From: Stentor roeselii
Lineage: Eukaryota; Ciliophora; Heterotrichea; Heterotrichida; Stentoridae
Assembly (NCBI GenBank): GCA_006503475.1
Contig: RSEH01000033.1
Coordinates: 1-64,000, forward strand
Length of the DNA: 64,000 bases
Reading direction: 5' to 3'
Shown here: positions 1 through 64,000 of the stretch, piece by piece
Position numbering within the stretch: position 1 is the first letter of the stretch
Layout of the letters: the number at the start of each line of letters is the position of its first letter
Made by a program: the position numbers and the translations under genes
The notes under the pieces: model-generated
Database searches by the model: none
What the model was told of the DNA's origin: nothing
The model's input: the letters and a program-made list of their open reading frames with translations, nothing else

Positions 1-729
1 AATGCCGATAAGAGTTCAAAGTACTTATTTATAGTTTTTATGGATGATAACTATAAACCTCAATATCAAACGATAGTCATTTACAAATAGTTGATTTTAT
101 ATCATGAATTTGTTAGAATAGCTTCATTAATCCCTCTCTTTATTATATTGTTATATCTAAAGCTCTAATTTTATAGTTTGAATTACAAAAATCATTCGAT
201 CAATGAAATATTTCTTCAATGAGCATTTTAATCACAATTATTAATATGAAAATAATAAACACTTTTTTCATCTGAACAGATAGCATAAACATTGAAAAAA
301 TTTAAATCTGAAAGGATTAAAATCTTAGAAATACAATTGACAAAGAATTTCTTAATTAATTTAATCAAGTTTGAAAGATGGAAATTCAATAGTTGTACTT
401 TAGTTCTACTAAAAAGACATTCAATAAATCAATTTTTCTCTTATCAATATACTTAAAATACAATGAGATTTATAAAAATTCCACAATAATATTTCAAAAT
501 TCTCAAATATTTAAATATAATATATATTTCTTATTCTACAAAATGAGTATCAAGACCTATATAAAATTATTTTGAATTCGCAGATTCATTAATTATGTAT
601 ATTCAAGCAACTTAATGTAAAACGAATAAGTTATTTGAATCAGAACATTTTTATTTCAGTCTGATAACACAAAGATTCTAAATAAACTATACTAATTCAA
701 CATATATATATATCTCATCATCTAATTTC

Positions 730-1240
730 AATACCCGTCCATATTATCTCATAGATGTTTCGGGTGCTTTTCATATGCACGTCAGTGCTATCTGACTACA
801 TTCCCGGAACACGTCCAAGGTCATACCAACAAGGCGACGAAATTTTATTGTTCGTCGACACAATCGGTTCATTCCAAACCTCAAGATAAAATGAAGAACA
901 TTAGCAAATTGACGACTCCAGATGAAGCCAAAAGATAACTTTCTAACCTTAAAGAAGTTGAGGAAGTCAAATAAAATTAAAGCTCGAAGATTTGAAATCC
1001 TCGAAAAGTGATATACTGGTCATTGATGAGGATAAATAAAAAAAACTGTCAAACATCTTAAAAAGGAGGAAAAACCCAAGGAAGAAGAAAAAAGGCTTCT
1101 ATAGGAACATCAGAAAAAAGAAAACTCAAAAAATGAAGTGTAAACCTAGTGCCATGGACAAAGATGTGAAAAGGAAGAAATCGTTCTGCATCTTGTTCAA
1201 GAACTCGAAATTGAATAAGAAATATACCCCATTAACACTT
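730..1240 (+). pseudogene. decayed B-box/coiled-coil gene relic
   Basis: This stretch is less AT-rich than its flanks. Read from about 753 it gives a cysteine- and histidine-bearing segment (CFGCFSYARQCYL followed by EHVQGH), spaced much like the B-box of the intact gene at 2131-3288. A Lys/Glu-rich coiled-coil-like part follows, interrupted by several stops and frame changes. I infer a dead relative of that B-box gene. The exact family is not proven, and the relic limits are approximate. Confidence 0.4.
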
Positions 1241-2130
1241 TGGAAAACTTTGTTTGATGGACTCACTTGATTTCATCTAGATTTTCTCAGTCATTCTGAT
1301 ATCTTTTCAGCATAATTTCAGCCAGTTGATCAGGGAGTCAGAACTCTCAGCACTGATTTTAGAGTTTATTATTCTTTGAAGCCTTTAGTTATTCAATCAT
1401 ATATATAATTTATAGTTGAACAACTATTGTAGTTTTTCAAGAATTTTGTTGATTTTTAAATCTAAGAAATAATTTTTTTAGTACGATGGTTCATTATTTG
1501 CAGCTTCAGATAAGAAAAATATTATTAATTAAGCCAAATCCAAATTAGATTTGTAAAAATTGAAATAATTTTCTAAAATAAACTTCCAAACTTAGGCTAT
1601 TGAAAATCATCAACCTTATTCAAACTTGATAGCATAGATATTAACAAGAGTTTTCTTTATAGTAGATATTCATTATGAGAAGTAACATGGCTTCTGAACG
1701 AGAAATGCTTAATCAAAGTCCAAATCGTATCCAAATTTGTTTGAATTTAATATCTGCTGTCAAAATATCTTGAAATAATACTGATCAAGACCTAAATAGT
1801 CTTTAAGCAAATAATTTTTTTAAGATATTGAAAAAGTGAAAATTTCTCAGGAGTTTGGCTCTTAAATCTTGGGTTTTTTTCAATGAATACTACGATTCAT
1901 GCTGATATATCTCTAAAGAGTTAACTGAATCAAAGATTAATTCATAGAATAGATTAAACCAGAGTATATGTTTAAGCTCTTAAAATTAAAAGTTTTCAAG
2001 ATGCTAAATCCCAGATAATTAACTTTTTTTGAGTTTTTAGTCAAATTTAAGATTATACTTTGACATTTTCTTCTTAGAAATTAGTTTAAATGTTATAATT
2101 ATAGAACATTATAGGTTTTATAATAAAAAA
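1241..2130. other. gene-poor AT-rich stretch
   Basis: No credible reading frame on either strand. The sequence is AT-rich with frequent stops. It may contain further decayed coding sequence, but I recognise nothing in it. Confidence 0.5.
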
Positions 2131-3288
2131 ATGAATTGTCAAGTATGCTCTGCTCCAGCTTTTTTCATTTGTTACTGCTCTAATGCTTACCTATGTAAAT
2201 ACCATCTTGGTGAGCACTTAGCGATTAAAGCAAATCATAGGCATGAACCCTTATTAGAAGAACTTGACTCAGTTCAAAAATCGATGCTCCAAGATAAACT
2301 ACAGCGTTGGATCAAATCTCTAAAAAATTTAAAAAAGGAAGTTCATCTTGAAACTAAGAAGATAATTAAAACAATCAAAGGGTGCAGTGACTCACTGATT
2401 AATAAAATTAACACACTTTCTAATGAATATATCAAACTGCTAACGATGTCTCTCTTTAATAAATTGCAGATTGATAAAATTGGATCAATACTTACCTCAG
2501 ATATGATTATTAATCGCTTTGAATTAAATCAAATACAAAAAATTACTCTAAATGAGTATTCATATGATTTGATAAAATTAATTCCAAGTAAAATCGAAAT
2601 GAATTATCTAAATATCCTTCAAAGTAATATTGATATCATATTATGGAAAGATCAAGAACTGAAAAATTTACAAATAGAGTTAATCAAGAAAACTGAAGAA
2701 TTACCAAAGATTCAAAAAGAATTTGATTCTTTTAATAAAGAAATGAATAATGGATTCAAATCAATTTCTAATAAACAGAAAGAAGTTGAAAATTTTATGC
2801 AGAAATCACTATCAAAGGCCAAAACATTAGATGAGAAAATGATGGAATTTAGTAAGCTTCAGGATCAATTTTTTAATAATAACAAAAAATTTACTGATAT
2901 GCAAAGTAAATTTGAGAAAGCTATTTCCCAAGCAGAAGAAAAAATATACTATATAAGGAAAAAAGTTCAAGAAAAGGAGCAGATCCTCACAGCCCTAGAA
3001 GAAGAAAGAGAAAGGGAAAGAGAAAGGGAAAGAGAAAGGCAAATAGAAAGGGAAAGAGAAAAGGAAATAGAAAGGAGATTGAAAGGTTATACTTAACTAG
3101 AACTTCAAGACATGAATAAAAACCAAAAGTTAAAATTCATTTGGGATAACTTTGGAGATAAATATACGACTTTGGGTTTTTCACAAGAAAATTTGCAAGA
3201 ATATTATCGAGAACTCTTATTTTCAAAAGATGGAAAATATTGTTTTTTTTGTAATCAATACCGAGGTAATCTTCGAAAAAGATTGTAA
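2131..3288 (+). CDS. B-box zinc-finger / coiled-coil protein
   Basis: Predicted protein of 380 aa from two exons; the intron at 3086-3100 (gttatacttaactag) is 15 nt, and removing it carries the frame past an in-frame TAA to a TAA at 3286-3288. Residues 1-41 hold a B-box-like zinc site (CQVC, CYC, LCKYHLGEH, HRHE). A long coiled coil follows, ending in an Arg/Glu-repeat stretch (about residues 290-315). Exon 2 ends with FSKDGKYCFFCNQYRG, which looks like the first strand of a WD40/beta-propeller repeat. The stop codon lies in the first unit of the 19-bp repeat at 3285, so the protein appears cut short where a C-terminal propeller might have been. Function unknown; B-box coiled-coil proteins often act as E3 ligases or scaffolds. 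Confidence 0.7.
2998..3076 (+). repeat. purine-only GAAAGG-like low-complexity repeat
   Basis: A run of GAAAGAGAAAGG-type units within exon 1 of the B-box gene. It encodes alternating Glu and Arg, consistent with a charged single helix or coiled coil. It stays in frame. Confidence 0.8.
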
Positions 3289-3454
3289 CCTACAATGAAG
3301 CTTGTAACCTACAACGAAGTTGGTAACCTACATCAAGGAGGTAACCTACATCGAAGGGGGTAACCTACATTGAAGGGGGTAACCTACATCGAAGAGCGTA
3401 ACCTATATTGAAGTTAGTAACCTACATCAAAGAGTGTAACCTACATTTAGGTAA
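3285..3454 (+). repeat. 19-bp tandem repeat, nine units
   Basis: Units start at 3285, 3304, 3323, 3341, 3360, 3379, 3398, 3417 and 3436. The consensus is GTAACCTACATCGAAGGGG, with period 19 (one unit of 18). Because 19 is not a multiple of three the array cannot encode a simple protein repeat. The first unit supplies the TAA stop of the B-box gene. The 3' end degenerates after the ninth core. Confidence 0.9.
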
Positions 3455-5913
3455 GGAATATAGAAGGGTGTATCATCTACATAGTACATGTTTGGAACCT
3501 CGAGAATAAAATACAAGAGTTTAGCGGCCCTCATTTTCTTGATAAAGCAAGAGAATGGAAAGATCTTTACAGAGAGTGCATCCATGAAAAGTGGGAATAT
3601 TATATTAGGTAATTAGATTAATTTATGAAGCAAAGTTATTTGAGTTTTCTTTCTTTTTAAGTAGTAGTCTAATATCTAGATGGTCTAAAATTCGTTGAAA
3701 TATGATTAAAAAAAACTACAGTGATGAAGGATTTTAAATAAAAACTGGATTGATTACTTAGGGCTGTTAGATCAATGTTTTTTATTTATACAATAATTTA
3801 TAATGAAGAAACTGGCCTAAACTTTAAAATTGATTAATGACTCTGCCAGTAAAAGCTCAACACAAAAGTATTTCACACATAATATCTCTAGATGCTCAGA
3901 TAGAATAAATCTCAGTTTGAAAATTTCATAAGAATTCGAAATATTTCGAAAACAACTCAGAGGACTGAAAGTCACCGATGACCAAAGTCTTTGAACTTTG
4001 ATAGGTCTTGAGCAGGGACTGATTCAAGTTGACAATATCGGGGCTGATTCAGATGAAAGCATTTAAAATCATATTAATGGTAAACTCTTACTCTTGCGAT
4101 TTCAAAGTCAAAAAGAAGAAATCAATCCAGACTTACTAAGAAATCAATCCTTTATCTTATGAAGTTGATTAATTAATTCAATTCTTATAGTGTGTGAATC
4201 AATAACTGCATGGCTTTACCTAACTTATCTTCATGCAGTATCTCGAAAGATCTTGCAGGTCCTTGCTAAAGATATTAAGAAGTGCACGAGTTTAAGATAT
4301 TCTTCAAACCCTGCATAAATTTTCATGTATAATAATGGCAGATAAATTTTATTAGATCTTGGATGAAAAAAAAAATATGCCTCAATTTGAGGTTCTATTT
4401 GGATCTTACTTTTTATTTATATTCAGTGAGAATGGAGAGGCACAAATAGATCCTTTGAGAAAAAATCTTCGTGATAATTTTCTTATCATCGCTCATTCAT
4501 CATGATTTAACTTGGGAGTCTTACAGTTTCGGAGGACAAGAGAACTCTTTGTATTTATCCGTAAAGGTGAAACTCAGCATATACAAAGAATGGATTTCGC
4601 AACTCCCATTTCTCTGAAAAATCCCATCACGAAACAGACGCCTCATCTGGCACAAACTCCGAGGTTACGAAGACTGATAAATCATCAAAGACCTGACAAC
4701 TACCTTAATGATATAATCCTAGCAATTGCAGATCAATATAATAGAATTTTTCTCAGCAAATAATTTCGAATATATAAGTGAAATGAACTGTGGTATTCAG
4801 TCAAGTTTCATTGAATTTTCAGAATGTAACAAAATTTATTTTTTTTAAAGCACCATAAAGTCTTTGATACAATAGAATACTACTATACTAAAGAAATTGA
4901 TCTTCAATATAATAAAACTACTTGATTTGCATCAAGTAGAGACAATTACTAAATTGGATTAGCAAATAAGATTAAAATGATCATGGTTTATTACTTGATT
5001 AATTTAACAAATTTCTTTAATAATAAACCTCATGAATCTCAAATAGAAACTCTTGCATTTATTTCAATTCTTCGAAAATTGTTTCAGGAGAGCAAGATAT
5101 TAATTGATAATATGGGACCTCCAGAGTAGAAGTTGTTTCAAGGAAATATATAGAAAGTTAAATGTCTTTAAGTTCAAACACCAGTAAATAATCACTTGAT
5201 GATCTTTGGGAATAATAATGATATTCAAACTCTTAATATTAATATGGAACTGCTAAAAGTTTACCTGATTGTTATCTTGATGAATTTCTTAAAATGCTTT
5301 TCGAAATCTATGAATGTTAGCTACTGTAAGGCACGATCATTGAATATATATTTAAAAAATTGATGATCAATCATTTGTATCCATAATGAATGAACTTTTG
5401 TCAAAATCAAGAGTTGGTCCCTAGCTTAGGGGAGACTTCTTCATTAAAGTGTGGAATAGAAATACAATCAAAATGATAAGATTATTAAAATGTGAAAATA
5501 AACATACTCAGATATTTGTAGCTGGAGATGATTCTTTGGTTTAAGAATGAAGATGGAAATAAAATTACTATTTGGCAACTCTATGCTGAAAAGATTCAGC
5601 ACCTCAATTATAAGACCAGGCTTGAACATGCGTATCTTATAAAAAAATCAAATTTATATGATTTTAATTAAATTCATGTTTTTTATTATCTGGAAGTTAG
5701 ATTTAGTAAATTAAATAGTTAAGGACTCTGAACTTGCTCACCTTTATTACAAACTTATTGATTTCTAAGAATAACAATCCAGAAGTCAATCAACTACTCA
5801 TAGCGCGATTCTCCAGCAAGTAACAGTCAACAGCTTTTCTATTTACTCACTCTTTGAAGTATTTCTAGTATAGACAAAAAATATATTTTCCATATTAAAC
5901 CTGTATCTAATAA
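3455..5913. other. gene-poor region with decayed coding fragments
   Basis: About 2.5 kb with no convincing intact gene. Some segments keep protein-like composition but are broken by many stops, for example around 3960-4330, 4330-4763 and 4976-5365. A frame at 4512-4763 (83 codons) is open but has no recognisable domain and no intron-consistent extension. I read the region as decayed duplicated genes whose family I cannot name. Confidence 0.5.
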
Positions 5914-6906
5914 ATGATTAAGCTTTCAAAAAGTATCTTAAGAAACAAGATGACAGAAGTGATCTTCAGAGACTCAGCCGGAGAGCTGCCTCAAATAGAA
6001 ATATTCGATCAACTAAACGAATTCGGGGGGTATTCAATCGGAAAATTCGTGAGTGGTGGAACTGGTTTCCTAATCAAGGTCGATAGTGAAATCTTGATAG
6101 CTACTGCATGTCATTTCTTTATCGATTCATTCCAATTTATACCTAAGGCAGAATTTTTTTTTATAGACAATCAAGTTTTTACTGCCGTACCAAAGAAAAA
6201 ATTCATAGAATGGACAGATCATTTGATAGATCCACTGAGTGGGATACAATTGTCAATTCCAGAAGACTGGATTATCTGTAGCCTGATTTCTCCAAACGAA
6301 AGTCCAGATACCACAAGACTAGTCCCTTTAGAGATTTGCTTATCTCAATTGGAGAATGGTTTTCCTGTTAAAGTTGTTGGCTACCCATCTACGTTTACTC
6401 CTAAGGATTTGAATTACAGTTGTCCGACTGCAAAAGAATCTGAAAGAGTTGAACTGGCAAACAAAATTAATTGTTTCAGAAATCAGCCTATATTTTTTGA
6501 TGAAAACATTTGTGCTAGTGGAAATGTGATTTGTGCTACCTGCTGCTCGGCTAATGGAATGTCAGGAGCGCCGCTGCTGATTAAGGAAGGTTCAAGGTAT
6601 TATGCTGTTGGTTTGCTTCACGGGTCAAAGCCGACAATGATCCACTATCTTACGGCAAGTCTTATAGTGGAGTTCTCCAATGAAAAATTATCGCAATTAG
6701 TTACAGTTCTGCAAGAAAAACTAAATCTTGTAAAAGATAACGGTATTAATAGAATGATTAAAAGATCCATAAAAGACATATCAAATGGTCCTACTAAAAT
6801 CTTTATTGATACCCTAGACTCACTTTATGACTATTCAAATTTAATCGAATCAGATGCAGGAAACGGCTTGAGTTTCAATGTTTTTGTTTCTTTGAAGTTT
6901 CTTTAG
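5914..6906 (+). CDS. trypsin-like serine protease domain protein
   Basis: Single-exon 330-aa protein. The catalytic triad of a chymotrypsin/trypsin-like fold can be read in order: His in IATACHFF (about residue 69), Asp in PEDWIICSL (about residue 126) and Ser in NGMSGAPLL (about residue 217). The Gly-x-Ser-Gly setting and the following YAVGLLHG strand fit the trypsin-like peptidase 2 class. There is no signal peptide, so it is probably intracellular. An alternative start lies at Met 12. It stands alone between two gene-poor stretches. Substrate unknown. Confidence 0.7.
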   Translation: MIKLSKSILRNKMTEVIFRDSAGELPQIEIFDQLNEFGGYSIGKFVSGGTGFLIKVDSEILIATACHFFIDSFQFIPKAEFFFIDNQVFTAVPKKKFIEWTDHLIDPLSGIQLSIPEDWIICSLISPNESPDTTRLVPLEICLSQLENGFPVKVVGYPSTFTPKDLNYSCPTAKESERVELANKINCFRNQPIFFDENICASGNVICATCCSANGMSGAPLLIKEGSRYYAVGLLHGSKPTMIHYLTASLIVEFSNEKLSQLVTVLQEKLNLVKDNGINRMIKRSIKDISNGPTKIFIDTLDSLYDYSNLIESDAGNGLSFNVFVSLKFL

Positions 6907-7968
6907 TAACTAATTACTTTCTATCATGGATTAATATTCATAATCAAAATCAAATAGATATACTGTTAATAATGAATTAACACAAAACATATTCTAATTC
7001 AAAAGTTTAATAATTACTAGTTAGCCTTCAAGGAAAGTAGGAATAATTCAGTTTAACTTTATACCCTAGAAATAAAGCAGATTAAATAATTACCCATAAA
7101 ATCTTAACCTTAAGAATTTTTCTTGATCAAAACAATTTTCTTCATGACAATATTATCTAATATATCCAACATAGTTAACTTAAATTTTAACTCCCAAACA
7201 ACCTTTTCTTCTAAATTATAATGAATAAACAAGAAATCGACTTTCTTATCTCATTAACTTGTTTCGGAAATAGTCATTTTTAGTATCTTTCAGTAAGTCA
7301 AATGCAAGTTTAACTGCAGAAAGAGTTTAAATGCCAAATTAGAAGATATTTTGATTAAAATACTACTTAATGTGAAATCTGTCACCATGAATGCTCGACT
7401 ATTTATTAGCCTTGTAATAATCAAGTGGATGTTTCAAATTCTATCAGCGTAAATGATATCTGCTAATATATCAATAGTTACTTTATGGCTGACGGTATAT
7501 GTGTTTCTTGTAATATCACTTGCAACAATTTTGAGAGACTTGAAACTATGAGTGTAATTATTGCAATTAAAAGCTTAATTGTTACTAGGAATGTATTATT
7601 TTAAATACCCTTTTGGGTTAGTTATTTTCAATAATAATAAAGATTTTAAACTTCAGTCTCGAATCCAAAAACTTCTATAAAAATTATTATTAATTTAATT
7701 AAATAGTGTATATGGGTAGAATACTTAAGAAAATATTCATTGCGATGATTATGAATGAGCACAGCAGACTATTTCAAATATTATTTGAACAAATTTCGAT
7801 TATTCAAATGCATAGTTTATAATTCAACAGAGACAAGCACTTTAATAGATTTAGCCTAAATAACTTTATAAAAATATTGATTTCTAACAAAAAATTCCAA
7901 ATATAAACTCTACCATATTAAAATCTAAGTGTCTACAATTTATAAAAAGACATAGTTATAATTATTTG
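6907..7968. other. gene-poor region with a TGA-free, TAA/TAG-rich frame
   Basis: No standard-code gene. From the ATG at 7221 one frame contains about 16 TAA/TAG codons but no TGA until about 7967, and has a cysteine-rich patch (CEICHHEC, GICVSCNITC). It is most easily read as a decayed gene in AT-rich DNA. Confidence 0.45.
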
Positions 7969-9162
7969 ATGGAATCATCTGATATTGAGGCTCAGTCTAA
8001 TAGTAAAAGAAAGCCAAATAACTCTGAAGTTACACCTGATGAAACATTTTTCAAAATCGAACCTACTTTCTCTAGTTTTCATAAAACTTATAAAGAGAAT
8101 TACGATTTTGGTTCAAATTTGTCTAAAGAAGATAAAGAAATCAATGATAATTCTAAAAAAAATAAAAAATCGGTAGATGCTTATACCCAAACTGAACTAG
8201 ATGACCCTAAAAAACCTGAAGAAAATAAAATTAATACTTCAAAACAACCCAATCTTGATATAAAGTGTATAATCCAAAAAGAAAATGATATATACGACGA
8301 TAGACATGGCTTAAGAATGATACTATCCATTCCCCCAGAGGAAATAAACGAAAATTTCTTTAATCAATACGGAAAAGATTGTTATTGGGTTAGCATTTTT
8401 GGATATGGAAAATCATTTATAATGAAGAAATTAATAAATACAGACATCACCCCAAAGATAGAGGTAAAAAAAGAATCGATTTGTGTTCAGAAATACTATT
8501 CACCATATGGAAACATTCTTTGTATTTATCTTCCATCTAACAGGAAAAATAAAAAAGAACCAAGAAGTAAAGAGAATAAAGAACTTAGAAAAAAGCTAAA
8601 AACAATAATTACAGAAAATAGTGATCTCATTATATATTCATTTACGGACTATTCAAAATATACTAATTCAAAAATTAACAATCTACAAAAAGATATCGAA
8701 AAGAAAAACAAAAAAATAGATATTTTAGTATTGCATAATAAAGTAGAAGCTACTGAATATAGCGTGCTGAATCAGTATTGGGAACGTGCATCAGAATACA
8801 TAACCGAAAATTTCAAATATTCGGGTGATAAAGAAACGATATTTCATTTTTATAGAACAGAAACATTATTTCATGCAATTTTCATGAATGATTCGAATGA
8901 GATAGGGAAAATGAATAATGATAATGTGATTAAACATTTTTTTAAGCATTTAATTAGTTACAAGTCCCCATCAACAAAGGAAAGTTTTATTACGATACTC
9001 ATCGATGAGTTTTCTAAAATATTCTCTAAAGGTTCAACAACTGAAGTAAAGCCAACAGGAGTTATTTATCAAAAGAATGGATTTTTTATCATTCCAACTA
9101 GAAGTTCTGATGAAGTAATACTATATTGCAATCATTCTTCAAGCCATCATGATGAATCTTAA
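7969..9162 (+). CDS. hypothetical P-loop-like (possible GTPase-related) protein
   Basis: The first ATG gives a 397-aa, Lys/Asn-rich, single-exon protein. After a disordered N-terminal third comes WVSIFGYGKSFIMKKLIN, which resembles the phosphate-binding loop and following helix of large GTPases (GKSF-x3-KL) but is short by about two residues and lacks the first glycine. Further on, KKIDILVLHNKVE resembles the G4 (NKxD) region. I infer a divergent or inactive GTP-binding fold; the family is not established. It sits in AT-rich, gene-poor DNA, and its base composition matches its surroundings. Confidence 0.5.
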   Translation: MESSDIEAQSNSKRKPNNSEVTPDETFFKIEPTFSSFHKTYKENYDFGSNLSKEDKEINDNSKKNKKSVDAYTQTELDDPKKPEENKINTSKQPNLDIKCIIQKENDIYDDRHGLRMILSIPPEEINENFFNQYGKDCYWVSIFGYGKSFIMKKLINTDITPKIEVKKESICVQKYYSPYGNILCIYLPSNRKNKKEPRSKENKELRKKLKTIITENSDLIIYSFTDYSKYTNSKINNLQKDIEKKNKKIDILVLHNKVEATEYSVLNQYWERASEYITENFKYSGDKETIFHFYRTETLFHAIFMNDSNEIGKMNNDNVIKHFFKHLISYKSPSTKESFITILIDEFSKIFSKGSTTEVKPTGVIYQKNGFFIIPTRSSDEVILYCNHSSSHHDES

Positions 9163-9539
9163 AAGAAAATCAAAATTAATATTTTAGAATATAGGATTAT
9201 TATAATAAAATTCGCATAATATATTCAATAATTTCTTCACCAAATAATGAATAACTAAATATGATCTAGTTTGTTCTATATATTCTTAAATTTAAATAAT
9301 CTTAGTATAATTAGATCTCTAAGTTTTTATAGGGTTATACTATAATCATTTTCTATAATTCGAAAAATGGAAAGTAGTAACTAAATAAGAGAAGCTTGAC
9401 ATAATTTCCTTTAAAGATGATTTTTTTAAATGCTACTTATCGAAATAACTCCTTAACACCCATTTTTTAATTTTAATCCATTACTAGATCAAATCAGACA
9501 TGAAATTTCAATAAATCCATAAAAACCCATAATATCTAA
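9163..9539. other. AT-rich intergenic spacer
   Basis: No reading frame, RNA gene or repeat recognised. It probably carries the upstream region of the LRR gene. Confidence 0.6.
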
Positions 9540-10931
9540 ATGGAACTCAAAGAAGTTCAAGACGAGCTCACCAAAATAAAAATAACAGAAGAAATAACAA
9601 CAGTCGAGTTCATAAAAAAAATCTTCGGCAAACACACATCAACTCTTGACATATCAAACCACTACATCTTCGACAAAAGTGCATCAATCCTGGTAAAACT
9701 ACTGAAATCTTACTTTTCCAGCAAAAAAGACTTAAAATCCTTAATCCTTCAGAACTGCATGATTTCCTCTAAATCACTGAAAAAAGTATTAAAAGTCTTG
9801 AACTCTTCAAAGTCATTCAAAAACCTGGACATTTCCAACAACCGATTAGACCTAGACCCTTCCCTGACGACCTCACTTTCCCTTCTCCTGAGCAAGACAA
9901 TGAAGTTAAAATCATTGAAACTTCAAGGCAACATATGCGAGAACTCTCGAGCCTTGGCTGAACTCTTCACATACGACATTCGTTTAACCGAGTTGAACCT
10001 CTACGACACGAACCTGAACTCTGAAAGTCTCACAGTCATTTCAAGCGTCTTGGAAGCGAACAGGACAATCCTAACCTTAAATCTAGGATACAATGACGAA
10101 GCCTTTGAAGACTCTGAAGTAGTCAGGGCCTTCGCCAGCAGTGTAGGTGAAAATCGCTGCATTGAGGAGCTGAACCTAAGCGGAAATGAAAACTTAGGCA
10201 GCACTGATAACCTTAGACAACTTTCAGAAGGTTTAAAGTCCAATAAAAGCTTAGCGGTTTTAAGACTTGGAGGAATCAACCTGGCAGACTTCGGGATCAA
10301 GTTGTTGTCATCGACGCTGCTGCGAGAACTGCCGATCACGTATTTAGACATTCAAAACAACAACATTCAAGACTCAGGGTTCAAGGCTCTGGTGGCTGAC
10401 ATGCCTGAAACGCTTTCAGGACTTGATTTTTCTTATAATTCTGTGAGAGACAATTCGTCTCTTGTGAACTTTTCGCATTTTTTAACTGAAACCAAGTCGC
10501 TGCGCAAACTTAACATGAGTCACTCGTTTGAGTTGGAGACTGTCGAAGGGTCAATCGTTGACCTCTTGTGTGAAAGTTTGAAGAAAAATGACTCGTTGTC
10601 TGATCTCATGTGCGAAGGAGTGAAAATCGCTGATGATCCGGATGCCTTTTGCTTTAAATTGAATCAGGCTATTGGCATGAGGAAGTTGTCTTTGACTTAC
10701 AAGATCTCGGCTGTTAATTGCATTATGAATCGCAGCTCAGTTGTTTCACTTCAGTCTAATGAGAAATCAATGAAGTTTATCAGTAATATACCATCAAACC
10801 TTTCTCAGTTTAAAGAACGTGAGTCGTACTCGCAGACTGCCCGAAATGAATTTGTTGAAACACCGGACCAGGACCCGATAGTAAACACATCGCGTCACTT
10901 TGACATTGACATCAGTAATTCTTATAACTAA
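9540..10931 (+). CDS. leucine-rich-repeat protein (ribonuclease-inhibitor type)
   Basis: Single-exon protein of 463 aa. Repeats with the pattern LxxLxLxxNxL run from about residue 30 to 370 (LKSLILQNC, FKNLDISNNRL, LKSLKLQGN, LTELNLYDTNL, ILTLNLGYN, IEELNLSGN, LAVLRLGG, ITYLDIQNN, LSGLDFSYN, LRKLNMSHS). This is the about 28-residue repeat of RI/NOD-like LRRs, usually a protein-binding horseshoe. The C-terminal tail is Ser/Asn-rich with no domain. There is no signal peptide or membrane segment. Its stop codon overlaps the stop of the convergent beta-adaptin gene by 3 bp. Partner unknown. Confidence 0.85.
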   Translation: MELKEVQDELTKIKITEEITTVEFIKKIFGKHTSTLDISNHYIFDKSASILVKLLKSYFSSKKDLKSLILQNCMISSKSLKKVLKVLNSSKSFKNLDISNNRLDLDPSLTTSLSLLLSKTMKLKSLKLQGNICENSRALAELFTYDIRLTELNLYDTNLNSESLTVISSVLEANRTILTLNLGYNDEAFEDSEVVRAFASSVGENRCIEELNLSGNENLGSTDNLRQLSEGLKSNKSLAVLRLGGINLADFGIKLLSSTLLRELPITYLDIQNNNIQDSGFKALVADMPETLSGLDFSYNSVRDNSSLVNFSHFLTETKSLRKLNMSHSFELETVEGSIVDLLCESLKKNDSLSDLMCEGVKIADDPDAFCFKLNQAIGMRKLSLTYKISAVNCIMNRSSVVSLQSNEKSMKFISNIPSNLSQFKERESYSQTARNEFVETPDQDPIVNTSRHFDIDISNSYN

Positions 10932-13528
10932 CTATTAGATGATAGTAAAAAGTTCACCGCTTGCACATAAAGAGGTACAAAAGCATTCGAACTTGCTTTA
11001 CAAGTGATTTTGCAAGAATTGCTACCTGAGCCCAATCTAATTTCACATAAAACTGTGACATTATTGCAACTTTTAGAAGAGAAGTACATAACATTCTCAT
11101 TGCTTTCATTGAGTCTTCCAGCAATGAAGAAAACATTATTCAGTTCAAGTCGACGTTGCAGGTCATCTGGAGCTTTATGCGACGCGTTAATATTTTGAAT
11201 ACTATGAGAAAACTCGCCTTCAGTACTACTCCAGACTGACTTAAAGTCCTCTTTTGAAAGCCTACCTGACTCAACCAGAACAACTGAAAACATGCAGGGA
11301 CATTGGAAGTAAAACACGTCCAGCGAGCACTTGACTGCGATTTGTATTAAAAGAGGCACTGAAGGCACTGATGAATCTGGAGTCCCTGAGCTTGAAATTG
11401 AAATTTTTGTGTACTTGGAGCTCGAAACTTGAAGATCTGGAAGGATCAAGGACTCCGACATAGCAAGGCCTAATGGGTTGACATTGAACTGCATGGCCCA
11501 GTCACTCAAGACTCGAGTTGAATTATTGGTGAACCTTGCCTCGAGGACTATTTCACTGCTTTCTCTTTGAAAAGCCATTTCAATCTGCAGTCCTAAATTC
11601 CCTGAAACTCCAGAAGTCCCAGTATTCAAAACAACCTGCAAAGGCACCTTTGCTTGAAGACTGGCGACATCCTGTAATCCAAGTAAATCTCCAGTTCCTT
11701 TAACAACATTTCCAACTTTCTGCCCACTAGAGTCAAATTCAGCGACTTCTTCATCATCCTCAGCATGTTTTTCAAAGACCACAGCAGTTTTCCTGGTATT
11801 AATAGCATCAGCAGGTTTCTGATAAATACTTGAAAGTCTTCCGAGTTCATCGATGAACTTATCAAGTAGCACAGAGTCGATATCTCCAGTTTCATCTGAA
11901 ATATTTGGTTTTTCCCCACAGATGATCTGCTTGGCGGCCTCAGGGTCAGTCGACAACATCCTCCAATACAAAAAAGCACGATCTCGAATATCGGGATTCC
12001 CAGTGGCTTCAGTGCAGACTTTAAGAACTTCACTCACAAGTGATTCAGTCTCATCAGGTTTCTTTAAAAAGTGCTTCACAACTGCAGTCAACAACGACAA
12101 CTGAACAATACTCGGCTCATCAGCGAAACTTTCAAAGAAATTCGCTAATTGTGAAAGAGCATCATCAATTCTTTCTGCATATTCTCCTAAAATCCAAATC
12201 ATTGAAGCCTTCGCTTCAGGCTCGTCAAGATTTTCAAGGTTTTCGAAGAGTTCTTTGATGATCATTTCGTAGCGATTCGGGTATTTCCTGAAAATATCTC
12301 GAATCACGATTATGGCTTCTTGGACCACGTAGTTGACTTTAAGTGAAATCAACTCTAAAAGACAAGAAATGCATCGATCTGCTGCTTTTTCAAGTTTTAT
12401 CGCACATCTTCCAATGGTTCGAACACTTTTCCGCACAAATTCGACGTCGACTTCAGTTGCGTATTCTTTTAACTCGTGTAGGACCTGGTCGATGTTTTTA
12501 AGGTCGGAGAGTTTGACCATGACTTCAAGTTTTTCAAGCTTGACGTAGATTGGGTCGTTATATTTGCAGAAAAAGACTCGGATTTCTTTATCTAGAATAT
12601 TTGGCCTCTTTTGGGCGATAAGACTAATACATTTCAATGCAATATACTGCATTTCAGCTTCTGTAGAAAGCAACGAGACTAAACTAGGTGCTAGTTTTCG
12701 ACAGATACTTCTGATGTTTTCACTACTTGTAACGAAGTCCATGTATTTCATCACGACTTTAGCAGCAGATAAGACCACTGCAGAGTTATTATGAGCCAGT
12801 CGAGGCAAGACCCTTTCAATGATACTTTCAGCTTCAGGTATATCAGCAGGTGTATAAGTGACAATATAATCCAAAATATAAATTTGTCCCCATTCATTGC
12901 ACTCGTTCAGTGCCGTCAGAATTTTATTGACTAAATTCGGGTTCAGTCTCAAGGCTGGTCGTTTGCGCATATGAGAAATTTCAATCAAAGCAGCCACAGC
13001 ATTAGAAACAACCATGCTATTGCCATCCGCCAGCAAAGTCTCCAACATTTCAATAAAGTTGTCGTCTTCAACCATCTCAGGCGCGATGTCGTAAAGCTTC
13101 GCCACGCAAACAGCTGCAGTCTTTCTGACATAAGGGTCTTCGTCCTGAAGTGCGTCTTTCAAAGGCTCGCAAAGGTACTCAGTGATGCGCTCCACTCGAA
13201 TGCACCCCATTGTTCGCACTGCCAAGGCTCGGATCAACGGGTTTGAAGGGTTTCTTGAGTCTTTTCTGAAGGAGTTAACTGCCAATATCGCAAGGTCTGG
13301 CTGGGACTTGGCGTAGTTTATGATGTAAAGGTAAACAAGCTTCTTTAGGTCCAGGTTCGCTGTTTCCATCGACTTGATCACGTGTGGGAACAAGGATGAT
13401 ACGTCTTTACCTATTGTCATTGCTGCGATCACTTGCTTTATTGCTTCTTTTTTCTTCTCAGGCTTCGCAGAATTCAGGTCTGCTTGTAGTTCGGGGTTTT
13501 CGCTGATTTTGTTTGAGAAGTAAGCCAT
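10928..13528 (-). CDS. AP1B1/AP2B1-like: AP-1/AP-2 complex subunit beta (beta adaptin)
   Basis: 866 aa, close to the length of metazoan AP-1/AP-2 beta. Residues 1 to about 540 form the HEAT/ARM trunk with family hallmarks (KKEAIKQVIAAMTIGKDVS, ALAVRTMGCIRV, DPYVRKTAAVCVAKLYD, KASMIWILGEYAERI). A hinge of about 100 residues contains GDLLGLQDV, a loose clathrin-box-like sequence without a strict match. The C-terminal 220 residues form the appendage (ear). The protein links cargo and clathrin on trans-Golgi or plasma-membrane coats. The sequence does not settle AP-1 versus AP-2; many protists use one beta for both. Transcribed towards the LRR gene and divergently (24 bp) from the T5orf172 gene. 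Confidence 0.95.
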   Translation of the reverse strand: MAYFSNKISENPELQADLNSAKPEKKKEAIKQVIAAMTIGKDVSSLFPHVIKSMETANLDLKKLVYLYIINYAKSQPDLAILAVNSFRKDSRNPSNPLIRALAVRTMGCIRVERITEYLCEPLKDALQDEDPYVRKTAAVCVAKLYDIAPEMVEDDNFIEMLETLLADGNSMVVSNAVAALIEISHMRKRPALRLNPNLVNKILTALNECNEWGQIYILDYIVTYTPADIPEAESIIERVLPRLAHNNSAVVLSAAKVVMKYMDFVTSSENIRSICRKLAPSLVSLLSTEAEMQYIALKCISLIAQKRPNILDKEIRVFFCKYNDPIYVKLEKLEVMVKLSDLKNIDQVLHELKEYATEVDVEFVRKSVRTIGRCAIKLEKAADRCISCLLELISLKVNYVVQEAIIVIRDIFRKYPNRYEMIIKELFENLENLDEPEAKASMIWILGEYAERIDDALSQLANFFESFADEPSIVQLSLLTAVVKHFLKKPDETESLVSEVLKVCTEATGNPDIRDRAFLYWRMLSTDPEAAKQIICGEKPNISDETGDIDSVLLDKFIDELGRLSSIYQKPADAINTRKTAVVFEKHAEDDEEVAEFDSSGQKVGNVVKGTGDLLGLQDVASLQAKVPLQVVLNTGTSGVSGNLGLQIEMAFQRESSEIVLEARFTNNSTRVLSDWAMQFNVNPLGLAMSESLILPDLQVSSSKYTKISISSSGTPDSSVPSVPLLIQIAVKCSLDVFYFQCPCMFSVVLVESGRLSKEDFKSVWSSTEGEFSHSIQNINASHKAPDDLQRRLELNNVFFIAGRLNESNENVMYFSSKSCNNVTVLCEIRLGSGSNSCKITCKASSNAFVPLYVQAVNFLLSSNS

Positions 13529-13552
13529 TTACTAGCCCTTGGAAGATTAATA

Positions 13553-14242
13553 ATGAACAGAGTGCAGAATATTGTTTATGATCTGTCTTTAACTCACCTG
13601 AAAGAGCTGCCAACAGAACTAGCTGTGGCAGGAATGGGAGAAATTTTAATGTCACAATCATGTCAGCCAATGCAAGATATAGAAATGACCCAAGCAGAAA
13701 ATTATTCTAATGAAGAAGAAAATTTCATAGAAATCCACCCGATAGTCTACCAAAACCCATCAATTCAGCATCACCTGATTGAAAACCTAATTAACACGAA
13801 AACAATCGTCAACTCCGAAGAGCGTGAATCAAAAATCACAGAAATCCTATTAAAGCACAATCTTTATTCTTGCTTACCCCGTCTTCTAAAGCCTCTAAAT
13901 AAAACAGATGGTCAAGGTTTTATCTACGCTTATTTCTGCGATGCTTACCCAGGGTGCTTCAAAGTGGGTAGAACTCGAGTACTTCCAACAACTCGAATCC
14001 AAAACCAAGTAAAATCAAACAACCAGTTCTATACAACGAAAAATGCATTTTACTGTCCTTTTCACATGTTAGTAGAAAAGTGCATTCACCTAGAGCTTGC
14101 CCAAGTCCACTTCGAAGCCACTGACTGCACCTTGCAAGGATATACCGAATGGTTCCAAACTGACTGGGAGACTCTTGACAAGAAAATCCGAGGAGTGATC
14201 AAAGCTGTTGAAGAGCTTGTCCTCGCTGGTCTGCTTCAATGA
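13553..14242 (+). CDS. T5orf172 (GIY-YIG-like) domain protein
   Basis: 229 aa, single exon. The C-terminal half (about residues 120-229) has the T5orf172/MUG113 pattern: GFIYAYFCDAYPGCFKVGRT, then TRIQNQ, then KCIHLELAQVHFEA and GYTEWFQTDW. This family is a distant relative of GIY-YIG nucleases and is known from phage, fungal and protist proteins; in eukaryotes its role is mostly unknown. The N-terminal part is acidic and without a domain. Only 24 bp separate it from the divergently transcribed beta-adaptin gene, so the two probably share a promoter. It ends 10 bp before the convergent K+ channel gene. Confidence 0.75.
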   Translation: MNRVQNIVYDLSLTHLKELPTELAVAGMGEILMSQSCQPMQDIEMTQAENYSNEEENFIEIHPIVYQNPSIQHHLIENLINTKTIVNSEERESKITEILLKHNLYSCLPRLLKPLNKTDGQGFIYAYFCDAYPGCFKVGRTRVLPTTRIQNQVKSNNQFYTTKNAFYCPFHMLVEKCIHLELAQVHFEATDCTLQGYTEWFQTDWETLDKKIRGVIKAVEELVLAGLLQ

Positions 14243-14252
14243 GCCTAATAAA

Positions 14253-15497
14253 TCAACTAATTATTAAACGTTTTTGGAATTTTTCAAGTTTCTCTAAAAT
14301 TCTGTCAGCTCTTTGACAGATCATCTCTGTTTTGCTGTTAATGTTTTTCGCTTTGCTGATTGTCAGATGTTCCTGGCAGCTTTCCAAGTTTTTAATTCGA
14401 GAGAATATTCTCAACTTGTTTACTGTGCTTTTCCAGGCGTTTTTGCCTTTGTGACTCTGCTGGTTGTTCACCACTGCTGAGTTTATCGCGTCTGCTGCTC
14501 TTCGTCCGACGATTATTGACTCGTAGGCTTTTTTTTCGTTGGTTTTCAGTTGAAGAACGCTGCTGACTGTCACGAAAGTCAAGGATAAGATGATCCCTCC
14601 CCAGAAGATGCTGAGGACTACGACGGTCCTTCCTAAGACTGAAGTTGCGAAAGTGTCGCCGTAGCCAACGGTGGTCATTGTTATTATTATGTTCCAGCAT
14701 GAGTTCTCGAGTGAGTCGAAGTCTTGGAATGTTGAATATGGCCGCTCGAAGATACGAAGGAGGTAACCGAAGATCAGAACTCCTGGAATTACTAAGAAAA
14801 GAAATAAGACTTGGAGAGGGTAAGCACCGAGGTAACATCTTATTGAAAAAACTGGACTTACTTTTACACCGTATCGCTCTGCACAGAATTGGGCTGTTTC
14901 GGTTTGGAACTTACCGTAGTTTAAGCAGGATAGCAGGAGGATTGCCAGTCTGAAGACCATGAGTGCAAAGCAAACTTCACTCAAATAGTAACAAATTGAG
15001 TGATTTTCATATAAAATTTGTTGAGGAACATAAAATTTTATAGTATCTCCAGGATAAGGAAAAATCGCATAAATGGCCAAAGTAATCCAGATGCCTCCTT
15101 CAAAGAAATGATCAGAAGTTCTTCTTTTTCTCTGCATTTCCATGACTTCCAAAACACTAATCTTATGAGTTGGAGGATTTTCCTTAAATGTCATGGGCAA
15201 GTTTTTCAGCCATTTTAGGTAAATGATGCGATAAGGAATAAGTAGAACTATGGCCAAAAGACTAAGAAGCAAGCAAATAATTCTCGGTAGAATTGAAGCC
15301 TCTTTAATTGAACATTGGCTTGATGTACGCGAAGCAGAATATTTTTCCTCGTAGTCTAAGACAGCTGGAATGATTGCAAGTGACCCACTCACAGCACTGA
15401 GCAGGTACCAAAGCCGCCATTTGTTGAAAAACTCTTGGGACAGTTCCGTGTAGTAAGAAACCTTGTGACTTCCTGCTTGAGCCATTTTTATGGTCAT
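14253..15497 (-). CDS. SK-type calcium-activated potassium channel
   Basis: 414-aa membrane protein with about six hydrophobic segments and a canonical K+ selectivity filter, TMTTVGYGDT (about residue 276), between the last two. S6 continues as GGIILSLTFVTVSSVL, followed by a basic, helical tail (LKTNEKKAYESI) where small-conductance channels bind calmodulin. S4 lacks the regular Arg ladder of voltage-gated channels, again as in SK channels. Likely role: potassium efflux coupled to calcium, which in ciliates shapes membrane potential and ciliary beating. Starts at ATG 15497; a second Met follows four codons later. Confidence 0.85.
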   Translation of the reverse strand: MTIKMAQAGSHKVSYYTELSQEFFNKWRLWYLLSAVSGSLAIIPAVLDYEEKYSASRTSSQCSIKEASILPRIICLLLSLLAIVLLIPYRIIYLKWLKNLPMTFKENPPTHKISVLEVMEMQRKRRTSDHFFEGGIWITLAIYAIFPYPGDTIKFYVPQQILYENHSICYYLSEVCFALMVFRLAILLLSCLNYGKFQTETAQFCAERYGVKVSPVFSIRCYLGAYPLQVLFLFLVIPGVLIFGYLLRIFERPYSTFQDFDSLENSCWNIIITMTTVGYGDTFATSVLGRTVVVLSIFWGGIILSLTFVTVSSVLQLKTNEKKAYESIIVGRRAADAINSAVVNNQQSHKGKNAWKSTVNKLRIFSRIKNLESCQEHLTISKAKNINSKTEMICQRADRILEKLEKFQKRLIIS

Positions 15498-15692
15498 AAG
15501 ATAATGAAAATCGAGCTGGTTTAGAAATTTTGAATCCCTGAAGAGAAATTTACTCTAATTGCCAAGAAAAGAGTTGATAAGAAATCAAGAAACTTTTTGA
15601 AGCGATTTAAGAAAATTCCTGATTTAATAATTTTTTAAATTTAAACATTTGGTAAAGCCACCTTTTTTCCCAGATCACCTTTATTAATCCAC

Positions 15693-17126
15693 TTATCTAG
15701 ACAAGATGTTGACAAAGTCATCAAAACTAAGCAACCCGTTGTTTTTCTTCGATACTTCTTGAATGGCGCTTTTCCAGCTTTTGACGTCGTCTTCACCTGC
15801 ATCATCTGAAAGTGCCCGGACCAGGTCCTCAGCGCGAATAAAGCCTTTTTTCTCCGAGTCCATCATATTAAAAGCGAGTCCCAGATTCTTCCTGGACAAA
15901 ACCACATTCGAGTCAATGCTCGCCTTGATGTATTGAGAGTATTCAATGAAGCCTTTCCCTTCTCTATCAATTTTCGACATGACCTGCTGAGCTTCAGTCT
16001 CAGGGTCACTAGCAGAGCTCTGTCTGAAGTAATCAATTAAGTCTTCCCTGTTGATTTTCCCGTCGTTATCAGAGTCAATCACAGTGAAAACCTCTCTTAA
16101 AGGCTTGATTTCTTTATTAGATAAAATCTGACTGGTGATAAAAGTCTTCATCGCTTCTTTGAACCGAAAACTGCTTTGAAAACTTCTGAGATTTTTACTA
16201 ACAGCTGAAAAAGTATCTTTCCGAGGAGACTTTTTAAGTTTATTCCCAAACCAGGAATGATTCAAAGCTTCCGCAGCTGAAATTCTAAAGTTTTCAGCAA
16301 TCAACAACTTGGAAATCAAGTCTTTAGCATCAGCTGAAACTTTGATCATTTCAGGTCCATTCAACGAGAACTCTCCTTTTTTAACATTAGCTAAGATAGC
16401 TTCATCATTTTCACCGTCAAAAGGCGGTTTTCCAGTGAGCAGCATGAACATGATGACACCGCAGCTCCACTCGTCACATTTTTCAGAGTACTCTCCATTC
16501 ATGACTTCAGGAGCCATGTAATAACAAGTTCCAGTTTCTCCTTTCAACTTGGTATCCGGTGTGATTAAAACTGCATTTCCGAAGTCAGCGATTTTTAAAT
16601 GAAGTTCTGAACCTCGCTCCTCAATCAGGATGTTTTCTGGCTTCAGGTCTCGATGGACGATTCCTTTACTGTGAATGTAAGAAACAACTGCAAAAAGTTG
16701 ACGCATCACTTCGATTACGCTTTCTTCTGTCAGTCGCTGCAAGGAACTGATCTGTTGAAAGAGCTCTCCGCCAAGGCAGAACTCCATAGTTATGTAGACT
16801 GACTTTTCGTCTTCGTAATACTCGTATAATTTCACCAAGTTCGGATGGTCAAGTTTTTTTAAAATTTCGATCTCATGATGAAGCCCTCCACTTTTAAGAT
16901 ACTCATCTGGAAAAAGACTTTTATTATAAATTTTTACTGCTCTCATCATACCAGTTATTTTATGAACACATCTACGGACTTCAGCGAATCCACCTGTGCC
17001 TATTTTATTTCCGTACTGGTAATCATTATTAAAATGATTTGTTCGTTTCCTGATAATGGTATTTTTCACTATTAAATCTTTGGGCTTTCTGATTGGTTCA
17101 ATAACTTTAGACCTACCACATCCCAT
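15693..17126 (-). CDS. calcium-dependent protein kinase (CDPK), myristoylated type
   Basis: 477 aa. The N-terminus MGCGRSK fits N-myristoylation at Gly2 with palmitoylation at Cys3. The kinase domain has all core motifs: IGTGGFAEV, AVKIY, HRDLKPEN (about residue 157), IADFGNAV, GTCYYMAPEV. After a junction segment come four EF-hand positions. The first (DSDNDGKINRED) is canonical, while the others (DREGKGFIEYSQ, DSEKKGFIRAED, KNNGLLSFDD) are progressively weaker. This is the plant/alveolate CDPK layout, in which calcium releases the kinase from autoinhibition at membranes. Single exon. It is 44 bp downstream of the TMEM107 gene on the same strand. Confidence 0.93.
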   Translation of the reverse strand: MGCGRSKVIEPIRKPKDLIVKNTIIRKRTNHFNNDYQYGNKIGTGGFAEVRRCVHKITGMMRAVKIYNKSLFPDEYLKSGGLHHEIEILKKLDHPNLVKLYEYYEDEKSVYITMEFCLGGELFQQISSLQRLTEESVIEVMRQLFAVVSYIHSKGIVHRDLKPENILIEERGSELHLKIADFGNAVLITPDTKLKGETGTCYYMAPEVMNGEYSEKCDEWSCGVIMFMLLTGKPPFDGENDEAILANVKKGEFSLNGPEMIKVSADAKDLISKLLIAENFRISAAEALNHSWFGNKLKKSPRKDTFSAVSKNLRSFQSSFRFKEAMKTFITSQILSNKEIKPLREVFTVIDSDNDGKINREDLIDYFRQSSASDPETEAQQVMSKIDREGKGFIEYSQYIKASIDSNVVLSRKNLGLAFNMMDSEKKGFIRAEDLVRALSDDAGEDDVKSWKSAIQEVSKKNNGLLSFDDFVNILSR

Positions 17127-17170
17127 TTTATAAAGATTAAACGTCTAGCATTCAAACAATAAAATTTCAT

Positions 17171-17590
17171 CTAACTCTTATAAAAGTTCTTCGACTTCAT
17201 TAGGATACCCAAGTCAATGATGAACGGGGTAAGCACTGTGAAAAACCAGATACTCCAGATTGATTTGTACTCCCAGTCGTTTAGGATGAACCAACTTGTT
17301 AGTACTGTTCCGAGTACGTGAAAAACTGATTGAATCAGATTTCCTGCATCGAAAAATAATGAGTACCCGATGAATAGCATTAGGATCTCGAATGATTGCA
17401 TAAATAGAGTGATGATTAAACAAATGTAAACTGAAATCCGGGCAAGTAATTCATCATCACTCGAGTAATTATCAGGAAGTCCAGTTTCCAAATTCTGTTT
17501 ATAAGTCCAAAAGATACTAATAATCATCAAAACATGACTAATACAAGTCAAGAACTTGACAGGAGCAACACTTTCAGTAATAATTCCCAT
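17171..17590 (-). CDS. TMEM107: TMEM107, ciliary transition-zone membrane protein
   Basis: 139 aa, matching the about 140 aa of animal TMEM107, with four membrane segments. Diagnostic similarity includes PVKFLTCISHVLMIISIFW at the N-terminus, a helix ending in FDAGNLIQSVFHVLGT, then WFILNDWEYKSIWSIWFF and a final helix before KSKNFYKS. TMEM107 belongs to the MKS complex that gates membrane proteins into cilia, fitting a heavily ciliated cell. The start codon is 12 bp from the start of the divergent LSM7 gene, so the whole bidirectional promoter must be tiny or overlap coding sequence. Confidence 0.85.
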   Translation of the reverse strand: MGIITESVAPVKFLTCISHVLMIISIFWTYKQNLETGLPDNYSSDDELLARISVYICLIITLFMQSFEILMLFIGYSLFFDAGNLIQSVFHVLGTVLTSWFILNDWEYKSIWSIWFFTVLTPFIIDLGILMKSKNFYKS

Positions 17591-17602
17591 ATTTTATTAA
17601 AA

Positions 17603-17848
17603 ATGCTAGGAAAAGAAACAATAATCGACCTAAGCGAGTTTCTCAACACCCGAATTCGAGTAAAGCTAACAGGTCGAGAAGTTTCCGGGACCCTAAAATC
17701 CTACGACAAGATCCCAAATCTTGTTCTAGAAGACACAATCGAGCATTCCTGCGACAACCGCGATTTGGGAATCGTGATTCTCCGTGGACAGATGATATTT
17801 TCGATAATGCCTGACAAGTTAGAACAAATAGAAAACCCTTTTAAGTAA
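17603..17848 (+). CDS. LSM7: U6 snRNA-associated Sm-like protein LSm7
   Basis: The preferred start at 17603 gives 81 aa, MLGKETIIDLSEFLNTRIRV onward. The Sm1 motif (RVKLTGREVSGTLKSYDKIPN, with LVLEDTIEH) and the Sm2 motif (LGIVILRGQMIFSIMP) are both clear, and the tail IENPF is typical of LSm7. It forms part of the LSm2-8 ring on U6 snRNA and the LSm1-7 ring in mRNA decay. An upstream in-frame ATG at 17534 would overlap the TMEM107 gene and adds a non-conserved tail, so I reject it. Its stop codon abuts the convergent ArfGAP gene with no base between them. Confidence 0.92.
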   Translation: MLGKETIIDLSEFLNTRIRVKLTGREVSGTLKSYDKIPNLVLEDTIEHSCDNRDLGIVILRGQMIFSIMPDKLEQIENPFK

Positions 17849-19189
17849 CTACCCGATTCTCTCATCTTCAATAATCCTTACTTTTTCAACCGCTTGTAGG
17901 AACTTCTCGCACCAGAGGTCTTTATCGGCCTGTCCTTCAGTTAACAAGTGCAACTCGCGTTCGGGGTTTGTGAAGTAAAGGTGAAGAACGTTTTTATTGT
18001 CTTTTTTCAGGTCTATTGAAGAACTTCCTGTTATTCTTAATACTTTTTTTGCGAGTTTTTCTTGTTTGCTTTTGAAAAAACTTAAAGTTGAGGCTCGTAG
18101 CACCACCCATCGTGACTTCAACTTCTGAGATGCCCATTTTCTTCCTTGTTGTTTTAAGATTCCTTCGTGAATCTTTTCTCCTGCATATTCAATTGAACTC
18201 TTTACGTTGCAGTATGTTAGCTCTGATTGGTCTACTTCGAGTGTAGGGAACTCAGTGCCTAGAGCGAGTATCAGATGACGACAACAAGAAATCGCATGAT
18301 ACCACTCAATAACCTCATCAGTTTTCACAGCACAAAGCTGAACAGAATTTTCATTATCCTCAACATGTACATTAATGCAAAGTTTTCCATTATTACCAAC
18401 AAAAAGAGAAATATCATTGATATCTTCAATATTGATAGTTTTTTCAGTAATTTGAAGACTTCCAATAGAATGAAAGTCGATTTGTTTATTCTGAATAATG
18501 ACCCACTTCCTTCCAATATACCCACTAGCCAGTACATCCAAAGGTCCTCTCAAATGAGGATGAGGAAGACTCTGCAAATACAATTTCCTCAAACAAGCAT
18601 CATGCAAAGAACTATCACTTAAATTCGAGCTTGGACAGATAATATCATAAATTCTATCAACTCTCATCCACTTACTTCCAAGAACCGGGTGCCAAATAAA
18701 GCTATCTCTAAACAAAAGCCTTTTATCTTCAATCATTTTTCGAATCGCTCTTCTATTATAAGGTCCCTTTGCCCAGGGTGTTTCCCTTGAGACCTCATCA
18801 ATGAAGTACCACATTTCATTAAAATCATACTGCGGCTTCCTTTTGATCGCTTCCCTTGAAAACTGCTGCTTCTCATACTTGGCTTCAATGAACCAGTCAC
18901 GGACAAGGCTGTTTGAAACTTACTGATTATTGTTGTATTTGAGAGAAATCGTCCATTGCATCACGTTTTTCATCAAAGCCGAGTTGGACTTGACGTTTCC
19001 CTGCTTATTTATATAACTTATCTCTTCTTCATTCAGCTCATCCAAGTTCCTGCAAGGAATCTTCAGAATCCGCTGATGCGCCTTCGCACATTCAGCACAC
19101 AAAGTAATTCCTTTGTCCATATTCGCGTTAGTCACATTTTCACTGTCACAGTCAGCACAGTTCTTATTGTCTTGCAAAAGGTTTTCCAT
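17849..19189 (-). CDS. ArfGAP zinc-finger protein with tryptophan-rich insert and PH domain
   Basis: Two exons joined across a 15-nt intron at 18909-18923 (gtaagtttcaaacag) give 441 aa. The N-terminal ArfGAP-like domain shows CADCDS, GITLCAECAKAHQ, NVMQW and, across the intron, LVRDWFIEAKYEKQQF, the conserved end of ArfGAP folds. Next comes MWYFIDEVSRETPWAKGPY...RDSFIWHPVL, which resembles a GYF-2-like domain. The C-terminal 100 residues are a PH domain (GILKQQGRKWASQKLKSRWVV ... LWCEKFLQAVE). Role: probably Arf regulation at phosphoinositide membranes. Oddity: the usual GIHR arginine finger reads AKAHQR, shifted by one residue, so GAP activity is uncertain. The start is only 3 bp from the stop of the upstream kelch-BTB gene. 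Confidence 0.82.
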
Positions 19190-19192
19190 TTA

Positions 19193-20698
19193 TTACTGCT
19201 TAAGCAAACCTAAAAGCTGGTCAGGAGCCAAAAGCATGGCAGCTTCTTTTAAGTGAGACTTGACGTAATCTAAACATTTCACCCGAACAGCAGGAATGTC
19301 TCCAACAGTTTCTAAAACAATTCTTAAGTTCGAAGGAGAAACATTTAAAGACCGAAGACATTTAATTTCAAGTTCTTCCACATCTAACCAATGTGCAGCT
19401 CGAAAAAGCTGTAAAAAAGTTGAAGATTCTTTAGGAAGGTCGATTGAGCAGTCTGAGTAAAGCTGTTCGATTAGAATTTGAATGACTATTGCAGGGAATT
19501 CAGATATTGAGATCGTTTTTATCCCTCGGGTCAGTTGTTTTTTTAGAAGGTTCGAATATTTGCAGAGTACTTTTCGATGTGCGTGGATTTTATTTTCGCT
19601 TACTTTGATCAGCACGTCTGAAGTGCCCTGGTTGTTGAAAAAGCTCTGAATGTGGATTACTGGGTAGTCAGGGAGAGGGTCGGAAGGTACAAGGATCCAA
19701 GCTTTTTCAAGGTTGAGTTTGAATAAAGAAGGGCCTTCTGAAGTGTTTCCGAATAAATAAAGGTACTTGTCTAGTAATTGCATTGTGCTCTGACCTTTTA
19801 GTTTTGGAGATTTCAGACTTTTCTTTAGTTTGTGCCAACAGACGGAGTGGAACTCGTATCTGTAGATCTTTTCTTCGTAGTAAACGTACATTATCTGTGA
19901 AGAGGCTGCCATTGTGTGACCTGTCATCGCTGGTATCACGAAGTTTGCCGCTCGGTAGTTTATTTTACTCCATTTGTCTATTTGAAGGTCGTATTCGTAG
20001 AGGTCGTTTGTGTTGCTGAATAAAAGTTACAAACTGTCGAAGACTGAACTTGTTAGGCACTCAGGGTTTAAGAGAGAGTCTTCGACCATTGTTCCTCCGA
20101 AGATAAAAATTGAGTTTCCTACTTTCGCTGTACTATGGCCTGACCTGCATCCAGTCATCGGTGCATGTGGTTTAGTCGCAGGAAAGATTCCCGAGTAGTC
20201 AATATTATTCCATTCTTTGCTTTCTAAATCCAATTTATAAACAAAGCTTCCAGTGGCATCCCCTCTATACATTTGAAGCCCGCCAAAGAAGTAAAGCGAC
20301 GATGAGTGATAAACACAACTAAGCGGCGGTTTGCGTTGTTTAGGAGCGATTCCAGTGGTAGTAAGAATCATTCCAGTATTAGTTTCAAGTGAATACTCAA
20401 TAACCTGATACCTAAAATCTGAGTTTTCAGGCAAGGCCAACAAATAAATCAAGCTTTGGCCGTCAGTAGTTGGATGCTGTCCTTGAACAGGCCGTATTTC
20501 CAATGAAAACTTTTCCGGGCTTGTAGGACTCAGCTGAAACTCAAGCATGTCCAGGACTTGGCCACTGGAAGACTTGCCAGTCACAAAGAGCTTGTTGCCA
20601 AGAAGGACAGACTCAGGTTCAAGTACTTCATTTATATGCAGCAGTGAGCTTAGAGGGATTTTTTTCCAAAAGCTGAATTTTACTTCTTCAGTGGTCAT
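19193..20698 (-). CDS. kelch-repeat / BTB protein
   Basis: 496 aa from two exons; the 15-nt intron is 20016-20030 (gtaacttttattcag), and its removal bridges an in-frame stop inside a kelch blade. Residues 1 to about 280 carry kelch repeats (YFFGGLQMYRG, WNNIDYSG, MTGCRSGHSTAKVGNSIFIF, LYEYDLQIDKWSKI, YLFGNTSEG). A BTB domain follows (SDVLIKVSENKIHAHRKVLC ... ILIEQLYSDCSIDL) with a short BACK-like tail. Such proteins commonly recruit substrates to Cul3 ubiquitin ligases, though here the propeller precedes the BTB (as in LZTR1-like and Rab9-effector-like proteins). Starts divergently from the P4-ATPase, 78 bp away. Confidence 0.9.
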
Positions 20699-20776
20699 TT
20701 AATTTCAATAATATTTTCAGCTGACTCTTATCAGCTCTCTTCCAATAAAAATCCTATAAATTAAGATATAATTTCA

Positions 20777-23700
20777 ATGTCGCAGGTAGAAAGTTCCTCT
20801 GGTAGGACGATCTGGGCAAACATCCCAGAGTTAAACAAGTCCTTCTGTGACAACAAAGTAAGCACAACCAAGTACAACATCATAACTTTCCTTCCCTTGT
20901 CGCTATTCATCCAATTTCGTCGAGTGAGCAACATTTATTTCTTGATCACTGCGATTTTGCAGTCAATTCCTCAAATCTCGCCATTGCAGCCCTTCACAGC
21001 GATTGCTCCTCTTGTCTTCGTGTTGGGTGTGAGCATGATTCGAGATGGTTTTGAAGACTACCTGCGATACAAGAGCGACCGAGAGATCAACAACAGTCCG
21101 ACAACGGTTTACAAGCAAGGGTCTCTGCAAGAAATCAAATTCGAAAGCATCAGAGTGGGCGACTTGGTGTTGGTGAAAAAGGACCAGACCTTCCCTTGTG
21201 ACATCATCATGCTTGCCACTTCCAATGAAAACGGCACTGCTTATATCGAGACCTCGACTTTAGACGGTGAAAAAGCATTGAAACCTCGAAATGCTTTTAT
21301 CCATACTTCGCTAGTTCTGTCGCGAGATGGAATAAACCGAGTTGCGAATAAGATAAACTGTGAAAATCCTAACTCAAATCTTTACAACTTCAAAGGAAAC
21401 TTCGAATTTTTCAGTGATTTGAAAAGCAGTGAAAAAAAAGATTATAAAGGAAATTTGTACCCACTTGAAAAGAATCATTTGTTACTTGCTGGAGCTTTTT
21501 TAAGGAATACTGAGTGGATCCTGGGAATCGCGGTTTACACTGGCGTTGATACCAAGTTGAGGATGAACATGAGCAAGCGCAGGTATAAAGAAAGTCAAAT
21601 TGAGCATAAGACTAATAGGTACATCGTGGTTATCATTGTTTTGCAGTTCTGTCTTTGCCTGGTCTGCGCTGTTGCTTCAGGGTCTTGGGTGAGCAGCAAT
21701 ATGAACGAGCATGATTACATCCGCTATGACAAGGACTATGATATTTATGACAAAGGAGGCCCTCAGGGCGTTTTGAGTTATTTCACTTATTTTTTACTTC
21801 TTAATACGATGCTGCCTATTTCGCTTATTGTCTCTTTAGAACTCTTGAAACTTGGACAAGGGTTTTTTATGATGTTTGATAAGGAAATGTATAGTGATCG
21901 ACGAGATAGGTGCTGTAAGGTCTCGTCTTTTTCGCTTAATGAAGAACTTGGCATGATCAAACATATTTTTTCAGATAAAACTGGCACTTTGACTTGTAAT
22001 CAGATGGAATTCAAGTTTCTTTGTGCTGGGAACAGAATTTATGGAGAGCAAAGTGTGTTGGTTAACATCGGTCTAAAGACCAAAGTCACATACGAGGATC
22101 GAGAGATCAAATACACGTTCTACGACAAAAACATTGAAAATGACCTATTCGCTGAAGATGTGATCGATTTGAACTTTCCAATTATAATGGGTAAAAATGA
22201 GTTCACGAATCAAAAGGACATAACCTACATGGCTTTAAGAGGAATGGCATTATGTCACGAATGTATCATCGAGGAAGACGAAGGTGAAATCAAATACACT
22301 GGCCCAAGTCCAGACGATGTTGTCTTGGTAGACTCTGCGAAGCGAATCGGTTTCAAACTCGCCAACATCAAGTCCGAAGTAATGACGCTTGAAATCCATT
22401 CAAGACTAACAGGCGAGCGTTTCGAAGAGACTTACAAGCGAATCTGCATCATCGAGTTCACTTCAGACCGTAAAAGAATGTCAGTCATTTTCCAGAACCA
22501 AAAAACCTCAGAATACCTGATCTTCATGAAAGGCGCTGACAATGTCGTCCTAAACTGTCTGGCGAAGCCAGACGATCCTGAAGCCAAAAGAAACATCGAC
22601 AAGTACATCAATAAAATAAAATCTTACGGAACTCAATTCTCTTCTCGAGGATTCCGAGTCTTACTCATGGCTTTCAAGTACATCAGCAAGAAAGACTTCA
22701 AGAAATGGAAAAAAGAATACGACTTAGCCTCAACTGACATCGACAATCGAGATGAAAAAATCGCTGCAGCCGCTGAAATCATTGAAAAAGACTTGTTTTT
22801 AATCGGGTGCACTGCTGTCGAAGACGCTTTACAAGATGATGTCCCTGATACCATTAATGATCTGTTAAAAGCTGGAATCAGCTTCTGGATGTTAACTGGA
22901 GATAAATACGAAACCGCTGAAAATATCGGGAAAACTTGCACTTTAATTGATGATAACATGCATGTTGAAAGTTGTCGAGTCGTTACAGAAAAAGAATGCT
23001 TTGAAAAACTGAGTTCAGCTTATAATTCCATGATGAAAGTCAGAGAAGAAAAACAATCTGCCTTGATCATCGAAGGAGCTTCTTTGAAAATCGTTCTCGG
23101 GAAACCTCGTGACCAGAGTCAAGACGCTGGAGCGACTTTAACTGAAGATCAAAAAGAAGAATTTTGTCTTCAAGCCCGAAATGAATTTTTAAAAATTTCT
23201 GATATTTGTAAGACTGTCATCTGTTGTCGAATGTCGCCTTCAGATAAGAAAGACGTTGTCAGTCTCGTGAAAAATCATTGCAAAGCTGTCACTTTATCAA
23301 TCGGTGACGGCGCAAATGACGTGCCGATGATCCTCGAAGCTCACATCGGCGTTGGGTTATACGGCGAAGAAGGTATTCAAGCAGTGCAGGCAAGTGACTA
23401 CGCTTTAGGCGAATTTCGATATCTTTGGGAACTGCTGCTGGTGCATGGGCGGTTTAATTATATTCGACAAAGTGAGATGATTCTTTATTTTTTCTATAAA
23501 AACCTGGTCTTTACCCTGCCTCAGTTCCTTTTCTCTCACTTCTGCGCGTATTCAGGACAAACTGTTTATGACGACTGGTATCTCACTTTTTATAACCTCG
23601 TCTTCACCGCCTTGCCGCTGTTCATGAGAGCTTTGTTTGAAAAAGACTATGACGTGCCGAAAAGATGGGAAATCAGCGGAAATTCTACTGATGATAAAAA

Positions 23701-24388
23701 AAAGATAATAAGAGAACATATTCCTTTGGTTTATGTCGTTGGGCAGAAAAATCAACTTTTTACTCTTTCGAGGTTCTTGTTGTGGCTTTCGAATGGAGTC
23801 TTGCATGCGGTGATTATTTTTTTTATACCCCTTTATGCGGCTGAAGAGGGAATTATGAATGAAGATGGGCATAACTTCGACCAGTGGAGCTTTTCGATTG
23901 CCTCGTTTACATCGATTATCCTGATTGTTAACTTTAAGTTAGGGATCAACACAAAACTTTGGAATAGATTTCACTTTGCTTGCATGTTTGGACTGAGCAT
24001 TGTGCTTTATTTTGTGTTTATTTTGATTTATGATGTTGTTACTTACACCTCGTCGTTTCATACTGTGTATGCCTTGCTTAATTCTCATTATTACTACTTT
24101 TGCATCATTGCTAATGTTTTTCTTGTTGTTTGCATCGATGGTGCTTGCACTGTTATGACCAAAGTCATCGCTCCTACCCAGTCAGACACTATGGCTCGGT
24201 TTGCCCTTAATGTGGAAAACAATGAATATGATGAAAACTCAAAAAAACATAACAAAGATAACCTTTCAAGTGAATTTCATGAACAAGATGTGAAACCTAG
24301 TAAGAGAAAACCTTACAAAGTACAGGGGAAAGTGTTTGACTCTGGCGATGAAAACTTAGAAAAGAATGAAATTGAGAATAGGGCTTAA
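20777..24388 (+). CDS. P4-type ATPase, phospholipid flippase
   Basis: 1203 aa, single exon. Family hallmarks in order: N-terminal NKVSTTKYNIITFLPLSLF and RRVSNIYFL; the TGE-loop region as STLDGEKALKPR; the P4-specific PISL motif (TMLPISLIVSLELLK); phosphorylation site DKTGTLT (about residue 400); KGADNVV; MLTGDKYETAENIG; GDGANDVPMILEAHIGVGLYGEEG; and ten membrane helices. P4-ATPases move phosphatidylserine or phosphatidylethanolamine to the cytosolic leaflet and support vesicle budding; most work with a CDC50 subunit, which is not in this window. The C-terminal tail is charged and low-complexity. Confidence 0.97.
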   Translation: MSQVESSSGRTIWANIPELNKSFCDNKVSTTKYNIITFLPLSLFIQFRRVSNIYFLITAILQSIPQISPLQPFTAIAPLVFVLGVSMIRDGFEDYLRYKSDREINNSPTTVYKQGSLQEIKFESIRVGDLVLVKKDQTFPCDIIMLATSNENGTAYIETSTLDGEKALKPRNAFIHTSLVLSRDGINRVANKINCENPNSNLYNFKGNFEFFSDLKSSEKKDYKGNLYPLEKNHLLLAGAFLRNTEWILGIAVYTGVDTKLRMNMSKRRYKESQIEHKTNRYIVVIIVLQFCLCLVCAVASGSWVSSNMNEHDYIRYDKDYDIYDKGGPQGVLSYFTYFLLLNTMLPISLIVSLELLKLGQGFFMMFDKEMYSDRRDRCCKVSSFSLNEELGMIKHIFSDKTGTLTCNQMEFKFLCAGNRIYGEQSVLVNIGLKTKVTYEDREIKYTFYDKNIENDLFAEDVIDLNFPIIMGKNEFTNQKDITYMALRGMALCHECIIEEDEGEIKYTGPSPDDVVLVDSAKRIGFKLANIKSEVMTLEIHSRLTGERFEETYKRICIIEFTSDRKRMSVIFQNQKTSEYLIFMKGADNVVLNCLAKPDDPEAKRNIDKYINKIKSYGTQFSSRGFRVLLMAFKYISKKDFKKWKKEYDLASTDIDNRDEKIAAAAEIIEKDLFLIGCTAVEDALQDDVPDTINDLLKAGISFWMLTGDKYETAENIGKTCTLIDDNMHVESCRVVTEKECFEKLSSAYNSMMKVREEKQSALIIEGASLKIVLGKPRDQSQDAGATLTEDQKEEFCLQARNEFLKISDICKTVICCRMSPSDKKDVVSLVKNHCKAVTLSIGDGANDVPMILEAHIGVGLYGEEGIQAVQASDYALGEFRYLWELLLVHGRFNYIRQSEMILYFFYKNLVFTLPQFLFSHFCAYSGQTVYDDWYLTFYNLVFTALPLFMRALFEKDYDVPKRWEISGNSTDDKKKIIREHIPLVYVVGQKNQLFTLSRFLLWLSNGVLHAVIIFFIPLYAAEEGIMNEDGHNFDQWSFSIASFTSIILIVNFKLGINTKLWNRFHFACMFGLSIVLYFVFILIYDVVTYTSSFHTVYALLNSHYYYFCIIANVFLVVCIDGACTVMTKVIAPTQSDTMARFALNVENNEYDENSKKHNKDNLSSEFHEQDVKPSKRKPYKVQGKVFDSGDENLEKNEIENRA

Positions 24389-24485
24389 TTAAGATATAGT
24401 TTAATAATTAAAGATCTATTGAAAACAAAGATTTAGTGGATTTTTTTATCATTAGAAAGAATTTTAGAGACTGGTTAATTAAATC

Positions 24486-25064
24486 ATGCATAAGAGTAAG
24501 AATAACTCTGTTGGATTTGCGACTCAGAGGGAAAGCCCTGTTAAAGAATACGCTTTGAGCAATAAGAGGTCTTTGAGTAGTCTGGGTAACTTGAAAAAAT
24601 TTCCTATTTTGAGTTCCTTTACAGAAAACCAGAACATTATGAAAAAGAAGCATAGAAAATCTATTGTAGAGTTGTTGAATTCAGACTTAACGAAAAGTGT
24701 TCAAATCAAGCACAGAAGAATAGAAACTTTAAATAAACTTATGGACAAGTGCAAATCGATTTCAAAACTCGAAAAAACCTCTCTTGAAAGATGTCAAGAA
24801 GCTACTAATGGAATTTCTAGACTTAGAGATGCTCTTGAAAGATATCAATCAAGAATAAAAAAACCTGCCGGCCATGCAGAGACTGAAAGACTATTAAAAC
24901 ATGACTCAGTTAAAATGGTTAATGACCTAAAGTACCAAAACAAGATAAAACTCCAGAAAGTCTTTATCAGGAATGGAAAATCTGTGAAGATCTACAGAAA
25001 TACTGATAAGTTGATTTACTTGATATCTGGAAAACTATCTCAAAAAGATGGGTTTGCTAATTAG
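24486..25064 (+). CDS. hypothetical basic coiled-coil protein
   Basis: 192 aa, single exon. Rich in Lys, Arg and Ser. The middle (about residues 75-130) is predicted helical (IKHRRIETLNKLMDKCKSIS, GISRLRDALERYQSRIK). The last 35 residues (VFIRNGKSVKIYRNTDKLIY) look like a short beta unit. That end is vaguely like the C-terminal part of the next gene (GRSYLVEVYRIGKSFKVVA), which suggests a possible distant relation to CFAP97-type proteins. No signal peptide or membrane segment. Function unknown. Confidence 0.6.
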   Translation: MHKSKNNSVGFATQRESPVKEYALSNKRSLSSLGNLKKFPILSSFTENQNIMKKKHRKSIVELLNSDLTKSVQIKHRRIETLNKLMDKCKSISKLEKTSLERCQEATNGISRLRDALERYQSRIKKPAGHAETERLLKHDSVKMVNDLKYQNKIKLQKVFIRNGKSVKIYRNTDKLIYLISGKLSQKDGFAN

Positions 25065-25251
25065 TTGCTAACATAATTAAAATAATAGATAAAAACCTAA
25101 ATCAATCATTTAAATCTAAGCATCTTAATCCTTCATCCTTTTCCTTTCAGTAAAAATTACAAGATAACACCCAGATTCCAAAGATTCTCTTTAAAAAAAT
25201 CTCTAAACAACTCAAATTCTCTTTCCACAAAGCTTAATCTAACTCTAGTAA
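25065..25251. other. short convergent intergenic spacer
   Basis: AT-rich, with no frame or repeat seen. It separates two convergent genes and presumably holds both 3' ends. Confidence 0.6.
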
Positions 25252-26020
25252 TTAATTCAAAGTACTAACCGGCCGATCAGGTAGTAACTTAATACCATCT
25301 CCACAAATATCAATCCTATTCACAAGTTTTCTAAATTCCAACTCATCCACCTCACCCTGAATCCCTTTTTTTTTCTTCAAATTCACAGAAAACTTTTCAT
25401 CATCAATCAAATCAAAAGCAACAACCTTAAAGCTTTTTCCAATCCTATAAACTTCAACTAAATAACTTCTTCCATTAATAATTTTCCCTTGTCGATGCAT
25501 GAGCTGTTCTGAAATCACATTTTTCTTTCCACGTTTAAAAAAACAAGTACTGCTCATCTTTTTAGCCTCTGGGGACTGTTTGAACTCAGAAATAATCGAC
25601 AAGACTTTTTCAGTTTCTTTTCTTTCAATGTTGAACTTTTGGATCTGATAAGCACTTTCTTTTCTTTTTATTCTTTCAAATAATTTCAAATTTTCTTCAG
25701 TGATTTCTTTGATTTTTCGCTTTCTTGAATCACGGTTCAAACTTTTTGCCTGTGATTTTGAATTGAAGGATGGGCTTTGGTTGTTGATGTTGAAGATTTT
25801 TTCATAGAGAATACGATTTTCCCTTTCGATTTCTGTGCATCTTTCTATATAAACCGTCACCTTCTTGGTTGAAGACTTTTTTGCCGTTTGAGACGCGAGA
25901 TGTGAAAGAGCCTGGAGGACTCATATCGACCACTGGTTTCATGGTTTTCAGGCGAATTTCATGAAGGTTTCTTAATTTCGCGTATTCTCGTCTTGAGACA
26001 ACTTTATTGCCAACGATCAT
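25252..26020 (-). CDS. CFAP97D1-like: CFAP97D1-like (hemingway/KIAA1430 family) ciliary protein
   Basis: 250 aa from two exons. The intron at 25845-25860 (gtgacggtttatatag) is 16 nt, so it would shift the frame if retained; removing it joins KKVFNQE to ERCTEIERENRILYEKI. The family signature is clear: RLKTMKPVVDMSPPGSF, then the ERxxxIERENRILxxKI helix of CFAP97D1/hemingway proteins. Members are needed for cilia or flagella formation in animals. The C-terminal part is basic with a short beta-rich end. It lies 15 bp downstream of, and is cut from the same strand as, the TPR gene start-to-stop row. Confidence 0.8.
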
Positions 26021-26035
26021 ATTATTACCCTTACA

Positions 26036-29000
26036 TTAATCATTACATATAAGTTTAATCTTCTCATCAATGTTCAGTTCCAAGTTTTCCTTATCATTGA
26101 TCCTCTGAATGCTTTTTTCACTCAAAAAGCTTTTTTGTCTAAAAATATTCTGAGACTTCGCCGGTACTCGAAGTTCTTTTTTCGCATTTTTCTCGAGTTG
26201 GTCTTCTTCAGTGACCAAATCATTGACCTCGATAAACCCATCAGTGAACTGAATAGAGCCTTTGACCCTTAACAGCCAAGGCGCTTCAGGTCTTGGCGAA
26301 ATATTTTCAATTCCAAAATAATTCAAAAGATGTTCTGCCAGGTCCTCAAAGCCCTGTTCAATCACAGGATGAGGCAAAACAATCGCTGGACGAATGGAAA
26401 CCGTTGGCAACTGGTCAACATTAATCGAAATCAAAGGAAAAATCGAAGAAAACTCATTTGCAGTATGCAAAGGCAAGATCTGCACTTCTTGATTATCTAA
26501 AAAAGGAGAAAGTGTTTCAGAATCTGACTTTATCGCTTCTTTCATCAATTTTTCTGCCTTTTTCTTGTTCTTTTGAGTGATATGTAAAAGTGCTGATAAA
26601 AACAAAAGCTGACCTTTATGCTTTTCATTCAAAACTTCAGAAAGTTCTTCGAAGATCATCAATGCGTTTGACTTTGAATCGTCTTTTGTGCTTTTAAAGC
26701 TGCAAAGGGCAAGATTGTAAAGAATTTCACAGTTTTCTTCTTCGATCGTGATACTGTCAGCGAAAATCTCGGGCTCTTCATCGTGAAGGATTTCGAGAAC
26801 TGACTGGAAACAGTTGCTTGCTGATTGGAAGTCGTTGTTGTAAAGGAAAATCACTCCTGCCATCCAAGATGAGTATTTTTTGTTGAAAATTGAACCGAAG
26901 TCGAGACTGATTTCTTTTGCTAGGCTTAAATGTTTGTAGATTTGGGATGGGGACGTGGATAAGTCTTGTAAAAAATTTATTATTCGTAAGTCTTGATGGC
27001 TTTCGCTTGGTAAGGACTGAAGAGAGATTTTAGCATTTTTGAAGTCGTTTTGAAGTAAATGGTTTTGAGATAATAGTCTTGGGTCAGGCTTTATCCCACT
27101 TCCTTCAATTTTCTCAAGTGCATGCATAGCTTCAAGAGCCTCCTTCGGATATCCAACAACAGTTAACAATTTCGCAATCTTCAATTGAAAAATCGCATCC
27201 TTCGGAAATTTTTCCTGTGCCAATTTAAGATCATCAATAGCAAGTTGCAAGTCATCCTGCAAGAATGCACAAATCGCTCGAAAAATGTAAATTTCCTGCA
27301 AATCCTCCTTAAGCTGAAGACAAATAGTTAAATCCTGAATCGCTTCTTCATACTTCTTAAGGCAAATATTACTAAAAGCTCGATTAACATAATGACTGGC
27401 AATATTTTCATCAGCTTTTTCAATAGTTTTTTTCGCATTTTCATAAGATCCAATATAATCCTTGCACAAAAAGTTTATAATTGACTTGAAAAAAAAGACT
27501 TCACTTTCAGGTTCTCTTGATTTTAGAGACTTGTCAATTAAACCTTCTGCTTTATCTAAAAGACTCGTGTCAGGCTTTCCTTTTCGGCTTTGTTTTACAA
27601 GAATAGCAGCTCTGCATAAGTCTGGCATAATATTTCTTGGAAATAATTTTTTACAGTTCTTGAGAAGCTCAGCGGCTGTCAGATGATCGCCTCGAGATTC
27701 ACTGAGAAGAGCTTCCGAGACAGTCATGTTAAACTCACTGGCTTTTTCAATCACTTTTAAACTTGCACTTTTTTTAAAGTCTTCCAAAGCGGCTTTGTAG
27801 TTTTTTAAGGAAAAATAAGCAAAACCGCGATTTTCATAACTTTCGCCGAGAAAATCATGGAGAAAAGGTTCACTTGTTGAAATGATTTCTGTGAAGATTT
27901 GGATACCTTCTTCAAGTTTTCGCTTCATGAGGCAGATGACGCCTTCTGTGTATTTATGAAAAGCTTTTAACTCTTTACTCTGCCCAAGTTCGACACTTCT
28001 TTCAAAAGTATGAAGGGCTCCATAAAAATCACGTTCTTTTATTTTAAGTTTTCCGATATGAAGAAGTGACTTGTTAACCAACTCAGAATCATTGTTTCCT
28101 TGAATGACTTGTTCAAAGCATAAAACCGCATCAGTGTATTTATGTTGATCGATGCAAGTCAAGCCTTTGAAAAAAAACACGCTGGTCTCTTCAGGCCATT
28201 TTTTGATGACTTTTTGAATACTTTTCAAACAACTTTCAAGTTTTTTCGTTTCGTAGTCAACTTTTACCTTTAACAAGGCAGCTCTGACACTTTTTTCTCC
28301 TCGATTTCTTAAAATATTCAGAGCTTTCATAGCAGAGTCGTATTCTTTCAAGCCGATGTAAGACTCGGCTATGTGAATTATTACATTCGAGCTATTTTTT
28401 TCTACATTGAGGACTTTATTAAAGTCTCTAAGTGCTTTTTCATATTTTTTGGCTTTATTGTAAATTTGTCCTCTTAAAAGAAATCCTTGGGAAAAGTTAG
28501 GAAATTTCCTTAGACCTTTATTTAACACCTTAAGGCCTAAAGAGTGCTTTCCAGTATAATTATAACACATGTAAAGCGCAATGTAAAGCTGCTTGTCAAA
28601 GCCCGGGTCTACTTCAAAAACCACTAAAAAGTCCTTAATCGCCAGTTCATACTTCTCCAAATGCATAAAAGAAACTCCTCGACTATAAAGTGCTTCAAGG
28701 TTCATTCCATCATTTTTCAAGCATCTTCCAAGTAACTCCGTTGCTTTTTCATAATTTCCTTCAGTCATTTCCGCTTTAGCTGATTCAAGAACAGCGAACT
28801 CTCGAGTACTAATCAAGACTTTTCCTGAATTCTTTAAAGATTTACTAGTTCTCGTTTTAAGCTTTCCTGAAAAGTCTCGAGTCTTATCAAATGAAGAGGC
28901 TCGAGAGTGCTTCGGGGCACTTTTGTCTTTATAACAAATGAATGACTTGTTCGTTGTAGGGGTGAATTTCTTTCTAATAATCGGTGTCTGTGATGCAGGC

Positions 29001-29086
29001 CGGGGATGTGAAGGAGTCCTCGACCTTGTCCTTGAAGGGGAAAGTCCGAGGTTGGCCCGCATGAGTTTCAAGTCTTTAGATTGCAT
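26036..29086 (-). CDS. large tetratricopeptide-repeat (TPR) protein
   Basis: 1016 aa, single exon. After a basic, Ser/Pro-rich N-terminus (about 95 residues, SRTRSRTPSHPRP), TPR units run from about residue 95 to 800, with the W/L-G-Y-A-F-A-P pattern visible in NYEKATELLGRCLKND, KYELAIKDFLVVFEVDP, KYEKALRDFNKVLNVE, KYTDAVLCFEQVIQG, NYKAALEDFKKSASLK and KYEEAIQDLTICLQL. Such superhelices are protein scaffolds; in ciliates many serve intraflagellar transport, basal bodies or chaperone binding. No further domain is seen. The C-terminal 150 residues are not TPR. Specific role unknown. Confidence 0.88.
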   Translation of the reverse strand: MQSKDLKLMRANLGLSPSRTRSRTPSHPRPASQTPIIRKKFTPTTNKSFICYKDKSAPKHSRASSFDKTRDFSGKLKTRTSKSLKNSGKVLISTREFAVLESAKAEMTEGNYEKATELLGRCLKNDGMNLEALYSRGVSFMHLEKYELAIKDFLVVFEVDPGFDKQLYIALYMCYNYTGKHSLGLKVLNKGLRKFPNFSQGFLLRGQIYNKAKKYEKALRDFNKVLNVEKNSSNVIIHIAESYIGLKEYDSAMKALNILRNRGEKSVRAALLKVKVDYETKKLESCLKSIQKVIKKWPEETSVFFFKGLTCIDQHKYTDAVLCFEQVIQGNNDSELVNKSLLHIGKLKIKERDFYGALHTFERSVELGQSKELKAFHKYTEGVICLMKRKLEEGIQIFTEIISTSEPFLHDFLGESYENRGFAYFSLKNYKAALEDFKKSASLKVIEKASEFNMTVSEALLSESRGDHLTAAELLKNCKKLFPRNIMPDLCRAAILVKQSRKGKPDTSLLDKAEGLIDKSLKSREPESEVFFFKSIINFLCKDYIGSYENAKKTIEKADENIASHYVNRAFSNICLKKYEEAIQDLTICLQLKEDLQEIYIFRAICAFLQDDLQLAIDDLKLAQEKFPKDAIFQLKIAKLLTVVGYPKEALEAMHALEKIEGSGIKPDPRLLSQNHLLQNDFKNAKISLQSLPSESHQDLRIINFLQDLSTSPSQIYKHLSLAKEISLDFGSIFNKKYSSWMAGVIFLYNNDFQSASNCFQSVLEILHDEEPEIFADSITIEEENCEILYNLALCSFKSTKDDSKSNALMIFEELSEVLNEKHKGQLLFLSALLHITQKNKKKAEKLMKEAIKSDSETLSPFLDNQEVQILPLHTANEFSSIFPLISINVDQLPTVSIRPAIVLPHPVIEQGFEDLAEHLLNYFGIENISPRPEAPWLLRVKGSIQFTDGFIEVNDLVTEEDQLEKNAKKELRVPAKSQNIFRQKSFLSEKSIQRINDKENLELNIDEKIKLICND

Positions 29087-29154
29087 ATTTATTTAAACTT
29101 ATGAAGTCCACGATACCAAAAGTCCCTTAAGCGGTTGTTTGTGAATGAAGAGAG

Positions 29155-30663
29155 TTAATGACTAGCTAGTCTCGATTTGATTCTTTCTAAAATCTCTGCT
29201 GCTTTCGGCACGTCTAAGACAAGACTTCCCAAGTTGCTTTGAACCCGGCTTAGCCCTAGCTCGATCTGGTCAGGAAGAAGGAAACCTGTGATTTGAGCGT
29301 CGTTTAACAGTTGAATGACTAGAAACTCTTGACTTTGTCCTTTGTCCATCACGGTCTCTACAAGTTTTTTCACGAACTCGTGCATGTAGTGCTTGCATGA
29401 TAACTCTTTTAAACAGTCTTCAGCGTTTTTTAGGTCTTTACTGTCGAAAAGCTCGGAAATTATCGCTTTGAATTGGGATTTGTAGTCTTCTAGAGTAACA
29501 CCTTGAGGACCCCAGACGCTTTCTAAACTGGTAAAGGCCTCTCGGGGTCTTAGAAGGTAATGAGCGTCCATTAGGATACTGGTTTCGAGTTCTGGGTTCA
29601 TCAATACTTCAGCTTCTTGGACGTAATTCGCGGGTAGTGAGTCGTCGACCACTGCACGTGCGATGAACTTGCTAACCAAATCAGCAGTTCCAGGTACATC
29701 AATAAAAAGTTCATGCGAATTCCACAGCAAATCATCAAAACCCTCCACCAAAGCTTCAGGTCCACAACACCCTGAAATTTCCGCTAAAAGTCTACTACAT
29801 AATTCCTTTTCAAAATTTCTTCGATCTAAAGCAAGTTCCACAGCTTTTCTAACAACAAGAGACCCAAGCCATTTGTTATTCCTGAGAAAATCCGCGACTC
29901 CATCACTAACTCCAGTGGCAAGATATTCTTTCAACAGTTGTAAAACATTTTCCTTAATCGTAGGAAGACTTTCGACGAGGTCCGCAAGGACCAAGTCTCC
30001 TTGTTTGACTTCTCTTAAGACATATGAACCACGGCCAAGGTTGAAGACTTGCAGAGGCACTCGAAGTACTGAAGAAGGACTGAGCACTCCTTTTATTATC
30101 AACTTGCTGAGCAAAGAAAGGACTGTCTCTGGCGAGTTGGGCACATCTGTAAGCAGCTCCGGCATCAGACGGTAAAGACGGTCGAAACCTCTTCGAATCT
30201 CTCGAGATGTGAACAGCTTCGCTGAATGAAGCAAGTCGATCAAACCGAAGGCCACCTCGTATTCGGAATCTGTTTTTTCTAAGGAGACTTGAAGAGTTCG
30301 GGCAAAGATAAAACTGTGCAGCTTTGCACGGTTTAGGGAACGAATCCAGGAGATAAAACTTGAGTAGGTTACTTCTGTGAAGACTTGGTCTACCTTCGTT
30401 CGAGTCTCTTTTTTTAGATCTAGCTCGTCGAAGTGGAAGTGATCTGGAGTTACTTGTACTGACGATGAGCCTACTAAAAAACTTTTTGCAGGCGACTGAT
30501 GGACAGAATTATTTCCTGATTGAACTTCGAAACTACTTTCAGACGCATAGTTAGGATCATTCTTATCCTCAACTATAGTTCGATAATTATTCGCAGTATC
30601 ATCAGCTCGCCCCCAGGTGAACATTCCTCCGCCTCCTCCCTTTTTAGGTTCACCGGGTTTCAT
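29155..30663 (-). CDS. PDCD4-like: MA3-domain protein, PDCD4-like
   Basis: 502 aa, single exon. Three MA3 (eIF4G-like) helical modules can be recognised: about residues 95-210 (FISWIRSLNRAKLHSFIFAR ... FDRLYRLMPELLTDVPNSPE), 230-355 (VADFLRNNKWLGSLVVRKAV ... FDDLLWNSHELFIDVPGTAD) and 390-500 (NAEDCLKELSCKHYMHEFVK ... LGSLVLDVPKAAEI). The repeated LDxP/VDVP motif after each module is typical of PDCD4 and plant MRF proteins, which bind eIF4A and repress cap-dependent translation. The N-terminus is Gly/Lys-rich (PKKGGGGGMFTWGRADD). Confidence 0.88.
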   Translation of the reverse strand: MKPGEPKKGGGGGMFTWGRADDTANNYRTIVEDKNDPNYASESSFEVQSGNNSVHQSPAKSFLVGSSSVQVTPDHFHFDELDLKKETRTKVDQVFTEVTYSSFISWIRSLNRAKLHSFIFARTLQVSLEKTDSEYEVAFGLIDLLHSAKLFTSREIRRGFDRLYRLMPELLTDVPNSPETVLSLLSKLIIKGVLSPSSVLRVPLQVFNLGRGSYVLREVKQGDLVLADLVESLPTIKENVLQLLKEYLATGVSDGVADFLRNNKWLGSLVVRKAVELALDRRNFEKELCSRLLAEISGCCGPEALVEGFDDLLWNSHELFIDVPGTADLVSKFIARAVVDDSLPANYVQEAEVLMNPELETSILMDAHYLLRPREAFTSLESVWGPQGVTLEDYKSQFKAIISELFDSKDLKNAEDCLKELSCKHYMHEFVKKLVETVMDKGQSQEFLVIQLLNDAQITGFLLPDQIELGLSRVQSNLGSLVLDVPKAAEILERIKSRLASH

Positions 30664-30706
30664 ACTCTTTATAAGGACTAATTAGCTAGACTAACTTATA
30701 TAACTA

Positions 30707-31903
30707 TCAATCATTAAGACCAAGTCGATGAACAGCTAAGACTTTATCATTTTCACTGAGTTTAAAACAAGACACAAATTCTAAAAAGCTCGATTTTTCA
30801 TTTAAAAGCTTCTGATGTCCTCGAGTCGCAGCAAGACTCGACTCACAATAAGACTGAATCTGCTTCAAAATTATCTGAATGGATTCAGATGTTTTTACTA
30901 TTGAGGTTATTAAGGGGCTGCATCTTGAATTTGATTTTTGAGAAGTTGAACTTTTTAGTTTGAGTTTGTAGTCTGGGTCTAGTGGGCAGAAGATTTGATA
31001 GGCTGACTCAGCTGAAAGGAGTGGGAGGGATAGAGAGGATTGGATAGAGTTAATGTAGTCAAGAGTAATGCAATTGAAAAGCGACAAGCTTTGCTTATCA
31101 GTTTCTTCTTTCTTGATTTGGCTTAACAGTAGAAGAAAAGCTGTTTTCGGGTTAAATGGTACAATATTGATAACAGGATAAGTTTGTTCCTCTAGAAGAG
31201 GTGGATGTTTGATAGTATTTGTATTGTAAGGTCTGATAGTCTCTGTACTATTTTGTTCAGAATTAAAAAAAGGTGTCACAAACTCGAAAAATTCTTTATA
31301 ACCGATTCTTTCTCCTGATTTCATCAAAATTCTTCGAAGAAGTGCCTCGAAATGATGAAACTTGAACACTTTTCCATGTAAAATCAGAAATTTTTGTAGA
31401 TCTTCAAAGTTTATACTAGTTTTTCCGTTAGATATACGGTCAAATGCTTGAAAAACTTGAAAGTTTTTACTAGGCAAGGATATTCTTAGGTTTTCTAATG
31501 TTTGTTGTAGTTTAAGTTCTTTTTGTATAAGTTGAATTGCTTGTTTGTAAGCAGATTCTGAAATCACTTGACAGGGTCGATTAAGAGATATACTTGATAA
31601 CACCTTGTCAGTCGATGGCAACAGCATCTTTTGAAAGTTGTTGAGTTTTAAGGTCATTGAGTCACTGTATTGTTTTAAAACTCTCATGAAAACTGAATCA
31701 TCTGCAGTATTATCACCAACAATTTCTTTCAAACCTTTCAGACTGATTAAGCAGGATTCAGAAGCTTTCATAAGAAACAGTTCTAAAGAGAAGTCTTTTC
31801 GCATTGAAAGATTTTTTCTGAGTATTTCAATTTCTTCTTCTCCATCATAACAGTTAAAAATCAGGTTAGTAATTGTTTGCTCAGTCTGTTGATAATCAAT
31901 CAT
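30707..31903 (-). CDS. EF-hand-like helical protein, function unknown
   Basis: 398 aa, single exon. The middle (about residues 145-215: VFQAFDRISNGKTSINFEDL then RILMKSGERIGYKEFFEFVT) has the spacing of a paired EF-hand, but both loops lack several acidic calcium ligands, so binding is doubtful. The remainder is helical with Ser/Leu-rich segments and no membrane part. This arrangement recalls EF-hand proteins of the ciliate cortex or axoneme, but I cannot assign it to one. Confidence 0.65.
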   Translation of the reverse strand: MIDYQQTEQTITNLIFNCYDGEEEIEILRKNLSMRKDFSLELFLMKASESCLISLKGLKEIVGDNTADDSVFMRVLKQYSDSMTLKLNNFQKMLLPSTDKVLSSISLNRPCQVISESAYKQAIQLIQKELKLQQTLENLRISLPSKNFQVFQAFDRISNGKTSINFEDLQKFLILHGKVFKFHHFEALLRRILMKSGERIGYKEFFEFVTPFFNSEQNSTETIRPYNTNTIKHPPLLEEQTYPVINIVPFNPKTAFLLLLSQIKKEETDKQSLSLFNCITLDYINSIQSSLSLPLLSAESAYQIFCPLDPDYKLKLKSSTSQKSNSRCSPLITSIVKTSESIQIILKQIQSYCESSLAATRGHQKLLNEKSSFLEFVSCFKLSENDKVLAVHRLGLND

Positions 31904-33903
31904 TAATTTTCTATCATCATGTAATCATATTTTGTTACTGTCTTAAATAAGCAACTCAAATAACCACTCTTTAAACTCATCCAAGCCCTTAATTATCTAA
32001 AAAAATCATCTAAAAATAAAATCTTTCATATTATTTTGAATCACTGAAAAATTTCATAATTTAACTTAAATTAACATAATCCATCAAAAAAACTACTTTC
32101 ACTAATTATTGGATTTTCTTTAGAATAATTAAACCTAGAGATGAAGTAAAGTGAATATGCTAATCCTTTAAGCCAAGAGTTTCAAAGTATCGACTTCTTG
32201 AGATATGCAGTAGTTAAATTTTTTAATAATTTAATAATATCTACTTAATGCAGTATCGAAAATGATATTCACACAAGAACTTGCTATATTAAAACACGAA
32301 AAGAAGTTGAAAATATTACTTTTCCTTGAGGATATAAAAAATATTTCAAATGATGAGGTTATCAAATAATTAACCTTCAAAATATTTTTCACCAGAATAA
32401 TAACCCATATATAAACAACAGGTGAGCCTCATCTATCAACATCTGAAAGATCTGGACTGATGAAAATTCAAAATTATTTGATTAGATTAATATATACAGT
32501 TAAATATTAGAGAGCAATTATTAAACTACGATTTTAATACCTAGAATGGTTGAATTGTGAGTTCATGAATCTATAGAAATTTCTACGTCTTGCATCATGA
32601 TTAGTGAAATCAAGGTGATTCATTTCAATAATTTGATTTTAAAAGATTACAAGTAATTTTATTAAGAATTGATCAATCTAAAATGATTCCTAGAAAACAA
32701 TAAGATATTACACCCATATACCAAAATTTCCAAAAAAAAACCTCTAACTGTCCGAATTTATCAAGACTTAATAAAAGATAAAAATGCAAGAAAATATGAT
32801 TTAGATATTATTATATCAACCTCAAAAGTAACTTATTCAAAGAGTTTATTGCTCCAATGTATTCATATTTTATATCTGGATCCAAAGATCGGACTTATTG
32901 TTCAGAGAGTTAAATTCAGGAGAAAATATTGATCGTTTAACTTTTTATATCCGAAAAAAAATTTCATTAAATTTGTATGTGAAACCTCAAACAAAACGAA
33001 GTTTATCAATAACTAATAATCTGAAACAATTATAAATGCTTGAAGAAAAAAGGAATCTTATGATATTAACTCGAAATTTTAAATAGTGATCGATTATATT
33101 AAGGATTAAAATGAATCTAAGAAGATAATCTCAGAACATGAAGAGCTGAAGTACTAATAAACTTGTGCCTGGATAATTAATTAACTTAAATCCGAAAAAA
33201 AAAGAAGGTGATATCGTATTGATCACTGAAATTTTGATATGAAGTGGAATGGTTGGTATTATCGGTATTTTATTAATTATAAATTTAGAGAACTGGGAAC
33301 TACCGAAAGAAGTGTTTCAGGAATCTACTTAGATGAATTAAATAAAAAAATTCTTCATATTTGAAGTGTATACATTTGTTCGATGTAAATCAAGTACTCT
33401 TTTCTTTGACAATTAGGACGGCATGTGCAAAATCTGGCTAATTATATTAACAATTTTTTAGATTATAATTCAACAGGATTGAAAAATAAACCTTAGAAAC
33501 AAATAAAATCGATCCTTTAATTATTGATTACAGAATGTAGATAAAATTTCCTTATAAAATTGAACACCGAAATGATTATCAATGATCTTCTCTCAGAAAC
33601 TAAAAAACTTAAAAAATAAATCTCGCGGGTATCAAGATTTTAAATCAGGTTAATTTTATTCTTAAACAATAAATCAAACTCATAATATATTTATAAATTT
33701 ATTATAATATATAAAATACTTCTTCCAATCATGTCATTTCTCTAATAAAATATTCCCTAAGACTTCTAATTTTATCCATTTTAAAGTCCACCTAAAAGCT
33801 CACAAAATCCAAATCCTAAACCCTCCAAAAAAAAAAACCCAAAATCCACTGAAAACCTTCAAAATTTCACAAAAAATCCAAAAAAACCCACTTTTCCTTA
33901 TAA
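31904..33903. other. gene-poor AT-rich region with decayed DNA
   Basis: Two kilobases with no intact gene on either strand, full of stops and about 75-80% A+T by eye. The first part contains the TBC relic described separately. The last 120 bp, rich in C and A on the + strand, are presumably the upstream region of the TBC gene. Confidence 0.6.
32140..32490 (+). pseudogene. relic of the adjacent TBC-domain gene
   Basis: The segment at 32278-32320 reads QELAILKHEKKLK and matches QESAILKHDKKFI of the intact TBC gene (about 34090-34130); the DNA string tattaaaacacga is shared. Farther on, gagcctcatctatcaaca at about 32423-32440 is identical to 34259-34276. The order and orientation are conserved, but the frame is broken and the remainder has drifted. 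This is a dead tandem duplicate of the gene downstream. Confidence 0.75.
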
Positions 33904-35232
33904 ATGGGATCTTCTTGTGGAATACTAAAACCAAAAGAAGAAGAAGGTCAAGTAGTAATTCCAATAAAAGCCAAGCGTTTCCTAAGATCAGCGCCTCCTC
34001 CAGACGAGCAAGAAGCGAAATTCGGTAAATACTTCGCAGAGTCTTCATCAAGTAAACCTTTCCTAAAGCAATGGCAGAAGCTTCTCTTCACCCAAGAGTC
34101 CGCGATATTAAAACACGACAAAAAGTTCATAAAAGAATTCCATTCCTACACCTTTCGTGGAATTCCAAACGAATTCCGATGGCGAGTATGGACAAATCAG
34201 TTAATGCACGAAAAGCATTACTCAGAAGACAGCTACTTTCACATCCCACCAGCAGGAGAGCCTCATCTATCAACAATAAAAAGAGACCTTGACCGTAGTT
34301 TCCCTTCTGAGGCTTATTTTGATTTAGCTCAGTTTGGACTGACAGGTCAACAAGCTTTAGAACGAATTTTATCAAAGTTTGCATTTAAGTACCCAGAAGT
34401 CGGTTATTGTCAAGGAATGAATTTTTTAGCTGGTTTTTTGTTGCTTGTTTCAGGAGGGGCTGAAATTGAAGTCTTTCAGTTTTTCGAGGTTTTATTTAAA
34501 ACTTTTCAATTGGATGGCTTTTTCAAGGAAGGCATGGAAGGACTGAAGGAACATATCTGGATTGCGAAAAGACTTATTAAGAAAATACACCCGAAAATTT
34601 CTGAACATTTTGAAAGAGAATGTATTCCGGATGATCTTTGGCTTTTTAAGTGGATTATGACGGTTTTTACTATGATTTTACCTTCTAATGTACTGGTTAG
34701 GGTTTGGGATTTGTTTTTGTTCAAAGGATTTAGAGTTGTTTATAAAGTGGTTTTGGCTATTTTAGCTATTTCGCAGGAGGATTTGTTGGCCAGGGACTCG
34801 GGAGAGATATGTACTTATTTGGCTGGGATTCGTGAGAGGATCACGAGTTCTGAGGAGCTGTTCAAACAACTTCGAATCATCAAACTATCAAAGGATCAAA
34901 TGGAAAAGTTCGGAAAGCAACATCAAGTCATTAGTAAAAACCAATTCATTCCTGTTCTAAAAGCAGAAGAGCAGGATGTCAAACTCCCCCCTCTAAGAAT
35001 CAATAGAAATAAAGTCAAGGTTTTGCAGCCTCTTTCCAAGACACCTGTCTTGAAGAGAGCTCTAAGCGGCATTATTAAAAATAACTTGATTGGCATGAAT
35101 AGTCCTTTAACTGCTCGGCCAAGTAAAGTACCTCATTTGCCTGATATTAACTTAAGGAGAACTTTGGTTAAGAAGAAAAGTTTTGGAGTCACTAATAAAA
35201 GCTGGGAAATTTCATTGAAGAAGTCGTTGTGA
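33904..35232 (+). CDS. TBC-domain Rab GTPase-activating protein
   Basis: 442 aa, single exon. The TBC domain covers about residues 80-310. It shows the R-finger motif as IKRDLDRSFP and the Q-finger motif as GYCQGMNFLAGFLLL, plus RGIPNEFRWRVW at its start and FKWIMTVFTMILPSNVLVRVW in the second half. Both catalytic fingers are present, so GAP activity is expected; the Rab target is unknown. The N-terminus MGSSCG could be myristoylated and palmitoylated. The tail after about residue 320 is basic and unstructured. A decayed duplicate lies 1.5 kb upstream. Confidence 0.92.
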   Translation: MGSSCGILKPKEEEGQVVIPIKAKRFLRSAPPPDEQEAKFGKYFAESSSSKPFLKQWQKLLFTQESAILKHDKKFIKEFHSYTFRGIPNEFRWRVWTNQLMHEKHYSEDSYFHIPPAGEPHLSTIKRDLDRSFPSEAYFDLAQFGLTGQQALERILSKFAFKYPEVGYCQGMNFLAGFLLLVSGGAEIEVFQFFEVLFKTFQLDGFFKEGMEGLKEHIWIAKRLIKKIHPKISEHFERECIPDDLWLFKWIMTVFTMILPSNVLVRVWDLFLFKGFRVVYKVVLAILAISQEDLLARDSGEICTYLAGIRERITSSEELFKQLRIIKLSKDQMEKFGKQHQVISKNQFIPVLKAEEQDVKLPPLRINRNKVKVLQPLSKTPVLKRALSGIIKNNLIGMNSPLTARPSKVPHLPDINLRRTLVKKKSFGVTNKSWEISLKKSL

Positions 35233-35737
35233 GAATTGAGAAGTATTTAAATTAAGATGGAATATTGATGTATTGAAGAGTTTTAGATGTGTTTGGAGTG
35301 TTTGAAATTATCATTTGGGTTAATTGTTGGTATTGATTAGTTTATTGCAGAGTGAGATAAGTGGAGTAGAATTATTGATTGATTATTTTTATTAGTTTTT
35401 TATAATAGTATTGCTGTAGAGAAAGATAGATGTTATAGAAAATTGATATTTTATATGAATTTATAGATTATAATAATTTATGGATATTTCGATTAACTTT
35501 CTAATTAATATATAGATATGATCAAATACATGAAACATTTAGTAATCAAATAATTCGATTATTTTAATTATAGAATATGGATCTTCTCTACTTAATATTG
35601 ACTGGTTCTTTTTATACTGAAAATTAGCAAAATTCAGGTAATAGTGAATCATAATCATTTGATTCAAAGCTTCAACCCACAATAAACAAAAAACATTCAT
35701 AAAAAATTCCCTTTCTAACCATTTAAAATATAAAAGC
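35233..35737. other. AT-rich intergenic region
   Basis: Between two same-strand genes. T/G-rich near the TBC stop and A/C-rich near the next start; no frame, RNA or repeat recognised. Confidence 0.55.
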
Positions 35738-37033
35738 ATGAAAGTCACCGTTCTAGGTTCAGGAATCAGTGGTCTATCAGCTGCATTTTTTGCAGTCCAA
35801 GCTGGTTTAAAAGTTCATCTAGTAATTTCCATCTAGATAACCGGTTCAATAGGTGGGTTGACCTCAACAATATACGACAACGGGTGGGAATTCGACATTG
35901 GTCCTCAAATGATAAAGCTTTCCCCAGCATCAGTTTCAATCCTGGACATAGCAGTTCTTTTAAATTTGACCTCAGAAAGTATTCCTTACTAAGTCCAAAC
36001 CTCTTCTTTAGATTCTGACGACAAGCAAGTTTTCTTCAATAAAAAGTTAAGGCCTTATTCATATCGTCCAGTTGATTTCCAGTCCTTTTCACAAGATTCT
36101 CCGTTATTATCGAATCAATCATCATTACAAGATGAAAGCATTCATTCATTCCAAGAGAAAATGATGAAATCTCAAAGTGCTTCAGAACGCGATTATTTCC
36201 TGAACGTGTTACTTGACGCGACAGTTCTTTCTTATTATTCAGTCGGAGCAAGACAAGTCTCTGCAAGGTCTTCAAACATGACATCTTCAGCTTACTTCAA
36301 ACATTACAACATAAAAAACCCACAAGTTTATAAATACAAGGCTAAGACTTCTGAATCACTTTTCATTTTAAATCAATTTTTTGCATCTGGAGTAAAAAGC
36401 TTTCGATTTAAAGGAGGATGGAAAACTTTGACAAATTCTTTAATTTCGTATCTTTCTTCTAAGTCTTGCATTATTAGTGAAAATTTTGTGGAGTCTGTTT
36501 CTATGATGAAAGAAGTCACTCTTGATAATGGCTCTGTTTATGGTTTTGATTTTTTGGTTTCTTCTTTGAATTCTGAAGGACTTTCAAAGGTTATGCCTGG
36601 GGTTTCGGTTGATATTCCTCATGCGAATTGGAGTGTTTTGAACTTGGGATATGAAAATCGGCCGAAATTAGAGGGATTTGGATATGCTGTTCCTGGGATT
36701 GAAAATTCGAAGATTTTTGCTGTGATTTTTAATTACAATTGTTTTAAAGAAAATAAGGCTACTGTGACTGTGCTTGGAAGAGGGGAATATGATGAGATGA
36801 TTAAAGAGTTGCTGATACAAACTGGACTTCCTTACCCTTCAACAGGAATAGGCCGAATTCTTCATTCAGGTTCCTCAATCTATTCATTAGGCCACTACCA
36901 TAATCTCTCAAAACTTCAAAACCTTCCAGACTGGTTATCAGTAATAGGCCACAGTTTCCACCACAGCGGAATTCCATCTTGCATAATCCGTTCAGACGAG
37001 TCAATAACCCGAATAACCTCAAAAAACCCTTAA
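35738..37033 (+). CDS. PPOX: protoporphyrinogen oxidase (FAD-dependent)
   Basis: Three exons (35738-35821, 35837-35978, 35994-37033) joined across two 15-nt introns (gtaatttccatctag and gtattccttactaag) give 421 aa. The N-terminal dinucleotide fold is VLGSGISGLSAAFFAVQAG, followed by GGLTSTIYDNGWEFDIGP, the PPOX/amine-oxidase signature. Later matches to PPOX include DESIHSF, FKGGWKTL, LGHYHNL and the C-terminal GHSFHHSGIPSCI near the FAD. The enzyme oxidises protoporphyrinogen IX to protoporphyrin IX, the penultimate step of haem synthesis, usually at mitochondria. It is shorter than human PPOX (477 aa). The stop codon lies in the first unit of the minisatellite. Confidence 0.85.
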
Positions 37034-37216
37034 AACCCTTAAAATCCTAAAAACCCTTTAAAACCTTTTAAACCCCTTTAAAACCCTTAAAACCCTTTAA
37101 ACCCTTTAAAACCCTTTAAACCCTTTAAAACCCTTTAAAACCCTTAAAACCCTTTAAACCCCTTTAAACCCCTTTAAAACCCTTAAACCCCTTTAAACCC
37201 CTTTAAAACCCTTAAA
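37026..37216. repeat. CCCTTTAAA-type minisatellite
   Basis: About 190 bp made of 9-10 bp units, CCCTTTAAA, CCCTTAAAA, CCCTTTAAAA and CCCCTTTAAA, in mixed order. It fills the whole gap between the stop of PPOX and the convergent methyltransferase. The TTTAAA core is palindromic. It resembles a telomere-like C/A repeat, but it is not a match for the CCCTAACA-type repeat that I recall for heterotrich telomeres. Confidence 0.92.
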
Positions 37217-37224
37217 ACCCTTCC

Positions 37225-37875
37225 TTAGTTAACAGCATCTAAAGCTTTAGTACAGACATAAACATAGTAAAACTGCGAAAGTTCAACATTCACAAACTGC
37301 TCCAACGGAACTTTCGCGATTTTCGCATGTTCAATAGTCCAATTAAGAAACTTATTCTTCAAGTACCCAAGACGTGCATCAGGCATTCCATAACTAACAC
37401 ACACGAAACTTCCTCCAGGTTTCAACACTCGATAAACGTTCTGCATCATGAGACTTGCACGTGAAAAACTCTTATCTCCGCAAAGTACGCAGTCCAAAGT
37501 GCTTTTATCAATGATCAGGTCGAAGCACCCTGGCGGGTATTCGATTTTACAGACGTTCATTTCCATGAAGTCCATTTCGTCGAGGTCTTCGTATTTTTCT
37601 TGCATTTGACGAATGACGGTTGATGAAAAGTCGATATTTGTGATGTTGTGAAAATTTTCTTGGTATAGTTCTTCGCCTAGACGAGAATTTCCACAACCGA
37701 GGATTAAAATTTCAGAATTCAAGTTGTTGTGAAGTTTGGAAAGTAGAATACTACGAAGTTGGGAATAGGGAAGAAGCCAGTCGTAACTTGTTGATTCTGA
37801 AGAATAACGAGTTTCCCAGTATTCACGAGTTGAGTAGTCGGGGAAGGTGTCTGGAAGTTCAAGATCTTCTGACAT
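37225..37875 (-). CDS. EEF1AKMT4-like: EEF1AKMT4/METTL13-type methyltransferase
   Basis: The preferred start MSEDLELP gives 216 aa; a further upstream ATG at 37905 adds ten residues of non-conserved sequence. N-terminal REYWETRY...YDWLLPYSQL and the SAM-binding motif ILILGCGNSRLGEELYQ are typical of this seven-beta-strand family. The acidic loop is NIDFSS, then DLIIDKSTLDCVLCG and YRVLKPGGSFVCVSYGMPD. Animal members methylate lysines of elongation factor eEF1A. The substrate here is inferred from family only. It is convergent with PPOX across the minisatellite. Confidence 0.85.
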   Translation of the reverse strand: MSEDLELPDTFPDYSTREYWETRYSSESTSYDWLLPYSQLRSILLSKLHNNLNSEILILGCGNSRLGEELYQENFHNITNIDFSSTVIRQMQEKYEDLDEMDFMEMNVCKIEYPPGCFDLIIDKSTLDCVLCGDKSFSRASLMMQNVYRVLKPGGSFVCVSYGMPDARLGYLKNKFLNWTIEHAKIAKVPLEQFVNVELSQFYYVYVCTKALDAVN

Positions 37876-37905
37876 TATTTTTAAGTTTTTAAAGGACTTT
37901 ATCAT

Positions 37906-38084
37906 CGATTTTAGAAAAAAAATATTTCAGTTTTTATCTTTTCTTTGATTTTAAGGGACCATAAAAGTAAGTCTTTTAAATCCTTTCCAAAAATCTTACT
38001 CAATAAAAACTCTAAAAAATCCTAATTTTCCATTTCCTTCAATCAAACCTTAAATTTTGATTGCTAGTTGAAACATGGCTAAAA
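37906..38084. promoter_or_regulatory. divergent intergenic region (shared upstream region)
   Basis: About 180 bp between the start of the methyltransferase and the start of the 5-phosphatase gene, AT-rich. No motif can be named; by position it must carry both upstream regions. Confidence 0.4.
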
Positions 38085-39401
38085 ATGGAATCACCAGCAC
38101 CCTGCATAGAAGAGACAAAAAAATCCAGCATTCAAAAAAATTCAGTCCTCTCAATGCAAGAATCGAAAACCCCTGAAGCGATTCCATTATCAACAAGTGC
38201 AAAAGATTTTCTTTATGAAGAAGATTCTAAAAAACAAGAAGCGAATCGTCTTCAAAGTTACTCAGAAGGAATAGACCTTCCAACTGATAACATCGCAGAA
38301 GACATTCGAAGCCGGTCTTCTTCTTCTGATTCTAACCAAGCAGTGCCTTTGGATGAAGGAATAGCTGAAGCCTCTCAACAACACCTTGGAGAACAGTCAA
38401 TTAGAAAGAAGGTCAATATTCTTCCACCTGTTCATTGGGAACACAAACCACTGCCTAGTCCGAATTCTTCAAAGAAAATCAGGATTTTTTCAATGACTTG
38501 GAATATGTTCGGAAAGCCGCCGCCTGATGATATTTCGATTCTCTTCCCGAAGTACTCGAAACATCATGTTTATATTATTGTCACTCAGGAATGTCTTCGG
38601 TCTATTGGAACTTCACTTTTTTACTCTTCGAAAAAAACATGGGAAGTAAAATTGCAAGAATGTCTTGGACAAGATTATAACTTGTATGCTGCTAACACCT
38701 TAGGAGCGACACATATCGCGATTTTTATTCATTTTTCAATGAAGAATATTATTTCTACACCTTGTCTTCAGAAGGTATCGACTGGGTTTGGAAATGTGGT
38801 TAGGAATAAAGGAGCTGTTGGGGTTAAGTTTGTTGTGGGAAGTACCTCGGTGTTGGTTGTTGGATGTCATTTGGCCTCGGGGCAAAATAATGTGGTAAAC
38901 CGAAACAACGATTTCAGAAGAATCGAAAAAGAGCTCTTCAAAGATGTTTCCAGTCAACCAGCTTCCGAGCTTTGCGACGTCTGCATATATTTAGGAGACT
39001 TGAACTACCGAATAAACGGAATCAGAAGAGACGTTGAAAATCTTTTAGATCTTGAAATTTTAGACCCACTTCGCAAAGGAGACCAGCTTTTGAAAGAACT
39101 TCTTCAAAACACTTTATTTGCTGGGTTTCAAGAAGGTCCGTTGGTGTTTGACCCTACTTATCGATATGACATCGGGACTAATGTTTTTGACACTTCAAAG
39201 AAACAAAGAGTTCCCGGGTGGACTGACAGGGTGCTTTACAAGAGCAAAGGATTTAAAATGGTGCAGAAAAGTTATAATAGTCTTCCTTCTTCACTTACTT
39301 CTGACCATCGCCCGGTCTTTGCACAGTTTAAGTTGAAGTATGAGGATTATGTACAGAGTACTAATAAAAGTACTAATTCAAGAACATGCCAAGTGTTTTA
39401 A
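38085..39401 (+). CDS. inositol polyphosphate 5-phosphatase with CaaX tail
   Basis: From the first ATG (38085) the protein has 438 aa. The N-terminal about 125 residues are disordered and Ser/Glu-rich. The catalytic domain follows: FSMTWNMFGKPPPDD, VTQECLRS, GAVGVKF, GCHLASGQ, IYLGDLNYRI, PGWTDRVLYK, LTSDHRPVFAQF, which are the two signature motifs and the active-site Asn/Asp/His. It removes the 5-phosphate of PI(4,5)P2 or PI(3,4,5)P3. The last four residues, CQVF, form a CaaX prenylation box. INPP5E, the ciliary 5-phosphatase, has the same layout, but orthology is not shown. The DUSP gene starts 7 bp after the stop. Confidence 0.9.
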   Translation: MESPAPCIEETKKSSIQKNSVLSMQESKTPEAIPLSTSAKDFLYEEDSKKQEANRLQSYSEGIDLPTDNIAEDIRSRSSSSDSNQAVPLDEGIAEASQQHLGEQSIRKKVNILPPVHWEHKPLPSPNSSKKIRIFSMTWNMFGKPPPDDISILFPKYSKHHVYIIVTQECLRSIGTSLFYSSKKTWEVKLQECLGQDYNLYAANTLGATHIAIFIHFSMKNIISTPCLQKVSTGFGNVVRNKGAVGVKFVVGSTSVLVVGCHLASGQNNVVNRNNDFRRIEKELFKDVSSQPASELCDVCIYLGDLNYRINGIRRDVENLLDLEILDPLRKGDQLLKELLQNTLFAGFQEGPLVFDPTYRYDIGTNVFDTSKKQRVPGWTDRVLYKSKGFKMVQKSYNSLPSSLTSDHRPVFAQFKLKYEDYVQSTNKSTNSRTCQVF

Positions 39402-39408
39402 TAAGTAA

Positions 39409-39963
39409 ATGGAAAACCCTGATATACTCACTGAACTTAGTAAGGAAGAGGTTAAGTTTGATATTGTTAATGAACTTATGAAGAAAATCAGGACTATGAT
39501 GATTATTAAGCATTGTAAAGAGGATAATTTACCGAATGAAGTCATTCCTGGATTGTTTATAGGGTCCATCGGTTCAGCAATGAACAAAACAATCTTACAA
39601 GAGCTAGGAATAACCCACATATTATGTGTTGCAGAAGGAATCGAGCCTCCATACCCAAACGACTTCATCTACAAACAAATAAAAGTATTAGATTCCGCAG
39701 AAGTATCTCTAGCCCCTCACCTTGAAAGCTGCTTCGACTTCATCTGTTTCGGCCTCGCAGCAGGTAAAATCCTTGTTCATTGGTAAAGCCTATTCAGCTT
39801 TGCAGGGAAGAGCAGGTCAGCTTCAGTAGTGATCGCCTTTCTAATGAGAGTAAACCACTGGAATTTCCAAGAAGCTTTCAGTCATTTAAAGGAAAAAAGA
39901 CCAGTCGTCGAGCCGAACCCTGGATTCGTCGCGCAATTGAAAGCATTAGATAAGGAAATTTAA
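39409..39963 (+). CDS. dual-specificity protein phosphatase
   Basis: Two exons across the 15-nt intron 39783-39797 (gtaaagcctattcag) give 179 aa. The intron splits the active site between H and C: ILVHC-FAGKSRSAS matches HCxxGxxRS with catalytic Cys and Arg. The general-acid Asp region is VLDSAEVSLAPHLESCFDFI. The domain start NEVIPGLFIGSIGSAMN and LGITHILCVAEG are typical of atypical DUSPs. If the intron were retained, translation would stop just before the catalytic Cys. Substrate unknown. Starts 7 bp after the 5-phosphatase stop. Confidence 0.9.
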
Positions 39964-39997
39964 ACACATCTGAAAAATCGATGAATTTTTAATAATT

Positions 39998-40579
39998 TTA
40001 AGCTACTCGCTTGAAAGCTTGTCGTAAAGACTTCAAAAAACCTGAAAAGTCATTTGAAGTGTTTAAGTTTTGAACAAGATTTTCAAGTTCTTCTATAAAA
40101 GGAGTGCATTTCACTACACAGTAAATTTTATTTTCAATGCGAAGGGTCAAACTGAACTCTCCAATGTTTTCAGGGTTCAAGAAGTGAAAAGCGACCCACA
40201 AAGTATCATCATTTAATTTTTTCATTGAAAGGCCTAATCTTTTTTCATACATTCTTAAATTTTCACTGAGTTTTAATCCGTAATTTCGATATTTTTCCAT
40301 CTTCTTATGAAGAATTTGCTTTGGACATTGTAAGTTTTCCTTGTTTTTCATTATGTCTTTCATTTGAGACTTGATAAAGCTGATAGCGGCCTCGTCACAT
40401 TCAATCGCCATCTTCGTCCTTTCGATTCTTTCATTAAGTTTTTCAGCTTCTTTATGAAAATTCGCTGTTTGGAGTGACTTGGCTTTGGTATAAGCGTCGA
40501 TGTATTCTTTGATTGCGTTTTCAACATTTGGAAGGCAAATTTTTTGCAGTTGTTGAGACTCAGATTTGATTTTTTCCAT
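39998..40579 (-). CDS. SPC25: kinetochore protein SPC25
   Basis: 193 aa. The first about 120 residues form a coiled coil (KEAEKLNERIERTKMAIECD). The C-terminal globular RWD domain matches the Spc25 family: YEKRLGLSMKKLNDDTLWVA, FHFLNPENIGEFSLTLRI, YCVVKCTPFIEELENLVQNL and NDFSGFLKSLRQAFKRV. Spc25 with Spc24 anchors the Ndc80 complex to kinetochores. In a ciliate it should act mainly in the micronucleus. Length is close to that of human SPC25 (224 aa). Single exon; starts 84 bp from the divergent BRE1 gene. Confidence 0.85.
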   Translation of the reverse strand: MEKIKSESQQLQKICLPNVENAIKEYIDAYTKAKSLQTANFHKEAEKLNERIERTKMAIECDEAAISFIKSQMKDIMKNKENLQCPKQILHKKMEKYRNYGLKLSENLRMYEKRLGLSMKKLNDDTLWVAFHFLNPENIGEFSLTLRIENKIYCVVKCTPFIEELENLVQNLNTSNDFSGFLKSLRQAFKRVA

Positions 40580-40663
40580 TTGAATTTAAATAAGAATGAA
40601 AATGAAAAAAGACTTCAATTTGCAGAGAACAAAAATTTGGGTTTTGAATGAAAAGATATAAAA

Positions 40664-42874
40664 ATGTCAGACGATCTACGCAAAAGACAGAGAATTGAAG
40701 ATAGAGAAGTTATGAGGGTTGTTGATAATCAGGAAAATTCCAGGTCCCGACAAGGTTACCTTGAACATGAAATTCGTTCACTTCGGCAAGAAATTGATTC
40801 TTTATCTTCGGAGAACAAGTCGCTTTCTTCTTATATATCTCGGTTTTCTTTATCTCTTGCTACAGTAAGTCTTATTTAGCATATTACTGACCTGCAGAGT
40901 CTATGCCAGGCTTATACTGTTGACCCTTCGTTTCAGCCACAGGCTGGAAGTGCATTCTCCATCCTGGTCCGTAGAAGCACAGAAACGATTCCAGAGCTAC
41001 TTCAATTGTTTAAGTCCACAATTCCTCCACTATTATCAGCAGTAGAAAAGTACAAGTCCGGGTATACATCAGAAGAACTAAACAAAAAGTGCGATGCCCT
41101 TCAAGAAGGCTACATCTCATTTTCCTTACAGTTATCCCAATGCAAGTCGGAGAACCATCAAGCCAAGGAAAAAATCAGAAGTCTCGAAGAAGAGCTAAAA
41201 AAAAGAACCTCTGAGGCCGAAGGCCTCAGACACGAGAAAGAAAAACTAGTGGAGGAGAAAGAAAGAGCCACAAGTCTCTCAAATTGCAAGTGCAAATGTC
41301 GTTGCGGTGCCAGAAAAACCGAAGGCGATGACCCAACAGACGACTTGAAAGAAGTAAAAACTGAGCTTTCCCGAATAAAAGACGAGCGACTTTTTTACGT
41401 GTTAGCCGCCGAAGAAAAGACTGAAAAAATCGTGAAACTTCAAATGGAACTCGAGGTAAGTGAAGAAAGATTCGTGAAAACCAAAGCTTTTCGAAGTCTT
41501 GTAAACCAAGCAAGAGATGTAGTGAAACAAATAGAAAATCTACGAAAGTTAAATGAAGATCTTCAAAAGCGAAATGAAGAGTTCAATGATACGAAGTGTA
41601 AAGAAATCCGACATATTATGATGAAAGAAGATGAAAAACGTGTGGACCTTGAAAATCTTTTGAAAATTTCTTCTAGTCGTATTGTTTCACTTGAAAAGGA
41701 AAAAGAAGAAGTCGTCGCTGCTTTAAACATGATGAGAAAGGAACAGCTGAATATGAAAAAAAATAACAACTTCAAAGCTATTATCGAAGACTTAGAAGAA
41801 GAAAAAAATCGGCTAAAAAAACAAGTTCAAGAAATGATGAAAGAAAAACAAGACCTTCTCAACCGGATCGAAGATGAACAGAAAAAAGTCTTTGAACTTA
41901 AAGACCAGCTGCTTTTAAAAGAAATCGCACTTCAAAAGTCCATCAAAGAAGAAATCATTCTTCCTGCAAATGACGGAGAACTTGAATTTCGACTTAAAGA
42001 GTACAAGTCAGAAATCAACGACCTTAAAAGTCAAATCAAACAAAAAGACAACAATATCAGCAAACAAGACTCAATCATCAAAAACCTCAGACTTGACATC
42101 AAGTCAGAAAAAAGAAACAATGAAAGTCTTCTCACTGAAATCGAAGTCACAGGAAACGCTTATGAAGAAGCTTTAAAAAAATGTAAAACTCTCTGTGCCC
42201 AGCTTCAGTTCAGTGAACAGAACTACAACCAACTCATGAATGAAAGAATAAAAGAAGAAAACTGGAAAAGTATTCTAGAAAAAAAACAGAAAACTCTTGA
42301 AGAAACTGTTGAAGCTAAAGAAAATGTTGTGATTCAATTACAAGAAATTATTCAAGAACAGGAAAAAATTGCTAATGGTCGAATGGAGACTATTAATGTA
42401 CTTGATGCGAAATTTAAAGCACTTGAACAGAAGTTCTTTTTAATGAACTCTACTCAGGTTGAAGCCAACAAGAAGATTGAAGAAATGATCGCTTGTAAGA
42501 AGGAAATTCAAGAAAAACTCAGACAAAGTGAAAGATTTTGCATTAAAAGTGCCACTGATTGCATGCAGTTTAAGTTTTTGTATGAGAATTGCTTGAAGGG
42601 TTATAAAGAGTTAGAAGAAAGTATCGCTAATCAGAAGGATAGCTTTATTGAAAGGAATATGGATTTGGAGTATATTGCGGAAATTGCAAAGTACCGTGAA
42701 TTGATTAGATGTTCTCAGTGTCGCACTAGGAATAAGGACTGCTTGCTTACTAAGTGTCTTCATATGTATTGCAGGAAATGTATTGAACTTAATTTGAGTC
42801 AGAAAAAAAGGAAGTGTCCTGCTTGTTATACAAAGTTCTCATCTGATGATGTTAGGAGCTTTTGCTGGAGTTAA
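40664..42874 (+). CDS. BRE1-like: BRE1/RNF20-like histone H2B E3 ubiquitin ligase
   Basis: Two exons across the 15-nt intron 40865-40879 (gtaagtcttatttag) give 731 aa. Almost the whole length is coiled coil. The C-terminal RING is C3HC4: CSQC, CLLTKCLHMYCRKCIEL, KCPACYTKFSSDDVRSFCW, with the BRE1-typical FxxxDVxxxxW end. BRE1 with Rad6 monoubiquitinates histone H2B, linked to transcription elongation. Human RNF20 is 975 aa, yeast Bre1 700 aa, so this is normal. A CxCxCRCG cluster in the middle (about residue 155) is unusual. The N-terminal start is supported by MSDDLRKRQR followed by a helix. Confidence 0.88.
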
Positions 42875-42963
42875 TTAAGGATAGTTAGTGTATGATATGA
42901 AATTGGATAAGGCTTATCGGGATTGGTTTGAATACTGGTGGAGACTATTTGGTAACTATTACT

Positions 42964-43254
42964 TTAGGTATAAAAGACCAGGACGAATAAAACCACAACA
43001 ATCACCATCAGAATAATAATAGTGCACAGAGTCTTAGTATCTGAAGTTCCAAGCATTTTCGCCATCTTCTTCATTGCAAAGTTCATCTTATCTGTATTAT
43101 CATCTACTTCTTTATCAAGTTGATGAATAAGAACTTCATGATGATTGAGTTCTTGATTGATTGTCCGAGCATGTTCTCCAAGTCTCAAAGCCAAGTCATG
43201 AATTTCATCGATTTGCTGATCTTGGTACTTTTTCATCTCTTCTTGAATCGACAT
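42964..43254 (-). CDS. STX6-like: Qc-SNARE, syntaxin-6/10-like
   Basis: 96 aa. It consists of a SNARE motif (QDQQIDEIHDLALRLGEHAR ... KMNFAMKKMAKML) and a C-terminal membrane anchor (TIIILMVIVVVLFVLVFY). The alignment to syntaxin-6 is strong, especially DNxxxKMxxxMKKxAKxL. There is no N-terminal regulatory domain, so it is SNARE-only. At the central zero layer, where Qc SNAREs have ELxxQ, it reads ELNHH, giving His instead of Gln. Role: fusion at trans-Golgi or endosomes by analogy. A dead copy lies at about 52.2 kb. Confidence 0.85.
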   Translation of the reverse strand: MSIQEEMKKYQDQQIDEIHDLALRLGEHARTINQELNHHEVLIHQLDKEVDDNTDKMNFAMKKMAKMLGTSDTKTLCTIIILMVIVVVLFVLVFYT

Positions 43255-43517
43255 TGATTTAATAACCTTAATAAATATCAGGTCTTAATAAAAAATTTAC
43301 TATAAGCTACTTATAGTTGAAATTAATAAAATATAGAAAATTTCAGTGTAACTAAGCCTTCATCCTTCAAAAAAGACCTATTTATTCATTTCATTTAATC
43401 TCAGCAAATAAAACCCTCAAACTAAAACTCATCATTTAATCTTTAACTAAATTTCCATAAATTTTTCCAGACCAGGACAAAATTATGTCCAATATTTATA
43501 ATAAATCTAAAAGTCCA

Positions 43518-46500
43518 ATGCTAATCCTAACAATTTCACTACTTTTCAGTCATTTTGCAAGTTCAAGTTTGCTTCTTGAATACAACTTCTATAAAAACTT
43601 TGGAAAAAGATTTTATGATTACTCTAAAAAGAATCATTCAGGACTGAACGGTCGAAGTTCTGATTCAAATGATTACGAAACTTTTCCAACAGATCGAGGA
43701 GCTTATTTCGAACAAAATTCTTCAATTCAGGTACACTCAATAAGAACTCTGCCAATTTTTCTCTTACTTTGGGTGAAAATTCTAAAACTTGCCTCACCTT
43801 CTTACATTTTTACAAGAAGGTTCAGTAATGGTGAAGAATTTTCTCTGAGTACTTCACTCAGCACATCTTTGATCACATTTAATTTATGGGGAAACGTTAA
43901 AAATAAGAATATTACTAGTTCTCAAGTATCCCTTTCAGAATGGATTTTTATCGCTGCTCTAGGCAATACTACCTTGAATAAGCTTAGCATTAATGGAGGA
44001 TATTTTCTTTCTAATGAAGCTTATTTGCAAGATTATGAAAATACTTCTGGAAATCCACAAAATTTGAAATTTTATTTAGGAGCTGAATATCGAAGGGAAT
44101 CATTTGTTGGATTTTTATTCAAGTTTCAAATCTTTGATGAAGAAGTGAACTTAAATGATTTCTTAGGCAGTAAAACGGGTAATTGTTTTATTTCAAATTG
44201 CAATTATTGTTTGGTGTCTATGAAAATAGGGTCAGAGATTTATTGTCTTCCAAGTAATAATGATCCAGAAGAGAACTCTGCTGGTGTTACTTGTCCTAGT
44301 TTTGATTATGGTTGTATTGGAAGCGTGGCTTTGAAATGTCAATGCCAGCATAAAAGTTGTATTGTCAGCAACTCGCAGGCAATTTGCTTATGTAGAGGAG
44401 AAAATCAAGGAACTTCTACTGATTGCAGTTGTAGTAGTAGGCAAGTTTTTAATGGAAATTCTTGTACTTCTCCTACTGCTTCTTGTCAGGATAAATATTG
44501 CTTGATTTGTGAAAATTCTGGTGATTGTCTTACATGTAAAGATCTTAATTCCTTGCCTAATCTGAGAAGTTGTGATTGCCAAGAAGGATACTCTGAAGCT
44601 GTTGATGCTACTCCTGAAAATCGATGTGTCAGGTGCTCGATTTCATGTAAGAAATGTTTTTTTAATATGAATTGTTCGGAATGTTCCGATAGCAGTTGGG
44701 TGATAAATCAATTTGATAAGAAAAAATGCACATCTCCGCTTATTGATAATAAATGTCCAGATAGATATTATGGCACTTATCCCAATTGCGAAAATTGTCA
44801 AGAAACTTGTCAAACCTGCACCAATTCATCTTCCTGCACATCTTGTATCCAATCGTCAATGATTGTAAATGCAGATAAAACCTGCCATTGTTCTGAAAAC
44901 CAGATCTTCAATAAACATTTTGAAAAATGTGTTTGTAATGATAATTATTTCCTAACAACAGATCAGACAAGTTGCTATACATGCAAATTTCCTTGTTTAA
45001 AATGTAGTGAAAAAGATCCAACTTACTGTAAGACATGTCCAGAAACTTTCACTTTAATCGAAGGTAAATGTCTCTGCGACTCAAGCCGTTATATGAATGG
45101 AAATATTTGTATTTTATGCAGTGAAAACTTTTACATAAACTCCAAAAAAGATGGTTGTTATTTTTGTGATAAAAAATGCGAAAAATGTTCTGAAACTAAT
45201 TCAGAATCAAATAATTGTCTCTCATGCAACAATCCATTCATTTTCAACAATGGTCTTTGTGAATGTCCTGAAAATTCCTACATGAAAAATAGTGAATGTA
45301 TCGAGTGTGATACTGAAAACTCAACATTTTTACTACAAAATAAATCAGATTGTTACCAATGTCCTGCTTTTTGTCAACGTTGCAATGAAAGCCATACAGA
45401 AATCTGTTTACAATGCAAGGAAAGCTTCGAATTAATCAATGGTTCATGTAAATGTCCTTTTGCTACTTTTAAAAATTCAACAAATTACTGTCAAAACTGC
45501 AGTGAAAACTGCATTTCATGTGAAAAATTTTCGATTTGTGATAAATGTCAAGATAATTTCACTGTTAACTCTAATGATCTTTGCGAATTTGACTGTGAAA
45601 TCGGATATTTTGCTAATTATAATGAATGTTTACCTTGTGGAAACTACTGCATCAACTGCAACTCTACAAATTGCATTGATTGCAAAAATAACTCTGGACA
45701 TGATGGAGATTTTAATTGTAAATGCTTTGATGGGTTTGGTGGACAAGAATCTTGTGAACAGCTTACTTTTTCTGGAGAACTCAAAGTTGATGAAAAAAAT
45801 ATACTTGAGCTAAGATTTGAAAAAGATGTTCAAGGTAAGTTAAATCAAAGCAATTTTAAGTTAAATTTTAAACCGAAAACTGAAATTGACTTAAAATTTT
45901 ACAGAAATTCTTCAAGTGTCTTTATTTTTGAACTTTTTCCTGAAGAAGATATAAAAAAAAACACGAAAGTTTATTTAGAAATTATTTACGAGGAAGAATT
46001 AATGAGTACTGATAATTTTTTGCTTGTTGATTATAATTACAGTTCTTTTCTTTATGAGTACTCGAAACCTTATCAGTCTCCGAAATCTGTGCAGGTCGTT
46101 GCGAATAACACCCAGACTATAGTCAAAGCCGCTGCAAGTTCTTCAGTTCTTGTTGCCTTGATGAGCAATCCTGCTTGTTTCTGGGTATTTATGAATACTT
46201 TAGAAATTATTTCTTTTCTTCCTTTGAATGATGTTCCTTATTCGGATCAACTTGAAAAGTTTTTTACTTCTTTTGGAACTTTTAACTTGATTCCGAACCC
46301 TTTGAAGGACTTGGTTTCGTTTGATGAGTCACTAACTCCTTATTCAGAAGCGAAAAATTATGGGTTTGATACTTCTTTGTTTCATATAAATGCTGGAAGT
46401 TACTTGATAAATCTTGCTTTTTTTTTAATACTAATACCGATTCTATATATTGGCCAAAAGTGTTGTTTCAGATTTCTTTCAGAAAAGTGTGGAAAATGGT

Positions 46501-47312
46501 TACAGAACTACAAATACAACTTTTTCTTGAGGTTCTGGGTTCAAAGTTACCTCAATCTTACGATTCTAGCAGCTATCCAGTTAAAATCCGTGATTTTTAT
46601 ATAGGAAAGTGACAATTCTGTTTGGAGTTTGGTATCAATTGGCCTTTCATTCATTAATATAGTAAGAGAAATTCAGATTTTTTCAATATTTTCTCCTTTG
46701 TTTTTAATTGGATTTGGGTTCTTGAATCGAGAAGCAATCATCAATAAAGACGAAGATTTAATAAAAAGATGGGGTTCTATATATGAAGAGTTCAAAAACA
46801 ATAAAAAATTTTTTAGTACTCAGTTTTATTCAGTCTTTCTTATACGAAGATTATTGTTTGTTTTTTCACAGATCTATCTAAATAAACATATATATATACA
46901 GCAGGGTATAAACATTGTTGGAAGTGTTTTTCAGTTCATTTTCATGATTTATTTTTTACCTTTTCAAGAGGGTCTGATAGGCATCAGTTCCTATTTAGGA
47001 GAACTTTGTACAATAGAAGTTATGATCCTTTCTGTGCTTATTATTGACACAGATAATAAAAAAGCAATAATGTTACTAGAAAATGCTATTGTTTTCAGTG
47101 TTCTTATTACAATAATTTTGCAAACTTTTATATCTTTGATTCTTTTATCTAAAGCTATCAAAAGACTTTGCTTAAAACTTAACAGAAAGAGAGCCTCAGA
47201 ATTCGTAAGCAGTGCTGAGAGAGTCTATCCTGAAATCTTCAAAGATAGTGTCCAAGGTGGAGAAATTGTAGTCACCAGTCCTACTGCTTTAAATAGGACT
47301 AATCTTTCTTAG
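43518..47312 (+). CDS. cysteine-rich multi-pass membrane protein, copy 1
   Basis: Two exons across the 15-nt intron 46590-46604 (gtgatttttatatag). The conserved start MLILTISLLFSHFASS (43518) gives a 1259-aa protein with a signal peptide; an upstream ATG at 43485 would add 11 residues not conserved in copy 3. Order of parts: a LamG/concanavalin-like ectodomain (about 25-230), a long furin-like cysteine-rich region (about 230-745) of CxxC repeats, a beta-rich linker, then a C-terminal membrane block of several helices (SSVLVALMSNPACFWVFMNT, LINLAFFLILIPILYI, LNLTILAAIQL, and three more in exon 2). It looks like a surface receptor or channel of the cysteine-rich family common in ciliates. Ligand unknown. 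Confidence 0.85.
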
Positions 47313-47412
47313 TCTAATCAATTAAACCTCAGATTCTTAATTCAATTAATCATTTTCTTAATATTTTATCCCTCATTGACAAATCGAATCAAATAATGAT
47401 CTCTATAAATAA

Positions 47413-50400
47413 ATGATGTTAGTCCTTTACCTCTCAACAGGTTTGATATTTGGAGCTCTTATAACCGAATTCAGATTTTTCAAGAACTTCGGACAGACTT
47501 TCCTGGACTATTCTTTAAACAACAACAACGGGACGAATGGGGCAGACAAGACAACCGACTCTCAAGACACTTTTGCTACTGACCGAGGAGCTTACTTCAG
47601 CAGTAGTTCAAAGATAACAATTCCATCAGAGAAGCTAGAAAAATTAAGTGTTTTACTTTGGATTAAATTCACGAGCCCTTCATCATCAGGTTGCATTTAT
47701 TCAAGAAAATCTCTGCCAAATGAAGAATTTTCATTATTTTTCAAATACAGTTCATCATATTTGATTAATTTAGTGCTAGAAGAGAATGAAATAGAAAAAA
47801 ACATTGAGATATCCACAACAGATATTTTGAACTGGGTATTTATAAGTTCACTAGTGGATAAAAATTATTATGAACTGTGTGTGAACGCTAATAATTGTGC
47901 TAGGAATACTTATGAATATAAGGAAAGTAATAATATTGAAACTTACTTAGGTGCAGGGTCTACTAGGACTTCATTCATCGGCTTTTTGTTTAACTTTCGA
48001 CTTTTCAATAAAAAAATTGAAGTTAGTGATTATATTGGTGGATCTAGTTCAACTTGCTTTATACCTTCAACTTGCTCGAACTGTTTAATATCTCATAAAA
48101 AAAACTCTGTAGACTATTGTCTGCCTGAAAACACCGATCCACGAACAGACTCTTTTGGGAAAATCTGTTCAAATAATGCTTTTGGATGTTCAGGAGAAGT
48201 TGCTTTAAACTGTATATGTGCTCATCAAAGCTGCATTTTGTATCATCAGCAAGTAATCTGCTTGTGCAACTCAAACAGTCAAGGAACCTCTAATGACTGT
48301 TCATGTTCACCAACACAAGTATTCAACGGGTCCGAGTGCATATTCACCTCAAATACCTGCACAAGCGAATACTGCGTTACATGCGACATAGAAAATACCT
48401 GCAAATCTTGCAAAGATCCAAATTCTGTAGTATTAGAATCAACATGTGTATGTAAAACTGGATATTCAATCGCTGTTGATGCCACTGAGACTGAAAGATG
48501 TGTATCTTGCGACATAACATGTAAGCAGTGCTATTTCAACTTAAAATGCCAAAAATGCCAAACAAGTGGCTATCAACTCGATGAAAATGACGAGAAAAAA
48601 TGTAAAAAATCAGAAAAAACTCTAGAATGTCAAACAGGTTTTTATTTAAATGAAGAAAATTGTGAAAAATGTGATGAAAAATGTTTTTCATGCTCAGATT
48701 CTCTCTCTTGTGAGACCTGCCTTCTCGACTCGATGATTTTTATCCAGGGAGAACTTTGCACTTGCAAAACGAATCAAGTCTTCAAATCTTCAAGTAAAAC
48801 TTGTGAATGTTTGCCAGGGTTTTACTTAAAAGATGAAAACTCAGGGTGTTACCAATGTCCTCAATTTTGTTTAAAATGTGATGAAAAAGTTTGTTTTACT
48901 TGTTTTCATAACTTTGAACTTATAAGCAATTCTTGCATTTGTCCTTCTGGAACTTTTTTAACACCTTCGAATAACTGTCAAAAATGTCTTGAAAATTGTG
49001 AAAAATGTGAAAATTACTATTCTTGTGTCAAGTGTTCGAAAAATTTTAAAATAAATTCAAAAGGAAATTGTGAATGTCTTGAAAATTTTTTTCCTTTTGA
49101 AAATGAATGCAGAGAATGTGGAAGGTTTTGTTTGAAGTGCAATGAAACTTATTGCTTTCAATGTAAAGAGAACTCCAGTCGATCCAAGGGAAATTCCTGT
49201 GAATGTGATTTGGGATTCGCAGATGAAGAGACTTGTGTGCAGTTAATGTTTTCTGGAAAGTTAAAAGTTGATAAAAACAATAAAATCGACTTAGAATTAG
49301 AAAAAGAATTGAAAGTTGAATTAGAAAAAAATGATTTTAGGTTAAGTTTTCAACCAGAGTCTAAAATCGACTTCAAATTTTCAAGTGAGTTGAAAGTTTA
49401 CACTTTTCAGCTGGTGCCTAAGGAAAGTATCAAGAAAAAAACACTGGTTTTAATTGAGATCGTGACTGAAAAAGAATTAAAAAGCAAAGACAATCAGATT
49501 TTAAATCAAAGATCATTTATCTCAGAGATATTTGAATATAAAATGCCTTATCAGTCCTCGAAATCTATTCAAAAAGTTGCGAATAACACCCAGACCATTG
49601 CAACATCAGCTGCTTGTTTTTCACTGACAGTGGCTTTGATGAGTAACCCTGCAGGTCTCTGGGTTTTTATGAATACCTTAGAAATTATTTCTTTTTTACC
49701 TTTAAACAGGGTTCCTTATCCAGATCAACTTAAAAATTTTTTCACTTCTTTTGGAACTTTCAATTTGATTCCTAATCCTTTAAAGGACTTTGTTTCTTTT
49801 GATAAATCATTAACTCCTTATAAAGAAGCAAAGAACTATGGATATGAAACTTCTTTGTTTTATATCAATGCTGGAAGTCACTTAATAAATCTCGTGTTTT
49901 TCTTGGTACTTTTCCCTTTTCTCTATATGGGAAATAGATGGTGTTTCAAGTACCTTTCAAAAAAATGTGAAAAATGGCTGAAAAACTACAGATACAACTT
50001 TTTCTTGAGGTTCTGGATTCAGAGTTATTTAAACCTCACTATTTTAGCAGCTATTCAATTAAAATCTGTAAATTTTAAGTAGGGTTCCAGAAGTTCTATT
50101 TGGAGTCTTGTGTCGATTATTCTTTCCTATATCATTATTGTAAGAAAAATTCAGATTTTTTCTATTTTTTCTCTTTTATTCATTATCGGCTTCGGGTATT
50201 TGAATAGAGAAGAGATTTTAAATAACCAGGAAAATTTTTTGAAAAGATGGGGCTCGATTTTTGAAGAGTTTAAAAATAATAAAAAATTTCTGAGTACCCA
50301 GTTTTATTCAGTTTTTTTGATGAGAAGATTTTTGTTTGTTTTATCACAAGTCTACCTGAACGAGCATGTTTATTTGCAGCAGGCTTTAAATATTGTTGGA

Positions 50401-50796
50401 AGTGTTTTTCAGTTTATATTCATGATTTACTTTTTACCTTTCAAGGAAAAGGTTGTTGGGATTAGTTCTTATTGTGGAGAACTCTGCACTTTAGTTGTTA
50501 TGATTGTTTCTGTGGTTTTTGTAAAAGAACCTGGTGAAGAGACTATTAATTTACTGGAAAATTTTATTGTTTTTAGTGTTCTTACTACTATTTTTATACA
50601 AAGTCTTGTTTCTGTGATACTTGGGTTTAAGTGCTTGAAGCAATTTTTCATTTGGGTCTTTGAAAGCAGGATTTTCGCGTTTTTGAGGAAAGTGCAAAAA
50701 GTATCACCTTCAGATTTGGATCAAAAGAGTGAAATTGTGATTACTAGTCTAACAGAATTGAATCAAACAAGCTTACGAAACTTAACATTTAATTAA
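47413..50796 (+). CDS. cysteine-rich multi-pass membrane protein, copy 2
   Basis: Two exons across the 15-nt intron 50068-50082 (gtaaattttaagtag), at the same position as in copies 1 and 3, give 1122 aa. It is the most diverged copy: the cysteine-rich region is shorter, while the signal peptide (MMLVLYLSTGLIFGALI), the FFKNFGQTFLDYS start of the ectodomain and the membrane block (NTLEIISFLPLNRVPYPDQL) are kept. Upstream sequence is only 100 bp from copy 1. The same domain order and probably the same role as copy 1. Confidence 0.85.
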
Positions 50797-51023
50797 GTTT
50801 ATATAATTAGGGTTAGTTTTTTCGTGAAAGGCATGAAATGTTTTAATGATTATTTGATGAAAATATTAAATTAATTTGTGGAGATTGAAATATTGATAAA
50901 TTATTTCTTTGTATCTTTCATAGTTAAAAAACTCATTTTTTCATAAGTTTCTGAAAGAGCACCTTGCTTGATTTACCCACCATATATTAAAGCTTTTAAA
51001 CTTTTTTAACTCTTTATAGAAAT

Positions 51024-51199
51024 TCAGGTGATTTTAAAGCTGTTAATTAGAAAGACATACTTTAGCCAAGAATAATTTAGACTTTAAATATTAGCATCGA
51101 CTTTTTCTTTATCAGGTGATTTTAATGCTGATAATTAGAAAGACATACTTTAGCCAAGAATAATTTAGACTTTAAATATTTACATCGACCTTTTCTTTA
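51024..51199. repeat. 88-bp direct tandem repeat, two copies
   Basis: Two copies start at 51024 and 51112, each beginning tcaggtgattttaa and containing aagacatactttagccaag. They differ at a few positions, so the duplication is fairly recent. Not coding. Confidence 0.9.
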
Positions 51200-52139
51200 T
51201 TTATGTTAGATCCAATAACCCACTATAAGAAATAATTATTGGTATTTTAGAATATCCAAAAATCTTGAATGCTCTAATTTTAGAAACTAACATTTTCCAG
51301 AAATTTAACTGTTTTTTTGTTGTTTTTAACAGATTTTAACTGGTAAGTGTTATATTTCATTGTATGCGGGCAGGAATATACTTCGGTGATTGAGCCAAAT
51401 ATAGATTCTTCGCAATTAATTATATAGCTTTCAAGGTATTCTAAAATTAATAATTTACAAATTGATTTTATTGAAAATTAAATGATTATATATTCAAAGA
51501 TTACTAATAGAAGAAAAATTATTTTCATGAAGTTATAATTATTATGAACATTATTTATAATATTTTCTTCTTCTCAATCACATCAATTTAAAATAATTAT
51601 TTATTACTTTATTCATTAAACCTTTAATCAAGACAATCGTGATAATTACTGAAAAAATATCTCATTTAGTCAATATTGCAAGTTTCTTTACTCTTACTTG
51701 ACTAAGCCTTACTTAAAAAATTTTTGAATCTAGTTTCCAGATAAGATTAAATTTAAGGAAATGTGGCTTCGTTTTAGTTTGACAAGGCTGAAGTTGATAT
51801 CTGAGATTATGTCGAAGGGCTCTTTATTTTTGCGTATTTGGAATGTTGTACTTACAATACCCTTCATATCAAATAAACTCTTCTACAAAGCTATATAGAA
51901 CCCGAATTTCCAAAGAAATGATGAGAGTTTAAACATTTAGGATTAACTTTGGGAAATTGATAATCGAAATGCTTAGAGTGAGAAATAGGATTGTTTGGGT
52001 ATATGGAATATGGGAAATAGTTAAAAAGTTTAATATTTTACGAGATTTTTAACATGCTAAGTTTAATGTAAACATCCAGGTTAGCAGAGATCATAAGTTT
52101 CCTAGGTTGTTGGGACGAATAAGATATTGACTACAATAA

Positions 52140-52345
52140 CTACCATAAAGTAACTATTATACAACTATAAGTGTCAGATGTTCCAGCATTTTCACCATTT
52201 TCTTCATAGAGAAATTATCGTATCTGTGCCCTCATCCTTTCTTTATCATGATGATGCAGAAATTAAACTTCATGGTGATTGAACTCTTGTCTAACATCTT
52301 GAGAATGTTCTCAAAGCCCAAAGTCAAGCCATAATTAACCAAACG
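52140..52345 (-). pseudogene. dead copy of the syntaxin-6-like SNARE gene
   Basis: The sequence parallels 43005-43200 base by base in several runs (for example ccagcattttc versus caagcattttc, ttcatggtgattgaactcttg versus ttcatgatgattgagttcttg, gagaatgttctcaaagccc versus gagcatgttctccaagtct). It lies just upstream of copy 3 in the same relation as the live SNARE gene to copy 1. The frame is broken. It keeps the HH at the zero-layer site. Confidence 0.85.
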
Positions 52346-52694
52346 TTTAGTCTTGAAAATTTTTAATTATCTTTGATTAAAGGCAGATCTGATGATAATT
52401 TACCTTATAAGCAACAACAATCTAATCAATCTGATTAGATAGTCTCAGAAAACAATAAAAATCAGAATTTTATTGAAAATTTTTCTTCTTAAAAATTCTA
52501 CCTTAATCTTATTTTTCTTTCCAAGTAAATAGTCGAATTTTTACAATATTACAAAAAATCACGTCAACTTCAACAATCCTCTAAAATTACCACCTTAATA
52601 CTTCACTATTAAATTTCCCTAAAAAATATATTCCATTTAAACTTTCTCTAGTTGAATAATTTAATCCAGCCATTTCTTACAAATTTAAAGTCTT

Positions 52695-55600
52695 ATGCTG
52701 ATTCTAACATTCTCAATACTTTGCAATCATTTAGTGACCTCTAAACTTCTTGTGGAATACAACTTCTACGAAAACTTTGGAAAAGTATTTTATGATTACT
52801 CTAACAATGGGTACAATGGGACAAACGGCATTAGCCAGTCCTCGAGTCAATACGAGACTTTTCCAACAGACCGAGGAGCTTATTTTAAAAGTGACTCTTC
52901 AATCCATCTTCCTACAATTCGAACTTTACCGATTTTTGTATTGACTTGGATAAAAATCACAGAGTCTCCATCATCTTCCCAAATTTTTTCAAGGAAATTT
53001 GCAAATAATATAGAACTTTCTCTTAAAGCGTCAATTTATTCATCTAACTTAGAACTTTCTCTATATGGAAACAAGAACGAATATGCAATCAGTGGCCAAT
53101 TAAAATTGTTAGAATGGATTTTTTTAGCTGTATATGGCGATCCCAGTGCAATGAAACTTAGTACAAATGGAGGTCAATATATATCAAAGTTGGCTTTTTT
53201 AAAAGATTTTCCAAATAATAATGGAGGTTCTGGCAATATTCAATTATTTTTAGGAGCAGATGGAGAAGATGGAGCAATTAAATCATTTATTGGTTTTATT
53301 TTTAGCTTTCAGCTTTTTGATTCAATGGTTGACTTTAATAATTATATAGGACCTGCAGGTAGTGATTGTTTTATACCAGAATGCGTTAGTTGTTCTCTTT
53401 CATTCAAACTAAGCTCAAATAATTATTGCCTTCCAAGCAATGATGATCCAAAAAAGGACTCTAATGGTTTGTCTTGTACTAATTCTCATTATGGCTGCAT
53501 TCAAAGCGTTACTTTGAATTGTTTGTGCGAACATAAAAGCTGCATTGTCCAAAATTCTAAAGTAGTCTGTATTTGCAATGAAAATTCTAAAGGAACATCT
53601 CTTGGATGTAATTGTTCTTTGAATCAAGTGTATGATGGAGTAGGTTGTTCTACTCCTTCTTTTCAGTGTACAGATTCATATTGTTCGAGTTGTGATCAAA
53701 ATGGTGATTGTATTAAATGTAAAGATCAAAATTCTAGCCCTTATCAAAAAACTTGCACTTGTAAAACAGGATACACAGAAGCAGTTGATAAAACTGATGA
53801 TAATCGATGTGTGATGTGCATGAGTTCATGCCAAAAATGCTATTTTAATCAAACTTGCACGGAATGTAGTAATAATGCTTGGGTTATTTATAGTGGCGAT
53901 AATAAAATTTGCATTTCGACATATGTTGCTACTTGTCAAGCAGGATATTATCTCAGTTTAGAAGATACTTTAAATCCTCAATGCAAACAATGCAATGAAA
54001 CCTGCAATACATGCACAAACTCATCATCCTGTACAACCTGCATTAAAAATTCAATGATTTTAAATCCTGGAGACATCTGCAGATGCCACCAAAATGAAAT
54101 TTTTTATAACATAAACCAAAACTGCATTTGTGATCAAAACAGTTTCATGAATGGATCAACTTGCACTCAATGCATTTATCCATCAAAGTTAAAATCTGAT
54201 AAAACCGGATGCTTTATTTGTAATGAAAACTGTGAAACCTGTAATGAAAGCCTTCAAGTTCCCAACAACTGCATCAAATGCAAAAATCAATTCAATCTCA
54301 GTGATGGTCTTTGTGAATGTCCTAATGGTTCTTACATGAATAACGGAAACTGCATCAAATGTGAAGTTGAAAATTCAATGTTTTTACTACAAAACAAATT
54401 AGGTTGCTTTAAATGTCCTGAAAATTGTCAATCTTGTAACGAAAATAAACTAGAAACTTGTTTAACATGCAAAAAAACTTTTGAATTGAAAAATGGTTTA
54501 TGTGAATGCCCTTTAGGAAATTTCAAAAATTCTTTAGATCTCTGTCAAAACTGCAGCGAAAACTGTGTTAAATGTTCAAACTTCTTGAAATGTGAAAAAT
54601 GTCTTGAAAGTTTCAAAATTAATTCACAAGAGCTATGTGAATGCCCTGAAAGTTCTTATATGGAAAACGGGTATTGTTTCAAATGTGAAGCTGAAAATTC
54701 AATGTTTTTACTACAAAACAAATCAGGTTGTTTTAAATGTCCTGAAAATTGTCAACAATGTAACGAAAGTCAACCAGAAACCTGTTTAACATGCAAAAAA
54801 ACCTTCGAATTGAAAAATGGTTTGTGTGAATGCCCTGAAGCAAATTTTAAAAACTCTTCAAATCTCTGTCAAAACTGCAGCGAAAACTGTGTTAATTGTT
54901 CAAATCACTTGAAATGCACCAATTGTATTAAAGGTTTCAAAATCACTTCAGAATGGGATTGTGAATACGAATGCGAAAAAGGTTTTTTTTCTAATAAAAC
55001 TGGTTGTTTTCCCTGTGGAAAATACTGTTTAGAATGTAACTCTGAGATCTGTATTGAATGCAAAGAAAACTCTAATTTTACTGAAGGAATCAACTGTCAG
55101 TGCTCTGAAGGATTTGATGGCAGCGAATCATGCGAGCAGTTAACGTTTTCTGGAAAACTTGATGTTAACGAAAAAAATATCCTTGTGCTCATATTGAATA
55201 AAGAAGTTGATACTAAATTAAATCAAACCAACTTCAAGTTAAGCTTTAAACCAAAAACTGAAATTGACTTAAAATTTTACAGAAATTCTTCAAGTGTCTT
55301 TATTTTTGAACTTTTTCCTGAAGAAGATATAAAAAAAAACACGAAAGTTTATTTAGAAATTATTTACAAGGAAGAATTGAGGAGTACTGATAATTTTTTG
55401 CTTGTTGATTATAATTATAGTTCTTTTCTTTATGAGTACTCGAAACCTTATCAGTCTCCGAAATCTGTGCAGGTCGTTGCGAATAACACCCAGACTATAG
55501 TCAAAGCCGCTGCAAGTTCTTCAGTTCTTGTTGCTTTGATGAGCAATCCTGCTTGTTTTTGGGTATTTATGAATACTTTAGAAATTATTTCTTTTCTTCC

Positions 55601-56690
55601 TTTGAATGATGTTCCTTATTCGGATCAACTTGAAAAGTTTTTTACTTCTTTTGGAACTTTTAACTTGATTCCGAACCCTTTGAAGGACTTGGTTTCGCTT
55701 GATGATTCACTAACTCCTTATTCAGAAGCGAAAAATTATGGGTTTGATACTTCTTTGTTTCATATCAATGCTGGAAGTTACTTGATAAATCTTGCATTTT
55801 TCTTAATACTCATTCCTATTCTTTATATTGGTCACAAGTGTTGCTTCAGATTTATCTCACAAAAATGCGAAAAATGGTTACAAAACTACAAATACAACTT
55901 TTTCTTGAGGTTTTGGATTCAGAGCTACCTCAATCTTACGATTCTAGCAGCTATCCAGCTGAAATCCGTGATTTTTATATAGGAAAGTGACAATTCTGTT
56001 TGGAGTTTGGTATCAATTGGCCTTTCATTCATTAATATAGTAAGAGAAATTCAGATTTTTTCAATATTTTCTCCTTTGTTTTTAATTGGATTTGGGTTCT
56101 TGAATCGAGAAGCAATCATCGATAAAGACGAAGATTTAATAAAAAGATGGGGCTCGATATATGAAGAGTTCAAAAACAATAAAAAATTCTTGAGCACTCA
56201 GTTTTATTCAGTCTTTCTCATACGAAGGTTGTTGTTTGTCTTTTCACAGATCTATCTAAATAGACATATTTATATTCAACAGGCGATGAACATTATTGGA
56301 AGTGTTTTTCAATTCATTTTCATGATTTATTATTTACCTTTTCAAGAAGGTCTGATAGGCATTAGTTCTTATCTTGGAGAACTTTGCACTATAGAAGTCA
56401 TGATTATTTCTGTGATTATTGTAGATACGAAAAATCAAAAAATGATGATGCTACTTGAAAATATCATTGTTTATAGTGTACTTACTACTATTATTTTGCA
56501 GACACTTATTTCTTTGATTCTTTTAGCCAAAGCTATTAAAAGACTCTGCCTTAAACTACACGGAAAGAGAGTTTCTGAATTTGTGAAAAATGCTGAGAAA
56601 GTTTATCCTGAGATTTTCAAGGATGATACCCAAAATGGAGAAATCGTAGTTACAAGTCCCAGTAGTTTAAATAGGACTAATCTTTCTTAA
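52695..56690 (+). CDS. cysteine-rich multi-pass membrane protein, copy 3
   Basis: Two exons across the 15-nt intron 55968-55982 (gtgatttttatatag, identical to copy 1) give 1326 aa, the longest copy. Signal peptide MLILTFSILCNHLVTS, then ectodomain (LLVEYNFYENFGKVFYDYS), cysteine-rich CxxC repeats and membrane block as in copy 1. The extra length comes mostly from an internal 108-aa duplication at 54312-54959. The membrane block is about 98% identical to copy 1 at the DNA level over 500 bp, while the ectodomain is clearly diverged. Confidence 0.85.
54312..54959 (+). repeat. 324-bp internal coding duplication
   Basis: Two 324-bp units (54312-54635 and 54636-54959), each starting tgtgaatg, encode two similar 108-aa cysteine-rich modules, including CKKTFELKNGLCECP and FKNS plus LCQNCSENC. 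Length is an exact multiple of three, and copy 1 has only one such module. Confidence 0.85.
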
Positions 56691-56904
56691 GATATTCAAA
56701 TAAAATCTTAGATTAAATTGAGCTTTAGTTAATAGAAAAGTGTTGAATAAGTTTAGATTGTTGCAACTAATATTATGATTAATTTCTGATACCATTATTT
56801 TATGATAGTGCTATTAAATTATTTGAAATTGTTGATGGTTTTAGTCTTTTTTATGTAAAGTTTATTATTCAATTTATAGAACACAAAACCATATATCTCC
56901 ATAA
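56691..56904. other. AT-rich intergenic spacer
   Basis: No feature recognised. Confidence 0.5.
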
Positions 56905-57738
56905 ATGTCTGAAAGGTTCATCTTACTTCAATCAAATCCACTTTCAGAAATATCAAATGTTACTCTATTGTTTTACTCTTCAGAAGAATCCAGCCAAATG
57001 CTAAAACTCGTGAATTCAAAGTATCAAGTGTTAAGTCAAGAAACGATTTATTCTTTTTACAACTCTCACCCTCCGATTGTGTCAATAATGATACATCCAA
57101 CCAGTGATTATAAGGAATATACAATAACCTTTGAAACCATCATTCCTTGGTTTATCTCGAAATATGGGAAAATCTTGACAATCTTACTTCCAGAAAGTGA
57201 CAATTTTCAAAGTATTTCAACAGGTTTATTTGCTGTGCTTAACAGGTATATACAAGAAGATGTTGTATTTAAGGTGTATACGGAGCAGGATTATTCTTCG
57301 ATACTTAAACTCAAAATTGATTCTTCACAGTTCATGGTTAATCAAAATCAATTTCGTGAAAGATACTTGAAAAACTTCTTCATTTGCAGTCAATGCGGTA
57401 AGTTTCCATACATCCCCAGGATTAAACAATGCTGCAAAAAGCTTATTTGCATCAGATGCGCAGAGCGAGACGTGATAAACTGTACAAGTTGCAACTCACC
57501 TTTTATTGCTCAAAAGACTGGAAATGAATTCGAAGAACTATGTCGCAACGCCCCTTATTTATGCAAGTGTGGAAAGGAATTTCCTTTTAAAAACATTGAC
57601 CTACATATAACTTCTTGTGTTAAAGCAGAAGTAGAATGCAGAGTATGTAAAGAAATGACGAAAATGAGTAATTTCGGTGCACATTTCAGGATAAATCATG
57701 TGGACTTGATAACGAAAATGCTTGAATATAAGAAATAG
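56905..57738 (+). CDS. RING/TRAF-type zinc-finger protein
   Basis: 277 aa, single exon. Residues 1 to about 150 have no recognised domain. From about 152 the chain reads FICSQCGKFPYIPRIKQCCKKLICIRCAERD...CTSCNSPF, a RING-like double zinc site with an extra CC. TRAF-type fingers follow (LCKCGKEFPFKNIDLHITSC, ECRVCKEMTKMSNFGAHFRINH). Such proteins usually act as ubiquitin ligases or adaptors in signalling. The target is unknown. It is followed after 12 bp by the PP2C gene on the same strand. Confidence 0.8.
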   Translation: MSERFILLQSNPLSEISNVTLLFYSSEESSQMLKLVNSKYQVLSQETIYSFYNSHPPIVSIMIHPTSDYKEYTITFETIIPWFISKYGKILTILLPESDNFQSISTGLFAVLNRYIQEDVVFKVYTEQDYSSILKLKIDSSQFMVNQNQFRERYLKNFFICSQCGKFPYIPRIKQCCKKLICIRCAERDVINCTSCNSPFIAQKTGNEFEELCRNAPYLCKCGKEFPFKNIDLHITSCVKAEVECRVCKEMTKMSNFGAHFRINHVDLITKMLEYKK

Positions 57739-57750
57739 TTTAAGATTTTT

Positions 57751-59004
57751 ATGGAATTTCGGGAAAAAGTAACAGAAAAGGTGGTAGTTTTAGGACATCT
57801 TCCAATGCTTTCAAGACCCAAAAAAACATTGAATTTAAAACCAGTGGGTCCTTCAGTTTTCACCCAATCAACCTCAAAACGAACTTCAACCAAAACAATG
57901 AGAAAAGTGTTAACATCAGTAGATTCCACCCCACTCGACCATCGTCAACAGCTCTTAACTCCAGTAACATCACAAACATCTCTAAACAAAAGTTCAGGCA
58001 CATCCTACTTACAATCATTTAAAAATCTATCTAAAAAAGGATCATCCTGCAAGAGATTCAGAAACTTTCCAGAAGTTCCTCAATCAAAAGGCATAAACCT
58101 CGAAAGACCCTTACTCCACCCAGGTTGGTTTTCTAAATCTCAAACAGGTTCTCAACAAGGTGTATCTAAAAAGCACAACCAAGACTCCCACATAATCCTT
58201 CCTCACTTTTCTTCTTTAAACCTGCAAATTTTCGCAGTTTTCGACGGTCATGGTCCAAACGGTCATCAAGTCTCTTCATTTTTATCTTCAAACCTTTCAA
58301 AACATTTAGAATCAAGCCTTCAAACCCACTCTCAAATAAAAGACTTGAAAACTTTTTTAAAAAATTCTTTAAAATCAGCTCTGAGTTCACTTTCACAATC
58401 TTTACTAAAATTCAAGTCAATTGATTCAGTTTTTTCAGGAAGTACAGGAGTAGTGGTCATGATTCACAGTGACTTCTGCATTTGTGCTAATGTTGGAGAC
58501 TCTCGAGCGGTTATTGGAAATTTTTTAAATGGGTCTTGGGTGGTATACCCCTTGTCAAAGGACCATAAACCAGGAGATATTGAAGAAAAAATGAGAATTG
58601 AAAGCCTTGGAGGACTTGTTGAGCCTCTTAGAGGTAAGGTTTAAATAGACTCTCATGGAAAAACAATTGGACCTTCACGGGTTTGGTTCAAAGGAGAAAA
58701 AATTCCTGGCCTTGCTGTGAGTCGGTCCTTTGGAGACTCTATCGCTTCTTGCATCGGGCTTTGCCCGATGCCTGATTTGGTAGAAGCTAGAATTGGACAT
58801 ACTGATCAAATTATCATTGTTGCTTCTGATGGACTTTGGGAATTTGTCACATCGGCTGAAGCTATCAAAGTCGCTGCTCAATCTGAGGACCCTGCTCAAG
58901 CTGTGCAAGGACTCATGGAGAAATCTTTAGAACTCTGGAAAGAAAATGATGAGAATATTGATGATACCACTATTATAGTTTTGTTCTTGCATGGTAAGGA
59001 GTAA
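57751..59004 (+). CDS. PP2C-family protein phosphatase (PPM)
   Basis: Two exons across the 15-nt intron 58634-58648 (gtaaggtttaaatag) give 412 aa. The PPM motifs are complete: HNQDSHI, FAVFDGHGPNGHQ (about residue 164), CANVGDSRAVIG, KDHKPGD, AVSRSFGDSIA, VASDGLWEFVT and DDTTIIVLFL, so the metal-binding Asp residues are all there. It is preceded by about 125 residues of Ser/Thr/Lys-rich low-complexity sequence. It reverses Ser/Thr phosphorylation; the CDPK-like kinase gene follows 8 bp later on the same strand, which may be a coincidence of compact packing. Confidence 0.92.
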
Positions 59005-59012
59005 TTAATAAA

Positions 59013-60329
59013 ATGGGATGCACTGCTCAGAGAAGCATGGTGGTCATTGTGGAACCTGGAGAAAGGAAGAGGAAATTTAGTAAACATAGCAATTTAGATT
59101 TAAGTCTTCCTGAAGAAGTTTATGTGGCTGTGGAAGGTGAGATTTAGGTAGATATCAATGAGCTATATACAGTCTCTGGTCAAATTGGGAAAGGGAAATT
59201 CGGGTCGGTTTTTCTCGCGACTTCTAAAATGACAGGAAAAGAAGTAGCAGTGAAGATACAGAGTAGGGAAAATGAATATGGAATCCTCTCTGAATTGAGC
59301 ATCACCAGTCGCCTTGACCACCCAAACATAATAAAACCTCTAGAATTTTTTCAAGACTCAAAATTCTACTACATAATTTTTGAGTACTTGTCAGGTGGAG
59401 AACTATTAACATCAGTGAACCAGTCATTTTCAGAGTCGGAGACAAAAGAAGTAATTTTTCAGTTACTCTCTTCTCTGAGTCACATGAGCATCTCTCGAAT
59501 AGTTCATCGAGACTTGAAACCAGAAAACATTTTAATTGACGCGAATGGAAAAATCAGAATCATTGACTTCGGACTATCAAAATACTACATCCAAGGAATG
59601 ACTTTAAAGGAAATCGTCGGGACTCCTTCTTACATGGCTCCTGAAGTCACTACCGGCGAATACGGCCCTGAATGTGACTTGTGGAGCGTTGGCATCATCA
59701 TGTTTCGCATGCTTTACGGAAAATTACCTGACTTCGGGTCTGGAAAAGAAGAGATTTTAAAGAGACTAAGAACTGGAAAGTTCAAAATCCTTGAAAATGA
59801 AGAAAACAGTTTTTTCTCTAATGAATGTAAAGATTTACTTGAAAAACTTCTGGAAAAAAACCCTAGCAAGAGGATTAAAGTGAAAGAAGCTCTTGAAAGT
59901 CGATGGTTTTCCAGAAAAAATAAAGAAAATGCCCCTGAATGGGTTTATGAAAGGGTAAAAATGGGAAATCGTCCTGGAAAACTGCAACTTGCGATCTTGC
60001 AAACCGCTTCTCTTGCTCTTGACCATCAGGATATACAGGAGGTTAAAAATATTTTCAATTCTTTGGATATCATGCATCAAGGTGTTGTCAATGTCAAGGT
60101 TGGAGGCATTTCTGAAGATGTTAAGTTTAGTGAATTTTTTGTCGCTGTCTTGAAAAATAGGATTTTGGAAAAAGGGATTCCTTTACTTTATGAGTGGTGC
60201 TTTCGTGATGGCAAGTTTTCTTCTGAAAAATTGAGAAAGGCTGTTTCGAGACGGGGAAGTTACTTTTCTTCTGCTCTTTTTAGTAAAGAGTTTGGAAGTT
60301 TAGAGGAGTTTCAAAGATTTTTATCTTAA
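59013..60329 (+). CDS. CDPK-like protein kinase with degenerate EF-hands
   Basis: Two exons across the 15-nt intron 59137-59151 (gtgagatttaggtag) give 433 aa; without removing it the kinase would lack its glycine loop. MGCTAQRS at the N-terminus fits myristoylation and palmitoylation. Kinase core: IGKGKFGSVF, EVAVKIQ, HRDLKPENI, IIDFGLSKY, GTPSYMAPEV. The C-terminal part has the CDPK spacing but weak EF-hand loops (DIMHQGVVNVKVGG, FRDGKFSSEKL) that lack most calcium-ligand acids. I infer a CDPK-derived kinase that is probably not directly calcium-controlled. Confidence 0.88.
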
Positions 60330-60423
60330 CAAATGTGAATAGGTAGTAGAAATGGATTTTCTAAAGAATGAAAAATAGACATTATTCCCAAGATAAAATC
60401 CCCAAATCTCCGATCTAATATAA

Positions 60424-60897
60424 ATGCAAAGTATAAAACTAGTAAGTTGGGAAAACCAAGTCGTCGAAATAGATTTCGATTCAGCCAAGTCAATCAAATT
60501 CACCGGAATCGTTCCTAACCCAGGTGAGGAAATTCCACTGATGGACTTTGAGATAGACTACACGACATTGCTTTTAATTCGAGACTTTTTGAACCTGAAA
60601 GGACAGTTTCCAAGTATCAAAGCGCCTCTTCCAGCAAGTAAAACTGAGTCGATCTTCCCAGCAGATTCGACTTACAAGGACTATTTCGACAATATTGTAG
60701 ATGAACAGCTTCTTCTGTTGACTCTTGCGGCTCACAAACTTCAATACGAGGCTCTTGAAAATCTTTGTGCGGCTGTCATTGCAAGTCGCTTTGCTGAGAT
60801 GGATGCTGATGAAGTTGTGGCTGATTTGACTGAAGAAGAGTTGACGACCAATGAAGAGGATTATTATAAGTGGATTGGATGGGAGTGGCTTAAGTGA
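60424..60897 (+). CDS. SKP1-like: SKP1-family protein
   Basis: 157 aa, single exon. The BTB-like SKP1 fold is seen as FTGIVPNPGEEIPLMDFEID, YFDNIVDEQLLLLTLAAHKL, YEALENLCAAVIASRFAEMD and the C-terminal helix EEDYYKWIGWEW. SKP1 joins F-box proteins to Cul1 in SCF ubiquitin ligases. The acidic EVVADLTEEEL stretch and aromatic tail are like other SKP1s. Divergent sequence with a longer variable loop in the middle (GQFPSIKAPLPASK). A decayed duplicate follows at about 61 kb. Confidence 0.8.
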   Translation: MQSIKLVSWENQVVEIDFDSAKSIKFTGIVPNPGEEIPLMDFEIDYTTLLLIRDFLNLKGQFPSIKAPLPASKTESIFPADSTYKDYFDNIVDEQLLLLTLAAHKLQYEALENLCAAVIASRFAEMDADEVVADLTEEELTTNEEDYYKWIGWEWLK

Positions 60898-60984
60898 TTA
60901 ACTAGTTTTAAGCTTGATGATAAGAGAATTTTTGTTTTTTGGAAGAGATGAGCTTTTGAAGATAAGCAGCTTTAAATATTTTCT

Positions 60985-61290
60985 AATCTGATGGAAACTC
61001 CATCTCTCTAACTAATCAGCTGGGAAATGAATATACCGAAGCGATATCAATTCTCTAAATCATTTAAATTATCAGAAACTACTTCACACCCAGGTGATGA
61101 TTTTCGACTGAAGAATTAAGAGATTGGCTCTGTGATTTTAAGGTTAATGCGAGACTTCTTATCTTAAATCATCTGCCAATAATAAATCCCTACCTGCAAG
61201 ATAATATGAAGCAATTTTTCCAATATTTCTTGTAAAAAGGCACACTTCGACCTCATCAATATCAAAAACATCTACACCTGATCCTAACAT
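60985..61290 (+). pseudogene. decayed SKP1 duplicate
   Basis: From about 61013 one frame reads ISWEMNIPKRYQFSKSFKL, then HPGDDFRL, then EIGSVILRLMRDFLS, matching VSWENQVVEIDFDSAKSIKF, NPGEEIPL and EIDYTTLLLIRDFLN of the intact SKP1 gene. It is interrupted by an in-frame TAA and the later part is lost or scrambled. No start codon is evident. Confidence 0.8.
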
Positions 61291-61494
61291 CTCATAGTCT
61301 TAATATACAAACTCCTAAAGGCCTCTATTTTGCAGTAATACTCAGTTATTGCAGATATTTCTTAAGAAGAGATAACATGTAACATGACTACAAATGAATT
61401 AGCCTCTTATAAGAGACCTCGTACAATAAACCCTCACGATATTAACCTTAAATAAATAATTTATAAGTTTTATGAAAAAAATCTTCCCATATAA
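61291..61494. other. AT-rich spacer
   Basis: No feature recognised; may include further degraded SKP1-derived sequence. Confidence 0.4.
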
Positions 61495-62742
61495 ATGAAA
61501 ACTGGAAGACAAAACAAAAATTCTGTCCATCCCAACCTCTTAGACTCCAAAAAAGAAACAAAAAGATTTTACCTGGAATTCCAGAATTCCAATCAAGACT
61601 CTTCTTTATTAGAACAATCCTCCGTCTTCCTTCCAAAATTCCTAGAAATCACCGGATTTGCCAATGATGGATCAGGTCTCCTACAACAGTCCTTTTCCAA
61701 AATGATAGAAAAAAAAGTCTCTGAAAACTGGCCTATATTCAAACTGCTCTTCCCCCTTCTCTCTTCCTGGGTATCCGAGTCCAAAATAATAACAATCAAA
61801 GAGCAAAAAGCTCAAGAAACCGTTTTGGCAACTTTAGAAAAATCAATAAAACAATACCAAGTCCTAAGCAAGTCAGCGAAAGACCCAGACGAAATCGAGT
61901 TAAGCAAAAAAGTCTTGGAACTCCTCAACGACTCCAAGAAAAAAGTAAGAAATCTCTACAAAAAAGAAATCATTCAGTTTTCCTCCAGATCACAGCCGAC
62001 AGTGCAAGAGACGAAAAGTATTTCAGATATTTTTAACTTTTACGCAAAACAACATATAATGACTGGTCGAAATCCTACATTTGATATGCTTGGTGAAATT
62101 GTTGAAAATATGGACTCTGGGTCCTTTCTTGCTTTTACAAAACATTTCGGCATCAGTTCCAAGAAAGCTTCAGATAAAAGATTTTTAACAAAAGATGAAG
62201 TTTTGAAGATTTTTAGACATTGCGCTACTTTACAGAAAGCAATGAACTTGCAAGGATTTACTAATGCACTTGATGAAATCGCTGAGTTGTTTTTTAATGA
62301 AGAGTATGAAAAACTGGTTCCTTTTAAATGTGCGGATTTGGACTTGCAGAGGAAAAGGATTATGTTGTTTGAAGTATTGAAATTGGATAATCCGCATTAT
62401 GTGAATAAAACTTGTACACCGCTTAGAACACCTTTTGGACCTTCTCATGATAAAAATATTAAACCGACTATTGGAAAAAAACTTGTCATTGAAAATGAAG
62501 AGGAGGTAAAGGAACAGATTAATAAGTATAAACTAGAAAAAGCTGCAAGAAATTCTAATGTTTTAGAAGAAAAAGCGAAGAAAAATAGTGAAAAGTCAAA
62601 AATTGCTGATCAGAAAATTAAGGAGAAGAAGGAGCAGGAGGATATGCAGAAGAGAAAAGATATTTTTAGGATGGAGGATCTGGATAAGGCGAAATTTAAC
62701 GACTCAGGTGATATGAAACAGTTGGAGGAGTTGATAGATTAA
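61495..62742 (+). CDS. hypothetical ciliate protein with helical N-terminus and Lys/Glu-rich tail
   Basis: 415 aa, single exon. The first third is predicted helical (ITIKEQKAQETVLATLEKSI). Residues about 175-280 (FNFYAKQHIMTGRNPTFDML ... FLTKDEVLKIFRHC ... FTNALDEIAELFF) have the look of a non-calcium EF-hand-like helical array. A highly charged Lys/Glu tail follows from about residue 320 (EEEVKEQINKYKLEKAARN). No membrane segment or signal peptide. I do not recognise the family. Confidence 0.65.
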   Translation: MKTGRQNKNSVHPNLLDSKKETKRFYLEFQNSNQDSSLLEQSSVFLPKFLEITGFANDGSGLLQQSFSKMIEKKVSENWPIFKLLFPLLSSWVSESKIITIKEQKAQETVLATLEKSIKQYQVLSKSAKDPDEIELSKKVLELLNDSKKKVRNLYKKEIIQFSSRSQPTVQETKSISDIFNFYAKQHIMTGRNPTFDMLGEIVENMDSGSFLAFTKHFGISSKKASDKRFLTKDEVLKIFRHCATLQKAMNLQGFTNALDEIAELFFNEEYEKLVPFKCADLDLQRKRIMLFEVLKLDNPHYVNKTCTPLRTPFGPSHDKNIKPTIGKKLVIENEEEVKEQINKYKLEKAARNSNVLEEKAKKNSEKSKIADQKIKEKKEQEDMQKRKDIFRMEDLDKAKFNDSGDMKQLEELID

Positions 62743-63321
62743 GTAGGTTTTATTATTTAGTATTATTGATTTGACTTGAAGGGATTGTGTTATGTCTCTT
62801 TGATTGTTTTGAGATTTTTTTGTTAATGGGATGTGGAAGTTTGAGACTTTTAGGTAATATTTTTTTTGGTAGATTTTTTATTTTTGTCATTGGAATGCCT
62901 TTGGAAGTCCCTAAGTGTATAGGAGTGGAGATTGTTTATCAAGTTTGATGGTTTTTTATGGCGGATTTGTGATGAGAATTTTTTTATATTTATTGGGAAT
63001 GATTTATTAATAAAATTACGAGGTATTTAATGAATTTCACTTTATTATCGGGTGGATGAGTGCTGATTTCAGGAAACTCTTGGCTTTTATAGGAATTCCA
63101 ATACTTCCTAATTTCGGTTTAACAATAGTTAATAATTCTAAACTATATCATATTTCTAAGGGAAATAATTATCAGGTAAATCACTTGATTGAAATCTATA
63201 CTGTCATCTATTGTGTTTATAAAATAATGCCATTCATAAAAGTTCATATCTTCAATTAAAATCAAATTCTACAGAATACCTAAACCAAACTAAACTAATT
63301 CTCTTACCTTAAATTATCTAA
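62743..63321. other. intergenic region
   Basis: First half strongly T/G-rich on the + strand. A 67-codon open frame at 63056-63259 has no homology-like features and is probably chance. Nothing else recognised. Confidence 0.5.
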
Positions 63322-64000
63322 TTATTTTCTGAAACTCAGCCTTCTCCCTGAAGACGATGCAGGAGCGAATCCCGAGCTATGAGTAGCAGCAAGTTTTTTC
63401 GACATACTTCTAACTTTCCTACTAAGCAAGAAATCCGAGTCAATAATAGTCTTAGAAGCGATTTCCATGATATCAAAAGGTTTATAATTGAAACTGGTTG
63501 AGTTTTTATTCAAAATGGCATTCGAGATGATGTTCATCCTTCTTTCAGTGAGCATGTCTCTTTCCTTCTTGATGCCAAAAGAAAACTTTGTAGGGTGTTG
63601 TTCGTCGTACTCAAACTCTTCAGAATACATTGCAAGGTAAAGCCGATTAACGATCACAATCAATTGAGGACGCAAACTCATGTCACTTCGATCTGCATTT
63701 ACCTGACCGGTCAGGTCAACTGTGTTAAAGTGAGTCAGAAGTCGGTTCCAAGTGTCATAACAGTCTAAAACTCTGGGAAATTGGGTTAAAAAAGGATCAG
63801 CTGTGTTGGGAAGCTTGAAACTCTTCTCAGATCTTGTGGCAAATAGCTCGGCTAGGTACTCTCTATAAAGTCTGACAATTACTAGTCCTTGCTTTTGAAG
63901 CACGCAGTACTCAGGCAAAGCCTCCATGGCAGCGATTTCCAAAGGAGGAGTCTTAATCAAAGGCCTAACCGTAAACTCTAATTTCGAGTTAATTCTCAAA
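63322..64000 (-). CDS. hypothetical protein, truncated by window edge
   Basis: The open frame runs off the right edge; 225 codons are seen, ending at a stop at 63322-63324. The apparent first residue at 63999 is not an ATG, so the true start lies outside. Helical, with no recognised domain. Segments such as RPQLIVIVNRLYLAMYSEEF and YCVLQKQGLVIVRLYREYLA appear ordered, and the C-terminus is Ser/Lys-rich. Function unknown. Confidence 0.6.
   Translation of the reverse strand, partial: LRINSKLEFTVRPLIKTPPLEIAAMEALPEYCVLQKQGLVIVRLYREYLAELFATRSEKSFKLPNTADPFLTQFPRVLDCYDTWNRLLTHFNTVDLTGQVNADRSDMSLRPQLIVIVNRLYLAMYSEEFEYDEQHPTKFSFGIKKERDMLTERRMNIISNAILNKNSTSFNYKPFDIMEIASKTIIDSDFLLSRKVRSMSKKLAATHSSGFAPASSSGRRLSFRK

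What the first reader, a model, noticed from the sequence alone, without database searches (positions are those of the whole stretch)
10900..39600. Repeated abrupt switches from keto-rich (G/T) to amino-rich (A/C) on the + strand
Reading the + strand, long stretches drift to G/T-rich and then switch within tens of bases to A/C-rich. Clear examples are near 10940, 13540, 14980, 18272, 20190, 22065, 29680, 34861, 36820 and 38895, with weaker ones near 17450, 26030 and 27090. The switches lie inside genes on either strand (22065 in a + gene, 18272 in a - gene), so gene direction does not explain them. A G/T-to-A/C change has the same form on both strands. Several neighbouring switches are about 1.9-2.1 kb apart (18272, 20190, 22065; 34861, 36820, 38895). 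This could mark replication-fork geometry in the amplified macronucleus, or another directional mutation process.
Basis: seen in the sequence. Interest (0 to 1): 0.7.

Follow-up and report, generated by a model that had tools for sequence, protein, structure and literature searches.

The report
Kilobase-scale strand-bias sawtooth in ciliate DNA
In this ciliate genome the silent letters of genes flip from G/T-rich to A/C-rich every one to two thousand bases, whichever way the genes run, as if a one-sided mutation process has been acting on both flanks of very many fixed sites; if so, the DNA holds a readable record of where it is repeatedly opened or broken.

Summary
At silent and noncoding positions, + strand G/T excess (K) builds up and drops to A/C excess (M) over tens of bases, in genes of either direction. 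Calls at z>=3.5 (250-bp flanks): 118 K->M and 96 M->K in 264 kb, about 8 each in shuffles. K->M is sharper: 39 versus 8 at z>=5 (200-bp flanks). Synonymous-codon shuffling destroys the fit (1255 to at most 115), so proteins and per-gene codon use do not explain it. At called sites fourfold GC skew goes from about +0.4 to -0.57 with GC content near constant (inflated by selection of sites). Each site has a halo fading out by about 550 bp. No motif was found, and diverged paralogs switch elsewhere. The host looks like a heterotrich macronucleus. Favoured mechanism, inferred: strand-specific mutagenesis of 3' single-stranded flanks at recurrent germline breaks; strand layout and bases match human meiotic-break mutations. 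Rivals: dense fixed replication origins; excised germline elements. Special 2-kb spacing and fork geometry are weakly supported. Reader site 10940 is not confirmed.

The parts
17449..17451 (.). K->M switch site (point estimate; uncertainty tens of bp, as for all sites below)
   Evidence: z 4.1 at 17450; silent-site z 2.7
18272..18275 (.). K->M switch inside a - strand ORF (17849-18814)
   Evidence: z 6.3 at 18274; z 5.6
20190..20200 (.). K->M switch inside a - strand ORF (20027-20698)
   Evidence: z 4.0 at 20200; z only 1.8 at 20190
22064..22066 (.). K->M switch inside the + strand ORF 20777-24388 (P-type ATPase by eye: DKTGT motif, recalled)
   Evidence: z 4.1 at 22065; third-position profile; z 2.8
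13540..13609 (.). K->M switch at or just after the gap between ORFs 10928-13528(-) and 13553-14242(+)
   Evidence: z 4.6 at 13609; z 1.3 at 13540
14957..14980 (.). K->M switch inside a - strand ion-channel ORF (14253-15497)
   Evidence: z 4.0 at 14957; z 3.0; Pfam
25995..26030 (.). weak K->M switch
   Evidence: z 3.6 at 25995; z 1.8 at 26030
27090..27119 (.). K->M switch inside a - strand TPR-protein ORF (26036-29086)
   Evidence: z 6.3 at 27119; z 4.4; Pfam
29665..29680 (.). K->M switch inside a - strand MA3-domain ORF (29155-30663)
   Evidence: z 4.9 at 29665; z 3.4; Pfam
34860..34861 (.). K->M switch inside a + strand RabGAP ORF (33904-35232)
   Evidence: z 4.5 at 34860; z 4.2; Pfam
36814..36820 (.). 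K->M switch inside a + strand ORF (36161-37033)
   Evidence: z 7.1 at 36814; z 4.6
38894..38896 (.). K->M switch inside a + strand ORF (38061-39401)
   Evidence: z 4.5 at 38895; z 5.4
   Evidence: z 5.6 at 39523
   Evidence: z 5.1 at 35500
   Evidence: z 5.5 at 9508
63059..63065 (.). further K->M switch near the window end
   Evidence: z 5.5 at 63062
63322..64000 (-). window part of a 10.2-kb uninterrupted ORF (C237:63322-73536, -) whose third positions show several sawteeth
   Evidence: profile; K->M calls at 65547, 66318, 68470, 69255, 69675, 71326

Best explanation
The sawtooth is the footprint of a strand-asymmetric mutation process anchored at many fixed, apparently randomly spaced sites (0.45 per kb called at z>=3.5; 0.83 per kb in the fitted model, which is a soft count). 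On each flank the strand that runs 5'->3' into the site is poor in A and C and rich in T and G; the effect is greatest at the site and fades out by about 550 bp. SHOWN: the footprint, its polarity, its halo, its independence of gene strand, protein sequence and GC content, its presence on the sampled contigs (weak on most of C100) and in loci from other contigs, and different switch positions in diverged paralogs. INFERRED: that mutation made it, and that the sites are recurrent germline double-strand breaks (for example Spo11-type meiotic breaks) whose 5' ends are resected, leaving about 0.5-kb 3' single strands; damage and error-prone re-synthesis of that strand removes A and C, so composition flips at the break.
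For: Geometry and bases: fourfold sites are T .48-.50, G .20-.21, A .21-.23, C .07-.09 in the 250 bp left of a called switch and the mirror on the right, GC .27-.30, in + and - ORFs alike and more weakly in noncoding DNA (sites were chosen by this contrast, so its size is inflated). Human meiotic breaks show the same form: C>N and A>N on the forward strand, G>N and T>N on the reverse, with single strands left of the break on the forward strand and right of it on the reverse (passages of PMC7615360). Fixed-length halo: 700-bp triangle 1620, 450-bp box 1613, exponential 1580, interval-scaled ramp 1576; in the 37 of 87 strong sites lying wholly in coding DNA the mean goes from +0.50 beside the switch to about zero near 550 bp, mirrored on the right. 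A transition of tens of bp on average (17 of 118 sites were best fitted by a one-base step) suits a break cluster. Random-like spacing. Position turnover between paralogs. One Spo11/TopoVI-A N-domain hit over cut-off in the genome. Silent amplitude is somewhat higher where GC12 and GC3 are higher (rho 0.49 and 0.40, 45 blocks). Not protein or codon preference: 1255 versus at most 115 in 20 synonymous shuffles.
Against: No map of breaks, origins or germline DNA was available. The density, with 78 of 116 classified sites inside ORFs, is higher and more intragenic than Spo11 hotspot maps I recall. There is no consistent GC rise at the sites, as biased gene conversion might give. No motif was found. 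Paralog differences at fourfold sites are transversion-rich, with A/T the commonest type in 6 of 7 pairs, not all independent, so simple cytosine deamination is not enough. Gly GGT and Arg CGT codons run against the trend. Some fully coding DNA shows almost no wave (C100:5-10 kb). Four of 21 further loci favour the mirror form. The step from single-strand exposure to this bias is analogy.
Confidence: 0.4

Rival explanations
1. K->M sites are very dense fixed replication origins; the leading strand is A/C-rich and forks meet in between.
For: In S. cerevisiae, K. lactis and C. [quoted passage not shown] human origins also carry local skew jumps (passages of PMC9645720). A sharp jump with gradual return is the expected shape, and the ramp has full amplitude in intervals of 600-1300 bp.
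Against: The reported yeast origin GC-skew jump is about 9%; at called sites here it is about 99 points (0.417 to -0.572 at fourfold sites; inflated by site selection). An interval-scaled ramp fits worse than a fixed halo (1576 versus 1620). Origins 1-2 kb apart have no precedent known to me (recalled).
Confidence: 0.2
2. K->M sites are the scars of germline-limited elements (IESs) that are cut out of the macronucleus; the skew arises in the germline from a process that starts or ends at the element, which is why no motif is left in the assembly.
For: Density and placement are near those of Blepharisma: 39,799 IESs on 41 Mb and about 70% intragenic where genes cover 77% (PMC9942856 section 5), versus 0.45-0.83 sites per kb and 78 of 116 (67%) inside ORFs that cover about 73% of bases. 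Positions differ between paralogs; spacing looks random; no motif.
Against: TA is not enriched at the switches (low power). The average transition is tens of bp wide, not a single junction. No PiggyBac transposase domain was found in the genome, but no control rang, so absence is not shown. Breaks made during macronuclear development are somatic and should not be inherited (recalled). No germline copy was seen; the search for one is uninformative because it did not list even the window's own locus.
Confidence: 0.2
3. Transcription-linked skew: coding-strand bias or R-loops of genes or of pervasive noncoding transcription.
For: ORF starts are slightly M-rich and ORF ends slightly K-rich on the coding strand; 38 of 116 K->M but only 9 of 95 M->K calls are intergenic.
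Against: Most K->M calls lie inside ORFs at all relative positions; ORFs of both strands show the same + strand flip; a 10.2-kb ORF carries several teeth.
Confidence: 0.1
4. Artefact of amino-acid composition, codon preference or chance.
For: A small protein-level shift accompanies the wave.
Against: Synonymous shuffles keep proteins and per-gene codon sets and lose the signal (20 shuffles); shuffles give about 8 calls against 118 (5 shuffles); block shuffles fit 188-320 against 1567 (3 shuffles); it is seen in 17 of 21 further loci and in noncoding DNA.
Confidence: 0.02

Closest known systems
Strand-asymmetric mutation at human meiotic DSB hotspots (PMC7615360, passages seen)
   Same: C and A are lost on one strand on one side and G and T on the other side of a fixed point; the flanks are single-stranded after resection.
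   Different: There it is an excess of new mutations in hotspots covering about 2% of the genome; here standing silent-site composition is shifted and fitted segments cover 149 of 264 kb. Breaks were not measured here.
Replication-origin skew jumps in yeasts and human (PMC3459929, PMC9645720, passages seen)
   Same: Abrupt flip of both GC and TA skew at a point with a gradual return; yeast polarity (A/C-rich leading strand) matches if K->M is an origin.
   Different: Jump of about 9% and inter-origin distances of about 40 kb in S. cerevisiae; here a jump of about 99 points at called sites, spacing near 1 kb and a fixed-length halo.
Candida albicans centromere skew jump (PMC3459929, passages seen)
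   Same: Very large local GC-skew jump (74%) over a few kb that its author judged not to be replication.
   Different: At centromeres only, versus 118 calls in a 264-kb sample here.
Subtelomeric composition bias of Nyctotherus, spirotrichs and Halteria (PMC2633312, PMC1805493, PMC7858049, passages seen)
   Same: Strand-related bias in ciliate somatic DNA, strand-symmetric at the ends in Nyctotherus.
   Different: Purine/pyrimidine bias (Nyctotherus, spirotrichs) or GC skew (Halteria) beside telomeres, over roughly 50-130 bp where a length is given; here it is keto/amino, purine content stays near one half, and sites are internal.
IESs of Blepharisma stoltei (PMC9942856, section 5 and passages seen)
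   Same: Order of density, intragenic fraction.
   Different: No insertion has been observed here and no TA preference at the sites; the paper's main text has 0 occurrences of 'skew'.

Membership tests
Meiotic DSB-hotspot mutational asymmetry | Strand-asymmetric loss of C and A on the 3'-ended single strand on each flank | tested here: met
   composition at fourfold sites (standing composition, not new mutations); reference pattern
Meiotic DSB-hotspot mutational asymmetry | Breaks occur at these sites in the germline | not testable with these tools
   no break map; only a Spo11/TopoVI-A-like domain was found
Meiotic DSB-hotspot mutational asymmetry | Footprint length set by resection, not by distance to the next site | tested here: met
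   fixed halo 1620 versus interval-scaled 1576; single long intervals go either way
Meiotic DSB-hotspot mutational asymmetry | GC rise at sites from biased gene conversion (often seen, not obligatory; recalled) | tested here: not met
   no consistent GC rise at third positions or in noncoding DNA
Replication-origin skew domain | Abrupt GC and TA skew flip with a ramp to the next site | tested here: met
Replication-origin skew domain | Ramp scales with inter-origin distance | tested here: inconclusive
   fixed halo fits better, but single long intervals go either way
Replication-origin skew domain | Replication starts at the sites | not testable with these tools
   no replication data
IES junction | TA (PiggyBac-type) at the junction | tested here: inconclusive
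   no TA enrichment, but break points are known only to about 36 bp (median perplexity), so power is low
IES junction | Insertion present in the micronuclear genome | not testable with these tools
   no germline sequence; one search is uninformative (own locus not listed)
Ciliate subtelomeric purine skew | Purine/pyrimidine bias | tested here: not met
   third-position purine fraction .43-.54 while the keto fraction runs .74 to .28
Transcription-strand skew | Sign follows gene strand | tested here: not met
Heterotrich macronuclear genome (host) | CCCTAACA telomeres, 15-nt introns | tested here: met
   547 overlapping matches of three repeats (220 forward, 327 reverse; read-backwards control 0), several listed ones at contig starts (C26, C40, C48, C56, C70); 22 frame-joining GT..AG stretches of 15 nt against 1-8 at each other length from 12 to 20; reference PMC9942806 section 5. 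Species not identified.

The most novel reading that the evidence does not exclude
The silent positions of a whole nuclear genome are a base-composition record of tens of thousands (extrapolated) of programmed germline cut sites, roughly one per one to two kilobases and specified by nothing left in the macronuclear sequence (a very dense break programme, or excised germline elements), strong enough to reset codon usage and nudge protein composition.
Probability: 0.3. Interest if true: 0.92.

Novelty: new variant of a known kind. Interest (0 to 1): 0.8.

Why it matters
Strand asymmetry at origins and break hotspots is known, but in the cases I saw it is weak or local. Here it reshapes silent sites over much of the sampled sequence at kilobase scale: for example GAT is 86% of Asp codons on the fitted K side and 27% on the M side. 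That offers positions, polarity and reach of an unknown process directly from sequence, so the open questions of where heterotrich germline DNA is broken, replicated or edited become testable by laying one break, origin or micronuclear map over the predicted sites. It also warns that codon-usage, phylogenetic and gene-finding models that assume one composition per gene may mislead in this genome.

Tried and rejected
Gene direction or amino-acid composition: rejected. A gene-intrinsic pattern (RNA structure, domains): rejected, since diverged paralogs have switches elsewhere: 15 pairwise profile correlations among six P4-ATPase-like genes run from -0.39 to 0.43, AP-beta pair r -0.24; a younger tandem pair (27% fourfold difference) shares its profile (r 0.84) while the third copy (47-49% difference) has its own (r -0.03, -0.16). 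A second set of three related genes on C1 gave r 0.26-0.71 over 8-9 bins, too short to judge.

Regular spacing: a full-ramp model rejected Poisson spacing (chi-square 214-281 versus 88 for the best gamma), but with a fixed halo Poisson simulations give similar spread (CV 0.68-0.73 at means 800-1000 bp versus 0.71 observed). Those simulations had stronger sites than the real data (fits 4203-5499 versus 1620), so I claim no regularity. The 219 fitted sites are a soft count: block shuffles also yield 83-110 segments, with small gains.

Motif: nothing survives; CCTAAG (10 versus 1.7 expected; p 2e-4 among 1268 words) is not significant after correction. Pure cytosine deamination: I first favoured it because GC stays constant; transversion-rich paralog differences made me drop it as the sole cause. 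The first transition-width test used one shared amplitude and was redone with free amplitude. In the halo comparison the best box amplitude lay at the edge of the tested grid. PiggyBac search: no hit, controls silent. Search for a second, interrupted copy of the region: uninformative.

Full report
What was checked. The window is the first 64 kb of a 210-kb contig in a 44.4-Mb, 522-contig genome. The host looks like a heterotrich ciliate macronucleus: long ORFs under the standard code, CCCTAACA telomere repeats, several of the listed ones at contig starts, and 15-nt introns: 22 frame-joining GT..AG stretches of 15 nt against 1-8 at each other length from 12 to 20. Blepharisma stoltei has the same telomere unit and predominantly 15/16-bp introns but reads UGA as Trp (PMC9942806 section 5). 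I did not identify the species.

The pattern is in silent positions. Profiles of third codon positions rise and fall several times inside single ORFs while positions 1+2 stay much flatter. Third-position autocorrelation is positive to about 300 bp, negative around 510 bp (z -4.7) and weakly positive near 1.0 kb (z 1.6) and 2.0 kb (z 3.0). Calling steps on third positions plus noncoding bases in 264 kb gave 118 K->M and 96 M->K steps at z>=3.5 with 250-bp flanks; five shuffles gave means of 8.0 and 8.6. With 200-bp flanks K->M dominates at high stringency: 71/35, 39/8, 9/0 at z>=4, 5, 6; with 300-bp flanks less so: 84/74, 49/30, 26/4. With free site amplitude, K->M transitions are best described by a 40-80 bp scale and M->K by about 150 bp, although best widths of single sites are widely spread. 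In the window itself 29 K->M calls were made; the parts list gives 16 of them.

It is not chance, protein or codon preference. A segment model (K->M sharp, halo 700 bp) fitted to coding third positions gains 1255 log units, its mirror 1065. Twenty synonymous-codon shuffles that preserve every protein and each gene's codon set reach at most 115 and 110, and their up-minus-down difference has sd 9.5 and maximum 24.5 against 190 observed; on C237 alone the figures are 408 and 365. Twenty-one further loci (80.4 kb, fetched for other reasons; L001 and L030 left out because they repeat the window) gave 704 versus 547, with 17 of 21 favouring the K->M-sharp form and 4 the mirror. Some of these 21 are paralogs of window genes at other loci.

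Size and base identity. Left of a called switch fourfold sites are T .48-.50, G .20-.21, A .21-.23, C .07-.09; right of it the mirror (A .49, C .19-.21, T .24, G .06-.07). GC stays at .27-.30. ORFs of both strands agree; noncoding DNA agrees more weakly. These sites were picked by the same contrast, so the size is inflated. Codon tables for fitted K and M stretches flip: GAT 86% to 27% of Asp, CAG 63% to 17% of Gln, TTG 39% to 6% of Leu. Gly GGT moves the other way (12% to 31%) and Arg CGT too (6% to 18%); I cannot explain that. In noncoding DNA GGG:CCC is 166:6 on the K strand. Amino-acid frequencies shift a little (Val .067 to .041, Ser .083 to .115).

Shape. In the 37 of 87 strong sites (z>=4) that lie wholly in coding DNA the mean falls nearly linearly from +0.50 beside the switch to about zero near 550 bp on the left, and mirrors that on the right. 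Fixed-length halos fit better (triangle 700 bp 1620; box 450 bp 1613) than a ramp scaled to the interval (1576) or an exponential (1580). Single long intervals do not decide. Sites number 118 by the z>=3.5 call (0.45 per kb) and 219 in the fitted model (0.83 per kb; median spacing 900 bp, CV 0.71); the second number is soft because shuffles also yield weak segments. The signal is strong in many gene-dense blocks, and weak at the sampled contig starts and over most of C100, including one fully coding block, C100:5-10 kb.

Placement. Of 116 classified K->M searches are in ORFs (67%; ORFs cover about 73% of bases) and 38 intergenic; of 95 M->K searches are in ORFs. Within ORFs K->M positions are spread evenly; ORF starts lean to M and ends to K. 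No motif or TA preference was found; break points are known to about 36 bp (median), which limits power. Diverged paralogs switch elsewhere. In the window's tandem trio the younger pair shares its profile, while the third copy, at 47-49% fourfold difference, has a switch of its own. So a switch can appear at full strength before silent sites saturate (inference).

What it most likely is. The strand whose 3' end points at the site is poor in A and C on both flanks. This is the geometry of 3' overhangs at a resected break, and human meiotic-break mutations have the same base identities and strand layout (passages of PMC7615360). A fixed halo of about 0.5 kb, a transition tens of bases wide and random-like placement also suit break clusters. 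One Spo11/TopoVI-A-like domain is present. Against it stand the density, the mostly intragenic sites, the missing GC rise, and the transversion-rich differences between paralogs, which point to error-prone synthesis or replication rather than simple deamination. The break reading is an inference (0.4). Dense origins (0.2) and excised germline elements (0.2) are live; the latter is attractive because Blepharisma carries 39,799 IESs on 41 Mb, about 70% of them intragenic, near the density and placement here.

Literature. Ten searches of the held open library (several show only part of their matches, 15 of 267) listed no title on such a sawtooth in a ciliate. I saw the listings, some passages and two sections, no whole paper; many subscription papers, and Prescott and Dizick 2000, are not held. 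So 'unreported' is limited to that. No eukaryote genome collection was available to test Stentor or Blepharisma.

Noticed in passing
window 43485-46604, 47413-50082, 52695-55982 (+): Tandem trio of related large ORFs (46-57% aa identity; the first and third have Laminin_G_3 matches below Pfam's cut-off, the second was not scanned), useful as an internal clock for switch turnover.
   Followed up: yes
Codon families on the K and M sides, 264-kb sample: Gly GGT and Arg CGT run against the T-up/K-side trend (GGT 12% on K side, 31% on M side), although GGT is K-enriched in noncoding DNA; unexplained.
   Followed up: partly
5-kb blocks of C237, C1, C50, C100: Sawtooth amplitude correlates with block GC (rho 0.72 over 52 blocks, confounded with coding density) and is weak at the sampled contig starts and on most of C100.
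   Followed up: partly
C237:63322-73536 (-): A 10.2-kb uninterrupted ORF runs off the window's right end; protein not searched.
   Followed up: no
around K->M switches: CCTAAG/CTTAGG is mildly enriched within 40 bp (10 versus 1.7 expected, in 9 of 87 sites); not significant after correction.
   Followed up: partly
4-fold sites of paralog pairs: Transversions outnumber transitions in 7 of 7 pairs examined (not all independent), with A/T the commonest type in 6 of 7: an unusual silent spectrum.
   Followed up: partly
G000 whole genome: No PiggyBac (PF13843) domain found, unlike Blepharisma; no control rang, so absence is not shown.
   Followed up: no
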